Source: Cinnamomum chago (taxonomy: Eukaryota; Streptophyta; Magnoliopsida; Laurales; Lauraceae). From it: DNA of 64,000 bases. A program made the translations under genes and the position numbers. Of this stretch, positions 1-64,000 are shown piece after piece. The DNA lies in the NCBI GenBank assembly GCA_038049695.1, contig CP142458.1, positions 43,617,501 through 43,681,500 of the forward strand. Direction: 5' to 3'. Numbering within the stretch: position 1 is the first letter of the stretch; every line of letters starts with the position of its first letter. The notes under the pieces are model-generated. The model saw only the letters and a list, made by a program, of their open reading frames with translations. It had not been told where the DNA came from and ran no database searches.

Positions 1-425
1 AACATATTACTTATCAAGATCAATCCAATGCACACAAGTTTTATCACATTCACAAGAAATCAAATCAATCAACCATTATACCAATTGAATCCAATTGAAT
101 TTGATAACATGATAAAGAGCAAGAATGTGACAAAATTCCATCAAGCATCATAAATGCATATTCATCACTTTTAATGATATTACTAAAGAGCATAGTGATG
201 AACAAGGTAAATTGCAATGCAAAAGGATATTACTATGTAATGCATGCAATTTCCAAAGTGTCAAAATCATATGAATTCAACATCTAAGATATCCATCAAA
301 CATATAGAAATATGAGGAATGGATTTCAAAGAGTTTCATATGATCAAGAACACTACTATGAAGTTGAAACATGTATAAAGATGACTCCAAGAGAATCTAC
401 ATGAATCAACATCATAACCATCCAA

Positions 426-1695
426 AAAGATATGACTAGAAGGCAAAGAGGATGGATTTGGGTTCTAGTATGGTTTCTACAAATATAATAGATAACACAA
501 CCATACATAGAACAATTTGACATTTGCATAGAGAGGATTAATCAACATTCAAGATCTAACTCATACCAATCATCCAAAAAGGAATATAACTATTTAAGCA
601 CAAGAAGGTATGAAGTTAAAGGAAACAATCTATCATGTAACATCTCCACTCTTAGCAAATGTACTAATGCTTACAATGCAATGAAAAGGATATGAGGTTT
701 AAACCAAATGAACTTAGCACATAAAATCACATGTGTACTTAAAAAGCTCAAAAACAAGATTTTACTATAAAGCACATAAACACTCATTAATTTGCATTAA
801 TGAAACTATATACCAAAATAGGCACAAACATGCAAATCAATGAAATCATATCCAACCATGCAATGTAAGACAACAAAATCAATTTGCATAAAGAATGTAA
901 CTCAATGAGCAAAGATGCAAATTGTTTGTAAAAACTATTTCCTTCCAAATGATATAATCATAATTAGGCACAAGGAAATAAATTCAAGGAAAATGCTTCT
1001 AGAAATATAACTAATAAAGCTTAGAACATTTTCCAAAGTTTTTCAAATCACTTCAATGTATGAAATTCCAACAAAGAATCATTTATAGAATTATGAGCAA
1101 GTGAATTTGAAAAAACAAGAAGTGTACTATTGTAAAGTTTTCAATTTGTAAAACAATAGACACTCACAGATTTTCCATATCAAAAGATATAACTTGTAAA
1201 TCAATGGAAAACTAAGGTTGCTTCAAATCATTTGATTTCCAAAAAGGATCTAACTATGACAAACATCAAATGATTTTCCAACATCAATTGATCATGAAAA
1301 ACTAGCTATGAAAGCATTTGTAATCACAATCAATTGATCATGAATAGATATGCACTACAAGAGATATAACTATATGATCAAAATGCAAATCCATCATGAA
1401 AGTATTGTAATCAAGAGATTTTGAAAACCATGAGATATAACTTAGAAGTTCATGAATACAAAATCAAATGATCACAAAGAAACATTGCATTTTAAAAGAT
1501 GTGACTTTAAAGAAACAAAATGCAAATGTAACATGACCAACAAAAAGATATAACTAAAAAGCATAGGTTGGTCTAGGGGTATCAAGGCCTTAAGGTTACT
1601 CAAATAGTCTACCTTTGAAAATTCACCTAAAGCCTTGAAAAGGTTGTCCTTGAAAGATCACTTTGAGGACTCACCAACTCTAGAAGATATAACTT
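426..1695. repeat. Dispersed AGATATAACT-like motif
   Basis: A 10-12 bp motif close to AAAGATATAACT recurs about ten times at irregular spacing in the ORF-less internal region, for example near 426, 583, 1005, 1182, 1243, 1362, 1431, 1497, 1545 and 1683, with variants such as GGATCTAACT and GATGTGACT. All copies point the same way. The sequence between them is not obviously repeated, so this is not a simple tandem repeat. Confidence 0.5.
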
Positions 1696-1847
1696 GAGAA
1701 AGTCTTAGAGTGGTGCAATGAGGCTAGGGAAATTCATTTTCAATCATAGTGGAAATCTTTAAAAGATATGCAATAAAATACAACACTAGGGTTCAAATCT
1801 AGCAAGGATCAACTCCGGGTTGTTAAGCCCTAAAATGGAGTAACCCT

Positions 1848-1858
1848 CTCTGATACCA
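1848..1858 (-). other. Primer binding site (tRNA-iMet type)
   Basis: The minus strand reads TGGTATCAGAG two bases inside the LTR edge at 1861, matching the 3' end of plant initiator methionine tRNA. The next bases (AG rather than CG) depart slightly from the usual continuation. It fixes the orientation of the element and the 3' boundary of its 5' LTR. Confidence 0.8.
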
Positions 1859-2114
1859 CTTGTAAGTCCATGGGGATCCGAACCCTAGAGGGGGGGTGAA
1901 TAGGGTGAGCTTCAACTATGACCAATTTTAATCAATTTTAACTTCTTTAAAACAAACTAGTCACATGTGATGATTAATCATACAAGATGCGGAAGCTAAC
2001 AAAATAATCATCACAAAGCAATCACCATCACACAAGTATTTATAGTGGTTCGGCCTCAATGCCTACATCCACTACCGGCTTGTGAACCAACACCCCACCG
2101 GATTTCCACTATTT

Positions 2115-2250
2115 ATGCTTTTCAATAGGCTAAGCAATAACCTTTACACTATGCTTTCCAAGGCTAAGCAATAACCTTACATTGATGTTTTTCAAGGCTT
2201 AACATCAACCTATACATTATGCTTTTATAGGCTAAGCAATAACCTCTTCA
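2115..2250. repeat. Four imperfect ~35-bp tandem units in the LTR
   Basis: Four units begin with ATGCTTTT or ATGTTTTT and contain GGCTAAGCAATAACCT or a variant (units near 2115, 2151, 2184 and 2218). They lie in the U5 side of the minus-strand LTR, in the part that would be transcribed. Confidence 0.6.
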
Positions 2251-2752
2251 ACCACAAGGTTGGTTATCTCACTAAGATAGTGTCTTTAATACACTAGATG
2301 GAGATTCTATTAAGCTCATTACATTGCCTCTTAAATAGGCTGATATGGAAGTGAAATACAAATACACACTCACACTATGAATGCAAAGATGAAAACAAAT
2401 GAAGTGTGTGTGTGTGTGATCCTCAATCATTTTGAAAATGAAAGTTCATAAATGAAAGCCTAAGGCTTTTGAAAGTTTTAGCTTATAAAATATTTATGAT
2501 TGAGGATATAATGCAATCACATGTTAAAAGTAACAACTTGTTAATGATATCAAAGTTACACAAGTTGTATGAAATGGATTAGCTCTAAACATGTGATGCA
2601 TAGGGATGTCAATCAAATCATCAATGAAGCTCAAAACATAAAAATAGATTTGATTGAAAATTAGGGAACAAATCATATGTAATTATAAGGACAACTTGAA
2701 AATGATTTACCAATCAAAGAAGGCAAGTTGTGAAGCATTAAAACAATAATAC

Positions 2753-3348
2753 ACATATGATTTGTAATGATGTTGGATCCAAAACATAAGATACATTTGA
2801 GAGATATTTTCTTATGATGGAAAAACAACAACCAATGATTCAACAAAGTATATGAATCATGTTACATATTTCATTAACATGATCTACTTAGATTTACCAA
2901 AGATAAAGTACTACTTTGATGAATCAATGGTGATGTATCCAAAACAATAGATCTATTCAAAATATAACACATGCTAAGGATACAACACATCATAGGTTAA
3001 CATGTTACTAAGATTTACCAATGATAAAACAAAACATGAAAACATATGATTTGTAAAGAAGTTGAATCCAAAACATAAGATACTTTTGAAAGTGATTTTC
3101 TTATGATGGAAAACAACAACCAAAGATTCAACCAAGTATAGGAATCATGTTACATATGATTTACCAAGTTTCTTTCATTAACATGATCTACTTTGATTTA
3201 CCAATTCAAGTACTACTTGGATTGAATCATGTGATGTTGTATCCAAAACAATAAATCAACTCAAAACATAAAATATGTTAAGGACACAACACAAACATAG
3301 TTTAACATGCTAGAAATGATTTACCAAAAATAAAACAAAAGCATGCAA
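2753..3348. repeat. Two-copy tandem repeat of ~290-307 bp in the LTR
   Basis: Copy 1 starts at 2753 (ACATATGATTTGTAATGATG) and copy 2 at 3042 (ACATATGATTTGTAAAGAAG). Both contain TTCTTATGATGGAAAA and CATGATCTACTT. A third copy is begun at 3349 (ACATATGATTAAG) and then stops. The copies differ by substitutions and small indels, so the duplication is not recent. Confidence 0.75.
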
Positions 3349-3518
3349 ACATATGATTAAGAAAGGAAGAGCCTACTTGGTGGTTTAACTTCATTAATCC
3401 AAGCTTTAGCTTTCCTAATCATCCCCTTCATCCCTTGGTTCTTTTCCCTTTTGATATGCCTCAATTCCTCTCAAGGAGGGGTTAAAAATTCCCAACTTTT
3501 GGCAAGGGAAAGAACTCA

Positions 3519-3527
3519 TATTTATAG
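3519..3527 (-). promoter_or_regulatory. Probable TATA box of the minus-strand LTR
   Basis: The minus strand reads CTATAAATA, a strong plant TATA match, about 550 bp from the inferred 5' end of the LTR. The palindrome cluster at 3553-3680 lies immediately upstream, where U3 enhancer elements would be expected. The function is inferred from motif and position only. Confidence 0.55.
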
Positions 3528-3552
3528 GAAAAAGTGGCCAACGGCTAGTTCT

Positions 3553-3680
3553 CGGTCGACCGGCAAACAGGCCTCGGTCGACCGAGAACACACAACGGTC
3601 ATATTTCTGACCGTTGGTGCTCCCAGGCAATTTTGCCTGCAGTTGTCTCGGTCGACCGAGACCTGCCTCTCGGTCGACCG
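3553..3680. repeat. Cluster of CGGTCGACCG palindromes
   Basis: Four copies of the perfect 10-bp palindrome CGGTCGACCG occur at 3553, 3575, 3649 and 3671. Between them are two further inverted repeats: AACGGTCA...TGACCGTT at 3594-3615 and AGGCAA..TTGCCT at 3625-3638. Nearly the whole 130 bp can fold on itself. It sits just upstream of the minus-strand TATA box. Confidence 0.8.
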
Positions 3681-4109
3681 GCGACACTGCCGGGACTCCC
3701 CCTCTTTTTGCAAAAAATGCAACTTTTGCAATTTCAAAGTTATTTCTTTGGGGGACCTTTTGGCCACTAAATCAAGCTTGGAAAACATGTTTTAAAGATT
3801 TTAAAGGTTTTTAAAACATGACATAAAAAGCCTAAAAAGTTTCAAAACTTTTAAAACAAAGGCTTGCTTGATTTCTTGAAAACTCTTTTCTAAAAACTAA
3901 TGCATCCAAGTTTTAAAAACAAATCATGCATAAATCAAAACTTTTACAACTCTTAAAAGTAATGCATGAATAAATCAAGATTTCAAGTTTATTTAAAACC
4001 AATGCAAGTGTGTAAATCAAATGATGCTAGAATGAAATGCATCCATCAAATTGCAATCTATAAAAACCCTAACATTTTCATTCTCAAGCCCTAACCCTAG
4101 AGTACCAAG

Positions 4110-4117
4110 CTATAAAG
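4110..4117 (+). promoter_or_regulatory. Probable TATA box of LTR D
   Basis: CTATAAAG lies about 190 bp upstream of a strong splice-donor-like site. Minus-strand LTRs L1-L3 have TTATAAGG at a comparable place. The corresponding part of the array LTR (near 32610) has no clear TATA box. Confidence 0.5.
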
Positions 4118-4299
4118 AGAAAACCCTCTTTTCTTCCATCTTCCTCACTTTGCATGCCCAAGCTAGAAGCCTCCAAATGGAATTCTAAGACCATCACCTT
4201 CTTCCTCTCATTTCAAGCTTTCTATTGATGTCCTTTTCTTGAAAGTTAGAATTGAGCAAGCTTTCCATTTGTTTTCATTCCTTTTGTTTGGGCATTTCT

Positions 4300-4309
4300 A
4301 GGTAAGAGC
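4300..4309 (+). other. Candidate 5' splice site in LTR D
   Basis: AG|GTAAGAGC matches the plant donor consensus, with the cut after 4301. The same site with the same flank occurs in every array LTR (cut after 32810 and equivalents). Minus-strand LTRs have GTAAGTAA at the equivalent stage of the LTR. Conservation of the site amid diverged sequence is the evidence; splicing is not shown. Confidence 0.45.
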
Positions 4310-4810
4310 TTCAACCCATATTTTTCATGGAGTCATTTTAGTCCCTAAAGATCTTGTTTTCCATGTTTGCAAACCCCTTTGTGAAAATGGGTTCTTTGTT
4401 TTCATTTTTATTGAGTTTTGAATGGTTTTCCATGGGATTCTTGTAGTGTTGGCTTAGCTTTTGAGTAAGAGTGCTTGAAGAGGATTGTTTAGCATTTGGG
4501 CAAACGCAAGTAATCTCTATAGGCTCAATGTTGCATGTGTACTTTAGATTACTTTATTTTTCTAGAAAATTTGCACATAAACTTATTTATAAGCTTCATG
4601 ATCATGTTTTCCTTAGATTGAATGTTTGAATTGTGGAGAAGGTGTTTGGATTCAATGTTCAATGGAGTTTTGATGAAGGTTTTATAGGATTGTTTGAAGA
4701 GATTTAATGGTTGTTATTGGGAGGCAAGAAGGCCTTTTGTTGGAAGGAAACATGTTTGGAGATGAAGGAGAAAAAGGCCAGAATGGCGGTTCCCGGGCAG
4801 TAGAAATGAC

Positions 4811-4972
4811 TGCCCGCTCGAGCGTGCTGTTGGCTGCTCGAGCACGCAGTCATTCTAACTGTAGCTCAGGCAGCAGATTAGATGCCCGCTCGAGCGCGCT
4901 GTTGGCCGCTCGAGCACGCAGTCATTCTGACTGCAGCTCGGGCAATAGATTGGTTGCCCGCTCGAGTGCCAC
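4811..4972. repeat. 72-bp tandem repeat with paired GCTCGAGC palindromes
   Basis: Units start at 4811, 4883 and 4955 (each TGCCCGCTCGAG), giving an exact 72-bp period and about 2.25 copies. Each full unit has two CTCGAG-centred palindromes and a GCAGTCATTCT stretch. It lies about 700 bp downstream of the TATA box, between the candidate splice donor and the LTR-internal acceptor. Confidence 0.85.
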
Positions 4973-5877
4973 TTTGAAATGCCTATAACTTTTGATTCCC
5001 ATATCGGATTTGGAAATTCTATATACTGTTGGAAAGCTCTTGAAGCAAGGAATCCAATGGTATACTTATATTAGTGATTGAAGATTGAAAAGTGAGGTGG
5101 ATATTTGAATCAATGAAAACCAGTATGTGATTAAGAGTTTTTAGCCTGATATTGTGCACTCGAAGCCTGAGATGTCTTTGAACTTCCGGGGGGCACCAAT
5201 TCTGTTTTAAATTCCAACACTTGGGCTTCGTTTATGCAAAGATCAACCAAAGGTCCTTACATGTGTTTGTTAGGCTTTGTATTTGTACGTTGGTTTGATA
5301 TAATGAACCTCATTGTGTGTTCGTTTGAAGTTAAGTACAAGCTCGTTTTGAAGACGTGTTGTGTTTGTTGTGTTTTGATAAGTGATTTTCCCCCTGTTTA
5401 TCTCGACATGTTTAGACCGTGTTTTAGGTGTTTTGTGCATTCATGAATTTAAGTGAACACCACTGAGCTTGGACTGCCCTTTCAGTTTGATCCACTATCT
5501 GGGGGTCCTTAAACATGTGGACTGTCTGCAAACTGGTCGTGTATTTATTACACATCGTGCGTGTCCGGTTCCACGGCCGAAATCCCCGTATATGTGGGAA
5601 TCGTGTCGTGATTATATTATTTATATCGTGCTTGTCATGCGTGCTTGCTCTTTTCATCATAAATGATAGAGAAAGGATGGGCTCTTTGTGGAATGTAACT
5701 ATTCATGATATTATAAGTATTCATGTCAGCTTTGCTCGTATTTTGAAATGTACCTTAGTCATGTAATTGTTTACAATTAAGCAAAATGCCTTTATATGTT
5801 TTCTGAAACACGTACTACTTGTATGCTCATGCCTAAATTGATTACCTGCCAAACCGTTATGTTTGACCCTTGTATGT

Positions 5878-5979
5878 TGGTGCCCAGGTGCAGGAGACGT
5901 TGCCTTTGAGGAGGAGCGTCAGGAGGAGGCTCTTGAGCCACCCCCAGTGAGAGAGTGGCAGCCCGACGATGTCAACTAG
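5878..5979 (+). CDS. Conserved LTR mini-frame (exon-like), copy in LTR D
   Basis: This is a 33-codon frame with stop, following the pattern W-C-P-G, then F-E-E-E-R-Q-E-E-A, E-P, E-W-Q-P-D-D-V, stop. The same frame, with the stop at the same place, is found in the array LTR, in the minus-strand LTRs and, with a 3-codon insertion, in the LTR of C. A TGCCCAG|GT site (cut after 5887) at the start looks like a 3' splice site. No in-frame ATG precedes it nearby, so it would have to be a terminal exon. I do not recognise the product; it is acidic and very short. That it is coding is an inference from cross-family conservation. Confidence 0.4.
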   Translation, partial: WCPGAGDVAFEEERQEEALEPPPVREWQPDDVN

Positions 5980-6323
5980 ACGTCGGGCGGGTTCTTGAGT
6001 TTCGTTACATTTTGTCATGGGGTTCTTTTTATTATTTTTGAGAATTGTATTGGCCTTGTTGGCCTTTTATGGGATGTAACTAAACTTAACTTACTTTTGT
6101 GTTAGTCTCATAACTTGAATTGTGTTGGGAATGCCTTGTTAAACTCCTTTCGTTTGATACTATGTCTTATTCTTAATTGTCATAGCACTTAAAAAAAAAT
6201 TATTAGTGCTTATCTTGATGTGATTTGCTACACGCTTCCGTAAACTTGTTCATGTGAGTTAGATTCCGTGTGTCTAGGGAATCCTCACCGCGGGAACTTG
6301 TGGGAAAACAATGTAACAACACG

Positions 6324-6355
6324 TCGCGGGCCCGGGATCTGTTCCGAGGTCGCGA
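6324..6355. repeat. Inverted repeat at the 3' end of LTR D
   Basis: TCGCGGGCCCGGGA and TCCGAGGTCGCGA form an imperfect hairpin a few bases before the terminal CA. The same structure is at the 3' end of the array LTRs (28722-28753 and equivalents), and a related GC-rich one is at the ends of L1-L3. Confidence 0.6.
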
Positions 6356-6357
6356 CA

Positions 6358-7886
6358 CCTTCTGGGAAGGGATTTTTACCCTATTTTGGATGGACTTTGG
6401 TGGAACATGGTTACCCTTTTTTTGGACTCATTTGACTTATAGTAAAGATGTTTTAGCAGATATTCTTTACGGTTAATCCAGTTGTATCAGGATCTAACTT
6501 AGTTCAATCTTGAAAGGTACGGGACAGCATGATACTCTTATTTAAATCTATGCACAAAGATTGTTCGTCCGAGTATCGTGAACCCTAACCCTTTCGTTGA
6601 CTGAATAGGTTGTACGATGCTTCAGGATTGACATTATACTTAGGATTGGATTGTTTATCGTCTTCGATTCTGAATTGTACCATCTGGTACTATCTACATG
6701 TCATGAGCATGTTCTTTAGTCTATTTGCTTTACTTTATTAGAGGATCACTTTGAGAACTTAGATGATGGACTTAGGATCCCCTTTATTGTTTCGTTTGCT
6801 TGGATGTTCGTTTGAAGTGTTAAGGCTAGGGAGCTTTGATTCTCAGGCTTAAACAGAAATACTACTGAAGTTGGTTTGAGGTTTGAGTTGATTTGGAATA
6901 AAGTAGTTTCTCTAATGTTATTGAATCTTGTTCGCGCAAGAAATTAAGCCTAGCCCTTCACCAATGTCTTTAGGATTCTTTGTGTCAGGCACCATTCAGT
7001 TGTTAACGTTCAACACAGTTGGGGCACCATCTGTGAGAGGACTAATACTTATCCTCGAGTTGTTTGTTCCTCGAAGCGAGACAGAGCCAGAGCTACTTGA
7101 GTTGAGAGTTGTTTGTTCCTCGAAGCGAGACAGAACCAGAGCTCACGAAGCTTGAGTTACTAGAGCTACGGGTTGTTTGTTATTGGATACTGGGTTTTAT
7201 CCCAATTGATGATATATTAGCATATGTGGACCACCTACTTTGATAGTTTGTTTATGATTCGAATGCAATGCATCTCTTACGATCGGAGTGCTATGCATAT
7301 ATTATAACCATGTTTATTGTTTACTCTCTTTAGTACTGCATATCTATGTTGATGATATATCTATCGTCTTGCCATCCGTGGTGTTGATGATGCCACTCTT
7401 GGTGCATAGGTACCAAGCCTTTCTACCCCGAGGAGGAGGAGGCGACGGAAAAAGTTCAGGCAGATCAGCCTGATGACTTCCTAGAGTATAGTACGGACGA
7501 CATTGTATAGCCGTGACGACCCCGTATATGAGAGCCTTCACGATTCATCCTCTAACTTCATCTTTTGATTTATTATACTTCTGTTTAGGCCTAGTTTTAG
7601 AGTGGCCTTCTTCTTTGTAATTAATATTTTGTTAACAGTCTCAAACTCTAACTCTAATTATGTTATTCAGTAATTTGCTCTTAACTATAGATCTTTAAGA
7701 TACCAATTGCATTTATGAAACTTCCGCTAATTTTTTTATATATTTGAGGAAATGTTTATGCCTCACAGCGGTCTTCAATCCAGAAAGGACATGATTAGGG
7801 CAAGTGACACGTGATTAATATTGGAAATTTTTTTAATTGGCCCTAATGTCAAGCATAACCCCGGTTTCACTTTTGAGGGCGTGACA
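6358..7886 (+). mobile_element. 5' LTR of element C (3' part)
   Basis: The right edge is fixed by ...GGGCGTGACA followed by a PBS. The left part is cut by LTR D, so the LTR start and its promoter are not in the window. It aligns only patchily with the other LTRs, but it carries its own version of the conserved mini-frame at 7400-7510. No other coding sequence is seen. Confidence 0.65.
7400..7510 (+). CDS. Conserved LTR mini-frame, element C version
   Basis: This is a 36-codon frame plus stop: W-C-I-G, then F-Y-P-E-E-E-E near the start and E-Y-S-T-D-D-I-V before the stop. It matches the D/array/minus-strand versions at W1, G4, P10, E11-E13, the aromatic residue after E, and the D-D pair before the stop, while the middle is diverged and three codons longer. 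GCATAG|GT (cut after 7409) is at the same place as the YAG|GT of the other families. No start codon is evident upstream in frame. Confidence 0.4.
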   Translation, partial: WCIGTKPFYPEEEEATEKVQADQPDDFLEYSTDDIV

Positions 7887-7889
7887 AGT

Positions 7890-7901
7890 TGGTATCAGAG
7901 C
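7890..7901 (+). other. Primer binding site of element C
   Basis: TGGTATCAGAGC is a perfect match to the usual plant initiator-tRNA-Met PBS, three bases after the LTR end at 7886. It fixes C as a plus-strand element. Confidence 0.9.
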
Positions 7902-8020
7902 GTTACTGATTTCTAGATTAAAAACAAGTAGAAACTTAAGTCGTGTGAGGATTGGTTTTTCTTTAGGTACCTTGGCTTGTGTAGATTGTATAGTTTGTAT
8001 GCTAGATTGAGTCCCATAGG

Positions 8021-8042
8021 AGTAACATTTCTTATCTTGCAG
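8021..8042 (+). other. Candidate 3' splice site before gag of element C
   Basis: AGTAACATTTCTTATCTTGCAG ends one base before the gag ATG. It has a branch-point-like TAAC, a pyrimidine run and CAG. Elements A and the array have comparable CTAAC...CAG sequences 4-5 bases before their gag start. Use of the site is inferred. Confidence 0.45.
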
Positions 8043-8043
8043 T

Positions 8044-9387
8044 ATGGCTGGGGGACATACTCGCTCTACCCAAAATAACGACCATGCCGGTTCTAGTGGA
8101 AATGAATCAGTGGAGACTAGATTCGACCAGTTGATGCAAGCCTTTGTGGATTCTCAAACGGCACAGGCTCAGAACTAGACATAGCAGAGGGAAGAGCAGC
8201 ACAAGCAGAAGGAATATTAGGCTACCTTCCAGACTCAGATGTTGCAATTTTTGCAAAGGCCAGCCCCGATACCTCAAGTCATCATGCCTCCTAGGGTGAC
8301 AGACTTGAATGATATTTATGATAAATTCATGAAGAGGAACCCACCAGCGTACTTTGGAAACGAGGACCCCCTCGATGCTGATGAGTGGGTAGTACAGATG
8401 GAGAAGATCTTCAAGGTCTTCCAGTGTTCAGGGAGGGAGAGTGTTCAGTTGGCATCTTACATGTTCCGAGGAGTGGCAGAGTTGTGGTGGAAATCGGTCA
8501 TGACACCTTATGACACGATAGAGGATATCGAAGCTTGGACGTCATTTCAGACACTCTTTTGAGCTAAGTATATCCCACCCCACATTCAGGCTCAGATGCT
8601 TATAGAGTTCGAATCCTTGGTTCAAGGAGAGGATCCAGTCCAACTCTACGAGCATAAATTTACCAACCTCTCTAGGTTTGCACCGACCTTGGTTCGTCTT
8701 GAGGCTAACAAGGTCATGAGGTTTATTCGGGGACTGAGACCCGATATCCAGATGGAGGTGACATCTGTTACCTTAATCACATGTGAGGAGAACCTCAAGT
8801 GTGTGTATTGGGCCGAAGAGTCCATTCGGAAGAAGACCCTCTATGCACAGCAGCTTCAGCTCATACTCGTACCAGTTTGGAATCCAGGTTCGGGACAATT
8901 GTAGCAGTGTCCACAACACCCATATCAGTATCAGCAATACCAGCAGCAACAAGGCAAGAGGCCAAGATTTGATCAGATACGTAAAGCTTTCTACGAGCGT
9001 TGTGGCAAGAACTCGCATACTACTGCGAATTGCAGATGGAAGACATGGGCATGTTTCGAGTGTGGTTCGATGGACCACCAGAGAAGAGATTGCCATCGGG
9101 CTCAAGAGCAAGGTGTGAGGAACGCAGCTCCTCGACCACCATTGGCAGCACGGCCTTTGAGGCAAGCACCTCAGCATCAACCTAGGGCACCTCAGCAGCC
9201 ATAATAGCTTAGACTTCCAGCACCACCCTAGACTAGAGGACAATATAGACCCCAGGGGTAGCAGAGGCCACTAGGCCAGCAATATGCACAACATAGACCT
9301 CAGGGACAACAGTGGCAGCAACAGAAGCCTCAAATACATGGGAAGCTTTTCACCTTAGATCAGCGGGAGGGTGAGGAAACGGGAGGA
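8044..9387 (+). pseudogene. gag: gag of element C, nine in-frame stops
   Basis: The frame starts at ATG 8044 (MAGGHTRST) and stays in one frame into the protease, but is broken by stops at 8176, 8182, 8218, 8560, 8902, 9202, 9205, 9229 and 9259: seven TAG, one TGA and one TAA. The capsid-like part has PPAYFGNEDPLDADEW and AELWWKSV, typical of Ty3/gypsy Gag. A zinc-knuckle region at about 8989-9105 has a first finger lacking its leading Cys (ERCGKNSHTTANC) and an intact second one (CFECGSMDHQRRDC). A Q/P-rich linker follows. All nine stops are explainable by single C-to-T changes (CAG, CGA or CAA), with no frameshift. The original product would be the nucleocapsid precursor. Confidence 0.85.
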
Positions 9388-10155
9388 GTGGTGGAAGGTA
9401 CACTCTCTATTTCAGACGTACTTACTAGAGTCCTATTTGATTCTGGTTCCACGCATTCTTTCGTGTCACCTATTTTTGCTGCATGCTTGGTGGGAGACAT
9501 GGCTCCATTACATTGTATTTTGCTTGTTAGCACTCCCTTAGGGAAGACTGTACAGTGTGAATCTTACTATCTAGCGTGCAAAGTGCAGGTGGGAAGTTTT
9601 ATCTTATTTACAGATTTGATCATCCTTGGGATGAAAGATTTTGATGTGATACTAGGTATGGATTGGTTATCCACCTACAGAGCAGTTATGAATTGCTTCA
9701 ACAAGACAGTCAGATTGCAAGTGTTGGCATACAGTGTTGAGATTATTGGAGAGAGGAAACCCATGTCCACTAGAGTCATTTTAGCTTTGAGAGCCGATAG
9801 ATTGATTCAGAGTGGATGTGAGGGATGTGGCATTTATCACGAAGGATACATTGTCCAAAGCGGTGGAGGATATTCCAGTTGTGTGTGAATTCCCGGAAGT
9901 CTTTCCGGAGGAGATACCTGGATTACCACTGGTCAAAGAGATGGATTTCACGATTGAACTTATGCCAGGGACAACACCAATATCGAAAGTTCCTTATCGC
10001 ATGGCTCCAGCAGAGCAAAGAGAGTTGAAAGCTCAATTGCAGGACCTCTTGGATAAAGGATTTATGAGACCAAGTGTATCACCTTCGGGTGCACCGGTCC
10101 TATTTGTGAAGAAGAAGGATGGGTTGACGCATATGTGCATAGACTACAGGCAGCT
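9388..10155 (+). pseudogene. pol: Protease and start of reverse transcriptase of element C, frameshifted and interrupted
   Basis: It continues the gag frame. The aspartic protease active site is intact (VLFDSGSTHSF), with ILGMDWL further on. At about 9820 the frame shifts by one; the protein continues in the next frame with [19 protein letters not shown], the RT N-terminal region and KKKDGLTHMCIDYRQL, where it stops abruptly at 10155 because LTR L1 is inserted. The RT catalytic DD motif, RNaseH and INT of C are not in the window; they would lie beyond the minus-strand complex and possibly beyond the array. Confidence 0.85.
10151..10155. other. Presumed target site duplication (left copy)
   Basis: CAGCT is the 5 bp of element C next to the left end of LTR L1 and would be the target duplication of the minus-strand element. 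Its partner cannot be checked because the right end of that element was lost at the 27507/27508 junction. Confidence 0.4.
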
Positions 10156-10563
10156 TGTCGCGACCCCAGACCGGGCCCCCATGTGACTGATCCGAGATCG
10201 GGACATTTAATGATGATGATGCCACATCGGTTAAATGATACCATACATTTATGTAATTTCCCACAGGTGTCCGCGGTGAGGATATTACAACCATACATGA
10301 ACATTTCTAATAAGTGCGGAAGCGTGTAGCAAATCCAATATAATTTACTTCTAATCACCAGATAGTCACATGTATAATCAAGTATCAGAATGAGCAATGA
10401 TCGTTAGCATGTTACCCAAAGTAAGTTAAAGTTTATACAAATATCACTTAATTACATTTCCCAAAAATAGAGGCCCACAAGGCCAATATAACCAAAACAC
10501 CAATCCAAAGAATGGTAAAATAGTTTTCCAAAATATATAAAGTCTCTCATAGCAACCAAATGT

Positions 10564-10665
10564 CTACATGACGTCATCAGCACGCCACTCAACTAACTGT
10601 TGCGGTTCTACGACCGCCTCCTCATGCTCCTCCTCGGGATAACCAACAACGGGACCTGAGTACCA
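10564..10665 (-). CDS. Conserved LTR mini-frame, copy in L1
   Basis: 33 codons and a stop: W-Y-S-G, then G-Y-P-E-E-E-H-E-E-A, E-P, E-W-R-A-D-D-V-M, stop. It has exactly the same length as the D and array copies, although much of the nucleotide sequence differs. Conserved residues use different third bases (the two Asp codons, Glu and Pro before the middle), which suggests selection on the peptide. ACTCAG|GT is in the same position as the acceptor-like site elsewhere. Confidence 0.45.
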   Translation of the reverse strand, partial: WYSGPVVGYPEEEHEEAVVEPQQLVEWRADDVM

Positions 10666-11642
10666 AAGAGTAGGTCAAACACGACGGTTTGGCAAATGGT
10701 AAAACACAATGACAATATGAAAATACATGAATTCACCTCCAAAAACATTTGAACCTGTATCAATAACAATTTCTCTAAACAAGATAAAACATTTATTCAA
10801 AATACGAGTATGCATCATAAAACATGTAAAGGTAACCAAGGGAACGGGTAACAATCAAGATGGCAACCACACGAAGCTAAGTCCTTTATCACTAAAGTGA
10901 TAGAGCAATAACTAGGCACTAATCTCAGTCATTCGCGGTGAGGAGAAACAATGGATCTTTTAAATACATATACATATACTATACATGACCACGGTAGCAA
11001 ACCGGGCATTGGGGACCACAGTAGCAATCTGCGGCATCGGGACAAGACCACGGTAATAACCGGTAGTGGGATCCAAATTGCAGCTGGCGGGACAAGAGGG
11101 GGATCTCCAAGTCAGTGGATCAGACCAACAGGGTTATCCAAGCTTAGTGGTGCCGACTCATAGGTCAAATACAATCGAGACATATGCAATTAATCAAGTA
11201 CAATAAATACACGGGCAAGACGGGGGTGCTCAAGGGCACACTCTCATTTCATGTGGTGCAATGCACTTCAAGACAAGTAGTTATATCAAGTGTAATTCAA
11301 TGCTTTTGGGAAAACAAGGCACGCAGTATAAACCTCAGGATCGATAAAGTACAGTAAACAATTGACATTTCGGGTAAAATATCTATTTGAAGTGAATAGG
11401 GACTCCGTATGTCAGTCTACTAACAATCTGGTACTCTTTGAGTTTGGGGACATTCCGGACTCCTTATACACTCCGAATTTTCAAAACCTCAATGACATCT
11501 TCGTGATATGGTTTCTTTCACGAATGGCCTCATACATTGCTTAGCAAATCTCCTTGACATAGAGGGGTTCCCAAAGAATAGTCCCAATAGGTTGAAATAG
11601 TTAAACATGGTCCCAAACATAGCCTTGACCCACAAGGCTCAT

Positions 11643-11912
11643 CGCTCGAGCGGACTGGAGGGTTCGCTCGAGCGAGTAGCTCTCTGGAATGACTGTTTGG
11701 GTGGGTTCGCTCGAGCGAAGTTGAGGTCGCTCGAATGAACTCATTGGGTCGAGCGAAGTTTTTAGTGCGTTCGAACGAACAACTCTCTGGAATAGGTTAT
11801 GGGATGTCCGCTCGAGCGACCAAGGGTACGCTCGAGCGACCAAGTTATTGGAATGCTCCGAACCCTTCTCTGGACAGGTCGCTTGAGCGAAGTGTCATGT
11901 TCGCTCGAGCGA
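11643..11912. repeat. CGCTCGAGCG palindrome cluster in L1
   Basis: About ten copies or near-copies of TCGCTCGAGCGA in 270 bp, some degenerate (for example GTTCGAACGAAC and GCTTGAGC). Spacing is irregular, so it is not a clean tandem array. It lies between the donor-like site at 12488 and the mini-frame at 10665, as in the other Tekay-type LTRs. Confidence 0.85.
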
Positions 11913-12480
11913 ACTGTCCAGAAACTGATTCCGGACCAGTTTAGGTCCTCTCTATCTCTACCTTCTACAATCCCTTTTTAACCACTTTTATACATCAGAT
12001 GAGGAGTCTAAAACTCCATTCAAATAACATCAAATCTTTCACCACATCCATCCCATTCTCCTCCATCCATATCACATTCAATACAAAGAAAGGAAGAAGG
12101 AAACCATTTCACATAAGATATATATTTGAGACAAAACAAGAGGAATTAAATGCTATGAACCAACACATCTCTTGGACCATAATTGTACCATTAATACTCT
12201 ATCATGAATATTCATTTCAAAACAAAGCAATAAATATGCATTAATGGAAAATATCCAAAGTCAATGAAAGCTTAGGAAAAATCATTCATCCACTTGCCTT
12301 GGTCTCTAGTTAGCAAATCAAGCTCTAACAAGTCCTTTAAATCAAAGGCCCAAGCTACAAGGAAATCCCAAAATAAAAACCCTAAAGAGTCAACACATAG
12401 AATAGGAAGAAAGAAGCTTTAATAACAAAGATGGAGATTCCCTTAAGCTAGGAGAACACAATTCTAGAAGAAGAGAAGGA

Positions 12481-12672
12481 TTACTTACTAGTAAGGTCCT
12501 CTAATGGACAAGGTGAGCTCAAAGGAAAAGTCTTGTACTGGAGGGTTTTCTCTAGCAATGGTACCGATAAAGAGCTATGGTGATGATGAATAATGTGATG
12601 ATCTCCTCCTCTCAATTTGTGCAAGGTTGGTGGTGAGTTTGGTGATGGAAAGCAAGAGCAAGAAGAAGGCAA
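12481..12672 (-). other. Candidate first-exon frame in L1 (unproven)
   Basis: A minus-strand frame begins with ATG at 12672, about 60 bp after the TATA box, and ends with a TAA inside a perfect donor sequence: ACTA|GTAAGTAA, cut after 12489. If spliced there and joined to the acceptor at the mini-frame (10659), the phase would match. L2 and L3 have a 2-bp shorter version that would not be in phase, and plus-strand LTRs D and array have no such frame, so a chance match (one in three) is quite possible. The Ser/Pro/His-rich peptide is not recognised. Confidence 0.2.
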
Positions 12673-12732
12673 TGGAAAACCCTAAGTTTTCACTCTTGTG
12701 CTGGAAAAAGGAAATGGAAGGGAAAGGGTTTC

Positions 12733-12740
12733 CTTATAAA
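12733..12740 (-). promoter_or_regulatory. Probable TATA box of L1
   Basis: The minus strand reads TTTATAAG. The same sequence is in L2 (about 15523-15529) and L3 (about 23871-23877), each about 60 bp upstream of the first ATG. Confidence 0.45.
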
Positions 12741-12939
12741 CAAGTGAGGAGTGGGCTCCACTACTAACAATCTAATTTGGGCTGAAAACATGGCTTTCGG
12801 GGCTTCTAATGAATTCGACGAAGAAGAGAAAAGTGATCGTCGAAATATCTAGTTTCCAAAAAGTATAAGTTTCGCGGGTTTCGGGAATATCAAATTTTGG
12901 GTCTAGATTTTTGTGCAGAATGACTGTTTTACCCTCAAG

Positions 12940-12944
12940 GCTAT
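12940..12944. other. GCTAT target site duplication, left copy
   Basis: GCTAT ends the L1 segment immediately before the TGTCGCG end of L2. The identical 5 bp follow L2 at 16032-16036 and follow L3 at 24381-24385. Confidence 0.75.
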
Positions 12945-13359
12945 TGTCGCGACCCCGGACCGGGCCCACGGGACTGATCCGGGATCGGGACATTTATTAA
13001 TGATTGATGATGACACTACATCATTTAATGATTTCATATATTTATTTAATTTCCCACATGTGTCCGCGGTGAGGATATCACAACCATAAATGAATATTTC
13101 TTTTAAGTGCGGATGCGTGTAGCAAATCAAATGATAATTCACTTCTAATCACAAGATAAGTCACATGTATAAACGAGAAGCAGAATGAGCAATGCTCGTT
13201 AGCATGTTACCCAAAGTAAGTTGAAAGTTTATACATTTATCACTTAATTACATTTCCCAAAAATAGAGGCCCACAAGGCCAATATAACCAAAATACCAAT
13301 CCAAAGAATGGTTAAATAGTTTCCCAAAATATATAAAATCTCTCATAGCAACCAAACGT

Positions 13360-13461
13360 CTACATGACGTCATCAGCACGCCACTCAACTAACTGTTGCG
13401 GTTCTACGACCGCCTCCTCGTGCTCCTCCTCGGGATAACCAACAACGGGACCTGAGTACCA
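13360..13461 (-). CDS. Conserved LTR mini-frame, copy in L2
   Basis: Same frame and length as in L1, with the same stop. The nucleotide changes seen relative to L1 are few and include a synonymous one in the acidic stretch (CAT to CAC for His). ACTCAG|GT is kept. Confidence 0.4.
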   Translation of the reverse strand, partial: WYSGPVVGYPEEEHEEAVVEPQQLVEWRADDVM

Positions 13462-14440
13462 AAGAGTAGGTCAAACACGACGATTTGGAAAATGGATAAA
13501 ACACAATGACAATATGAAAATACATGAATTCACCTCCAAAAACATTTGAACCTGTATCAATAACAATTTCTTTAAACAAGATAAAACATTTATTCAAATA
13601 CGGGTATGCATCATAAAACATGTAAAGGTAACCAAGGGAATGGGAAACAATCAAGGTGGCAACCACACGAAGCTATGTCCTCTATCACTAAGGTGATAGA
13701 GCAATAACTAGGCACTGATCTCAGTCACTCGAGGTGAGGAGAAACAGTGGATCTTATAAATACATATACATATACTATACATGACCACGGTAGCGAGCCG
13801 GGCATCGAGGACCACAGTAGCAATCTGCGGCATCGGGACAAGACCACGGTAATAACTGGGTAACGGGATCCAAACTGCAGCTGGCGAGACAAGAGAGGGA
13901 TCTCCAAGTCGGTGGATCAGACCAACAGGGTTATCCAAGCTTAGTGGTGCCGACTCATAGGTGAAATACAATCGAGACATATGCAATTAATCAAGTACAA
14001 TAAATACATGGGCAAGATGGGGGTGCTCAAGGGCACACTATCATTTCATGTGGTGCAATGCAGTTCAAGACAAGTAGCTATATCAAGTGTAATTCAATGC
14101 TTTCGGGAAAACAAGACAGGTAGTATAAATCTCGGGATCGATGAAGTACAGTAAACAATTGACATTTCGGGTAAAATATCTATTTGAAGTGAATAGGGAC
14201 TCCGTATGTCAGTCTACTAACAATCTGGTACTCTTTGAGTTTGGGGACATCCCGAATTCCTTATACACTCCGAATTTTTAAAACCTGAAATGACATCTTC
14301 GTGATATGGTTTCTTTCACGAATGGCCTCATACATTGCTTAGCAAATCTCCTTGACATAGAGGGGTTCCCAAAGAATAGTCCCAATACGTTGAAATAATT
14401 AAACATTGTCCCAAACATAGCCTTGACCCACAAGGCTCAT

Positions 14441-14690
14441 CGCTCGAGCGGACTGGAGAGTTCGCTCGAGTGAGTAGCTCTTTGGAACGGCTGTCTGGGT
14501 GGGTTCGCTCGAGCGAAGTTGAGGTCGCTCGAACGAACTCATTGGGTCGAGCGAAGTTTATAGTGCGTTCGAATGAACAACTCTCTGGAACAGGTTCTGG
14601 GATGTCCGCTCGAGCGACCAAGCCACTGGAATGCTCCGAACCCTTCTCTGGATAGGTCGCTCGAGCGAAGTGTCATGTTCGCTCGAGCGA
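14441..14690. repeat. CGCTCGAGCG palindrome cluster in L2
   Basis: The same cluster as in L1 and L3, but one GGGTACGCTCGAGCGACCAAG-type unit is missing, so L2 has one palindrome fewer. This shows copy-number change within the cluster between otherwise similar LTRs. Confidence 0.8.
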
Positions 14691-15274
14691 ACTGTCCAGA
14701 AACTGATTCCGGACCAGTTCAGCTCCTCTCTATCTCTTCCTTCTACAATCCCTTTTTAGCCACTTTTATACATCAGATGAGGAGTCTAAAACTCCATTCA
14801 AATAACATCAAATCTTTCACCACATCCATCCCATTCTCCTCCATCCATATCACATCCAATCACAAGGAAATAAAGAAGGAAACCATTTCACATAAGTTAT
14901 ATATTTAAGACAAAACAAGAGGAACTAAATACTATGAACCAACACATCCTTATTACCATAAATGCACCATTAATACTTCCATGAACATTTATTTCAAAAC
15001 AAGGTAATAAATAGGCAAAACATAGGCATGAGTGGAAATACCAAAACCATTGAAAACTTATAAAATTCAAATCATCCATTTGCCTTAAGTCTCTATTCAA
15101 GTAAATCAAGCTCTAACAATCTTCCAAGACAATGGTCCAAGCTACAAGGCAAAAACCCCAAAATAAAACCCTAAAAGAGTCAAAACATAGAATAGGAAGA
15201 AAGAAGCTTCAATAACAAAGATGGAGATTCCCTTAAGCTAGGAGAACACAATTCTAGAAGAAGGGAAGGGTTAC

Positions 15275-15460
15275 TTACTTGTAAGGTCCTCTAATGGACA
15301 AGGTGAGCTCAAAGGGAGTCTTGTAATGGAGGGTTTTCTCTAGCAATGGTACCAAAAGAGAGCTATGGTGATGAGGAAGAAGGTGATGATCTCCTTCTCT
15401 CAATTTGTGCAAGGTTGGTGGTGAGTTTGGTGATGGAAAGCAAGAGCAATAAGAAGGCAA
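15275..15460 (-). other. Candidate first-exon frame in L2
   Basis: Homologue of the L1 frame at 12481-12672, starting MPSYCSCFPSP and running into the donor ACAA|GTAAGTAA (15271-15278). A 2-bp difference near 15315 changes the phase, so direct splicing to the mini-frame acceptor would not be in frame. Probably non-coding leader. Confidence 0.15.
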
Positions 15461-16031
15461 TGGAAAACCCTGGATTCACTCTCTTGTGCTGGAAAAAGGA
15501 AATGGAAGGGAAAGGGGTCTCCTTATAAACAAGTGGGGAGTGGGCTCCACTACTAACAATCTAATTGGGCTGAAAACATGGCTTTCGGGGCTTCTAATGG
15601 ATTCGACGAAGAATAGGAATGTGATCGTCGAAATATCTAGTTTCCAAAAAGTATATGTTTAGCGGGTTTCGGGAATATCAAGTTTTGGGTACAGATTTTG
15701 TGCACAATGACTGTTTTGCCCTCAAGGCTATGAAATAGGGTTTCGGGATCTCGAACAGGGACGGGATCAACATAAAAGTTGTAGGGATTAACAATACCAA
15801 TAAGATGAGATTGAAACAATGAATGCAAAATCTCCGATAAATCCTCAAGTGCATGCAAGGTCATAAAAAGGAACCCCCAAAGGGTTCCACTAACACAAGA
15901 CAATCGAAATTCCCCAAAAACTATTTCAAAAGCTATTCCAAACCCAACTTAGCCAAAATCATTAATCAAGCTTAGAACTAACACACGGCTTAATTAGTAC
16001 TAATCGAGTTCTCTCGGGTCGGGGTCTTACA

Positions 16032-16335
16032 GCTATGAAGTCGGGTTTCGGGAACTCAAACGGGGACGGGATCAACATGAAAGTTGTATGGAATAAAAAT
16101 ACCAATAATATGAGATTAAAACAATGAATGCAAAATCTCCGATAAATCCTCAAGCGCATGCATGGTCATAAAAAGGAACCCTCGAAGGGCCCCACTATCA
16201 CAAAGCAATAAAAATTCCCCAAAACTATTTCAAAAGCTAGTCCAAACCGAACTTAGCCAAAATCACTAATCCAGCTTAGAACTAACACACGGCTTAATTA
16301 GTACTAATCGAGTTCACTTGGGCCGGGGTCTTACA
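16032..16335 (-). mobile_element. T1: 5' end segment of an alpha LTR
   Basis: It begins with GCTAT, the target duplication of L2, and ends GGGGTCTTACA, i.e. the TGTAAGACCCC start of a minus-strand LTR next to the purine tract of element A. Together with L1 it makes one LTR split by L2. It is almost identical to T2 at 24381-24684 (about six differences in 304 bp) and clearly different from the matching 5' ends of L2 and L3. Confidence 0.8.
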
Positions 16336-16350
16336 TCCTCCACCCCTTAG
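16336..16350 (-). other. Polypurine tract of element A
   Basis: The minus strand reads CTAAGGGGTGGAGGA directly before the LTR start TGTAAGACCCC, the normal plus-strand priming site. The array has the same tract. Confidence 0.85.
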
Positions 16351-18041
16351 GGCATTTGGTCCTCCAAATGAATTATAAATCTCACCTCCGGTAAAAGATG
16401 TGGATAGTTCTTTTGAACTTGATCTCGTAATTCCCATGTGGCCTCTTTCGGTCCATGATTCTCCCATAGAACCTTTACCCACTGAATAGTCCGTGTCCTC
16501 AACTCTTGTTCCTTCGTATCAATAATCTGAACGGGCTTCTCAACGTAGGTAGCATCCTCTCGAATCCCCAATGGCTCATGCTGGAGTACATGTGAAGGAT
16601 CGGGGACATACTTCTTCAACATAGACACATGGAAAACGTTGTGTACGCCGGATAACTCAAGTGGTAAGGCTAACCTATAAGCCACATCACCAATCTTGCT
16701 CACAATGTCATATGGTCCAATATATCTCCGTGATAACTTGCCCTTCTGTCCAAATCTCAATGTTCCTCTCGTAGGTGACACTTTCAAGAAAACCTTATCT
16801 CCTTCTTTGAACTGTAAATCCCTTCTATGAGAATCTGCATAGCTTTTCTGCCTACTCCGGGCTACCTTCAGACGTTCTTGGATCAATTTCACTTTGTCGC
16901 TGGTTTCACTTACTATCGTCGGTCCATGGAAACTGCGAATTCCTACTTCTTCCCAACAAACCGGTGTCCTACACCTTCTGCCATACAAAGCCTCAAAAGG
17001 AGTCATCCGAATGCTCGAGTGGTAACTATTGTTGTAAGCAAACTCACACAACGGTAGAGTCTCATCCCATTGAGTCTTGAAATCTAACACACAAGCACGG
17101 AGCATATCCTCAAGAGTTTGAATCGTTCTCTCTGATTGACCATCTGTCTGCGGGTGATACGCTGTGCTAAACTGTAGTTTTGTACCCATAGAGTCATGTA
17201 GCGTCTTCCAAAACCTCGAGACAAATCTGCTGTCTCTGTCAGATGTGATAGAAACTGGCTGCCCATGTCGACTGACAATCTCGCTGACAAACAACTCTGC
17301 CAAAAGTAGCATGTGCATCTTCTTCCCTATTTTCATAGCAAGGAAATGCGCTGACTTGGTGAGACGGTCCACAATGACCCATATCGCATCGTTGCTTCTG
17401 CTAGTCCTCGGTAATCCCGAAATAAAGTCCATAGTAATGTGCTCCCATTTCCATTCCGGAATCTCTAGTGGCTGTAACAATCCTGGAGGCCTCTGATGTT
17501 CCGCTTTTATCAACTGACAAGTCATACAACAGGAGACAAATGCTGCAATTTCTCTCTTCATATTGGTCCACCAAAATCTACCCTTCAAGTTCTGATACAT
17601 CTTCGTGCTGCCTGGATGCATAGAGTACTTCGTACTCTGAGCCTCAGTCATGATATCATTCCTCAAGCCTTTAAGGTTAGGCACGCATAGACGGTCACGG
17701 TAGTACAAAACCCCATCAACAATATGGAAATCGGGACGTTTTGCTATGTGCTCTGAAATCTTGGCCAACTCTGGATCTTGCAACTGACTATCCTTGATCT
17801 TCTGAATGAAAGAAGGTTTTGACACTGTCATGTTAGCTAACAAAACACCCTTCCTTAGTGGCTGTAGGTCTAAACTCAACTCTTCAAATTGCTCAAAGAT
17901 ACAAGTGCCACTTAGGTTTGCCAAGCCTACTGATTTCCTACTCAAGGCATCGGTAACTACATTAGCTTTCCCCGGGTGGTATTTGATTGGAAAGTCATAG
18001 TCCTTGATATATTCCATCCATCTTCTCTGCCTCATGTTCAA
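16347..18041 (-). pseudogene. pol: Element A pol, 3' part: end of RNaseH, integrase, chromodomain
   Basis: A 564-codon open segment that is the continuation of the frame ending at 18048 (a TAG replaces CAG between them). It starts at the end of RNaseH ([24 protein letters not shown]), then integrase. The zinc-binding HHCC motif has its first His changed ([12 protein letters not shown]) but keeps CMTC. The DD35E residues are all present ([27 protein letters not shown]). The GPY motif and a chromodomain (PVQIID...VKVLWENH...ATWELRDQV) close the protein. It is the C-terminal half of the Tekay-type polyprotein and cannot be made as part of it without readthrough. Confidence 0.85.
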
Positions 18042-18047
18042 TTCCTT

Positions 18048-19763
18048 CTAAGGAAACAAGTATTGTAAGCTGAGGTGATCGGAGGGGACTTCGAACTTTT
18101 CTCCATAAAGGTAATGTCTCCACATTTTCAATGCGAAAACGACCGCTGCCAACTCAAGATCATGGGTGGCATAGTTCTTCTCGTGATCTTTCAACTGCCT
18201 GGATCCATATGCAATCACTTTTCCTTCTTGCATCAACACATAACCAAGTCCAACATTCGAAGCATCGGTAAAAATGGTAAAACCGCCGCTCCCGGATGGT
18301 AAAGAAAGGACTGGTGCTGTAGTCAATCTCTTCTTTAGCTCTTGAAAACTATCTTCACACTGATCTGTCCACACATATGACACATTCTTCCTTGTCAACT
18401 TCGTCAAAGGTGACGCAATCGACGAAAATCCCTGCACAAACCTCCTGTAATAACCTGCTAAACCCAGAAAACTTCTGATTTCTGTTGCATTCTTCGGTCT
18501 TTCCCAATTCATAACTGCTTCAATCTTGGACGGATCCACTGATAATCCTTCTTTGGAGATGATGTGCCCCAAAAATGCTACTTGTTCCAACCAAAATTCA
18601 CACTTGTTGAGCTTCGCAAACAGCTGATTCTCTCTCAAGAGTTGTAGTGCTATCCTCAAGTGCTCTTCATGCTCTTCTCTAGTCTTGGAGTACACCAAAA
18701 TGTCATCTATGAACACTACAACAAACTGATCGAAATACTCTGCAAATATCTTGTGCATCAACACCATGAACACTTCCGGCGCATTAGTCAACCCAAATGG
18801 CCTCACTAGGAACTCATAGTGGCCATATCTTGTCCGGAAAGTTGTTTTCAACACATCTGATTCTCTAACTCTTAGCTGATGGTAACCGGATCTCAAATCA
18901 ATCTTTGAAAAGTAAGAAGCACCTTGCAATTGATCAAACAATTCATCTATTCTTAGTAATGGATACTTGTTCTTGATGGTCACTTGATTCAATCTTCGGT
19001 AATCTATACACATTCTCATTGAACCATCCTTCTTCTTGACAAACAAAACTGGAGCTCCCCATGGTGAGATGCTCGGTCTCACAAAACCTTTGTCTAACAA
19101 TTCTTGCAACTGAGTCTTCAACTCTCCCAATTCTGCCGGAGCCATTCTATATGGTGCAATAGATATCGGAGCGGTCCATGGTAACAACTCGATAGTGAAA
19201 TCAATCTCCCTGATGGGTGGTAAACCTGGAATCTCCTCCGGAAAAACATCCGGGAACTCCCAAACAATTGGGATCTCCTCCGCCCCTTGGGACCGTTTAT
19301 CCTCCGTGAAAAACGCCAAATTTGCTTCACAACCACTTCTCAAAAGTCTATCAGCCTTCAATGCTGAGACAAACCCTGCACGAGGACTCCTCCTCTCTCC
19401 CTGAAACAACATCCCTGCTGGTGTCTCATCTAACTTGAAAGTTAGGGTCTTATGGAAACAATCCATTGTGGCATGGTATCCTGCCAGCCAATCCATCCCT
19501 AGGATGGCATCAAAATCGAACATCTCTAATAGAATGAGATTTGCGGTTAAAACCACTTCTCCTATCTGGACTGTGCAACTAGGATAATATGTTCTACAAA
19601 TAATTTGTTTGCCTACTGGGGTTGCCACAGTCAAAATAAACTCAAGTTCTCTAGCATGCATATCAATCAATTTAGAAAATTCATGGGATAAGAATGAATG
19701 TGTAGAGCCAGGGTCAAATAAAATCTTAGCTTTTATCCCACAAACAAGACGTGTACCTTCCAC
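18048..19763 (-). pseudogene. pol: Element A pol, 5' part: protease, reverse transcriptase, RNaseH
   Basis: A 571-codon open segment. The protease active site reads FDPGSTHSF, with Pro where Ser or Thr is usual, so protease is probably dead. RT is well preserved, with [29 protein letters not shown] and the catalytic FIDDILVYS. RNaseH has FTDAS and HDLELA, but HSDHRS is changed to PSDHLS before the frame ends at a TAG (18048-18050; CAG in B and the array). Normally this would be one gag-pol frame with the gag upstream and integrase downstream. The CAT GCC ACA ATG stretch at 19464-19476 contains the ATGCCAC used in the array deletion. Confidence 0.85.
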
Positions 19764-21113
19764 TACATTTCCCGCTGCCTCTGCATCAACTCTATTGACC
19801 CCGTAGATTTTCCCTCGATGTTGGGGCCTATTCTGTGCCTGCTGTGGTCTGCCTTGTGGTGCATTCCTATGCTGCTACGGTGCACACTGATTGTGGATCT
19901 GTCCCTGCTGACGAGCCTGTTGTTGTTGTTGTTGTTGTGGTCTATGCTGCTGCTGTTGTGGTGCTTGTTGCTGTAGGGGCCTTGCCTGATTCTGAACAAC
20001 GATTGCATTCTGTGGTGCTGCTGGACGCTGTGCCCCTTGCTGCTGCTACTGATTCTGCCTTGGATAGTCTTTCATCTGATGGGCCATGGAACCACATCTG
20101 AAACATGCTCCTGTGAGTGTACGACACTGTGCACTCTCATGGTTCTTCCCACAATGGGTACAAACCAATGGACCCTGAGCATTCTGTTCTGTCCTCTATC
20201 TCTTGTTCTGATGGTTCCTTTGCTGGTAGTTCTGCTGCTGAGCTTGTCCCTTGCCTTGAACTCTAAGGATCTTGTTGTGACAGTTCTCAAACTTATAGGC
20301 CCTCTTGACCGCTTCATCAAAAGTTGCAGGTGATACTACTCCGGTGGCATCTCTCTCAATAAAAGGGTTAAGTCCTTCAAAGAACTTGGCAATTTTCTTC
20401 TCCACCGTATCCACCAACTCCGGAGCATATCTGGACAATCTCTCGAACTTGGTGAGGTATTCGAGAACTGTCAAACTTCCTTGCACAAGCTGTTGAAATT
20501 CTATGGCCTTTTGCTTCTTGATATGAGCGGGTACATACTTATCATGAAATTGCCTCTTGAAGTTTGCCTAAACCTCTGCCTCAGCCATGGTCCTGTATTC
20601 TTCCCTCACCGTCTTCCACCATCTATCTGCTGTACCGCTAAATAGAGATGATGCTAGCTTCACTCTTTCACCTCCGGTACAATGGAAAATCTCAAAGATG
20701 TTCTCCGTATGTTCCAACCAGTCATCTGCAGCCAATGGATCTTCTATTCCAAGGAACTCTTTCGGAGCTCTCTTCCGAAACCGCTCAAACAAAGCGTTCG
20801 GGTCATCTTGCCTCTGATTGATAACGATTGCGGGCTGAGGTTGAACCAGCTCGGGTCTTCTTTGTAACACTTCTAATAACTGTCTCTGCATATCTGCCAA
20901 TTCTCTAGCATGGTCTTCCTCTCTTTTGAGCATTTGTTCTTGCAACCTAGATTGATTCTCATTAGCTTGACGCAGTTTATCAAGCATTGCCTGCATCATC
21001 TGCTGAAATTGATTCGGTGGGTTGTTATCAGCCCTATCCTCTTCAAGTGGAACTGTGTGATCACTATCGCTAGCAGAAGGGTTTCCATTTACTGGTCTCT
21101 TACGAGGTGGCAT
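19764..21113 (-). pseudogene. gag: Element A gag, broken by stops
   Basis: The start is ATG at 21113 (MPPRKRPVNG), five bases after a splice-acceptor-like CAG. The first segment to 20568 has a coiled-coil-like, Gln/Arg-rich stretch and the capsid pattern FLGIEDPLAADDWLEHTE...DRWWKTV. It stops at TAG and continues around 20486-20196 (YLTKFERLSRYAPELV), stops again, then the zinc knuckles at about 20080-20160: CTHCGKNHESAQC and CFRCGSMAHQMKDY, where the last Cys has become Tyr. A further TAG and a Gln-rich linker follow. At least three stops are TAG where CAG fits. Confidence 0.8.
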
Positions 21114-21117
21114 GATG

Positions 21118-21137
21118 CTGCAAAACAAATTGTTAGC
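21118..21137 (-). other. Candidate 3' splice site before gag of element A
   Basis: The minus strand has GCTAACAATTTGTTTTGCAG, with a branch-point-like CTAAC, a T-rich tract and CAG, four bases before the gag ATG. It corresponds to TACTAAC...TTTTACAG in the array and TAACATTTC...TTGCAG in C. Confidence 0.5.
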
Positions 21138-21258
21138 ACATAAAAATCAAATAAAGGGTTACACATTGCTCACACGATACTAGCTAACGAAGAGTCTAAC
21201 GAATCCTCGCCACGTCCTTAGGATTTCTAGTTTCTTTTAATCGTTTGAAACACGTCTC

Positions 21259-21270
21259 GCTCTGATACTA
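21259..21270 (-). other. Primer binding site of element A (one mismatch)
   Basis: The minus strand reads TAGTATCAGAGC three bases after LTR L3. The second base is A instead of G, a G-to-A change from the canonical TGGTATCAGAGC. Confidence 0.85.
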
Positions 21271-21687
21271 GTCTGTCGCGACCCCGGACCGGGCCCACGG
21301 GACTGATCCGGGATTGGGACATTTATTAATGATTGATGATGATACTACGACATTTAATGATTTCATATATTTATTTAATTTCCCACAGGTGTCCGCGGTG
21401 AGGATATCACAACCATAAATGAATATTTCTTTTAAGTGCGGATGCGTGTAGCAAATCAAATGATAATTCACTTCTAATCACAAGATAAGTCACATGTATA
21501 AACGAGTATCAGAATGAGCAATGATCGTTAGCATGTTATCCAAAGTAAGTTAAAGTTTATACAATTATCACTTAATTACATTTCCCAAAAATAGAGGCCC
21601 ACAAGGCCAATATAACCAAAATACCAATCCAAAGAATGGTTAAATAGTTTCCCAAAATATATAAAGTCTCTCATAGCAACCAAATGT

Positions 21688-21789
21688 CTACATGACGTCA
21701 TCAGCACGCCACTCAACTAACTGTTGCGGTTCTACGACCGCCTCCTCGTGCTCCTCCTCGGGATAACCAACAACGAGACCTGAGTACCA
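21688..21789 (-). CDS. Conserved LTR mini-frame, copy in L3
   Basis: Same frame, length and stop as L1 and L2. One replacement is seen near the start (codon CCC to CTC, Pro to Leu) in the part that is not conserved between families. Confidence 0.4.
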   Translation of the reverse strand, partial: WYSGLVVGYPEEEHEEAVVEPQQLVEWRADDVM

Positions 21790-22768
21790 AAGAGTAGGTC
21801 AAACACGACAGTTTGGCAAATGGATAAAACACAATGACAATATGGAAATACATGAATTTACCTCCAAAAACATCTGAACCTGTTTAAATGACAATTTCTC
21901 TAAACAAGATAAAACATTTATTCAAATATGGGTATGCATCATAAAACATGTAAAGGTAACCAAGGGATCGGGAAACAACCAAGGTGGCAACCACACGAAG
22001 CTATGTCCTCTATCACTAAGGTGATAGAGCAATAACTAGGCACTGATCTCAGTCACTCGAGGTGAGGAGAAACAGTGGATCTTATAAATACATATACATA
22101 TACTATACATGACCACTGTAGCGAGCCGGGCATCGAGGACCACAGTAGCAATCTGCGGCATCGGGACAAGACCACGGTAATAACCAGGTAGCAGGATCCA
22201 AACTGCAGCTGGCTGGACAAGAGGGGGATCTCCATGTCGGTGGATCAGACCCACAGGGTTATCCAAGCTTAGTGGTGCCGACTCATAGGTGAAATATAAT
22301 TGAGACATATGCAATTAATCAAGTACAATAAATACACGGGCAAGACGGGGGTACTCAAGGGCACACTATCATTTCATGTGGTGCAATGCAGTTCAAGACA
22401 AGTAGCTATATCAAGTGTAATTCAATGCTTTCGGGAAAACAAGGCACGTAGTATAAATCTCAGGATCGATGAAGTACAGTAAACAATTGACATTTCGGGT
22501 AAAATATCTATTTGAAGTGAATAGGGACTCCGTATGTCAGTCTACTAACAATCTGGTACTCTTTGAGTTTGGGGACATCTCAGACTCCTTATACACTCCG
22601 AATTTTCAAAACCTCAAATGACATCTTCGTGATATGGTTTCTTTCACGAATGGCCTAATACATTGCTTAGCAAATCTCCTTGACATAGAGGGGTTCCCAA
22701 AGAATAGTCCCAATACGTTGAAATATTTAAACCTTGTCCTAAACATAGCCTTGACCCACAAGGCTCAT

Positions 22769-23038
22769 CGCTCGAGCGGACTGGAGAGTTCGCTTGAGCG
22801 AGTAGCTCTCAGGAACGGCTGTCTGGGTGGGTTCGCTCGAGCGAAGTTGAGGTCGCTCGAACAAACTCATTGGGTCGAGCGAAGTTTATAGTGCGTTCGA
22901 ACGAACAACTCTCTCGAACAGGTTCTGGGATGTCCGCTCGAGCGACCAAGGGTACGCTCGAGCAACCAAGCCACTGGAATGCTCCGAACCCTTCTCTGGA
23001 TAGGTCGCTCGAGCGAAGTGTCATGTTCGCTCGAGCGA
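22769..23038. repeat. CGCTCGAGCG palindrome cluster in L3
   Basis: Same arrangement as L1, including the unit missing in L2. Several palindromes carry single changes (for example GCTTGAGC and GCTCGAGCAA). Confidence 0.8.
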
Positions 23039-23622
23039 ACTGTCCAGAAACTGATTCCGGACCATTTCAGCTCCTCTCTATCTCTTCCTTTTACAATCCC
23101 TTTTTAGCCACTTTTATACATCAGATGAGGAGTCTAAAACTCCATTCAAATAACATCAAATCTTTCACCACATCCATCCCATTCTCCTCCATCCATATCA
23201 AATCCAATCACAAGGAAATAAAAAAGGAAACCATTTCACATAAGATATATATTTAGGACAAAACAAGAGGAACTAAATGCTATGAACCAACACATCCTTA
23301 TTACCATAAATGCACCATTAATACTTCCATGAACATTTATTTCAAAACAAGGTACTAAATAGGCAAAACATAGGCATGAGTGGAAATACCAAAACCATTG
23401 AAAACTTATAAAATTCAAATCATCAACTTGCCTTAAGTCTCTATTCAAGAAAATCAAGCTCTAACAATCTTCCAAGACAATGGTCCAAGCTACAAGGCAA
23501 AAACCCCAAAATAAAACCCTAAAAGAGTCAAAACATAGAATAGGAAGAAAGAAGCTTCAATAACAAAGATGGAGATTCCCTTAAGCTAGGAGAACACAAT
23601 TCTAGAAGAAGGGAAGGGTTAC

Positions 23623-23808
23623 TTACTTGTAAGGTCCTCTAATGGACATGGTGAGCTCAAAGGGAGTCTTGTAATGGAGGGTTTTCTCTAGCAATGGTAC
23701 CAATAGAGAGCTATGGTGATGAGGAAGAAGGTGATGATCTCCTCCTCTCAATTTGTGCAAGGTTGGTGGTGAGTTTGGTGATGGAAAGCAAGAGCAAGAA
23801 GAAGGCAA
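23623..23808 (-). other. Candidate first-exon frame in L3
   Basis: Homologue of 15275-15460, starting MPSSCSCFPSP and ending in the donor ACAA|GTAAGTAA (23619-23626). Same phase as L2, so not in phase with the mini-frame acceptor. It would be the leader exon for element A if the acceptor at 21118 is used. Confidence 0.15.
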
Positions 23809-24380
23809 TGGAAAACCCTAGATTCACTCTCTTGTGCTGGAAAAAGGAAATGGAAGGGAAAGGGGTCTCCTTATAAACAAGTGGGGAGTGGGCTCCACTA
23901 CTAACAATCTAATTGGGCTGAAAACATGGCTTTCGGGGCTTCTAATGGATTCGACCAAGAAGAGGAAAGTGATCTTCGAAATATCTAGTTTTCAAAAAGT
24001 ATATGTTTCGTGGGTTTCGGGAATATCAAGTTTTGGGTACAGATTTTGTGCACAATGACTGTTTTGCCCTCAAGGCTATGAAATAGGGTTTCGGGGATCT
24101 CGAACAAGGACGGGATCGACATAAAAGTTGTAGGGATTAACAATACCAATAAGATGAGATTGAAACAATGAATGCAAAATCTCCGATAAATCCTCAAGTG
24201 CATGCAAGGTCATAAAAAGGAACCCCCAAAGGGTCCCACTAACACAAGACAATCGAAATTCCCCAAAAACTATTTCAAAAGCTATTCCAAACCCAACTTA
24301 GCCAAACTCATTAATCAAGCTTAGAACTAACACACGGCTTAATTAGTACTAATCGAGTTCTCTCGGGTCGGGGTCTTACA

Positions 24381-24684
24381 GCTATGAAGTCGGGTTTCGG
24401 GAACTCAAACGGGGACGGGATCAACATGAAAGTTGTATGGAATAACAATACCAATAAAATGAGATTAAAACAATGAATGCAAAATCTACGATAAATCCTC
24501 AAGCGCATGCATGGTCATAAGAAGGAACCCTCGAAGGGCCCCACTATCACAAAGCAATAAAAATTCCCCAAAACTATTTCAAAAGCTAGTCCAAACCGAA
24601 CTTAGCCAAAATCACTAATCCAGCTTAGAACTAACACACGGCTTAATTAGTACTAATCGAGTTCACTTGGTTCGGGGTCTTACA
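24381..24684 (-). mobile_element. T2: 5' end segment of the alpha LTR of element B
   Basis: Starts with GCTAT after L3 and ends GGGGTCTTACA next to the purine tract of B (24685-24699). It is the near-twin of T1. The matching remainder of this LTR, past the insertion point, is not found next to L3 but only at 10156-12939. Confidence 0.8.
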
Positions 24685-24695
24685 TCCTCCACCCC

Positions 24696-27507
24696 TTAGG
24701 GCATTTGGTCCTCCAAATGAAATATAAAACTCACCTTTGGTAAAAGATGTGGATAGTTCTTCTGAACTTGATCTCGTAATTCCCATGTGGCCTCTTTCGG
24801 TTCATGATTCTCCCATAGAACCTTTACCCACTGAATAGTCCGTGTCCTCAACTCTTGTTCCTTCATATCAATAATCTGAACGGGCTTCTCAACGTAGGTA
24901 GCATCCTCTCGAATCCCCAATGGCTCATGCTGGAGTACATGTGAAGGATCGGGGACATACTTCTTCAACATAGACACATGGAAAACGTTGTGTACGCCGG
25001 ATAGCTCAGGTGGTAAGGCTAACCTATAAGCGACATCACCAATCTTGCTCACAATGTCATATGGTCCAATGTATCTCCGTGATAGCTTGCCCTTCTGTCC
25101 AAATCTCAATGTTCCTCTCCTTGGTAAATCCCTCCTATGAGAATCTACATAGCTTTTTTGTCTACTCCGGGCTACTTTCAGACGTTCTTGGATCAACTTC
25201 ACTTTGTCGCTGGTTTCACTTACTATCGTCGGCCCATGGAAACTGCGAACTCCAACTTCCTCCCAACAAACCGGTGTCCTACACCTTCTGCCATACAAAG
25301 CCTCAAAAGGAGCCATTCCAATGCTCGAGTGGTAACTGTTGTTGTAAGCATTCTCACACAATAGTAGAGTCTCGTCCCATTGTGTCTTGATATCTAACAG
25401 ACAAGCACGGAGCATATCCTCAAGAGTCTGAATTGTTCTCTCTGATTGACCATCTGTCTGCGGGTGATAGGCTGTACTAAACTGTAGTTTCATACCCATA
25501 GACTCATGTAGCGTCTTCCAAAACCTCGAGACAAATCTGCTGTCTCTGTCAAATGTGATAGAAACTGGCTACCCATGTCGACCGACGATCTTGCTGACAA
25601 ACAACTCTGCTAAAGGTAGCATGTGCATCTTCTTCCCTGTCTTCATAGCAATGAAATGCGCTGACTTGGTGAGTCGGTCCATAATGACCCATATCGCATC
25701 GTTGCCTCTGTTAGTCCTTGGTAGTCCTGAAATAAAGTCCATGGTAATGTGCTCCCATTTCCATTTCTGGATCTCTAACGGTTGTAACAATCCTGGAGGC
25801 CTCTGATGTTCTGCCTTTATCAACTGACAAGTCATACAACGGGAGACAAACGCTGCAATTTCTCTCTTCATATTGTTCCACCAAAATCTGCCCTTCAAGT
25901 TCTGATACATCTTCATGCTGCCTGGATGCATAGAGTACTTTGTACTGTGAGCTTCGGTCATGATATCATTCCTCAAGTCTTCAATATTTGGCACGCATAG
26001 ACGGTCACGGTAGTACAAAACTCTATCAACAAAACGGAAGTCAGGACGTTCTGTTATATGCTCTGAAATCTTGGCCAACTCTGGATCTTGCAACTGACTA
26101 TCCTTGATCTTCTGAATGAAAGAAGGTTCTGACACTGTCATGTTAGCTAACAAAACACCCTTCCTTAGTGGCTGTAGATCTAAACTCAACTCTTCAAATT
26201 GCTCAAAGATACAAGTGCCACTTAGGTTTGCCAAGCCTACTGATTTTCTGCACAAGGCATCGGCAACTATATTAGCTTTCCCCGGGTGGTACTTGATTGG
26301 GAAATCATAGTCCTTGATATATTCCATCCATCTTCTCTGCCTCATGTTCAATTCCTTCTGAGAAAACAAGTATTGTAAGCTGCGGTGATCGGAGTGGACT
26401 TCGAACTTCTCTCCACAAAGGTAATGTCTCCAAATTTTCAAAGCGAAAACAACCGCTGCTAACTCAAGATCATGGGTGGCATAGCTCTTCTTGTGATCTT
26501 TCAACTGTCGATATCCATAAGCAATCACTTTTCCTTCTTGCATCAACACACAACCAAGTCCAACATTCGAAGCAACGGTAAAAATGGTAAAACCATCGCT
26601 CCCAGATGGTAAAGTAAGGACTGGTGCTGTAGTCAATCTCTTCTTTAGCTCTTGGAAACTATCTTCACACTGTTCTGTCCACACATATGGCACATTCTTC
26701 CTTGCCAACTTCGTCAAAGGTGACGCAATCGACGAAAATCCCTGCACAAACCTCCTATAATAACCTGCTAAACCCAGAAAACTTCTGATTTCTGTTACAT
26801 TCTTCGGTCTTTCCCAACTTGTAACTGCTTCAATCTTAGACGGATCCACTGACAATCCTTCTTTGGAGATGATGTGCCCAAAAATGCTACTTGTTCCAAC
26901 CAAAATTTACACTTGTTGAGCTTCGCATATAGCTGATTCTCTCTCAAGAGTTGCAGTGCTATCCTCAAGTTCTCTGGTCTTGGAGTATACCAAAATGTCA
27001 TCTATGAACACTACAACAAACTGATCCAAATACTCTGCAAATATCTTGTTCATCAACGCCATGAACACTGCCGGCGCATTAGTCAACCCAAATGGCATCA
27101 CTAGGAACTCATAGTGGCCATATATTGTCCGGAAAGCTGTTTTCAACACATCTGATTCTCTAACTCTCAGTTGATGGTAACCAGATCTCAAATCAATCTT
27201 CAAAAAGTATGATGCACCTTGTAACTGATCAAACAATTCATCTATTCTTGGCAATGGGTATTTGTTCTTGGTGGTCATTTGGTTTAATCTTCTGTAATCT
27301 ATACACATTCTCATCGAACCATCCGTCTTCTTGACAAATAAAACTGGAGCTCCCCATGGTGAAATGCTCGGTCTCACAAAACCTTTGTCTAACAATTCTT
27401 GCAACTGAGTCTTCAACCTCCCAACTCTGCTGGAGCCATTCTATATGGTGCAATAGATATCGGAGCGGTCCCTGGTAACAACTCAATAGTGAAATCAATC
27501 TCTCTGA
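24696..27507 (-). pseudogene. pol: Element B pol (RT, RNaseH, integrase, chromodomain), degenerate and truncated
   Basis: A second copy of the A-type pol, reading from RT at 27500 to the chromodomain near 24700. [11 protein letters not shown], the intact integrase HHCC start ([12 protein letters not shown]) and the DDE region are recognisable. Breaks: one-base deletions near 27417 and 26880, a small deletion near 26970 after [13 protein letters not shown], a TAG in place of CAG at about 25570 (HG*PVS), and a 39-bp deletion near 25128 removing the segment before RGTLRFGQ. The sequence ends at 27507, where array LTR sequence begins; gag, PBS and the 5' LTR of B are absent. Confidence 0.85.
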
Positions 27508-28062
27508 GGGTCCTCACATGTGCTTGATAGGCTTTGTGTTCGTACCTTAGTTTGATATAATGAATATCACCGTGTACTCGTTTTGAAGTTTAGTACAAGC
27601 TAGTTTTGAAAATGTGTTCCAAGAAAAAGGGGATCACTTCCTAAGCGTGTTATGCATATTAATTATGCACGTGCTAGTCGTGTTCATCGTGTTTCGTTAA
27701 GTGATTTCTCCCTTTTTCTTATCTCGACATGTTTAGACCGTGTTTCGCGTGTTTTGTGCATTCATGAATTAAGTAAACACCACTGAGCTTAGACTGCCCT
27801 TTCAGTCTGATCCACTGCCTGGGGGTCTTTAAACATGTGGACTGTCTGCAGACTAGTCGTGTATTTATTACACATCGTGCGTGTCCGGTTCCGCGGCCGG
27901 AATTCCCGTCTTTGTGGGAAATCGTGTCGTGCTTATATTATGTATATCGTGCTTGTCGTGCGTGCTTGCTCTTTTCATTATATAAATGATAGAGAAAGGA
28001 TGGGCTCTTTGTGGATTGTAACTATTCATGATATATTATGTATTCTTGCTAGTTTGTTTTGG

Positions 28063-28140
28063 TATCTCAGCTTTGTTCGTATTCTTGAAAATGTATCTCA
28101 GCTTTGTTCGTATTCTTAAAAATGTATCTCAGCTTTGATA
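28063..28140 (+). repeat. 31-bp tandem repeat in the array LTR
   Basis: TATCTCAGCTTTG starts at 28063, 28094 and 28125, giving about 2.5 units. LTR D has a single related TCAGCTTTG...GTA segment at the same place, so this is an expansion specific to the array family. It recurs in every array LTR. Confidence 0.8.
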
Positions 28141-28246
28141 GTATTTCATACCAAAGATTTGCTTACATGTTTTCTCTAAATGTTATTGTTCATGTTCATG
28201 CCTACATTGATTACCTGCCAAACCGTCGTGTTTGACCCTTGTTTAT

Positions 28247-28348
28247 TGGTGCCCAGGTGCAGGAGACGTTGCCTTTGAGGAGGAGCGTCAGGAGGAGGCT
28301 TGTGAGCCAACTCCCGTGAGAGAGTGGCAGCCCGACGATGTCATTTAG
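28247..28348 (+). CDS. Conserved LTR mini-frame, array LTR0
   Basis: 33 codons and a stop: W-C-P-G, G-D-V-A-F-E-E-E-R-Q-E-E-A, E-P, E-W-Q-P-D-D-V-I. It differs from the D copy at few positions (for example Cys for Leu, Thr for Pro, Ile for Asn before the stop). TGCCCAG|GT is kept. Confidence 0.4.
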   Translation, partial: WCPGAGDVAFEEERQEEACEPTPVREWQPDDVI

Positions 28349-28721
28349 ATGTCGGTCTGGTTCTCGAGTTTCGTCACCTTTAGTCTTGGGGTTTCTTTTG
28401 GTTATTTTGAGATTGTATTGACCTTTATTGGTCTCTTATGGGTTGTACTAAACTTAACTTACTTTCGTGTTAAACTTATAACTTGAACTATGTTTGGGAA
28501 TGCCATGATAACTCTTTTCTTTGATGCTATGTCTTGTTATTAAATGTTATAGCACTTAAAGATTTGATTGTGCTTATCGTGATGTGTTTTGCTACACGCT
28601 TCCGCAATCGTGTACGTGTGAGTCAGATTCCGCGTGTCTTTGGGAATCCTCACCGCGGGAACCTGTGGGAAAATAATGAACCATTAAGCAATTAACAACA
28701 CCGAATGCAATGCAACACTCG

Positions 28722-28753
28722 TCGCGGGCCCGGGATCCGTTCCGGGGTCGCGA
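28722..28753. repeat. Terminal hairpin of the array LTR
   Basis: TCGCGGGCCCGGGA and TCCGGGGTCGCGA pair across a short loop, ending two bases before the LTR end. Together with TGTTAGACCCCG at the other LTR end it also forms an extended imperfect terminal inverted repeat (GACCCCG on both sides). Confidence 0.65.
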
Positions 28754-28759
28754 CAGGAC

Positions 28760-28771
28760 TGGTATCAGAGC
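28760..28771 (+). other. Primer binding site, array unit 1
   Basis: TGGTATCAGAGC is a perfect iMet-type PBS, four bases after the LTR end. Identical sites are at 34980, 41200, 47420, 53640 and 59848. Confidence 0.95.
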
Positions 28772-28891
28772 GAGACATGTTTCAGGCAATTAAAAGAAAC
28801 TAGAAAGATCTTAGGAACGTGGCGAGGATTCGTGAGTTCGATAGACTCGTTGGTATAGGACCTTAGAAACCCTTGTACCATGTTTATTGTG

Positions 28892-28919
28892 TACTAACAC
28901 CTCGTTTTACAGTATCATG
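28892..28919 (+). other. Branch-point/acceptor signal and residual gag start, unit 1
   Basis: TACTAAC (28892-28898), a short pyrimidine tract and CAG (28910-28912) make a textbook-like 3' splice site, followed by the old gag ATG at 28917. That ATG is now out of frame with the pol ATG at 28925 and would give only about 20 codons. It repeats in all units. Confidence 0.5.
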
Positions 28920-28924
28920 CCACC

Positions 28925-31900
28925 ATGGATTGTTTTAGTAAGACCATCACATTCAGATTCCAAGGACCACAGGCAGAGTTGATATTTCAGGGGAACAGGA
29001 GGAAATCTCAGGCAGGATTTATTTCAGTGTTGAAGGCAAGCAGATTAGTGCAGAGTGGATGTCAGGCATTTATTGCGTTTATCACGGAGGAGAAACAGTC
29101 CCAAGGGGTGGAGGATATCCCCATTGTGTGTGAATTTCCGGATGTTTTTCCAGAAGAAATCCCGGGCTTACCACCAATTAGAGAAGTTGAGTTTACAATT
29201 GAACTCCTTCCAGGGACAACTCCGATCTCGATTGCACCATACAGGATGGCTCCAGCAGAAATGGGTGAGCTAAAGCTTCAATTGCAGGATTTGTTGAGCA
29301 AAGGTTTTATTAGACCAAGTGTTTCACCGTGGGGAGCACCGGTGTTATTTGTGAAGAAGAAGGATGGAAGCTTGAGAATGTGCATAGACTACAGGAAGTT
29401 GAACCATGTGACAGTGAAGAACAAGTATCCTTTGCCAAGGATAGATGAATTGTTTGATCAATTACAAGGAGCAGCCTATTTTTCCAAGGTAGACTTGAGG
29501 TCAGGGTACCATCAGTTGAGAGTTAGAGACTCAGATGTCCAGAAGACAGCCTTTAGAACAAGATATGGGCACTATGAGTTCTTAGTGATGCCCTTTGGTT
29601 TGACAAATGCACCAGCAGTCTTTATGGCTTTGATGAACAAGGTCTTTGCACCATATTTGGATCACTCTACGGTAGTGTTTATTGATGATGTTCTGGTATA
29701 TTCCAAGAGTAAGAAGGAACATGAGGAACATTTGAGGACAGCGTTGCAGCTCTTGAGGGACAACCAGCTATATGCGAAACTCAGTAAGTGTGAATTCTGG
29801 TTAGAGCAAGTTGCTTTTCTAGGCCACATCATCTCCAGCGAAGGTTTAGCAGTTGATCCAGCGAAGATAGAGGCAGTTGTTAGTTGGGTGAGGCCAAGCA
29901 GTGTGACAGAAATTAGAAGCTTTTTGGGTTTAGCAGGCTATTACAGAAGATTTGTCCAAGGTTTTTCGTCCATCGCAGCCCCTTTGACGAAATTGACTAG
30001 GAAGAATGTTCCATTTGTGTGGACTGATCAGTGTGAAACCAGTTTCCAAGAGTTGAAGGGAAGGTTAACCACAGCCCCAATCCTTACATTACCCTCGAGC
30101 AACGACGGATTTATTGTTTATACAGATGCTTCGAATGTGGGACTGGGTTGTGTATTGATGCAGGATGGCAAGGTGATTGCCTATGGCTCGAGGCAGTTGA
30201 AGGACCATGAGAAGAATTATGCGACTCACGACTTGGAGTTGGCAGCAGTTGTTTTCGCATTGAAGATGTGGAGACACTATCTCTACGGAGAGAAATTTGA
30301 GGTCCATTCAGATCACAGAAGTTTGCAATATTTGTTCTCACAGAAGGATTTGAACATGAGGCAGAGAAGGTGGATGGAGTATATCAAAGATTATGACTTC
30401 CCAATCAAGTATCATCCAGGCAAAGTGAATGTGGTAGCAGATGCGTTGAGCAGAAAATCAGTAGTCATGGCTAATTTGAGAGGAATGGGTGTCTTACAGC
30501 AGTTCGAAGAGTTGGGTGTAGAGGTACAAACCCTTAGATTGGGTGCGATGTTAGCGAATATGACAGTGTCAGAACCTACCTTCATCCAGAAGATCAAGGA
30601 AAATCAGTTGCGAGACCCAGACTTGGCTAAGATAGTGGAAGTTATTGCAGAACGTCCAGACTTCAAGATGGTGAATGGGATATTGTATTTTCGTGACCGG
30701 TTATGTGTGCCAAATGTGGATGATTTGAAGGATGAGATAATGAATGAAGCTCACAGCACGAGATATTCTATGCATCCGGGTAGCACGAAGATGTACCACA
30801 ATTTGAAGAATCGGTTTTGGTGGAACAACATGAAGAGAGAGATAGCAGCTTTTGTGTCTCGTTGTCTAACTTGTCAGTTGATCAAGGCAGAGCATCAGAA
30901 GCCTCCAGGTTTGTTACAGCCTTTGGAGATTCCGGAGTGGAAATGGGAGCACATTACCATGGATTTCGTCTCCGGTTTGCCTAATACTAAGAAGGGAAAT
31001 AATGCAATTTGGATCATTGTAGATCGTCTGACAAAGTCTGCTCACTTCATTCCGATGAAGACCGGGAATATGATGCATATGGCACCACTTGCGAAGTTAT
31101 TTGTTGATGAGATTGTTAGTAAACATGGTCAACCCGTCTCCATTACTTCAGATAGAGACAGTAGATTTGTTTCAAAGTTTTGGAAAACTCTTCATGAGTC
31201 GATGGGTACCAAGCTCCAGTTCAGCACAGCTTATCATCCTCAGACCGATGGTCAGTCAGAAAGGACGATACAGACTCTCGAAGACATGTTGCGTGCTTGT
31301 GTATTGGATTTCAAGGTTCAGTGGGATGAATGCCTACCGCTTTGTGAATTTGCCTATAACAATAGTTACCACTCTAGCATCGGTATGGCACCTTTCGAAG
31401 CACTCTATGGTAGAAGATGCAGAACTCCGGTTTGCTGGGAAGAAGTCGGTGAACGTAGTTTCCATGGACCGACGATAGTTGGAGAGACAAGTGACAAGGT
31501 TAAGTTGATTCAGGAAAGGTTGAAGATTGCCCGAAGTAGGCAGAAGAGTTATGCAGACACTCGCAGAAGAGAATTGCAGTTTCAAGTGGGTGACAAGGTG
31601 TTTTTGAAAGTCTCACCAACTAGGGGAACTTTGAGATTTGGACAGAAGGGCAAGTTGTCCAGGAGATTTATTGGTCCACATGAGATTTTGAGCAAGATTG
31701 GAGATGTTGCTTATAGACTGGCGTTACCGCCGGGATTCTCCGGGGTACACAATGTTTTTCATGTTTCTATGCTCAAGAAGTATGTCTCTAGTCCTGCACA
31801 CATTCTACAACATGAGCCTTTAGAGATTCGGGAAGATGCCTCGTATGTGGGAAGACCGATCAAGATCATTGACACCAAAGAGCAAGAATTGAGAAAACGG

Positions 31901-32017
31901 ACTATTCATTGGGTCAAGGTACTTTGGGAAAATCACGAACCAGAGGAAGCCACCTGGGAATTGAGAGAGCAAGTGCAGAGGAAGTATCCACAGCTTTTAC
32001 CAGAGGTAATTGTTTGA
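28925..32017 (+). CDS. pol: Array unit 1 pol: RT-RNaseH-integrase-chromodomain, no gag or protease core
   Basis: 1030 codons, open throughout. Residues 1-60 are the tail of protease. RT has D190 and D254-D255 (FIDDVLVYS). RNaseH has D401, E438, D463 and D506. Integrase has HHCC (H610, H617, C647, C650) and D680, D743, E779. The GPY/F motif is near 917, and a chromodomain at about 974-1025 is thought in this family to direct integration to heterochromatin. The start has the strong context GCCACCATGG. Unit 1 is the most divergent: T99, S305, H919 (GPH instead of GPY), G937 and G976 are unique to it. It lies at the array edge and has a truncated upstream LTR. Confidence 0.9.
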
Positions 32018-32040
32018 TTTATTTGGTGGACCAAATATCC

Positions 32041-32054
32041 TAAGGGGTGGAGGA
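32041..32054 (+). other. Polypurine tract, array unit 1
   Basis: TAAGGGGTGGAGGA is immediately followed by the LTR start TGTTAGACCCCG at 32055. Repeated before every array LTR. Confidence 0.9.
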
Positions 32055-33268
32055 TGTTAGACCCCGACCCAGACCAATTCGATTAGTGTGCGATTAGTGT
32101 GTGTTTAGTCCTAAGTGAGTTTAGTGGTTGTTGGGATAGAAATGATTAGTTTAGTCTTGGACATAGCTTTGGGAAATTTGAGAACGTTTAGTATAAATTA
32201 GACACACTCAGGAAGGCCTGAGTACACGTGTAAGCTTGGGAAGATCGTGTCGTTTTCCGTGTGAGTGTGATTTTGATTTCATTTAAATGATCTTTTTATG
32301 TGTTACAACTTTCGTTTTAAGGCCATTCATGTTTGAAGCCCAAAAGTACATGTTTCGGCCCAAAGAGGGTAAAATTGTCTTTCTTGCATAAATCTGGACA
32401 CAATTTTCGAGATCTCATAAACATGTCAAAAATATACTTTTTGGAAACTAGATATTTCGACGATCGTTTTATCCTTCTTCGTCGAACTCATCCGAGGCCC
32501 ACAAGATCATGTTTTAGCCATTTCAAGTTCAGGTCACATGGGGCCCATGAGTCATCACTTAATCCCCCTTTCCCTCTTCTTCCACTCACTTTACCAAATC
32601 TCTGCAATTTCTAAATCTAGGGCAAGGAAAACCTCTTTTCTTCTCCATCTTCCCCATCTTGTTTGATCTAGCTAGGGAGCTTCAAAGAAGATTCTAAGAC
32701 CACCATTTTCTTCATCCCCTTGCAAGCTCTCCATTGATGCAAGTTTCTTGAGTTTCTAAGTTGGGCAAGAACTTCATTTCCTCTCTTCTCTCTTGTTTGA
32801 CCTTCTCTAGGTAAGAGCTTCCACTCATGTCTTTCATAGAGTTATTTTGGTTCCTCAAGATTATGTTTTTCATGTTTGCAAACCCTTTTGTTAAAATGGG
32901 TTCTTTGGTTCCATTTTTGAGTGAGTTTGTGTGTTTTCTCTTGGGTTTTCTTGTAGTGTTGGCTTAGCTTTTGAGTGAAGTGCTTGGAGAGGATTATTAG
33001 CATTTGGGCAAGGCAAGTAATCTCTATAGGACCATTGTGCATGTATATTTTAAGCTACATTGTTGTTTTCGGAAATTTTGCATATGAAAATGTTTATAAG
33101 CTTCATGATCATGTTTTCCTTGGATTGGATGTTTGGGATTGTGAGAAATGTGTATTTTATCCCTTGGAGAGCATGGAGGCTCAGGGAGTGCAGGTGGAAT
33201 GAAAAACAAGAAGAAGAGAAGAAGGAAATGTGGAAAATCTGCACTGAACTGTACTTCCCGTGCAGTTT

Positions 33269-33557
33269 CGGTCAGCTGACGGCTAGCCGTAATTCCCATT
33301 TCGGCTAACCGCGAGCCAACCGAAATCAGCGGTTCCTTTTCCAGTAGCTGACTTTTGCTTCAGGGTCCTGCGGTCAGCCCTGCGGTTAGCTCACGGCTAG
33401 CCGCCAGTTCCCTTGCGGCTAACCGTAAGCCAACCGAAATTATTACGGTTCCTTTTCCAGAGAGCAACATCAGACCTGGGTTTTCAGCGGTCAGCTTACG
33501 GCTAGCCGCCAGTCTCTATTTCGGCTAGCCGCCAGCTGACCGCAAGCTGACCGAAAT
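33269..33557. repeat. Palindrome cluster with GGCTAGCC and CAGCTG cores
   Basis: Three imperfect ~113-bp units; the first two end in GGTTCCTTTTCCAG (about 33347 and 33460). Each contains CGGCTAGCCG-type palindromes together with GGTCAGCTGACC-like and CGGTTAGC/GCTAACCG pairs, which can pair within and between units. It is in the same LTR position as the CTCGAG clusters of D and L1-L3 but with a different core. Copies recur at 39489, 45709, 51929 and 58149. Confidence 0.8.
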
Positions 33558-34466
33558 TGACCAATTCCTAGTTTTGAAGAAGTTTTGCAAGAGTGAAAAC
33601 TAGAACATGTTAAGTGACCTTTAGCTTGATATTGTGTACTCGAAACTCGAGATGTCTTGAACTTCCGGGACACCAACTCTATTCCAAATTCCAACATTTG
33701 GGCTTCGAATACACAAAGATCAATTAAGGGTCCTCACATGTGCTTGATAGGCTTTGTGTTCGTACCTTAGTTTGATATAATGAATATCACCGTGTACTCG
33801 TTTTGAAGTTTAGTACAAGCTAGTTTTGAAAATGTGTTCCAAGAAAAAGGGGATCACTTCCTAAGCGTGTTATGCATATTAATTATGCACGTGCTAGTCG
33901 TGTTCATCGTGTTTCGTTAAGTGATTTCTCCCTTTTTCTTATCTCGACATGTTTAGACCGTGTTTCGCGTGTTTTGTGCATTCATGAATTAAGTAAACAC
34001 CACTGAGCTTAGACTGCCCTTTCAGTCTGATCCACTGCCTGGGGGTCTTTAAACATGTGGACTGTCTGCAGACTAGTCGTGTATTTATTACACATCGTGC
34101 GTGTCCGGTTCCGCGGCCGGAATTCCCGTCTTTGTGGGAAATCGTGTCGTGCTTATATTATGTATATCGTGCTTGTCGTGCGTGCTTGCTCTTTTCATTA
34201 TATAAATGATAGAGAAAGGATGGGCTCTTTGTGGATTGTAACTATTCATGATATATTATGTATTCTTGCTAGTTTGTTTTGGTATCTCAGCTTTGTTCGT
34301 ATTCTTGAAAATGTATCTCAGCTTTGTTCGTATTCTTAAAAATGTATCTCAGCTTTGATAGTATTTCATACCAAAGATTTGCTTACATGTTTTCTCTAAA
34401 TGTTATTGTTCATGTTCATGCCTACATTGATTACCTGCCAAACCGTCGTGTTTGACCCTTGTTTAT

Positions 34467-34568
34467 TGGTGCCCAGGTGCAGGAGACGTTGCCTTTGAGG
34501 AGGAGCGTCAGGAGGAGGCTTGTGAGCCAACTCCCGTGAGAGAGTGGCAGCCCGACGATGTCATTTAG
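34467..34568 (+). CDS. Conserved LTR mini-frame, array LTR1
   Basis: Identical to the copy in LTR0, including the stop and the acceptor-like site. Confidence 0.4.
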   Translation, partial: WCPGAGDVAFEEERQEEACEPTPVREWQPDDVI

Positions 34569-35144
34569 ATGTCGGTCTGGTTCTCGAGTTTCGTCACCTT
34601 TAGTCTTGGGGTTTCTTTTGGTTATTTTGAGATTGTATTGACCTTTATTGGTCTCTTATGGGTTGTACTAAACTTAACTTACTTTCGTGTTAAACTTATA
34701 ACTTGAACTATGTTTGGGAATGCCATGATAACTCTTTTCTTTGATGCTATGTCTTGTTATTAAATGTTATAGCACTTAAAGATTTGATTGTGCTTATCGT
34801 GATGTGTTTTGCTACACGCTTCCGCAATCGTGTACGTGTGAGTCAGATTCCGCGTGTCTTTGGGAATCCTCACCGCGGGAACCTGTGGGAAAATAATGAA
34901 CCATTAAGCAATTAACAACACCGAATGCAATGCAACACTCGTCGCGGGCCCGGGATCCGTTCCGGGGTCGCGACAGGACTGGTATCAGAGCGAGACATGT
35001 TTCAGGCAATTAAAAGAAACTAGAAAGATCTTAGGAACGTGGCGAGGATTCGTGAGTTCGATAGACTCGTTGGTATAGGACCTTAGAAACCCTTGTACCA
35101 TGTTTATTGTGTACTAACACCTCGTTTTACAGTATCATGCCACC

Positions 35145-38100
35145 ATGGATTGTTTTAGTAAGACCATCACATTCAGATTCCAAGGACCACAGGCAGAGTT
35201 GATATTTCAGGGGAACAGGAGGAAATCTCAGGCAGGATTTATTTCAGTGTTGAAGGCAAGCAGATTAGTGCAGAGTGGATGTCAGGCATTTATTGCGTTT
35301 ATCACGGAGGAGAAACAGTCCCAAGGGGTGGAGGATATCCCCATTGTGTGTGAATTTCCGGATGTTTTTCCAGAAGAAATCCCGGGCTTACCACCAATTA
35401 GAGAAGTTGAGTTTACAATTGAACTCCTTCCAGGGACAGCTCCGATCTCGATTGCACCATACAGGATGGCTCCAGCAGAAATGGGTGAGCTAAAGCTTCA
35501 ATTGCAGGATTTGTTGAGCAAAGGTTTTATTAGACCAAGTGTTTCACCGTGGGGAGCACCGGTGTTATTTGTGAAGAAGAAGGATGGAAGCTTGAGAATG
35601 TGCATAGACTACAGGAAGTTGAACCATGTGACAGTGAAGAACAAGTATCCTTTGCCAAGGATAGATGAATTGTTTGATCAATTACAAGGAGCAGCCTATT
35701 TTTCCAAGGTAGACTTGAGGTCAGGGTACCATCAGTTGAGAGTTAGAGACTCAGATGTCCAGAAGACAGCCTTTAGAACAAGATATGGGCACTATGAGTT
35801 CTTAGTGATGCCCTTTGGTTTGACAAATGCACCAGCAGTCTTTATGGCTTTGATGAACAAGGTCTTTGCACCATATTTGGATCACTCTACGGTAGTGTTT
35901 ATTGATGATGTTCTGGTATATTCCAAGAGTAAGAAGGAACATGAGGAACATTTGAGGACAGCGTTGCAGCTCTTGAGGGACAACCAGCTATATGCGAAAC
36001 TCAGTAAGTGTGAATTCTGGTTAGAGCGAGTTGCTTTTCTAGGCCACATCATCTCCAGAGAAGGTTTAGCAGTTGATCCAGCGAAGATAGAGGCAGTTGT
36101 TAGTTGGGTGAGGCCAAGCAGTGTGACAGAAATTAGAAGCTTTTTGGGTTTAGCAGGCTATTACAGAAGATTTGTCCAAGGTTTTTCGTCCATCGCAGCC
36201 CCTTTGACGAAATTGACTAGGAAGAATGTTCCATTTGTGTGGACTGATCAGTGTGAAACCAGTTTCCAAGAGTTGAAGGGAAGGTTAACCACAGCCCCAA
36301 TCCTTACATTACCCTCGAGCAACGACGGATTTATTGTTTATACAGATGCTTCGAATGTGGGACTGGGTTGTGTATTGATGCAGGATGGCAAGGTGATTGC
36401 CTATGGCTCGAGGCAGTTGAAGGACCATGAGAAGAATTATGCGACTCACGACTTGGAGTTGGCAGCAGTTGTTTTCGCATTGAAGATGTGGAGACACTAT
36501 CTCTACGGAGAGAAATTTGAGGTCCATTCAGATCACAGAAGTTTGCAATATTTGTTCTCACAGAAGGATTTGAACATGAGGCAGAGAAGGTGGATGGAGT
36601 ATATCAAAGATTATGACTTCCCAATCAAGTATCATCCAGGCAAAGTGAATGTGGTAGCAGATGCGTTGAGCAGAAAATCAGTAGTCATGGCTAATTTGAG
36701 AGGAATGGGTGTCTTACAGCAGTTCGAAGAGTTGGGTGTAGAGGTACAAACCCTTAGATTGGGTGCGATGTTAGCGAATATGACAGTGTCAGAACCTACC
36801 TTCATCCAGAAGATCAAGGAAAATCAGTTGCGAGACCCAGACTTGGCTAAGATAGTGGAAGTTATTGCAGAACGTCCAGACTTCAAGATGGTGAATGGGA
36901 TATTGTATTTTCGTGACCGGTTATGTGTGCCAAATGTGGATGATTTGAAGGATGAGATAATGAATGAAGCTCACAGCACGAGATATTCTATGCATCCGGG
37001 TAGCACGAAGATGTACCACAATTTGAAGAATCGGTTTTGGTGGAACAACATGAAGAGAGAGATAGCAGCTTTTGTGTCTCGTTGTCTAACTTGTCAGTTG
37101 ATCAAGGCAGAGCATCAGAAGCCTCCAGGTTTGTTACAGCCTTTGGAGATTCCGGAGTGGAAATGGGAGCACATTACCATGGATTTCGTCTCCGGTTTGC
37201 CTAATACTAAGAAGGGAAATAATGCAATTTGGATCATTGTAGATCGTCTGACAAAGTCTGCTCACTTCATTCCGATGAAGACCGGGAATATGATGCATAT
37301 GGCACCACTTGCGAAGTTATTTGTTGATGAGATTGTTAGTAAACATGGTCAACCCGTCTCCATTACTTCAGATAGAGACAGTAGATTTGTTTCAAAGTTT
37401 TGGAAAACTCTTCATGAGTCGATGGGTACCAAGCTCCAGTTCAGCACAGCTTATCATCCTCAGACCGATGGTCAGTCAGAAAGGACGATACAGACTCTCG
37501 AAGACATGTTGCGTGCTTGTGTATTGGATTTCAAGGTTCAGTGGGATGAATGCCTACCGCTTTGTGAATTTGCCTATAACAATAGTTACCACTCTAGCAT
37601 CGGTATGGCACCTTTCGAAGCACTCTATGGTAGAAGATGCAGAACTCCGGTTTGCTGGGAAGAAGTCGGTGAACGTAGTTTCCATGGACCGACGATAGTT
37701 GGAGAGACAAGTGACAAGGTTAAGTTGATTCAGGAAAGGTTGAAGATTGCCCGAAGTAGGCAGAAGAGTTATGCAGACACTCGCAGAAGAGAATTGCAGT
37801 TTCAAGTGGGTGACAAGGTGTTTTTGAAAGTCTCACCAACTAGGGGAACTTTGAGATTTGGACAGAAGGGCAAGTTGTCCAGGAGATTTATTGGTCCATA
37901 TGAGATTTTGAGCAAGATTGGAGATGTTGCTTATAGACTGGCGTTACCGCCGGAATTCTCCGGGGTACACAATGTTTTTCATGTTTCTATGCTCAAGAAG
38001 TATGTCTCTAGTCCTGCACACATTCTACAACATGAGCCTTTAGAGATTCGGGAAGATGCCTCGTATGTGGAAAGACCGATCAAGATCATTGACACCAAAG

Positions 38101-38237
38101 AGCAAGAATTGAGAAAACGGACTATTCATTGGGTCAAGGTACTTTGGGAAAATCACGAACCAGAGGAAGCCACTTGGGAATTGAGAGAGCAAGTGCAGAG
38201 GAAGTATCCACAGCTTTTACCAGAGGTAATTGTTTGA
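35145..38237 (+). CDS. pol: Array unit 2 pol (1030 aa)
   Basis: Open throughout, with all RT, RNaseH and integrase catalytic residues as in unit 1. Distinguishing residues: A99, R295 (shared only with unit 5), R305, V682, Y919, E937, E976. One silent T replaces C near 38174 (CCACTTGGG), seen in this unit only. The upstream leader with PBS (34980), TACTAAC and the out-of-frame gag ATG is unchanged. It is flanked by full LTRs, so it is structurally able to be transcribed and reverse-transcribed if Gag is supplied. Confidence 0.9.
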
Positions 38238-38274
38238 TTTATTTGGTGGACCAAATATCCTAAGGGGTGGAGGA

Positions 38275-41195
38275 TGTTAGACCCCGACCCAGACCAATTC
38301 GATTAGTGTGCGATTAGTGTGTGTTTAGTCCTAAGTGAGTTTAGTGGTTGTTGGGATAGAAATGATTAGTTTAGTCTTGGACATAGCTTTGGGAAATTTG
38401 AGAACGTTTAGTATAAATTAGACACACTCAGGAAGGCCTGAGTACACGTGTAAGCTTGGGAAGATCGTGTCGTTTTCCGTGTGAGTGTGATTTTGATTTC
38501 ATTTAAATGATCTTTTTATGTGTTACAACTTTCGTTTTAAGGCCATTCATGTTTGAAGCCCAAAAGTACATGTTTCGGCCCAAAGAGGGTAAAATTGTCT
38601 TTCTTGCATAAATCTGGACACAATTTTCGAGATCTCATAAACATGTCAAAAATATACTTTTTGGAAACTAGATATTTCGACGATCGTTTTATCCTTCTTC
38701 GTCGAACTCATCCGAGGCCCACAAGATCATGTTTTAGCCATTTCAAGTTCAGGTCACATGGGGCCCATGAGTCATCACTTAATCCCCCTTTCCCTCTTCT
38801 TCCACTCACTTTACCAAATCTCTGCAATTTCTAAATCTAGGGCAAGGAAAACCTCTTTTCTTCTCCATCTTCCCCATCTTGTTTGATCTAGCTAGGGAGC
38901 TTCAAAGAAGATTCTAAGACCACCATTTTCTTCATCCCCTTGCAAGCTCTCCATTGATGCAAGTTTCTTGAGTTTCTAAGTTGGGCAAGAACTTCATTTC
39001 CTCTCTTCTCTCTTGTTTGACCTTCTCTAGGTAAGAGCTTCCACTCATGTCTTTCATAGAGTTATTTTGGTTCCTCAAGATTATGTTTTTCATGTTTGCA
39101 AACCCTTTTGTTAAAATGGGTTCTTTGGTTCCATTTTTGAGTGAGTTTGTGTGTTTTCTCTTGGGTTTTCTTGTAGTGTTGGCTTAGCTTTTGAGTGAAG
39201 TGCTTGGAGAGGATTATTAGCATTTGGGCAAGGCAAGTAATCTCTATAGGACCATTGTGCATGTATATTTTAAGCTACATTGTTGTTTTCGGAAATTTTG
39301 CATATGAAAATGTTTATAAGCTTCATGATCATGTTTTCCTTGGATTGGATGTTTGGGATTGTGAGAAATGTGTATTTTATCCCTTGGAGAGCATGGAGGC
39401 TCAGGGAGTGCAGGTGGAATGAAAAACAAGAAGAAGAGAAGAAGGAAATGTGGAAAATCTGCACTGAACTGTACTTCCCGTGCAGTTTCGGTCAGCTGAC
39501 GGCTAGCCGTAATTCCCATTTCGGCTAACCGCGAGCCAACCGAAATCAGCGGTTCCTTTTCCAGTAGCTGACTTTTGCTTCAGGGTCCTGCGGTCAGCCC
39601 TGCGGTTAGCTCACGGCTAGCCGCCAGTTCCCTTGCGGCTAACCGTAAGCCAACCGAAATTATTACGGTTCCTTTTCCAGAGAGCAACATCAGACCTGGG
39701 TTTTCAGCGGTCAGCTTACGGCTAGCCGCCAGTCTCTATTTCGGCTAGCCGCCAGCTGACCGCAAGCTGACCGAAATTGACCAATTCCTAGTTTTGAAGA
39801 AGTTTTGCAAGAGTGAAAACTAGAACATGTTAAGTGACCTTTAGCTTGATATTGTGTACTCGAAACTCGAGATGTCTTGAACTTTCGGGACACCAACTCT
39901 ATTCCAAATTCCAACATTTGGGCTTCGAATACACAAAGATCAATTAAGGGTCCTCACATGTGCTTGATAGGCTTTGTGTTCGTACCTTAGTTTGATATAA
40001 TGAATATCACCGTGTACTCGTTTTGAAGTTTAGTACAATCTAGTTTTGAAAATGTGTTCCAAGAAAAAGGGGATCACTTCCTAAGCGTGTTATGCATATT
40101 AATTATGCACGTGCTAGTCGTGTTCATCGTGTTTCGTTAAGTGATTTCTCCCTTTTTCTTATATCGACATGTTTAGACCGTGTTTCGCGTGTTTTGTGCA
40201 TTCATGAATTAAGTAAACACCACTGAGCTTAGACTGCCCTTTCAGTCTGATCCACTGCCTGGGGGTCTTTAAACATGTGGACTGTCTGCAGACTAGTCGT
40301 GTATTTATTACACATCGTGCGTGTCCGGTTCCGCGGCCGGAATTCCCGTCTTTGTGGGAAATCGTGTCGTGCTTATATTATGTATATCGTGCTTGTCGTG
40401 CGTGCTTGCTCTTTTCATTATATAAATGATAGAGAAAGGATGGGCTCTTTGTGGATTGTAACTATTCATGATATATTATGTATTCTTGCTAGTTTGTTTT
40501 GGTATCTCAGCTTTGTTCGTATTCTTGAAAATGTATCTCAGCTTTGTTCGTATTCTTAAAAATGTATCTCAGCTTTGATAGTATTTCATACCAAAGATTT
40601 GGTTACATGTTTTCTCTAAATGTTATTGTTCATGTTCATGCCTACATTGATTACCTGCCAAACCGTCGTGTTTGACCCTTGTTTATTGGTGCCCAGGTGC
40701 AGGAGACGTTGCCTTTGAGGAGGAGCGTCAGGAGGAGGCTTGTGAGCCAACTCCCGTGAGAGAGTGGCAGCCCGACGATGTCATTTAGATGTCGGTCTGG
40801 TTCTCGAGTTTCGTCACCTTTAGTCTTGGGGTTTCTTTTGGTTATTTTGAGATTGTATTGACCTTTATTGGTCTCTTATGGGTTGTACTAAACTTAACTT
40901 ACTTTCGTGTTAAACTTATAACTTGAACTATGTTTGGGAATGCCATGATAACTCTTTTCTTTGATGCTATGTCTTGTTATTAAATGTTATAGCACTTAAA
41001 GATTTGATTGTGCTTATCGTGATGTGTTTTGCTACACGCTTCCGCAATCGTGTACGTGTGAGTCAGATTCCGCGTGTCTTTGGGAATCCTCACCGGGGGA
41101 ACCTGTGGGAAAATAATGAACCATTAAGCAATTAACAACACCGAATGCAATGCAACACTCGTCGCGGGCCCGGGATCCGTTCCGGGGTCGCGACA
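38275..41195 (+). mobile_element. Array LTR2
   Basis: Complete, 2921 bp. Variants: G39593, ACTTTCGGG near 39883, A40163, G40602, and CACCGGGGG near 41095 where most copies have CACCGCGGG. A T replaces G in ACAATCTAG near 40039, seen only here. Confidence 0.95.
40687..40788 (+). CDS. Conserved LTR mini-frame, array LTR2
   Basis: No change from LTR0 and LTR1 copies. Confidence 0.4.
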   Translation, partial: WCPGAGDVAFEEERQEEACEPTPVREWQPDDVI

Positions 41196-41364
41196 GGACT
41201 GGTATCAGAGCGAGACATGTTTCAGGCAATTAAAAGAAACTAGAAAGATCTTAGGAACGTGGCGAGGATTCGTGAGTTCGATAGACTCGTTGGTATAGGA
41301 CCTTAGAAACCCTTGTACCATGTTTATTGTGTACTAACACCTCGTTTTACAGTATCATGCCACC

Positions 41365-44300
41365 ATGGATTGTTTTAGTAAGACCATCACATTCAGATTC
41401 CAAGGACCACAGGCAGAGTTGATATTTCAGGGGAACAGGAGGAAATCTCAGGCAGGATTTATTTCAGTGTTGAAGGCAAGCAGATTAGTGCAGAGTGGAT
41501 GTCAGGCATTTATTGCGTTTATCACGGAGGAGAAACAGTCCCAAGGGGTGGAGGATATCCCCATTGTGTGTGAATTTCCGGATGTTTTTCCAGAAGAAAT
41601 CCCGGGCTTACCACCAATTAGAGAAGTTGAGTTTACAATTGAACTCCTTCCAGGGACAGCTCCGATCTCGATTGCACCATACAGGATGGCTCCAGCAGAA
41701 ATGGGTGAGCTAAAGCTTCAATTGCAGGATTTGTTGAGCAAAGGTTTTATTAGACCAAGTGTTTCACCGTGGGGAGCACCGGTGTTATTTGTGAAGAAGA
41801 AGGATGGAAGCTTGAGAATGTGCATAGACTACAGGAAGTTGAACCATGTGACAGTGAAGAACAAGTATCCTTTGCCAAGGATAGATGAATTGTTTGATCA
41901 ATTACAAGGAGCAGCCTATTTTTCCAAGGTAGACTTGAGGTCAGGGTACCATCAGTTGAGAGTTAGAGACTCAGATGTCCAGAAGACAGCCTTTAGAACA
42001 AGATATGGGCACTATGAGTTCTTAGTGATGCCCTTTGGTTTGACAAATGCACCAGCAGTCTTTATGGCTTTGATGAACAAGGTCTTTGCACCATATTTGG
42101 ATCACTCTACGGTAGTGTTTATTGATGATGTTCTGGTATATTCCAAGAGTAAGAAGGAACATGAGGAACATTTGAGGACAGCGTTGCAGCTCTTGAGGGA
42201 CAACCAGCTATATGCGAAACTCAGTAAGTGTGAATTCTGGTTAGAGCAAGTTGCTTTTCTAGGCCACATCATCTCCAGAGAAGGTTTAGCAGTTGATCCA
42301 GCGAAGATAGAGGCAGTTGTTAGTTGGGTGAGGCCAAGCAGTGTGACAGAAATTAGAAGCTTTTTGGGTTTAGCAGGCTATTACAGAAGATTTGTCCAAG
42401 GTTTTTCGTCCATCGCAGCCCCTTTGACGAAATTGACTAGGAAGAATGTTCCATTTGTGTGGACTGATCAGTGTGAAACCAGTTTCCAAGAGTTGAAGGG
42501 AAGGTTAACCACAGCCCCAATCCTTACATTACCCTCGAGCAACGACGGATTTATTGTTTATACAGATGCTTCGAATGTGGGACTGGGTTGTGTATTGATG
42601 CAGGATGGCAAGGTGATTGCCTATGGCTCGAGGCAGTTGAAGGACCATGAGAAGAATTATGCGACTCACGACTTGGAGTTGGCAGCAGTTGTTTTCGCAT
42701 TGAAGATGTGGAGACACTATCTCTACGGAGAGAAATTTGAGGTCCATTCAGATCACAGAAGTTTGCAATATTTGTTCTCACAGAAGGATTTGAACATGAG
42801 GCAGAGAAGGTGGATGGAGTATATCAAAGATTATGACTTCCCAATCAAGTATCATCCAGGCAAAGTGAATGTGGTAGCAGATGCGTTGAGCAGAAAATCA
42901 GTAGTCATGGCTAATTTGAGAGGAATGGGTGTCTTACAGCAGTTCGAAGAGTTGGGTGTAGAGGTACAAACCCTTAGATTGGGTGCGATGTTAGCGAATA
43001 TGACAGTGTCAGAACCTACCTTCATCCAGAAGATCAAGGAAAATCAGTTGCGAGACCCAGACTTGGCTAAGATAGTGGAAGTTATTGCAGAACGTCCAGA
43101 CTTCAAGATGGTGAATGGGATATTGTATTTTCGTGACCGGTTATGTGTGCCAAATGTGGATGATTTGAAGGATGAGATAATGAATGAAGCTCACAGCACG
43201 AGATATTCTATGCATCCGGGTAGCACGAAGATGTACCACAATTTGAAGAATCGGTTTTGGTGGAACAACATGAAGAGAGAGATAGCAGCTTTTGTGTCTC
43301 GTTGTCTAACTTGTCAGTTGATCAAGGCAGAGCATCAGAAGCCTCCAGGTTTGTTACAGCCTTTGGAGATTCCGGAGTGGAAATGGGAGCACATTACCAT
43401 GGATTTCATCTCCGGTTTGCCTAATACTAAGAAGGGAAATAATGCAATTTGGATCATTGTAGATCGTCTGACAAAGTCTGCTCACTTCATTCCGATGAAG
43501 ACCGGGAATATGATGCATATGGCACCACTTGCGAAGTTATTTGTTGATGAGATTGTTAGTAAACATGGTCAACCCGTCTCCATTACTTCAGATAGAGACA
43601 GTAGATTTGTTTCAAAGTTTTGGAAAACTCTTCATGAGTCGATGGGTACCAAGCTCCAGTTCAGCACAGCTTATCATCCTCAGACCGATGGTCAGTCAGA
43701 AAGGACGATACAGACTCTCGAAGACATGTTGCGTGCTTGTGTATTGGATTTCAAGGTTCAGTGGGATGAATGCCTACCGCTTTGTGAATTTGCCTATAAC
43801 AATAGTTACCACTCTAGCATCGGTATGGCACCTTTCGAAGCACTCTATGGTAGAAGATGCAGAACTCCGGTTTGCTGGGAAGAAGTCGGTGAACGTAGTT
43901 TCCATGGACCGACGATAGTTGGAGAGACAAGTGACAAGGTTAAGTTGATTCAGGAAAGGTTGAAGATTGCCCGAAGTAGGCAGAAGAGTTATGCAGACAC
44001 TCGCAGAAGAGAATTGCAGTTTCAAGTGGGTGACAAGGTGTTTTTGAAAGTCTCACCAACTAGGGGAACTTTGAGATTTGGACAGAAGGGCAAGTTGTCC
44101 AGGAGATTTATTGGTCCATATGAGATTTTGAGCAAGATTGGAGATGTTGCTTATAGACTGGCGTTACCGCCGGAATTCTCCGGGGTACACAATGTTTTTC
44201 ATGTTTCTATGCTCAAGAAGTATGTCTCTAGTCCTGCACACATTCTACAACATGAGCCTTTAGAGATTCGGGAAGATGCCTCGTATGTGGAAAGACCGAT

Positions 44301-44457
44301 CAAGATCATTGACACCAAAGAGCAAGAATTGAGAAAACGGACTATTCATTGGGTCAAGGTACTTTGGGAAAATCACGAACCAGAGGAAGCCACCTGGGAA
44401 TTGAGAGAGCAAGTGCAGAGGAAGTATCCACAGCTTTTACCAGAGGTAATTGTTTGA
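41365..44457 (+). CDS. pol: Array unit 3 pol (1030 aa)
   Basis: Open. Q295, R305, I682 (shared with units 4 and 5), Y919, E937, E976. I see no protein difference from unit 4. Catalytic and zinc-binding residues are intact, as is the PBS at 41200. Confidence 0.9.
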
Positions 44458-44494
44458 TTTATTTGGTGGACCAAATATCCTAAGGGGTGGAGGA

Positions 44495-47415
44495 TGTTAG
44501 ACCCCGACCCAGACCAATTCGATTAGTGTGCGATTAGTGTGTGTTTAGTCCTAAGTGAGTTTAGTGGTTGTTGGGATAGAAATGATTAGTTTAGTCTTGG
44601 ACATAGCTTTGGGAAATTTGAGAACGTTTAGTATAAATTAGACACACTCAGGAAGGCCTGAGTACACGTGTAAGCTTGGGAAGATCGTGTCGTTTTCCGT
44701 GTGAGTGTGATTTTGATTTCATTTAAATGATCTTTTTATGTGTTACAACTTTCGTTTTAAGGCCATTCATGTTTGAAGCCCAAAAGTACATGTTTCGGCC
44801 CAAAGAGGGTAAAATTGTCTTTCTTGCATAAATCTGGACACAATTTTCGAGATCTCATAAACATGTCAAAAATATACTTTTTGGAAACTAGATATTTCGA
44901 CGATCGTTTTATCCTTCTTCGTCGAACTCATCCGAGGCCCACAAGATCATGTTTTAGCCATTTCAAGTTCAGGTCACATGGGGCCCATGAGTCATCACTT
45001 AATCCCCCTTTCCCTCTTCTTCCACTCACTTTACCAAATCTCTGCAATTTCTAAATCTAGGGCAAGGAAAACCTCTTTTCTTCTCCATCTTCCCCATCTT
45101 GTTTGATCTAGCTAGGGAGCTTCAAAGAAGATTCTAAGACCACCATTTTCTTCATCCCCTTGCAAGCTCTCCATTGATGCAAGTTTCTTGAGTTTCTAAG
45201 TTGGGCAAGAACTTCATTTCCTCTCTTCTCTCTTGTTTGACCTTCTCTAGGTAAGAGCTTCCACTCATGTCTTTCATAGAGTTATTTTGGTTCCTCAAGA
45301 TTATGTTTTTCATGTTTGCAAACCCTTTTGTTAAAATGGGTTCTTTGGTTCCATTTTTGAGTGAGTTTGTGTGTTTTCTCTTGGGTTTTCTTGTAGTGTT
45401 GGCTTAGCTTTTGAGTGAAGTGCTTGGAGAGGATTATTAGCATTTGGGCAAGGCAAGTAATCTCTATAGGACCATTGTGCATGTATATTTTAAGCTACAT
45501 TGTTGTTTTCGGAAATTTTGCATATGAAAATGTTTATAAGCTTCATGATCATGTTTTCCTTGGATTGGATGTTTGGGATTGTGAGAAATGTGTATTTTAT
45601 CCCTTGGAGAGCATGGAGGCTCAGGGAGTGCAGGTGGAATGAAAAACAAGAAGAAGAGAAGAAGGAAATGTGGAAAATCTGCACTGAACTGTACTTCCCG
45701 TGCAGTTTCGGTCAGCTGACGGCTAGCCGTAATTCCCATTTCGGCTAACCGCGAGCCAACCGAAATCAGCGGTTCCTTTTCCAGTAGCTGACTTTTGCTT
45801 CAGGGTCCTGCGCTCAGCCCTGCGGTTAGCTCACGGCTAGCCGCCAGTTCCCTTGCGGCTAACCGTAAGCCAACCGAAATTATTACGGTTCCTTTTCCAG
45901 AGAGCAACATCAGACCTGGGTTTTCAGCGGTCAGCTTACGGCTAGCCGCCAGTCTCTATTTCGGCTAGCCGCCAGCTGACCGCAAGCTGACCGAAATTGA
46001 CCAATTCCTAGTTTTGAAGAAGTTTTGCAAGAGTGAAAACTAGAACATGTTAAGTGACCTTTAGCTTGATATTGTGTACTCGAAACTCGAGATGTCTTGA
46101 ACTTCCGGGACACCAACTCTATTCCAAATTCCAACATTTGGGCTTCGAATACACAAAGATCAATTAAGGGTCCTCACATGTGCTTGATAGGCTTTGTGTT
46201 CGTACCTTAGTTTGATATAATGAATATCACCGTGTACTCGTTTTGAAGTTTAGTACAAGCTAGTTTTGAAAATGTGTTCCAAGAAAAAGGGGATCACTTC
46301 CTAAGCGTGTTATGCATATTAATTATGCACGTGCTAGTCGTGTTCATCGTGTTTCGTTAAGTGATTTCTCCCTTTTTCTTATATCGACATGTTTAGACCG
46401 TGTTTCGCGTGTTTTGTGCATTCATGAATTAAGTAAACACCACTGAGCTTAGACTGCCCTTTCAGTCTGATCCACTGCCTGGGGGTCTTTAAACATGTGG
46501 ACTGTCTGCAGACTAGTCGTGTATTTATTACACATCGTGCGTGTCCGGTTCCGCGGCCGGAATTCCCGTCTTTGTGGGAAATCGTGTCGTGCTTATATTA
46601 TGTATATCGTGCTTGTCGTGCGTGCTTGCTCTTTTCATTATATAAATGATAGAGAAAGGATGGGCTCTTTGTGGATTGTAACTATTCATGATATATTATG
46701 TATTCTTGCTAGTTTGTTTTGGTATCTCAGCTTTGTTCGTATTCTTGAAAATGTATCTCAGCTTTGTTCGTATTCTTAAAAATGTATCTCAGCTTTGATA
46801 GTATTTCATACCAAAGATTTGCTTACATGTTTTCTCTAAATGTTATTGTTCATGTTCATGCCTACATTGATTACCTGCCAAACCGTCGTGTTTGACCCTT
46901 GTTTATTGGTGCCCAGGTGCAGGAGACGTTGCCTTTGAGGAGGAGCGTCAGGAGGAGGCTTGTGAGCCAACTCCCGTGAGAGAGTGGCAGCCCGACGATG
47001 TCATTTAGATGTCGGTCTGGTTCTCGAGTTTCGTCACCTTTAGTCTTGGGGTTTCTTTTGGTTATTTTGAGATTGTATTGACCTTTATTGGTCTCTTATG
47101 GGTTGTACTAAACTTAACTTACTTTCGTGTTAAACTTATAACTTGAACTATGTTTGGGAATGCCATGATAACTCTTTTCTTTGATGCTATGTCTTGTTAT
47201 TAAATGTTATAGCACTTAAAGATTTGATTGTGCTTATCGTGATGTGTTTTGCTACACGCTTCCGCAATCGTGTACGTGTGAGTCAGATTCCGCGTGTCTT
47301 TGGGAATCCTCACCGGGGGAACCTGTGGGAAAATAATGAACCATTAAGCAATTAACAACACCGAATGCAATGCAACACTCGTCGCGGGCCCGGGATCCGT
47401 TCCGGGGTCGCGACA
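44495..47415 (+). mobile_element. Array LTR3
   Basis: Complete, 2921 bp. Variants: C45813 (CGCTCAGCC), ACTTCCGGG near 46103, A46383, C46822, CACCGGGGG near 47315. The combination shares single variants with LTR2, LTR4 and LTR1 in turn. Confidence 0.95.
46907..47008 (+). CDS. Conserved LTR mini-frame, array LTR3
   Basis: Unchanged, as are the flanking acceptor-like site and stop. Confidence 0.4.
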   Translation, partial: WCPGAGDVAFEEERQEEACEPTPVREWQPDDVI

Positions 47416-47584
47416 GGACTGGTATCAGAGCGAGACATGTTTCAGGCAATTAAAAGAAACTAGAAAGATCTTAGGAACGTGGCGAGGATTCGTGAGTTCG
47501 ATAGACTCGTTGGTATAGGACCTTAGAAACCCTTGTACCATGTTTATTGTGTACTAACACCTCGTTTTACAGTATCATGCCACC

Positions 47585-50500
47585 ATGGATTGTTTTAGTA
47601 AGACCATCACATTCAGATTCCAAGGACCACAGGCAGAGTTGATATTTCAGGGGAACAGGAGGAAATCTCAGGCAGGATTTATTTCAGTGTTGAAGGCAAG
47701 CAGATTAGTGCAGAGTGGATGTCAGGCATTTATTGCGTTTATCACGGAGGAGAAACAGTCCCAAGGGGTGGAGGATATCCCCATTGTGTGTGAATTTCCG
47801 GATGTTTTTCCAGAAGAAATCCCGGGCTTACCACCAATTAGAGAAGTTGAGTTTACAATTGAACTCCTTCCAGGGACAGCTCCGATCTCGATTGCACCAT
47901 ACAGGATGGCTCCAGCAGAAATGGGTGAGCTAAAGCTTCAATTGCAGGATTTGTTGAGCAAAGGTTTTATTAGACCAAGTGTTTCACCGTGGGGAGCACC
48001 GGTGTTATTTGTGAAGAAGAAGGATGGAAGCTTGAGAATGTGCATAGACTACAGGAAGTTGAACCATGTGACAGTGAAGAACAAGTATCCTTTGCCAAGG
48101 ATAGATGAATTGTTTGATCAATTACAAGGAGCAGCCTATTTTTCCAAGGTAGACTTGAGGTCAGGGTACCATCAGTTGAGAGTTAGAGACTCAGATGTCC
48201 AGAAGACAGCCTTTAGAACAAGATATGGGCACTATGAGTTCTTAGTGATGCCCTTTGGTTTGACAAATGCACCAGCAGTCTTTATGGCTTTGATGAACAA
48301 GGTCTTTGCACCATATTTGGATCACTCTACGGTAGTGTTTATTGATGATGTTCTGGTATATTCCAAGAGTAAGAAGGAACATGAGGAACATTTGAGGACA
48401 GCGTTGCAGCTCTTGAGGGACAACCAGCTATATGCGAAACTCAGTAAGTGTGAATTCTGGTTAGAGCAAGTTGCTTTTCTAGGCCACATCATCTCCAGAG
48501 AAGGTTTAGCAGTTGATCCAGCGAAGATAGAGGCAGTTGTTAGTTGGGTGAGGCCAAGCAGTGTGACAGAAATTAGAAGCTTTTTGGGTTTAGCAGGCTA
48601 TTACAGAAGATTTGTCCAAGGTTTTTCGTCCATCGCAGCCCCTTTGACGAAATTGACTAGGAAGAATGTTCCATTTGTGTGGACTGATCAGTGTGAAACC
48701 AGTTTCCAAGAGTTGAAGGGAAGGTTAACCACAGCCCCAATCCTTACATTACCCTCGAGCAACGACGGATTTATTGTTTATACAGATGCTTCGAATGTGG
48801 GACTGGGTTGTGTATTGATGCAGGATGGCAAGGTGATTGCCTATGGCTCGAGGCAGTTGAAGGACCATGAGAAGAATTATGCGACTCACGACTTGGAGTT
48901 GGCAGCAGTTGTTTTCGCATTGAAGATGTGGAGACACTATCTCTACGGAGAGAAATTTGAGGTCCATTCAGATCACAGAAGTTTGCAATATTTGTTCTCA
49001 CAGAAGGATTTGAACATGAGGCAGAGAAGGTGGATGGAGTATATCAAAGATTATGACTTCCCAATCAAGTATCATCCAGGCAAAGTGAATGTGGTAGCAG
49101 ATGCGTTGAGCAGAAAATCAGTAGTCATGGCTAATTTGAGAGGAATGGGTGTCTTACAGCAGTTCGAAGAGTTGGGTGTAGAGGTACAAACCCTTAGATT
49201 GGGTGCGATGTTAGCGAATATGACAGTGTCAGAACCTACCTTCATCCAGAAGATCAAGGAAAATCAGTTGCGAGACCCAGACTTGGCTAAGATAGTGGAA
49301 GTTATTGCAGAACGTCCAGACTTCAAGATGGTGAATGGGATATTGTATTTTCGTGACCGGTTATGTGTGCCAAATGTGGATGATTTGAAGGATGAGATAA
49401 TGAATGAAGCTCACAGCACGAGATATTCTATGCATCCGGGTAGCACGAAGATGTACCACAATTTGAAGAATCGGTTTTGGTGGAACAACATGAAGAGAGA
49501 GATAGCAGCTTTTGTGTCTCGTTGTCTAACTTGTCAGTTGATCAAGGCAGAGCATCAGAAGCCTCCAGGTTTGTTACAGCCTTTGGAGATTCCGGAGTGG
49601 AAATGGGAGCACATTACCATGGATTTCATCTCCGGTTTGCCTAATACTAAGAAGGGAAATAATGCAATTTGGATCATTGTAGATCGTCTGACAAAGTCTG
49701 CTCACTTCATTCCGATGAAGACCGGGAATATGATGCATATGGCACCACTTGCGAAGTTATTTGTTGATGAGATTGTTAGTAAACATGGTCAACCCGTCTC
49801 CATTACTTCAGATAGAGACAGTAGATTTGTTTCAAAGTTTTGGAAAACTCTTCATGAGTCGATGGGTACCAAGCTCCAGTTCAGCACAGCTTATCATCCT
49901 CAGACCGATGGTCAGTCAGAAAGGACGATACAGACTCTCGAAGACATGTTGCGTGCTTGTGTATTGGATTTCAAGGTTCAGTGGGATGAATGCCTACCGC
50001 TTTGTGAATTTGCCTATAACAATAGTTACCACTCTAGCATCGGTATGGCACCTTTCGAAGCACTCTATGGTAGAAGATGCAGAACTCCGGTTTGCTGGGA
50101 AGAAGTCGGTGAACGTAGTTTCCATGGACCGACGATAGTTGGAGAGACAAGTGACAAGGTTAAGTTGATTCAGGAAAGGTTGAAGATTGCCCGAAGTAGG
50201 CAGAAGAGTTATGCAGACACTCGCAGAAGAGAATTGCAGTTTCAAGTGGGTGACAAGGTGTTTTTGAAAGTCTCACCAACTAGGGGAACTTTGAGATTTG
50301 GACAGAAGGGCAAGTTGTCCAGGAGATTTATTGGTCCATATGAGATTTTGAGCAAGATTGGAGATGTTGCTTATAGACTGGCGTTACCGCCGGAATTCTC
50401 CGGGGTACACAATGTTTTTCATGTTTCTATGCTCAAGAAGTATGTCTCTAGTCCTGCACACATTCTACAACATGAGCCTTTAGAGATTCGGGAAGATGCC

Positions 50501-50677
50501 TCGTATGTGGAAAGACCGATCAAGATCATTGACACCAAAGAGCAAGAATTGAGAAAACGGACTATTCATTGGGTCAAGGTACTTTGGGAAAATCACGAAC
50601 CAGAGGAAGCCACCTGGGAATTGAGAGAGCAAGTGCAGAGGAAGTATCCACAGCTTTTACCAGAGGTAATTGTTTGA
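47585..50677 (+). CDS. pol: Array unit 4 pol (1030 aa)
   Basis: Open, Q295 and I682, apparently identical in protein to unit 3. These are the two most alike neighbours, which suggests the most recent duplication or homogenisation between them. PBS at 47420 intact. Confidence 0.9.
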
Positions 50678-50714
50678 TTTATTTGGTGGACCAAATATCC
50701 TAAGGGGTGGAGGA

Positions 50715-53635
50715 TGTTAGACCCCGACCCAGACCAATTCGATTAGTGTGCGATTAGTGTGTGTTTAGTCCTAAGTGAGTTTAGTGGTTGTTGGGATAGA
50801 AATGATTAGTTTAGTCTTGGACATAGCTTTGGGAAATTTGAGAACGTTTAGTATAAATTAGACACACTCAGGAAGGCCTGAGTACACGTGTAAGCTTGGG
50901 AAGATCGTGTCGTTTTCCGTGTGAGTGTGATTTTGATTTCATTTAAATGATCTTTTTATGTGTTACAACTTTCGTTTTAAGGCCATTCATGTTTGAAGCC
51001 CAAAAGTACATGTTTCGGCCCAAAGAGGGTAAAATTGTCTTTCTTGCATAAATCTGGACACAATTTTCGAGATCTCATAAACATGTCAAAAATATACTTT
51101 TTGGAAACTAGATATTTCGACGATCGTTTTATCCTTCTTCGTCGAACTCATCCGAGGCCCACAAGATCATGTTTTAGCCATTTCAAGTTCAGGTCACATG
51201 GGGCCCATGAGTCATCACTTAATCCCCCTTTCCCTCTTCTTCCACTCACTTTACCAAATCTCTGCAATTTCTAAATCTAGGGCAAGGAAAACCTCTTTTC
51301 TTCTCCATCTTCCCCATCTTGTTTGATCTAGCTAGGGAGCTTCAAAGAAGATTCTAAGACCACCATTTTCTTCATCCCCTTGCAAGCTCTCCATTGATGC
51401 AAGTTTCTTGAGTTTCTAAGTTGGGCAAGAACTTCATTTCCTCTCTTCTCTCTTGTTTGACCTTCTCTAGGTAAGAGCTTCCACTCATGTCTTTCATAGA
51501 GTTATTTTGGTTCCTCAAGATTATGTTTTTCATGTTTGCAAACCCTTTTGTTAAAATGGGTTCTTTGGTTCCATTTTTGAGTGAGTTTGTGTGTTTTCTC
51601 TTGGGTTTTCTTGTAGTGTTGGCTTAGCTTTTGAGTGAAGTGCTTGGAGAGGATTATTAGCATTTGGGCAAGGCAAGTAATCTCTATAGGACCATTGTGC
51701 ATGTATATTTTAAGCTACATTGTTGTTTTCGGAAATTTTGCATATGAAAATGTTTATAAGCTTCATGATCATGTTTTCCTTGGATTGGATGTTTGGGATT
51801 GTGAGAAATGTGTATTTTATCCCTTGGAGAGCATGGAGGCTCAGGGAGTGCAGGTGGAATGAAAAACAAGAAGAAGAGAAGAAGGAAATGTGGAAAATCT
51901 GCACTGAACTGTACTTCCCGTGCAGTTTCGGTCAGCTGACGGCTAGCCGTAATTCCCATTTCGGCTAACCGCGAGCCAACCGAAATCAGCGGTTCCTTTT
52001 CCAGTAGCTGACTTTTGCTTCAGGGTCCTGCGCTCAGCCCTGCGGTTAGCTCACGGCTAGCCGCCAGTTCCCTTGCGGCTAACCGTAAGCCAACCGAAAT
52101 TATTACGGTTCCTTTTCCAGAGAGCAACATCAGACCTGGGTTTTCAGCGGTCAGCTTACGGCTAGCCGCCAGTCTCTATTTCGGCTAGCCGCCAGCTGAC
52201 CGCAAGCTGACCGAAATTGACCAATTCCTAGTTTTGAAGAAGTTTTGCAAGAGTGAAAACTAGAACATGTTAAGTGACCTTTAGCTTGATATTGTGTACT
52301 CGAAACTCGAGATGTCTTGAACTTTCGGGACACCAACTCTATTCCAAATTCCAACATTTGGGCTTCGAATACACAAAGATCAATTAAGGGTCCTCACATG
52401 TGCTTGATAGGCTTTGTGTTCGTACCTTAGTTTGATATAATGAATATCACCGTGTACTCGTTTTGAAGTTTAGTACAAGCTAGTTTTGAAAATGTGTTCC
52501 AAGAAAAAGGGGATCACTTCCTAAGCGTGTTATGCATATTAATTATGCACGTGCTAGTCGTGTTCATCGTGTTTCGTTAAGTGATTTCTCCCTTTTTCTT
52601 ATATCGACATGTTTAGACCGTGTTTCGCGTGTTTTGTGCATTCATGAATTAAGTAAACACCACTGAGCTTAGACTGCCCTTTCAGTCTGATCCACTGCCT
52701 GGGGGTCTTTAAACATGTGGACTGTCTGCAGACTAGTCGTGTATTTATTACACATCGTGCGTGTCCGGTTCCGCGGCCGGAATTCCCGTCTTTGTGGGAA
52801 ATCGTGTCGTGCTTATATTATGTATATCGTGCTTGTCGTGCGTGCTTGCTCTTTTCATTATATAAATGATAGAGAAAGGATGGGCTCTTTGTGGATTGTA
52901 ACTATTCATGATATATTATGTATTCTTGCTAGTTTGTTTTGGTATCTCAGCTTTGTTCGTATTCTTGAAAATGTATCTCAGCTTTGTTCGTATTCTTAAA
53001 AATGTATCTCAGCTTTGATAGTATTTCATACCAAAGATTTGGTTACATGTTTTCTCTAAATGTTATTGTTCATGTTCATGCCTACATTGATTACCTGCCA
53101 AACCGTCGTGTTTGACCCTTGTTTATTGGTGCCCAGGTGCAGGAGACGTTGCCTTTGAGGAGGAGCGTCAGGAGGAGGCTTGTGAGCCAACTCCCGTGAG
53201 AGAGTGGCAGCCCGACGATGTCATTTAGATGTCGGTCTGGTTCTCGAGTTTCGTCACCTTTAGTCTTGGGGTTTCTTTTGGTTATTTTGAGATTGTATTG
53301 ACCTTTATTGGTCTCTTATGGGTTGTACTAAACTTAACTTACTTTCGTGTTAAACTTATAACTTGAACTATGTTTGGGAATGCCATGATAACTCTTTTCT
53401 TTGATGCTATGTCTTGTTATTAAATGTTATAGCACTTAAAGATTTGATTGTGCTTATCGTGATGTGTTTTGCTACACGCTTCCGCAATCGTGTACGTGTG
53501 AGTCAGATTCCGCGTGTCTTTGGGAATCCTCACCGCGGGAACCTGTGGGAAAATAATGAACCATTAAGCAATTAACAACACCGAATGCAATGCAACACTC
53601 GTCGCGGGCCCGGGATCCGTTCCGGGGTCGCGACA
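50715..53635 (+). mobile_element. Array LTR4
   Basis: Complete, 2921 bp. Variants: C52033 (as LTR3), ACTTTCGGG near 52323 (as LTR2 and LTR5), A52603, G53042 (as LTR2 and LTR5), CACCGCGGG. Confidence 0.95.
53127..53228 (+). CDS. Conserved LTR mini-frame, array LTR4
   Basis: Unchanged relative to the other array copies. Confidence 0.4.
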   Translation, partial: WCPGAGDVAFEEERQEEACEPTPVREWQPDDVI

Positions 53636-53804
53636 GGACTGGTATCAGAGCGAGACATGTTTCAGGCAATTAAAAGAAACTAGAAAGATCTTAGGAACGT
53701 GGCGAGGATTCGTGAGTTCGATAGACTCGTTGGTATAGGACCTTAGAAACCCTTGTACCATGTTTATTGTGTACTAACACCTCGTTTTACAGTATCATGC
53801 CACC

Positions 53805-56800
53805 ATGGATTGTTTTAGTAAGACCATCACATTCAGATTCCAAGGACCACAGGCAGAGTTGATATTTCAGGGGAACAGGAGGAAATCTCAGGCAGGATTT
53901 ATTTCAGTGTTGAAGGCAAGCAGATTAGTGCAGAGTGGATGTCAGGCATTTATTGCGTTTATCACGGAGGAGAAACAGTCCCAAGGGGTGGAGGATATCC
54001 CCATTGTGTGTGAATTTCCGGATGTTTTTCCAGAAGAAATCCCGGGCTTACCACCAATTAGAGAAGTTGAGTTTACAATTGAACTCCTTCCAGGGACAGC
54101 TCCGATCTCGATTGCACCATACAGGATGGCTCCAGCAGAAATGGGTGAGCTAAAGCTTCAATTGCAGGATTTGTTGAGCAAAGGTTTTATTAGACCAAGT
54201 GTTTCACCGTGGGGAGCACCGGTGTTATTTGTGAAGAAGAAGGATGGAAGCTTGAGAATGTGCATAGACTACAGGAAGTTGAACCATGTGACAGTGAAGA
54301 ACAAGTATCCTTTGCCAAGGATAGATGAATTGTTTGATCAATTACAAGGAGCAGCCTATTTTTCCAAGGTAGACTTGAGGTCAGGGTACCATCAGTTGAG
54401 AGTTAGAGACTCAGATGTCCAGAAGACAGCCTTTAGAACAAGATATGGGCACTATGAGTTCTTAGTGATGCCCTTTGGTTTGACAAATGCACCAGCAGTC
54501 TTTATGGCTTTGATGAACAAGGTCTTTGCACCATATTTGGATCACTCTACGGTAGTGTTTATTGATGATGTTCTGGTATATTCCAAGAGTAAGAAGGAAC
54601 ATGAGGAACATTTGAGGACAGCGTTGCAGCTCTTGAGGGACAACCAGCTATATGCGAAACTCAGTAAGTGTGAATTCTGGTTAGAGCGAGTTGCTTTTCT
54701 AGGCCACATCATCTCCAGAGAAGGTTTAGCAGTTGATCCAGCGAAGATAGAGGCAGTTGTTAGTTGGGTGAGGCCAAGCAGTGTGACAGAAATTAGAAGC
54801 TTTTTGGGTTTAGCAGGCTATTACAGAAGATTTGTCCAAGGTTTTTCGTCCATCGCAGCCCCTTTGACGAAATTGACTAGGAAGAATGTTCCATTTGTGT
54901 GGACTGATCAGTGTGAAACCAGTTTCCAAGAGTTGAAGGGAAGGTTAACCACAGCCCCAATCCTTACATTACCCTCGAGCAACGACGGATTTATTGTTTA
55001 TACAGATGCTTCGAATGTGGGACTGGGTTGTGTATTGATGCAGGATGGCAAGGTGATTGCCTATGGCTCGAGGCAGTTGAAGGACCATGAGAAGAATTAT
55101 GCGACTCACGACTTGGAGTTGGCAGCAGTTGTTTTCGCATTGAAGATGTGGAGACACTATCTCTACGGAGAGAAATTTGAGGTCCATTCAGATCACAGAA
55201 GTTTGCAATATTTGTTCTCACAGAAGGATTTGAACATGAGGCAGAGAAGGTGGATGGAGTATATCAAAGATTATGACTTCCCAATCAAGTATCATCCAGG
55301 CAAAGTGAATGTGGTAGCAGATGCGTTGAGCAGAAAATCAGTAGTCATGGCTAATTTGAGAGGAATGGGTGTCTTACAGCAGTTCGAAGAGTTGGGTGTA
55401 GAGGTACAAACCCTTAGATTGGGTGCGATGTTAGCGAATATGACAGTGTCAGAACCTACCTTCATCCAGAAGATCAAGGAAAATCAGTTGCGAGACCCAG
55501 ACTTGGCTAAGATAGTGGAAGTTATTGCAGAACGTCCAGACTTCAAGATGGTGAATGGGATATTGTATTTTCGTGACCGGTTATGTGTGCCAAATGTGGA
55601 TGATTTGAAGGATGAGATAATGAATGAAGCTCACAGCACGAGATATTCTATGCATCCGGGTAGCACGAAGATGTACCACAATTTGAAGAATCGGTTTTGG
55701 TGGAACAACATGAAGAGAGAGATAGCAGCTTTTGTGTCTCGTTGTCTAACTTGTCAGTTGATCAAGGCAGAGCATCAGAAGCCTCCAGGTTTGTTACAGC
55801 CTTTGGAGATTCCGGAGTGGAAATGGGAGCACATTACCATGGATTTCATCTCCGGTTTGCCTAATACTAAGAAGGGAAATAATGCAATTTGGATCATTGT
55901 AGATCGTCTGACAAAGTCTGCTCACTTCATTCCGATGAAGACCGGGAATATGATGCATATGGCACCACTTGCGAAGTTATTTGTTGATGAGATTGTTAGT
56001 AAACATGGTCAACCCGTCTCCATTACTTCAGATAGAGACAGTAGATTTGTTTCAAAGTTTTGGAAAACTCTTCATGAGTCGATGGGTACCAAGCTCCAGT
56101 TCAGCACAGCTTATCATCCTCAGACCGATGGTCAGTCAGAAAGGACGATACAGACTCTCGAAGACATGTTGCGTGCTTGTGTATTGGATTTCAAGGTTCA
56201 GTGGGATGAATGCCTACCGCTTTGTGAATTTGCCTATAACAATAGTTACCACTCTAGCATCGGTATGGCACCTTTCGAAGCACTCTATGGTAGAAGATGC
56301 AGAACTCCGGTTTGCTGGGAAGAAGTCGGTGAACGTAGTTTCCATGGACCGACGATAGTTGGAGAGACAAGTGACAAGGTTAAGTTGATTCAGGAAAGGT
56401 TGAAGATTGCCCGAAGTAGGCAGAAGAGTTATGCAGACACTCGCAGAAGAGAATTGCAGTTTCAAGTGGGTGACAAGGTGTTTTTGAAAGTCTCACCAAC
56501 TAGGGGAACTTTGAGATTTGGACAGAAGGGCAAGTTGTCCAGGAGATTTATTGGTCCATATGAGATTTTGAGCAAGATTGGAGATGTTGCTTATAGACTG
56601 GCGTTACCGCCGGAATTCTCCGGGGTACACAATGTTTTTCATGTTTCTATGCTCAAGAAGTATGTCTCTAGTCCTGCACACATTCTACAACATGAGCCTT
56701 TAGAGATTCGGGAAGATGCCTCGTATGTGGAAAGACCGATCAAGATCATTGACACCAAAGAGCAAGAATTGAGAAAACGGACTATTCATTGGGTCAAGGT

Positions 56801-56897
56801 ACTTTGGGAAAATCACGAACCAGAGGAAGCCACCTGGGAATTGAGAGAGCAAGTGCAGAGGAAGTATCCACAGCTTTTACCAGAGGTAATTGTTTGA
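53805..56897 (+). CDS. pol: Array unit 5 pol (1030 aa)
   Basis: Open. Combines R295 (as unit 2) with I682 (as units 3 and 4), a recombinant-looking pair. Catalytic residues and chromodomain are intact. PBS at 53640. Confidence 0.9.
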
Positions 56898-56934
56898 TTT
56901 ATTTGGTGGACCAAATATCCTAAGGGGTGGAGGA

Positions 56935-59843
56935 TGTTAGACCCCGACCCAGACCAATTCGATTAGTGTGCGATTAGTGTGTGTTTAGTCCTAAGTGAGT
57001 TTAGTGGTTGTTGGGATAGAAATGATTAGTTTAGTCTTGGACATAGCTTTGGGAAATTTGAGAACGTTTAGTATAAATTAGACACACTCAGGAAGGCCTG
57101 AGTACACGTGTAAGCTTGGGAAGATCGTGTCGTTTTCCGTGTGAGTGTGATTTTGATTTCATTTAAATGATCTTTTTATGTGTTACAACTTTCGTTTTAA
57201 GGCCATTCATGTTTGAAGCCCAAAAGTACATGTTTCGGCCCAAAGAGGGTAAAATTGTCTTTCTTGCATAAATCTGGACACAATTTTCGAGATCTCATAA
57301 ACATGTCAAAAATATACTTTTTGGAAACTAGATATTTCGACGATCGTTTTATCCTTCTTCGTCGAACTCATCCGAGGCCCACAAGATCATGTTTTAGCCA
57401 TTTCAAGTTCAGGTCACATGGGGCCCATGAGTCATCACTTAATCCCCCTTTCCCTCTTCTTCCACTCACTTTACCAAATCTCTGCAATTTCTAAATCTAG
57501 GGCAAGGAAAACCTCTTTTCTTCTCCATCTTCCCCATCTTGTTTGATCTAGCTAGGGAGCTTCAAAGAAGATTCTAAGACCACCATTTTCTTCATCCCCT
57601 TGCAAGCTCTCCATTGATGCAAGTTTCTTGAGTTTCTAAGTTGGGCAAGAACTTCATTTCCTCTCTTCTCTCTTGTTTGACCTTCTCTAGGTAAGAGCTT
57701 CCACTCATGTCTTTCATAGAGTTATTTTGGTTCCTCAAGATTATGTTTTTCATGTTTGCAAACCCTTTTGTTAAAATGGGTTCTTTGGTTCCATTTTTGA
57801 GTGAGTTTGTGTGTTTTCTCTTGGGTTTTCTTGTAGTGTTGGCTTAGCTTTTGAGTGAAGTGCTTGGAGAGGATTATTAGCATTTGGGCAAGGCAAGTAA
57901 TCTCTATAGGACCATTGTGCATGTATATTTTAAGCTACATTGTTGTTTTCGGAAATTTTGCATATGAAAATGTTTATAAGCTTCATGATCATGTTTTCCT
58001 TGGATTGGATGTTTGGGATTGTGAGAAATGTGTATTTTATCCCTTGGAGAGCATGGAGGCTCAGGGAGTGCAGGTGGAATGAAAAACAAGAAGAAGAGAA
58101 GAAGGAAATGTGGAAAATCTGCACTGAACTGTACTTCCCGTGCAGTTTCGGTCAGCTGACGGCTAGCCGTAATTCCCATTTCGGCTAACCGCGAGCCAAC
58201 CGAAATCAGCGGTTCCTTTTCCAGTAGCTGACTTTTGCTTCAGGGTCCTGCGGTTAGCTCACGGCTAGCCGCCAATTCCCTTGCGGCTAACCGTAAGCCA
58301 ACCGAAATTATTACGGTTCCTTTTCCAGAGAGCAACATCAGACCTGGGTTTTCAGCGGTCAGCTTACGGCTAGCCGCCAGTCTCTATTTCGGCTAGCCGC
58401 CAGCTGACCGCAAGCTGACCGAAATTGACCAATTCCTAGTTTTGAAGAAGTTTTGCAAGAGTGAAAACTAGAACATGTTAAGTGACCTTTAGCTTGATAT
58501 TGTGTACTCGAAACTCGAGATGTCTTGAACTTTCGGGACACCAACTCTATTCCAAATTCCAACATTTGGGCTTCGAATACACAAAGATCAATTAAGGGTC
58601 CTCACATGTGCTTGATAGGCTTTGTGTTCGTACCTTAGTTTGATATAATGAATATCACCGTGTACTCGTTTTGAAGTTTAGTACAAGCTAGTTTTGAAAA
58701 TGTGTTCCAAGAAAAAGGGGATCACTTCCTAAGCGTGTTATGCATATTAATTATGCACGTGCTAGTCGTGTTCATCGTGTTTCGTTAAGTGATTTCTCCC
58801 TTTTTCTTATATCGACATGTTTAGACCGTGTTTCGCGTGTTTTGTGCATTCATGAATTAAGTAAACACCACTGAGCTTAGACTGCCCTTTCAGTCTGATC
58901 CACTGCCTAGGGGTCTTTAAACATGTGGACTGTCTGCAGACTAGTCGTGTATTTATTACACATCGTGCGTGTCCGGTTCCGCGGCCGGAATTCCCGTCTT
59001 TGTGGGAAATCGTGTCGTGCTTATATTATGTATATCGTGCTTGTCGTGCGTGCTTGCTCTTTTCATTATATAAATGATAGAGAAAGGATGGGCTCTTTGT
59101 GGATTGTAACTATTCATGATATATTATGTATTCTTGCTAGTTTGTTTTGGTATCTCAGCTTTGTTCGTATTCTTGAAAATGTATCTCAGCTTTGTTCGTA
59201 TTCTTAAAAATTTATCTCAGCTTTGATAGTATTTCATACCAAAGATTTGGTTACATGTTTTCTCTAAATGTTATTGTTCATGTTCATGCCTACATTGATT
59301 ACCTGCCAAACCGTCGTGTTTGACCCTTGTTTATTGGTGCCCAGGTGCAGGAGACGTTGCCTTTGAGGAGGAGCGTCAGGAGGAGGCTTGTGAGCCAACT
59401 CCCGTGAGAGAGTGGCAGCCCGACGATGTCATTTAGATGTCGGTCTGGTTCTCGAGTTTCGTCACCTTTAGTCTTGGGGTTTCTTTTGGTTATTTTGAGA
59501 TTGTATTGACCTTTATTGGTCTCTTATGGGTTGTACTAAACTTAACTTACTTTCGTGTTAAACTTATAACTTGAACTATGTTTGGGAATGCCATGATAAC
59601 TCTTTTCTTTGATGCTATGTCTTGTTATTAAATGTTATAGCACTTAAAGATTTGATTGTGCTTATCGTGATGTGTTTTGCTACACGCTTCCGCAATCGTG
59701 TACGTGTGAGTCAGATTCCGCGTGTCTTTGGGAATCCTCACCGCGGGAACCTGTGGGAAAATAATGAACCATTAAGCAATTAACAACACCGAATGCAATG
59801 CAACACTCGTCGCGGGCCCGGGATCCGTTCCGGGGTCGCGACA
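56935..59843 (+). mobile_element. Array LTR5 (2909 bp, 12-bp deletion)
   Basis: As LTR4, except for loss of 12 bp near 58252 inside the palindrome cluster, where CTGCGGT...CTGCGGT direct repeats flank the lost bases. A few private changes follow (for example CCAATTCCC near 58272, GCCTAGGGG near 58908). It accounts for the 6208-bp spacing to unit 6. Confidence 0.95.
59335..59436 (+). CDS. Conserved LTR mini-frame, array LTR5
   Basis: Unchanged despite the deletion upstream in the same LTR. Confidence 0.4.
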   Translation, partial: WCPGAGDVAFEEERQEEACEPTPVREWQPDDVI

Positions 59844-60012
59844 GGACTGGTATCAGAGCGAGACATGTTTCAGGCAATTAAAAGAAACTAGAAAGATCTT
59901 AGGAACGTGGCGAGGATTCGTGAGTTCGATAGACTCGTTGGTATAGGACCTTAGAAACCCTTGTACCATGTTTATTGTGTACTAACACCTCGTTTTACAG
60001 TATCATGCCACC

Positions 60013-63000
60013 ATGGATTGTTTTAGTAAGACCATCACATTCAGATTCCAAGGACCACAGGCAGAGTTGATATTTCAGGGGAACAGGAGGAAATCTCAGG
60101 CAGGATTTATTTCAGTGTTGAAGGCAAGCAGATTAGTGCAGAGTGGATGTCAGGCATTTATTGCGTTTATCACGGAGGAGAAACAGTCCCAAGGGGTGGA
60201 GGATATCCCCATTGTGTGTGAATTTCCGGATGTTTTTCCAGAAGAAATCCCGGGCTTACCACCAATTAGAGAAGTTGAGTTTACAATTGAACTCCTTCCA
60301 GGGACAGCTCCGATCTCGATTGCACCATACAGGATGGCTCCAGCAGAAATGGGTGAGCTAAAGCTTCAATTGCAGGATTTGTTGAGCAAAGGTTTTATTA
60401 GACCAAGTGTTTCACCGTGGGGAGCACCGGTGTTATTTGTGAAGAAGAAGGATGGAAGCTTGAGAATGTGCATAGACTACAGGAAGTTGAACCATGTGAC
60501 AGTGAAGAACAAGTATCCTTTGCCAAGGATAGATGAATTGTTTGATCAATTACAAGGAGCAGCCTATTTTTCCAAGGTAGACTTGAGGTCAGGGTACCAT
60601 CAGTTGAGAGTTAGAGACTCAGATGTCCAGAAGACAGCCTTTAGAACAAGATATAGGCACTATGAGTTCTTAGTGATGCCCTTTGGTTTGACAAATGCAC
60701 CAGCAGTCTTTATGGCTTTGATGAACAAGGTCTTTGCACCATATTTGGATCACTCTACGGTAGTGTTTATTGATGATGTTCTGGTATATTCCAAGAGTAA
60801 GAAGGAACATGAGGAACATTTGAGGACAGCGTTGCAGCTCTTGAGGGACAACCAGCTATATGCGAAACTCAGTAAGTGTGAATTCTGGTTAGAGCAAGTT
60901 GCTTTTCTAGGCCACATCATCTCCAGAGAAGGTTTAGCAGTTGATCCAGCGAAGATAGAGGCAGTTGTTAGTTGGGTGAGGCCAAGCAGTGTGACAGAAA
61001 TTAGAAGCTTTTTGGGTTTAGCAGGCTATTACAGAAGATTTGTCCAAGGTTTTTCGTCCATCGCAGCCCCTTTGACGAAATTGACTAGGAAGAATGTTCC
61101 ATTTGTGTGGACTGATCAGTGTGAAACCAGTTTCCAAGAGTTGAAGGGAAGGTTAACCACAGCCCCAATCCTTACATTACCCTCGAGCAACGACGGATTT
61201 ATTGTTTATACAGATGCTTCGAATGTGGGACTGGGTTGTGTATTGATGCAGGATGGCAAGGTGATTGCCTATGGCTCGAGGCAGTTGAAGGACCATGAGA
61301 AGAATTATGCGACTCACGACTTGGAGTTGGCAGCAGTTGTTTTCGCATTGAAGATGTGGAGACACTATCTCTACGGAGAGAAATTCGAGGTCCATTCAGA
61401 TCACAGAAGTTTGCAATATTTGTTCTCACAGAAGGATTTGAACATGAGGCAGAGAAGGTGGATGGAGTATATCAAAGATTATGACTTCCCAATCAAGTAT
61501 CATCCAGGCAAAGTGAATGTGGTAGCAGATGCGTTGAGCAGAAAATCAGTAGTCATGGCTAATTTGAGAGGAATGGGTGTCTTACAGCAGTTCGAAGAGT
61601 TGGGTGTAGAGGTACAAACCCTTAGATTGGGTGCGATGTTAGCGAATATGACAGTGTCAGAACCTACCTTCATCCAGAAGATCAAGGAAAATCAGTTGCG
61701 AGACCCAGACTTGGCTAAGATAGTGGAAGTTATTGCAGAACGTCCAGACTTCAAGATGGTGAATGGGATATTGTATTTTCGTGACCGGTTATGTGTGCCA
61801 AATGTGGATGATTTGAAGGATGAGATAATGAATGAAGCTCACAGCACGAGATATTCTATGCATCCGGGTAGCACGAAGATGTACCACAATTTGAAGAATC
61901 GGTTTTGGTGGAACAACATGAAGAGAGAGATAGCAGCTTTTGTGTCTCGTTGTCTAACTTGTCAGTTGATCAAGGCAGAGCATCAGAAGCCTCCAGGTTT
62001 GTTACAGCCTTTGGAGATTCCGGAGTGGAAATGGGAGCACATTACCATGGATTTCGTCTCCGGTTTGCCTAATACTAAGAAGGGAAATAATGCAATTTGG
62101 ATCATTGTAGATCGTCTGACAAAGTCTGCTCACTTCATTCCGATGAAGACCGGGAATATGATGCATATGGCACCACTTGCGAAGTTATTTTTTGATGAGA
62201 TTGTTAGTAAACATGGTCAACCCGTCTCCATTACTTCAGATAGAGACAGTAGATTTGTTTCAAAGTTTTGGAAAACTCTTCATGAGTCGATGGGTACCAA
62301 GCTCCAGTTCAGCACAGCTTATCATCCTCAGACCGATGGTCAGTCAGAAAGGACGATACAGACTCTCGAAGACATGTTGCGTGCTTGTGTATTGGATTTC
62401 AAGGTTCAGTGGGATGAATGCCTACCGCTTTGTGAATTTGCCTATAACAATAGTTACCACTCTAGCATCGGTATGGCACCTTTCGAAGCACTCTATGGTA
62501 GAAGATGCAGAACTCCGGTTTGCTGGGAAGAAGTCGGTGAACGTAGTTTCCATGGACCGACGATAGTTGGAGAGACAAGTGACAAGGTTAAGTTGATTCA
62601 GGAAAGGTTGAAGATTGCCCGAAGTAGGCAGAAGAGTTATGCAGACACTCGCAGAAGAGAATTGCAGTTTCAAGTGGGTGACAAGGTGTTTTTGAAAGTC
62701 TCACCAACTAGGGGAACTTTGAGATTTGGACAGAAGGGCAAGTTGTCCAGGAGATTTATTGGTCCATATGAGATTTTGAGCAAGATTGGAGATGTTGCTT
62801 ATAGACTGGCGTTACCGCCGGAATTCTCCGGGGTACACAATGTTTTTCATGTTTCTATGCTCAAGAAGTATGTCTCTAGTCCTGCACACATTCTACAACA
62901 TGAGCCTTTAGAGATTCGGGAAGATGCCTCGTATGTGGAAAGACCGATCAAGATCATTGACACCAAAGAGCAAGAATTGAGAAAACGGACTATTCATTGG

Positions 63001-63105
63001 GTCAAGGTACTTTGGGAAAATCACGAACCAGAGGAAGCCACCTGGGAATTGAGAGAGCAAGTGCAGAGGAAGTATCCACAGCTTTTACCAGAGGTAATTG
63101 TTTGA
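60013..63105 (+). CDS. pol: Array unit 6 pol (1030 aa)
   Basis: Open. Q295 and V682. Private replacements: R215 (RTRYRHYEF, a conserved Gly in RT between D190 and the FIDD motif) and F727 in integrase (LAKLFFDEI). The RT change could reduce activity; that is inference. PBS at 59848 and purine tract at 63129-63142 intact. Confidence 0.9.
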
Positions 63106-63142
63106 TTTATTTGGTGGACCAAATATCCTAAGGGGTGGAGGA

Positions 63143-64000
63143 TGTTAGACCCCGACCCAGACCAATTCGATTAGTGTGCGATTAGTGTGTGTTTAGTCCT
63201 AAGTGAGTTTAGTGGTTGTTGGGATAGAAATGATTAGTTTAGTCTTGGACATAGCTTTGGGAAATTTGAGAACGTTTAGTATAAATTAGACACACTCAGG
63301 AAGGCCTGAGTACACGTGTAAGCTTGGGAAGATCGTGTCGTTTTCCGTGTGAGTGTGATTTTGATTTCATTTAAATGATCTTTTTATGTGTTACAACTTT
63401 CGTTTTAAGGCCATTCATGTTTGAAGCCCAAAAACACATGTTTTGGCCCAAAGAGGGTAAAATTGTCTTTCTTGCATAAATCTGGACACAATTTTCGAGA
63501 TCTCATAAACATGTCAAAAATATACTTTTTGGAAACTAGATATTTCGACGATCGTTTTATCCTTCTTCGTCGAAGTCATCCGAGGCCCACAAGATCATGT
63601 TTTAGCCATTTCAAGTTCAGGTCACATGGGGCCCATGAGTCATCACTTAATCCCCCTTTCCCTCTTCTTCCACTCACTTTACCAAATCTCTGCAATTTCT
63701 AAATCTAGGGCAAGGAAAACCACTTTTCTTCTCCATCTTCCCCATCTTGTTTGATCTAGCTAGGGAGCTTCAAAGAAGATTCTAAGACCACCATTTTCTT
63801 CATCCCCTTGCAAGCTCTCCATTGATGCAAGTTTCTTGAGTTTCTAAGTTGGGCAAGAACTTCATTTCCTCTCTTCTCTCTTGTTTGACCTTCTCTAGGT
63901 AAGAGCTTCCACTCATGTCTTTCATAGAGTTATTTTGGTTCCTCAAGATTATGTTTTTCATGTTTGCAAACCCTTTTGTTAAAATGGGTTCTTTGGTTCC
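63143..64000 (+). mobile_element. Array LTR6, first 858 bp
   Basis: Begins TGTTAGACCCCG and is cut by the window end. It shows more private changes than the others in this part (AAAACACATGTTTTGGCCC near 63430, GAAGTCATCC near 63573, ACCACTTTTC near 63719). This may mean the array edge or another subarray is near. The donor GTAAGAG at 63899 is kept. Confidence 0.9.

Follow-up and report, generated by a model that had tools for sequence, protein, structure and literature searches.

A candidate 3'-terminal exon within the LTRs of Tekay-type retrotransposons

Retroviral genes that overlap an LTR, such as MMTV sag and lentiviral nef, are long ORFs with their own ATG, and in the CRM chromoviruses the C-terminus of the integrase runs contiguously into the 3' LTR. 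To our knowledge, the LTRs of plant LTR retrotransposons are said to be regulatory, not coding. Extra coding beside gag-pol has been described for plant LTR retrotransposons in the form of aORFs, which lie between pol and the 3' LTR in sense or antisense orientation, some of them expressed via splicing (e.g., the env-like mRNA of Bagy-2) (Vicient and Casacuberta 2020, PMC7264820); the wording "within," "in," or "inside the LTR" does not occur in that paper. Introns are said to be generally absent from plant LTR retrotransposons, Ogre and EVADE being named as notable exceptions (PMC12786077), and spliced mRNAs are reported for the Ogre intron and for the short GAG of EVADE and BARE1 (PMC12786077, PMC6317226). 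The nematode LTR retrotransposon Cer1 makes an accessory protein, CERV, from a spliced element mRNA (PMC10309623). No LTR-encoded terminal exon of a Tekay element was found in the literature searched, which was mostly open access and partly in excerpt (PMC7730604 included).

We analyzed a 64,000-nucleotide (nt) stretch of Cinnamomum chago DNA (the window), in which LTRs of the Tekay-type (Del-type) clade contain a short piece that, at what we judge to be even chances, is the 3'-terminal exon of spliced mRNAs. Like the aORFs, this exon would add coding capacity beyond gag-pol; unlike them, it lies inside the LTR, is very small, and does not have its own ATG. As in Ogre, EVADE, and BARE1, splicing (here proposed from signals) would separate messages from genomic RNA, but the introns of those elements, as far as these sources describe them, are inside gag-pol, whereas the signals here lead from the leader to gag and from the end of pol to an exon in the 3' LTR. 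The exon is like MMTV sag and nef in placing protein coding inside the LTR and unlike them in not being a long ORF with an ATG. If the spliced tail considered below holds, the C-terminus of Pol would be partly encoded in the 3' LTR, as in CRM, but it would be joined by splicing, about 2.4 kb into the LTR. Cer1 CERV, also an accessory protein from a spliced mRNA, is likened here by description, not by sequence, and in the sections of the source consulted it is not described as LTR encoded (PMC10309623).

A sequence-only reading of the window had proposed that a short frame in the LTRs of three divergent families is conserved as a protein. We call the families A (the array), C, D, and L (copies L1 to L3, on the minus strand); all coordinates are positions within the window. 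The frame was where it had been placed, at 5878-5979 (D), 7400-7510 (C), minus 10564-10665, 13360-13461, and 21688-21789 (L1 to L3), and in six LTRs of the array (28247-28348 and equivalents), and its pattern was read again as W, G4, EEE, E-[WY], DD, two further codons, and TAG. A and L have the same length, aligning without gaps at 53-56% nucleotide identity over 30 codons, and all four of the reported third-base changes are present (E17 GAG/GAA, P18 CCA/CCG, and D27 and D28 GAC/GAT). YAG|GT stands at the start of the frame, which contains no in-frame ATG and so lacks the start codon of its own that characterizes plant aORFs. It is about 500 nt upstream of the 3' end of the LTR, behind a branch-like YTRAY and the YAG|GT (Table 1). 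Two details had to be revised. There are three lineages in the window, but A and D are not separate, because they form one lineage (LTRs ∼80% identical, exon 92% identical). The W is present but sits upstream of YAG|GT, within a TTGGTRC motif that is retained in another family, F, where the frame is lost; it is thus probably part of the splice site.

Table 1. Features of the LTR exon and of the proposed splicing signals, as positions within the window
Feature	Positions	Strand	Remarks
LTR exon, family D	5888..5979	+	after CCCAG|GT; frame 0 ends in TAG
LTR exon, family C	7410..7510	+	after GCATAG|GT; 3 codons longer
LTR exon, family L, copy L1	10564..10655	-	
LTR exon, family L, copy L2	13360..13451	-	
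LTR exon, family L, copy L3	21688..21779	-	
LTR exon, array LTR0	28257..28348	+	
LTR exon, array LTR1	34477..34568	+	repeats at 40697-40788, 46917-47008, 53137-53228, 59345-59436
Array LTR (TGTTAG...GCGACA)	32054..34976	+	PBS at 34980; ends set by eye
Acceptor region of array exon	34431..34476	+	CCAAACCGTCGTGTTTGACC...TTGGTGCCCAG; YTRAY-type TTGAC ∼25 nt before AG
Block 3' of stop	34630..34680	+	probable poly(A) region (inferred role)
5' splice site at pol C-terminus, array	32003..32011	+	CCAGAG|GTAATT; intron from 32006; phase 0
5' splice site at pol end, element L	16380..16388	-	CCGGAG|GTGAGA; intron from 16385
5' splice site at pol end, second L element	24729..24737	-	CCAAAG|GTGAGT; intron from 24734
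Top-scoring donor inside array LTR, upstream of exon	32808..32816	+	TCTAG|GTAAGA; end of CT-rich leader
Top-scoring donor inside L3 LTR, upstream of exon	23621..23629	-	TACAA|GTAAGT
3' splice site before gag ATG, element L	21111..21140	-	TGTGCTAACAATTTGTTTTGCAG|CATCATG
3' splice site before gag ATG, element C	8020..8046	+	GAGTAACATTTCTTATCTTGCAG|TATG

By their architecture, we class the elements as Tekay/Del chromoviruses: Pol has PR-RT-RH-INT and a C-terminal chromodomain, and the PBS TGGTATCAGAGC, which presumably pairs with the initiator Met tRNA, adjoins the 5' LTR at 7890, 28760, 34980, and four more positions. The Pfam matches were RVP_2, RVT_1, RT_RNaseH (in L), Integrase_H2C2, and SH3_Tf2-1; those to Chromo (E values of 7.8e-4, 5.5e-4, and 1.4e-4) were all under the curated score cutoff, and the array ORF is without gag and RVP_2. 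None of the five members of A1 matched a Pfam family, the PDB gave one match (E value of 1.8), and Rfam, searched with positions 27500-35200, gave one subthreshold match, in pol (E value of 0.7). In viral contigs there were 452 pattern matches to the peptide and 6 to the integrase piece, none of them confirmed.

The proposal of a terminal exon is well supported from sequence: there are an acceptor with a branch-like site, a purine-rich, enhancer-like block, a stop codon followed by a GGCC-rich block, and strong donors upstream, at the end of pol and in the LTR leader. The pol-end donor, the leader donor, and an acceptor before the gag ATG are additions to the sequence-only reading. Sequence comparison showed the 3' splice site of the exon to be conserved between families. 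The GAGGAGGAG block in the first half of the exon (the EEE block) is invariant and reads as an enhancer-like exonic splicing element. The GGCC-rich form of the block after the stop, which is probably a poly(A) region, is found in D, A84, L3, L45, and L71 and is weaker in the array.

All seven pol C-termini that reach the site (those of A, with L027 having the same letters, two L elements, L021, L083, and L089) end at a strong 5' splice site, LLP(E/K)|GT. The six different donors among them score 8.3 to 11.8, and 9% of simulated GAG|GTNNNN sequences reach 8; that of the array has the best summed donor score among the 113 GTs common to A and L. Phase 0 was derived from the reading frame in A and L, and L021, L083, and L089 have the same codons at the end of pol. 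In this phase the donor would read the LTR exon in the +1 frame, as a basic tail, and not in the proposed frame (frame 0). In each of the three families compared (A, D, and L), the LTR has a strong top-scoring leader donor, that of the array recurring in D at 4302, and a textbook acceptor stands just 5' of the gag ATG in three families.

Frame 0 calls for a phase-1 donor. A search of the LTR leader, gag, and pol revealed no ATG-bearing exon with such a donor common to the families; lower-scoring phase-1 donors with an upstream ATG occur only in individual families. Three candidates were rejected. A gag-start donor, known from avian retroviruses, is present in L (ATGCCACCTC|GTAAGA, phase 1) but missing from A and C. 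In A, D, and L, a leader exon joined at the top donor straight to the LTR exon lacks an ATG in the required phase. A PLSLD..LIH reading within the LTR (22287-22187 on the minus strand, 33997-34060, and ∼5459) was rejected as an upstream coding exon because of a 1-nt deletion in L45, a stop just upstream in A and D, and the partial sharing of the motif with C at the DNA level.

Selection on the frame was assessed as pN/pS (NG86), pooled over four within-lineage pairs that each share A or L3, in a small sample of families. The pooled values were 0.31 in frame 0, 1.54 in the +1 frame, and 0.68 in the +2 frame. Frame 0 was below 1 in 28 of 28 pairs (eight sequences) and below the +1 frame in 22 of the 27 pairs with both defined; the +1 frame was lower in 5 of the 27, four of them with C, and the +2 frame was lower in 4 of 28. 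Column shuffles reached the observed constraint in 0 of 2000 for the set A-A84 and L3-L45, with P values of 0.0020 for A-L and 0.17 for the set A-D and L3-L71. In codons 15-30, most changes fall on third bases, E, P, W, D, D, and V are largely retained, and between-lineage shuffles gave 0 of 3000 for A-L3 and P values of 0.0003 (D-L3), 0.0007 (C-L3), and 0.0013 (C-A); P was 0.006 to 0.12 in five other pairs. Codons 1-14 showed no significant constraint in frame 0 (shuffle P values of 0.071 to 0.80), and there the pooled pN/pS was lowest in the +2 frame (0.42 versus 0.64 in frame 0). In scans of open runs (forward strand only in three of the four pairs), the exon frame had the lowest pN/pS in three of four, by a narrow margin in A-A84 (0.29 versus 0.30), among the six lowest runs listed per scan; in the A-D scan the exon run was third of 20 forward runs (fourth of 35 including the reverse strand), and arbitrary runs went down to 0.25. 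Within-family codon-position diversity was set aside because the loci had been picked by peptide identity. The claim that the peptide is under selection appears to hold for codons 15-30, which evolve like protein, but is not supported for codons 1-14.

Unselected copies of further subfamilies (A84, L45, and L71) carry the frame with the same acceptor and length; L45 has lost the W, and L71 has TTG in place of TAG. All three copies of family F have lost the frame (TGA at codon 9) and keep the acceptor region, two of them with the AG itself, and indels distinguish the C-like copies L006 and L002. In a more distant element (L090 and L091), whose integrase is 55% identical, the pol-end donor is absent, and no such frame appeared when its LTR piece was scanned. 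The loss of the frame in F and the indels count against the exon proposal.

The piece could be an RNA element only, in which what is conserved is the acceptor, the branch site, and the purine-rich enhancer of an intron in the 5' leader or the 3' UTR; the frame would then have arisen by accident from GAG repeats and a short conserved stretch at its 3' end. All 21 codons of the EEE triplet (three codons in seven sequences) read GAG, so that the third bases of GAGGAGGAG are invariant and EEE is no argument for protein selection; the frameless F retains the acceptor region; and noncoding LTR motifs (CACCACTRAGCTT, TTTGCTACACGC.TCCGCA, and CCTCACCGCGG) are also strongly kept between A and L. However, the third-base pattern of codons 15-30 argues against this reading, and it also appears in pairs outside the earlier view (A-A84 and L3-L45); we regard an RNA element only as possible but somewhat unlikely.

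The suggestion of a Gag-Pol accessory is possible because the conserved pol-end donor would join the exon as a short Arg-rich Pol tail, although in the +1 frame and not in the one proposed. Pol would then have this exon as its final coding exon, spliced on at LLPE|GT in phase 0, and the tail would be NLS-like (V.....[PL]RRS.RRR in A and L, VPSLSTPRRRRRRKK in C). This fits the phase of the sole conserved strong donor found, and a basic run is present in A, D, L, L45, L71, and C. Between C and L3, codons 1-14 have a pN/pS of 0.59 in the +1 frame versus 1.20 in frame 0, and +1 shuffles gave P values of 0.014 (C-L3), 0.049 (C-A), 0.063 (A-L3), and 0.067 (D-L3). But P was 0.25 to 0.90 in the other five pairs, the pooled within-lineage +1 pN/pS is above 1 (1.63 in codons 1-14), the +1 stop is at no fixed place, and the Arg run is an automatic by-product of the GAG repeats. 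On balance we think such a tail unlikely.

For the small acidic protein that had been suggested, the latter half of the frame seems to be conserved as protein, but codons 1-14 and the want of a conserved ATG exon with a phase-1 donor count against it. The frame 0 constraint covers the last 16 codons (...E-[WY]-xx-D-D-[VI]-x-stop), so some splice form, one with a phase-1 upstream exon, probably yields a product with this motif at its end. If the exon served twice, with a Pol tail read from codons 1-14 (+1 frame) and the acidic C-terminus of another splice form read from codons 15-30 (frame 0), signals in different halves and frames would be accommodated; we hold this dual use to be improbable, as the first-half +1 signal is weak and missing from the within-lineage pairs, and no shared phase-1 donor was found. 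Chance resemblance of three LTR stretches, to which the short frame and GAG-rich composition might lend themselves, is highly improbable and already disfavored by the recurrence of the frame in the unselected copies and by the 28 of 28 pairs below 1.

If the LTR piece is a 3'-terminal exon, the translated mRNA would be spliced twice, from the leader to gag and from the end of pol to the exon in the 3' LTR, and the unspliced RNA would be the genome. The message would thus lose U3 and most of R and have its stop codon in the final exon. It is a quite doubtful further step that the exon is spliced both to Pol (LLPE|GT, with the Arg-rich tail) and, in the other phase, into an acidic E-W-xx-D-D-V-x protein; if true, two frames of a single LTR exon would be translated, and the LTR would have a coding role besides its regulatory one. 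The clade is abundant, with first-look candidates numbering 7442 for the A/D peptide, 7977 for L, and 993 for C (150 of each were scored). If the proposal is true, ordinary long-read cDNA would make three questions testable: what distinguishes genome RNA from mRNA, how the message avoids nonsense-mediated decay, and how the integrase obtains its C-terminus.

The short frame that the sequence-only reading had described in the LTRs of these Tekay-type elements was found at all of the sites it had named: in families D and C, in the three minus-strand copies of family L (L1 to L3), and in six LTRs of the tandem array (family A, which forms one lineage with D). The domains matched in the elements were RT, RNase H, integrase, and a chromodomain, the last scoring under its curated cut-off. 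In the array the frame ends about 400 nt upstream of the LTR 3' end. The array units are about 99.7 to 99.8% identical to each other and lack gag, and a 1030-aa ORF begins a little upstream of RT. Match spacing suggested comparable arrays elsewhere, from C1:44838031 (about 7.83 kb), C2:42334054 (about 6.23 kb), and C6:64290300 (about 7.75 kb) onward.

Positions of LTR and element features in the window
Feature	Position	Remarks
LTR frame	5878-5979; 7400-7510	D; C
Tandem array, LTR + internal units	27507-64000	period 6220 bases, last unit 6208
Array LTR (TGTTAG...GCGACA)	about 32054-34976	PBS at 34980
Top-scoring LTR donor, end of CT-rich leader	32811; 4302; 23626 minus	A; D; L
Possible second leader exon	32960-33020; 23510-23430 minus	A; L; from TTGTAG| to a GC-type donor, GCAAGT
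Pol donor, second L element	24735	AAG|GTGAGT
Motif CACCACTRAGCTT, mid-LTR	33979-34040; 22290-22240 minus; about 6985 (C)	A, D, L; fainter in C and E
Non-coding LTR motifs of A/D/L	about 21375-21465 minus; 34796-34895	common to families
305-nt head-to-tail duplicate, 5' part of L LTRs	15727-16335; 24075-24684	about 89-90% identical
Degenerate repeats in array LTR	33260-33560	spacing about 115 nt, CGGCTAGCCG-rich

When alignment columns were shuffled, the originally proposed acidic frame (frame 0) scored above chance for A-L3 (P = 0.0008), A-L1 (P = 0.0022), D-L3 (P = 0.0040), C-L3 (P = 0.0002), and C-A (0 of 5000 shuffles), the gap in C being positioned for maximum score; A-D was not above chance (P = 0.09). 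Copies independent of the peptide (A84 in locus L084, L45, and L71) were obtained by running a DNA profile on the flanks of loci. Among eight sequences, NG86 pN/pS in frame 0 stayed under 1 in all 28 pairs, which are non-independent. Frame 0 had a smaller ratio than +1 in 22 of 27 pairs (those with both values defined) and a smaller one than +2 in 24 of 28. Pooled over A-A84, A-D, L3-L45, and L3-L71, pN/pS was 0.31 in frame 0, 1.54 in +1, and 0.68 in +2. The pooled-pair shuffle gave 0 of 2000 for A-A84 with L3-L45 and P = 0.002 for A-L; the value for A-D with L3-L71 (P = 0.17) was counted against coding.

We also ranked stop-free runs of at least 20 codons by pN/pS, three of the four scans covering the exon and about 0.3 to 0.5 kb on either side on the forward strand only. 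The exon run was lowest in A-A84 (0.29, next 0.30; 9 runs), L3-L45 (0.26, next 0.51; 12 runs), and L3-L71 (0.54, next 0.66; 7 runs). For A-D it ranked third of 20 (fourth of 35 when reverse-strand runs are added), and there runs without any coding sign went down to 0.25. Outside the query, among loci that are close relatives selected by the neighboring peptide, the stop was TAG in 30/30 A, 28/30 C (the others being a TAA and a copy out of register), and 19/20 L loci (one out of register), and the AG before GT was retained in 30/30, 29/30, and 19/20, respectively.

In these sequence comparisons the frame 0 signal resided in codons 15-30 and was absent from codons 1-14. For the second half, shuffle values were 0 of 3000 (A-L3), 0.0003 (D-L3), 0.0007 (C-L3), 0.0013 (C-A), 0.0060 (A-L71), 0.014 (A-A84), 0.10 (A-L45 and L3-L45), and 0.12 (L3-L71). 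Codons 1-14 gave no signal (P = 0.071 to 0.80), and their lowest pooled pN/pS was in the +2 frame (0.42).

Several observations spoke against coding. In family F (L007, L086, and L020) the acceptor region is nearly letter-identical, with the AG itself in two of three copies, and the TGTCATGTAGACATTGAG end is present; the EEE block is absent, all three copies have TGA at codon 9, and the frame is lost. No PBS was found for this family within sequence reach. L71 lacks the TAG and L45 the W, and indels separate the C-like loci L006 and L002. For 5 of 27 pairs the ratio was smaller in the +1 frame than in frame 0; C belongs to four of these.

Frame 0 needs an upstream exon that stops one base into a codon, and neither leader nor gag nor pol yielded a phase-1 donor that lies downstream of an ATG and is common to more than one family. 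In A and L, the two families whose pol end and exon are both known, the pol donor has phase 0, and joining would yield V-Q-E-T-L-P-L-RRSVRRR (A) and V-S-L-L-V-I-P-RRSTRRRS (L), basic tails that look NLS-like to the eye. Between C and L3, codons 1-14 had pN/pS 0.59 in +1 versus 1.20 in frame 0 (+1 shuffle P = 0.014); within lineages the +1 frame was not better kept (pooled 1.63). Because GAGGAGGAG alone produces E, R, or G runs, neither the E run nor the R run is evidence.

In an ungapped alignment of A and L pol, which have 113 GTs in common, the best summed donor score fell in the last codons, LLPE|GT. A candidate donor was present in 7 of 7 pol ends reaching the site (six different copies, about five families), including GAG|GTTAGT in both L021 and L083 (two further families), GAG|GTAAGT in L089 (integrase 86% identical), and the same letters as A in L027; the L079 sequence is truncated ahead of the site and was outside the count. 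The six different donors scored 8.3 to 11.8, and a score of 8 was attained by 9% of simulated GAG|GTNNNN. From this pattern we infer a genuine splice donor for the clade. Sequences 3' of it have neither length nor stop in common, and the pol ends of L090 and L091 (a more distant element, 55% identical) lack it. L089, L090, and L091 come from assemblies labeled Streptomyces clavifer, Geminicoccus harenae, and Solirubrobacter sp.; they are plant-like Ty3/gypsy pieces and probably represent contamination.

Directly 5' of the frame, every family examined has TTGGTRC (TTGGTGT in A84), two bases, and AG|GT (GG in one F copy), with YTRAY (TTGAC, TTGAT, or alike) about 25 nt 5' of the acceptor, an arrangement typical of plant 3' splice sites. 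Roughly 60 to 100 nt 3' of the TAG, D, A84, L3, L45, and L71 have in common a block of the form TTGGCC...TTGGCCT with GGGA.TGTAA-like sequence after it, fainter in array copies, which we read as a probable poly(A) region. In families A, L, and C the gag ATG comes directly after CTAAC or GTAAC, a run of pyrimidines, and CAG. The top-scoring donor in the LTR, by a simple home-made weight matrix, lay at the end of the CT-rich leader in all three LTRs with a leader available; a small second leader exon is possible.

Between exon and LTR end, A, D, and L have in common the non-coding motifs TTTGCTACACGC.TCCG and TCCTCACCGCGG..AC.TGTGGGAAA. The mid-LTR motif initially gave an impression of coding, for which later support was lacking.

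In this sample of one genome and stray contigs, a conserved 3'-terminal exon is likely, its first half enhancer-like and its second half protein-like. The small acidic accessory protein proposed from the sequence is possible; we give translation of frame 0 about an even chance. In our view, the splice signals at the end of pol and the start of gag, absent from that earlier proposal, are the more solid novelty.
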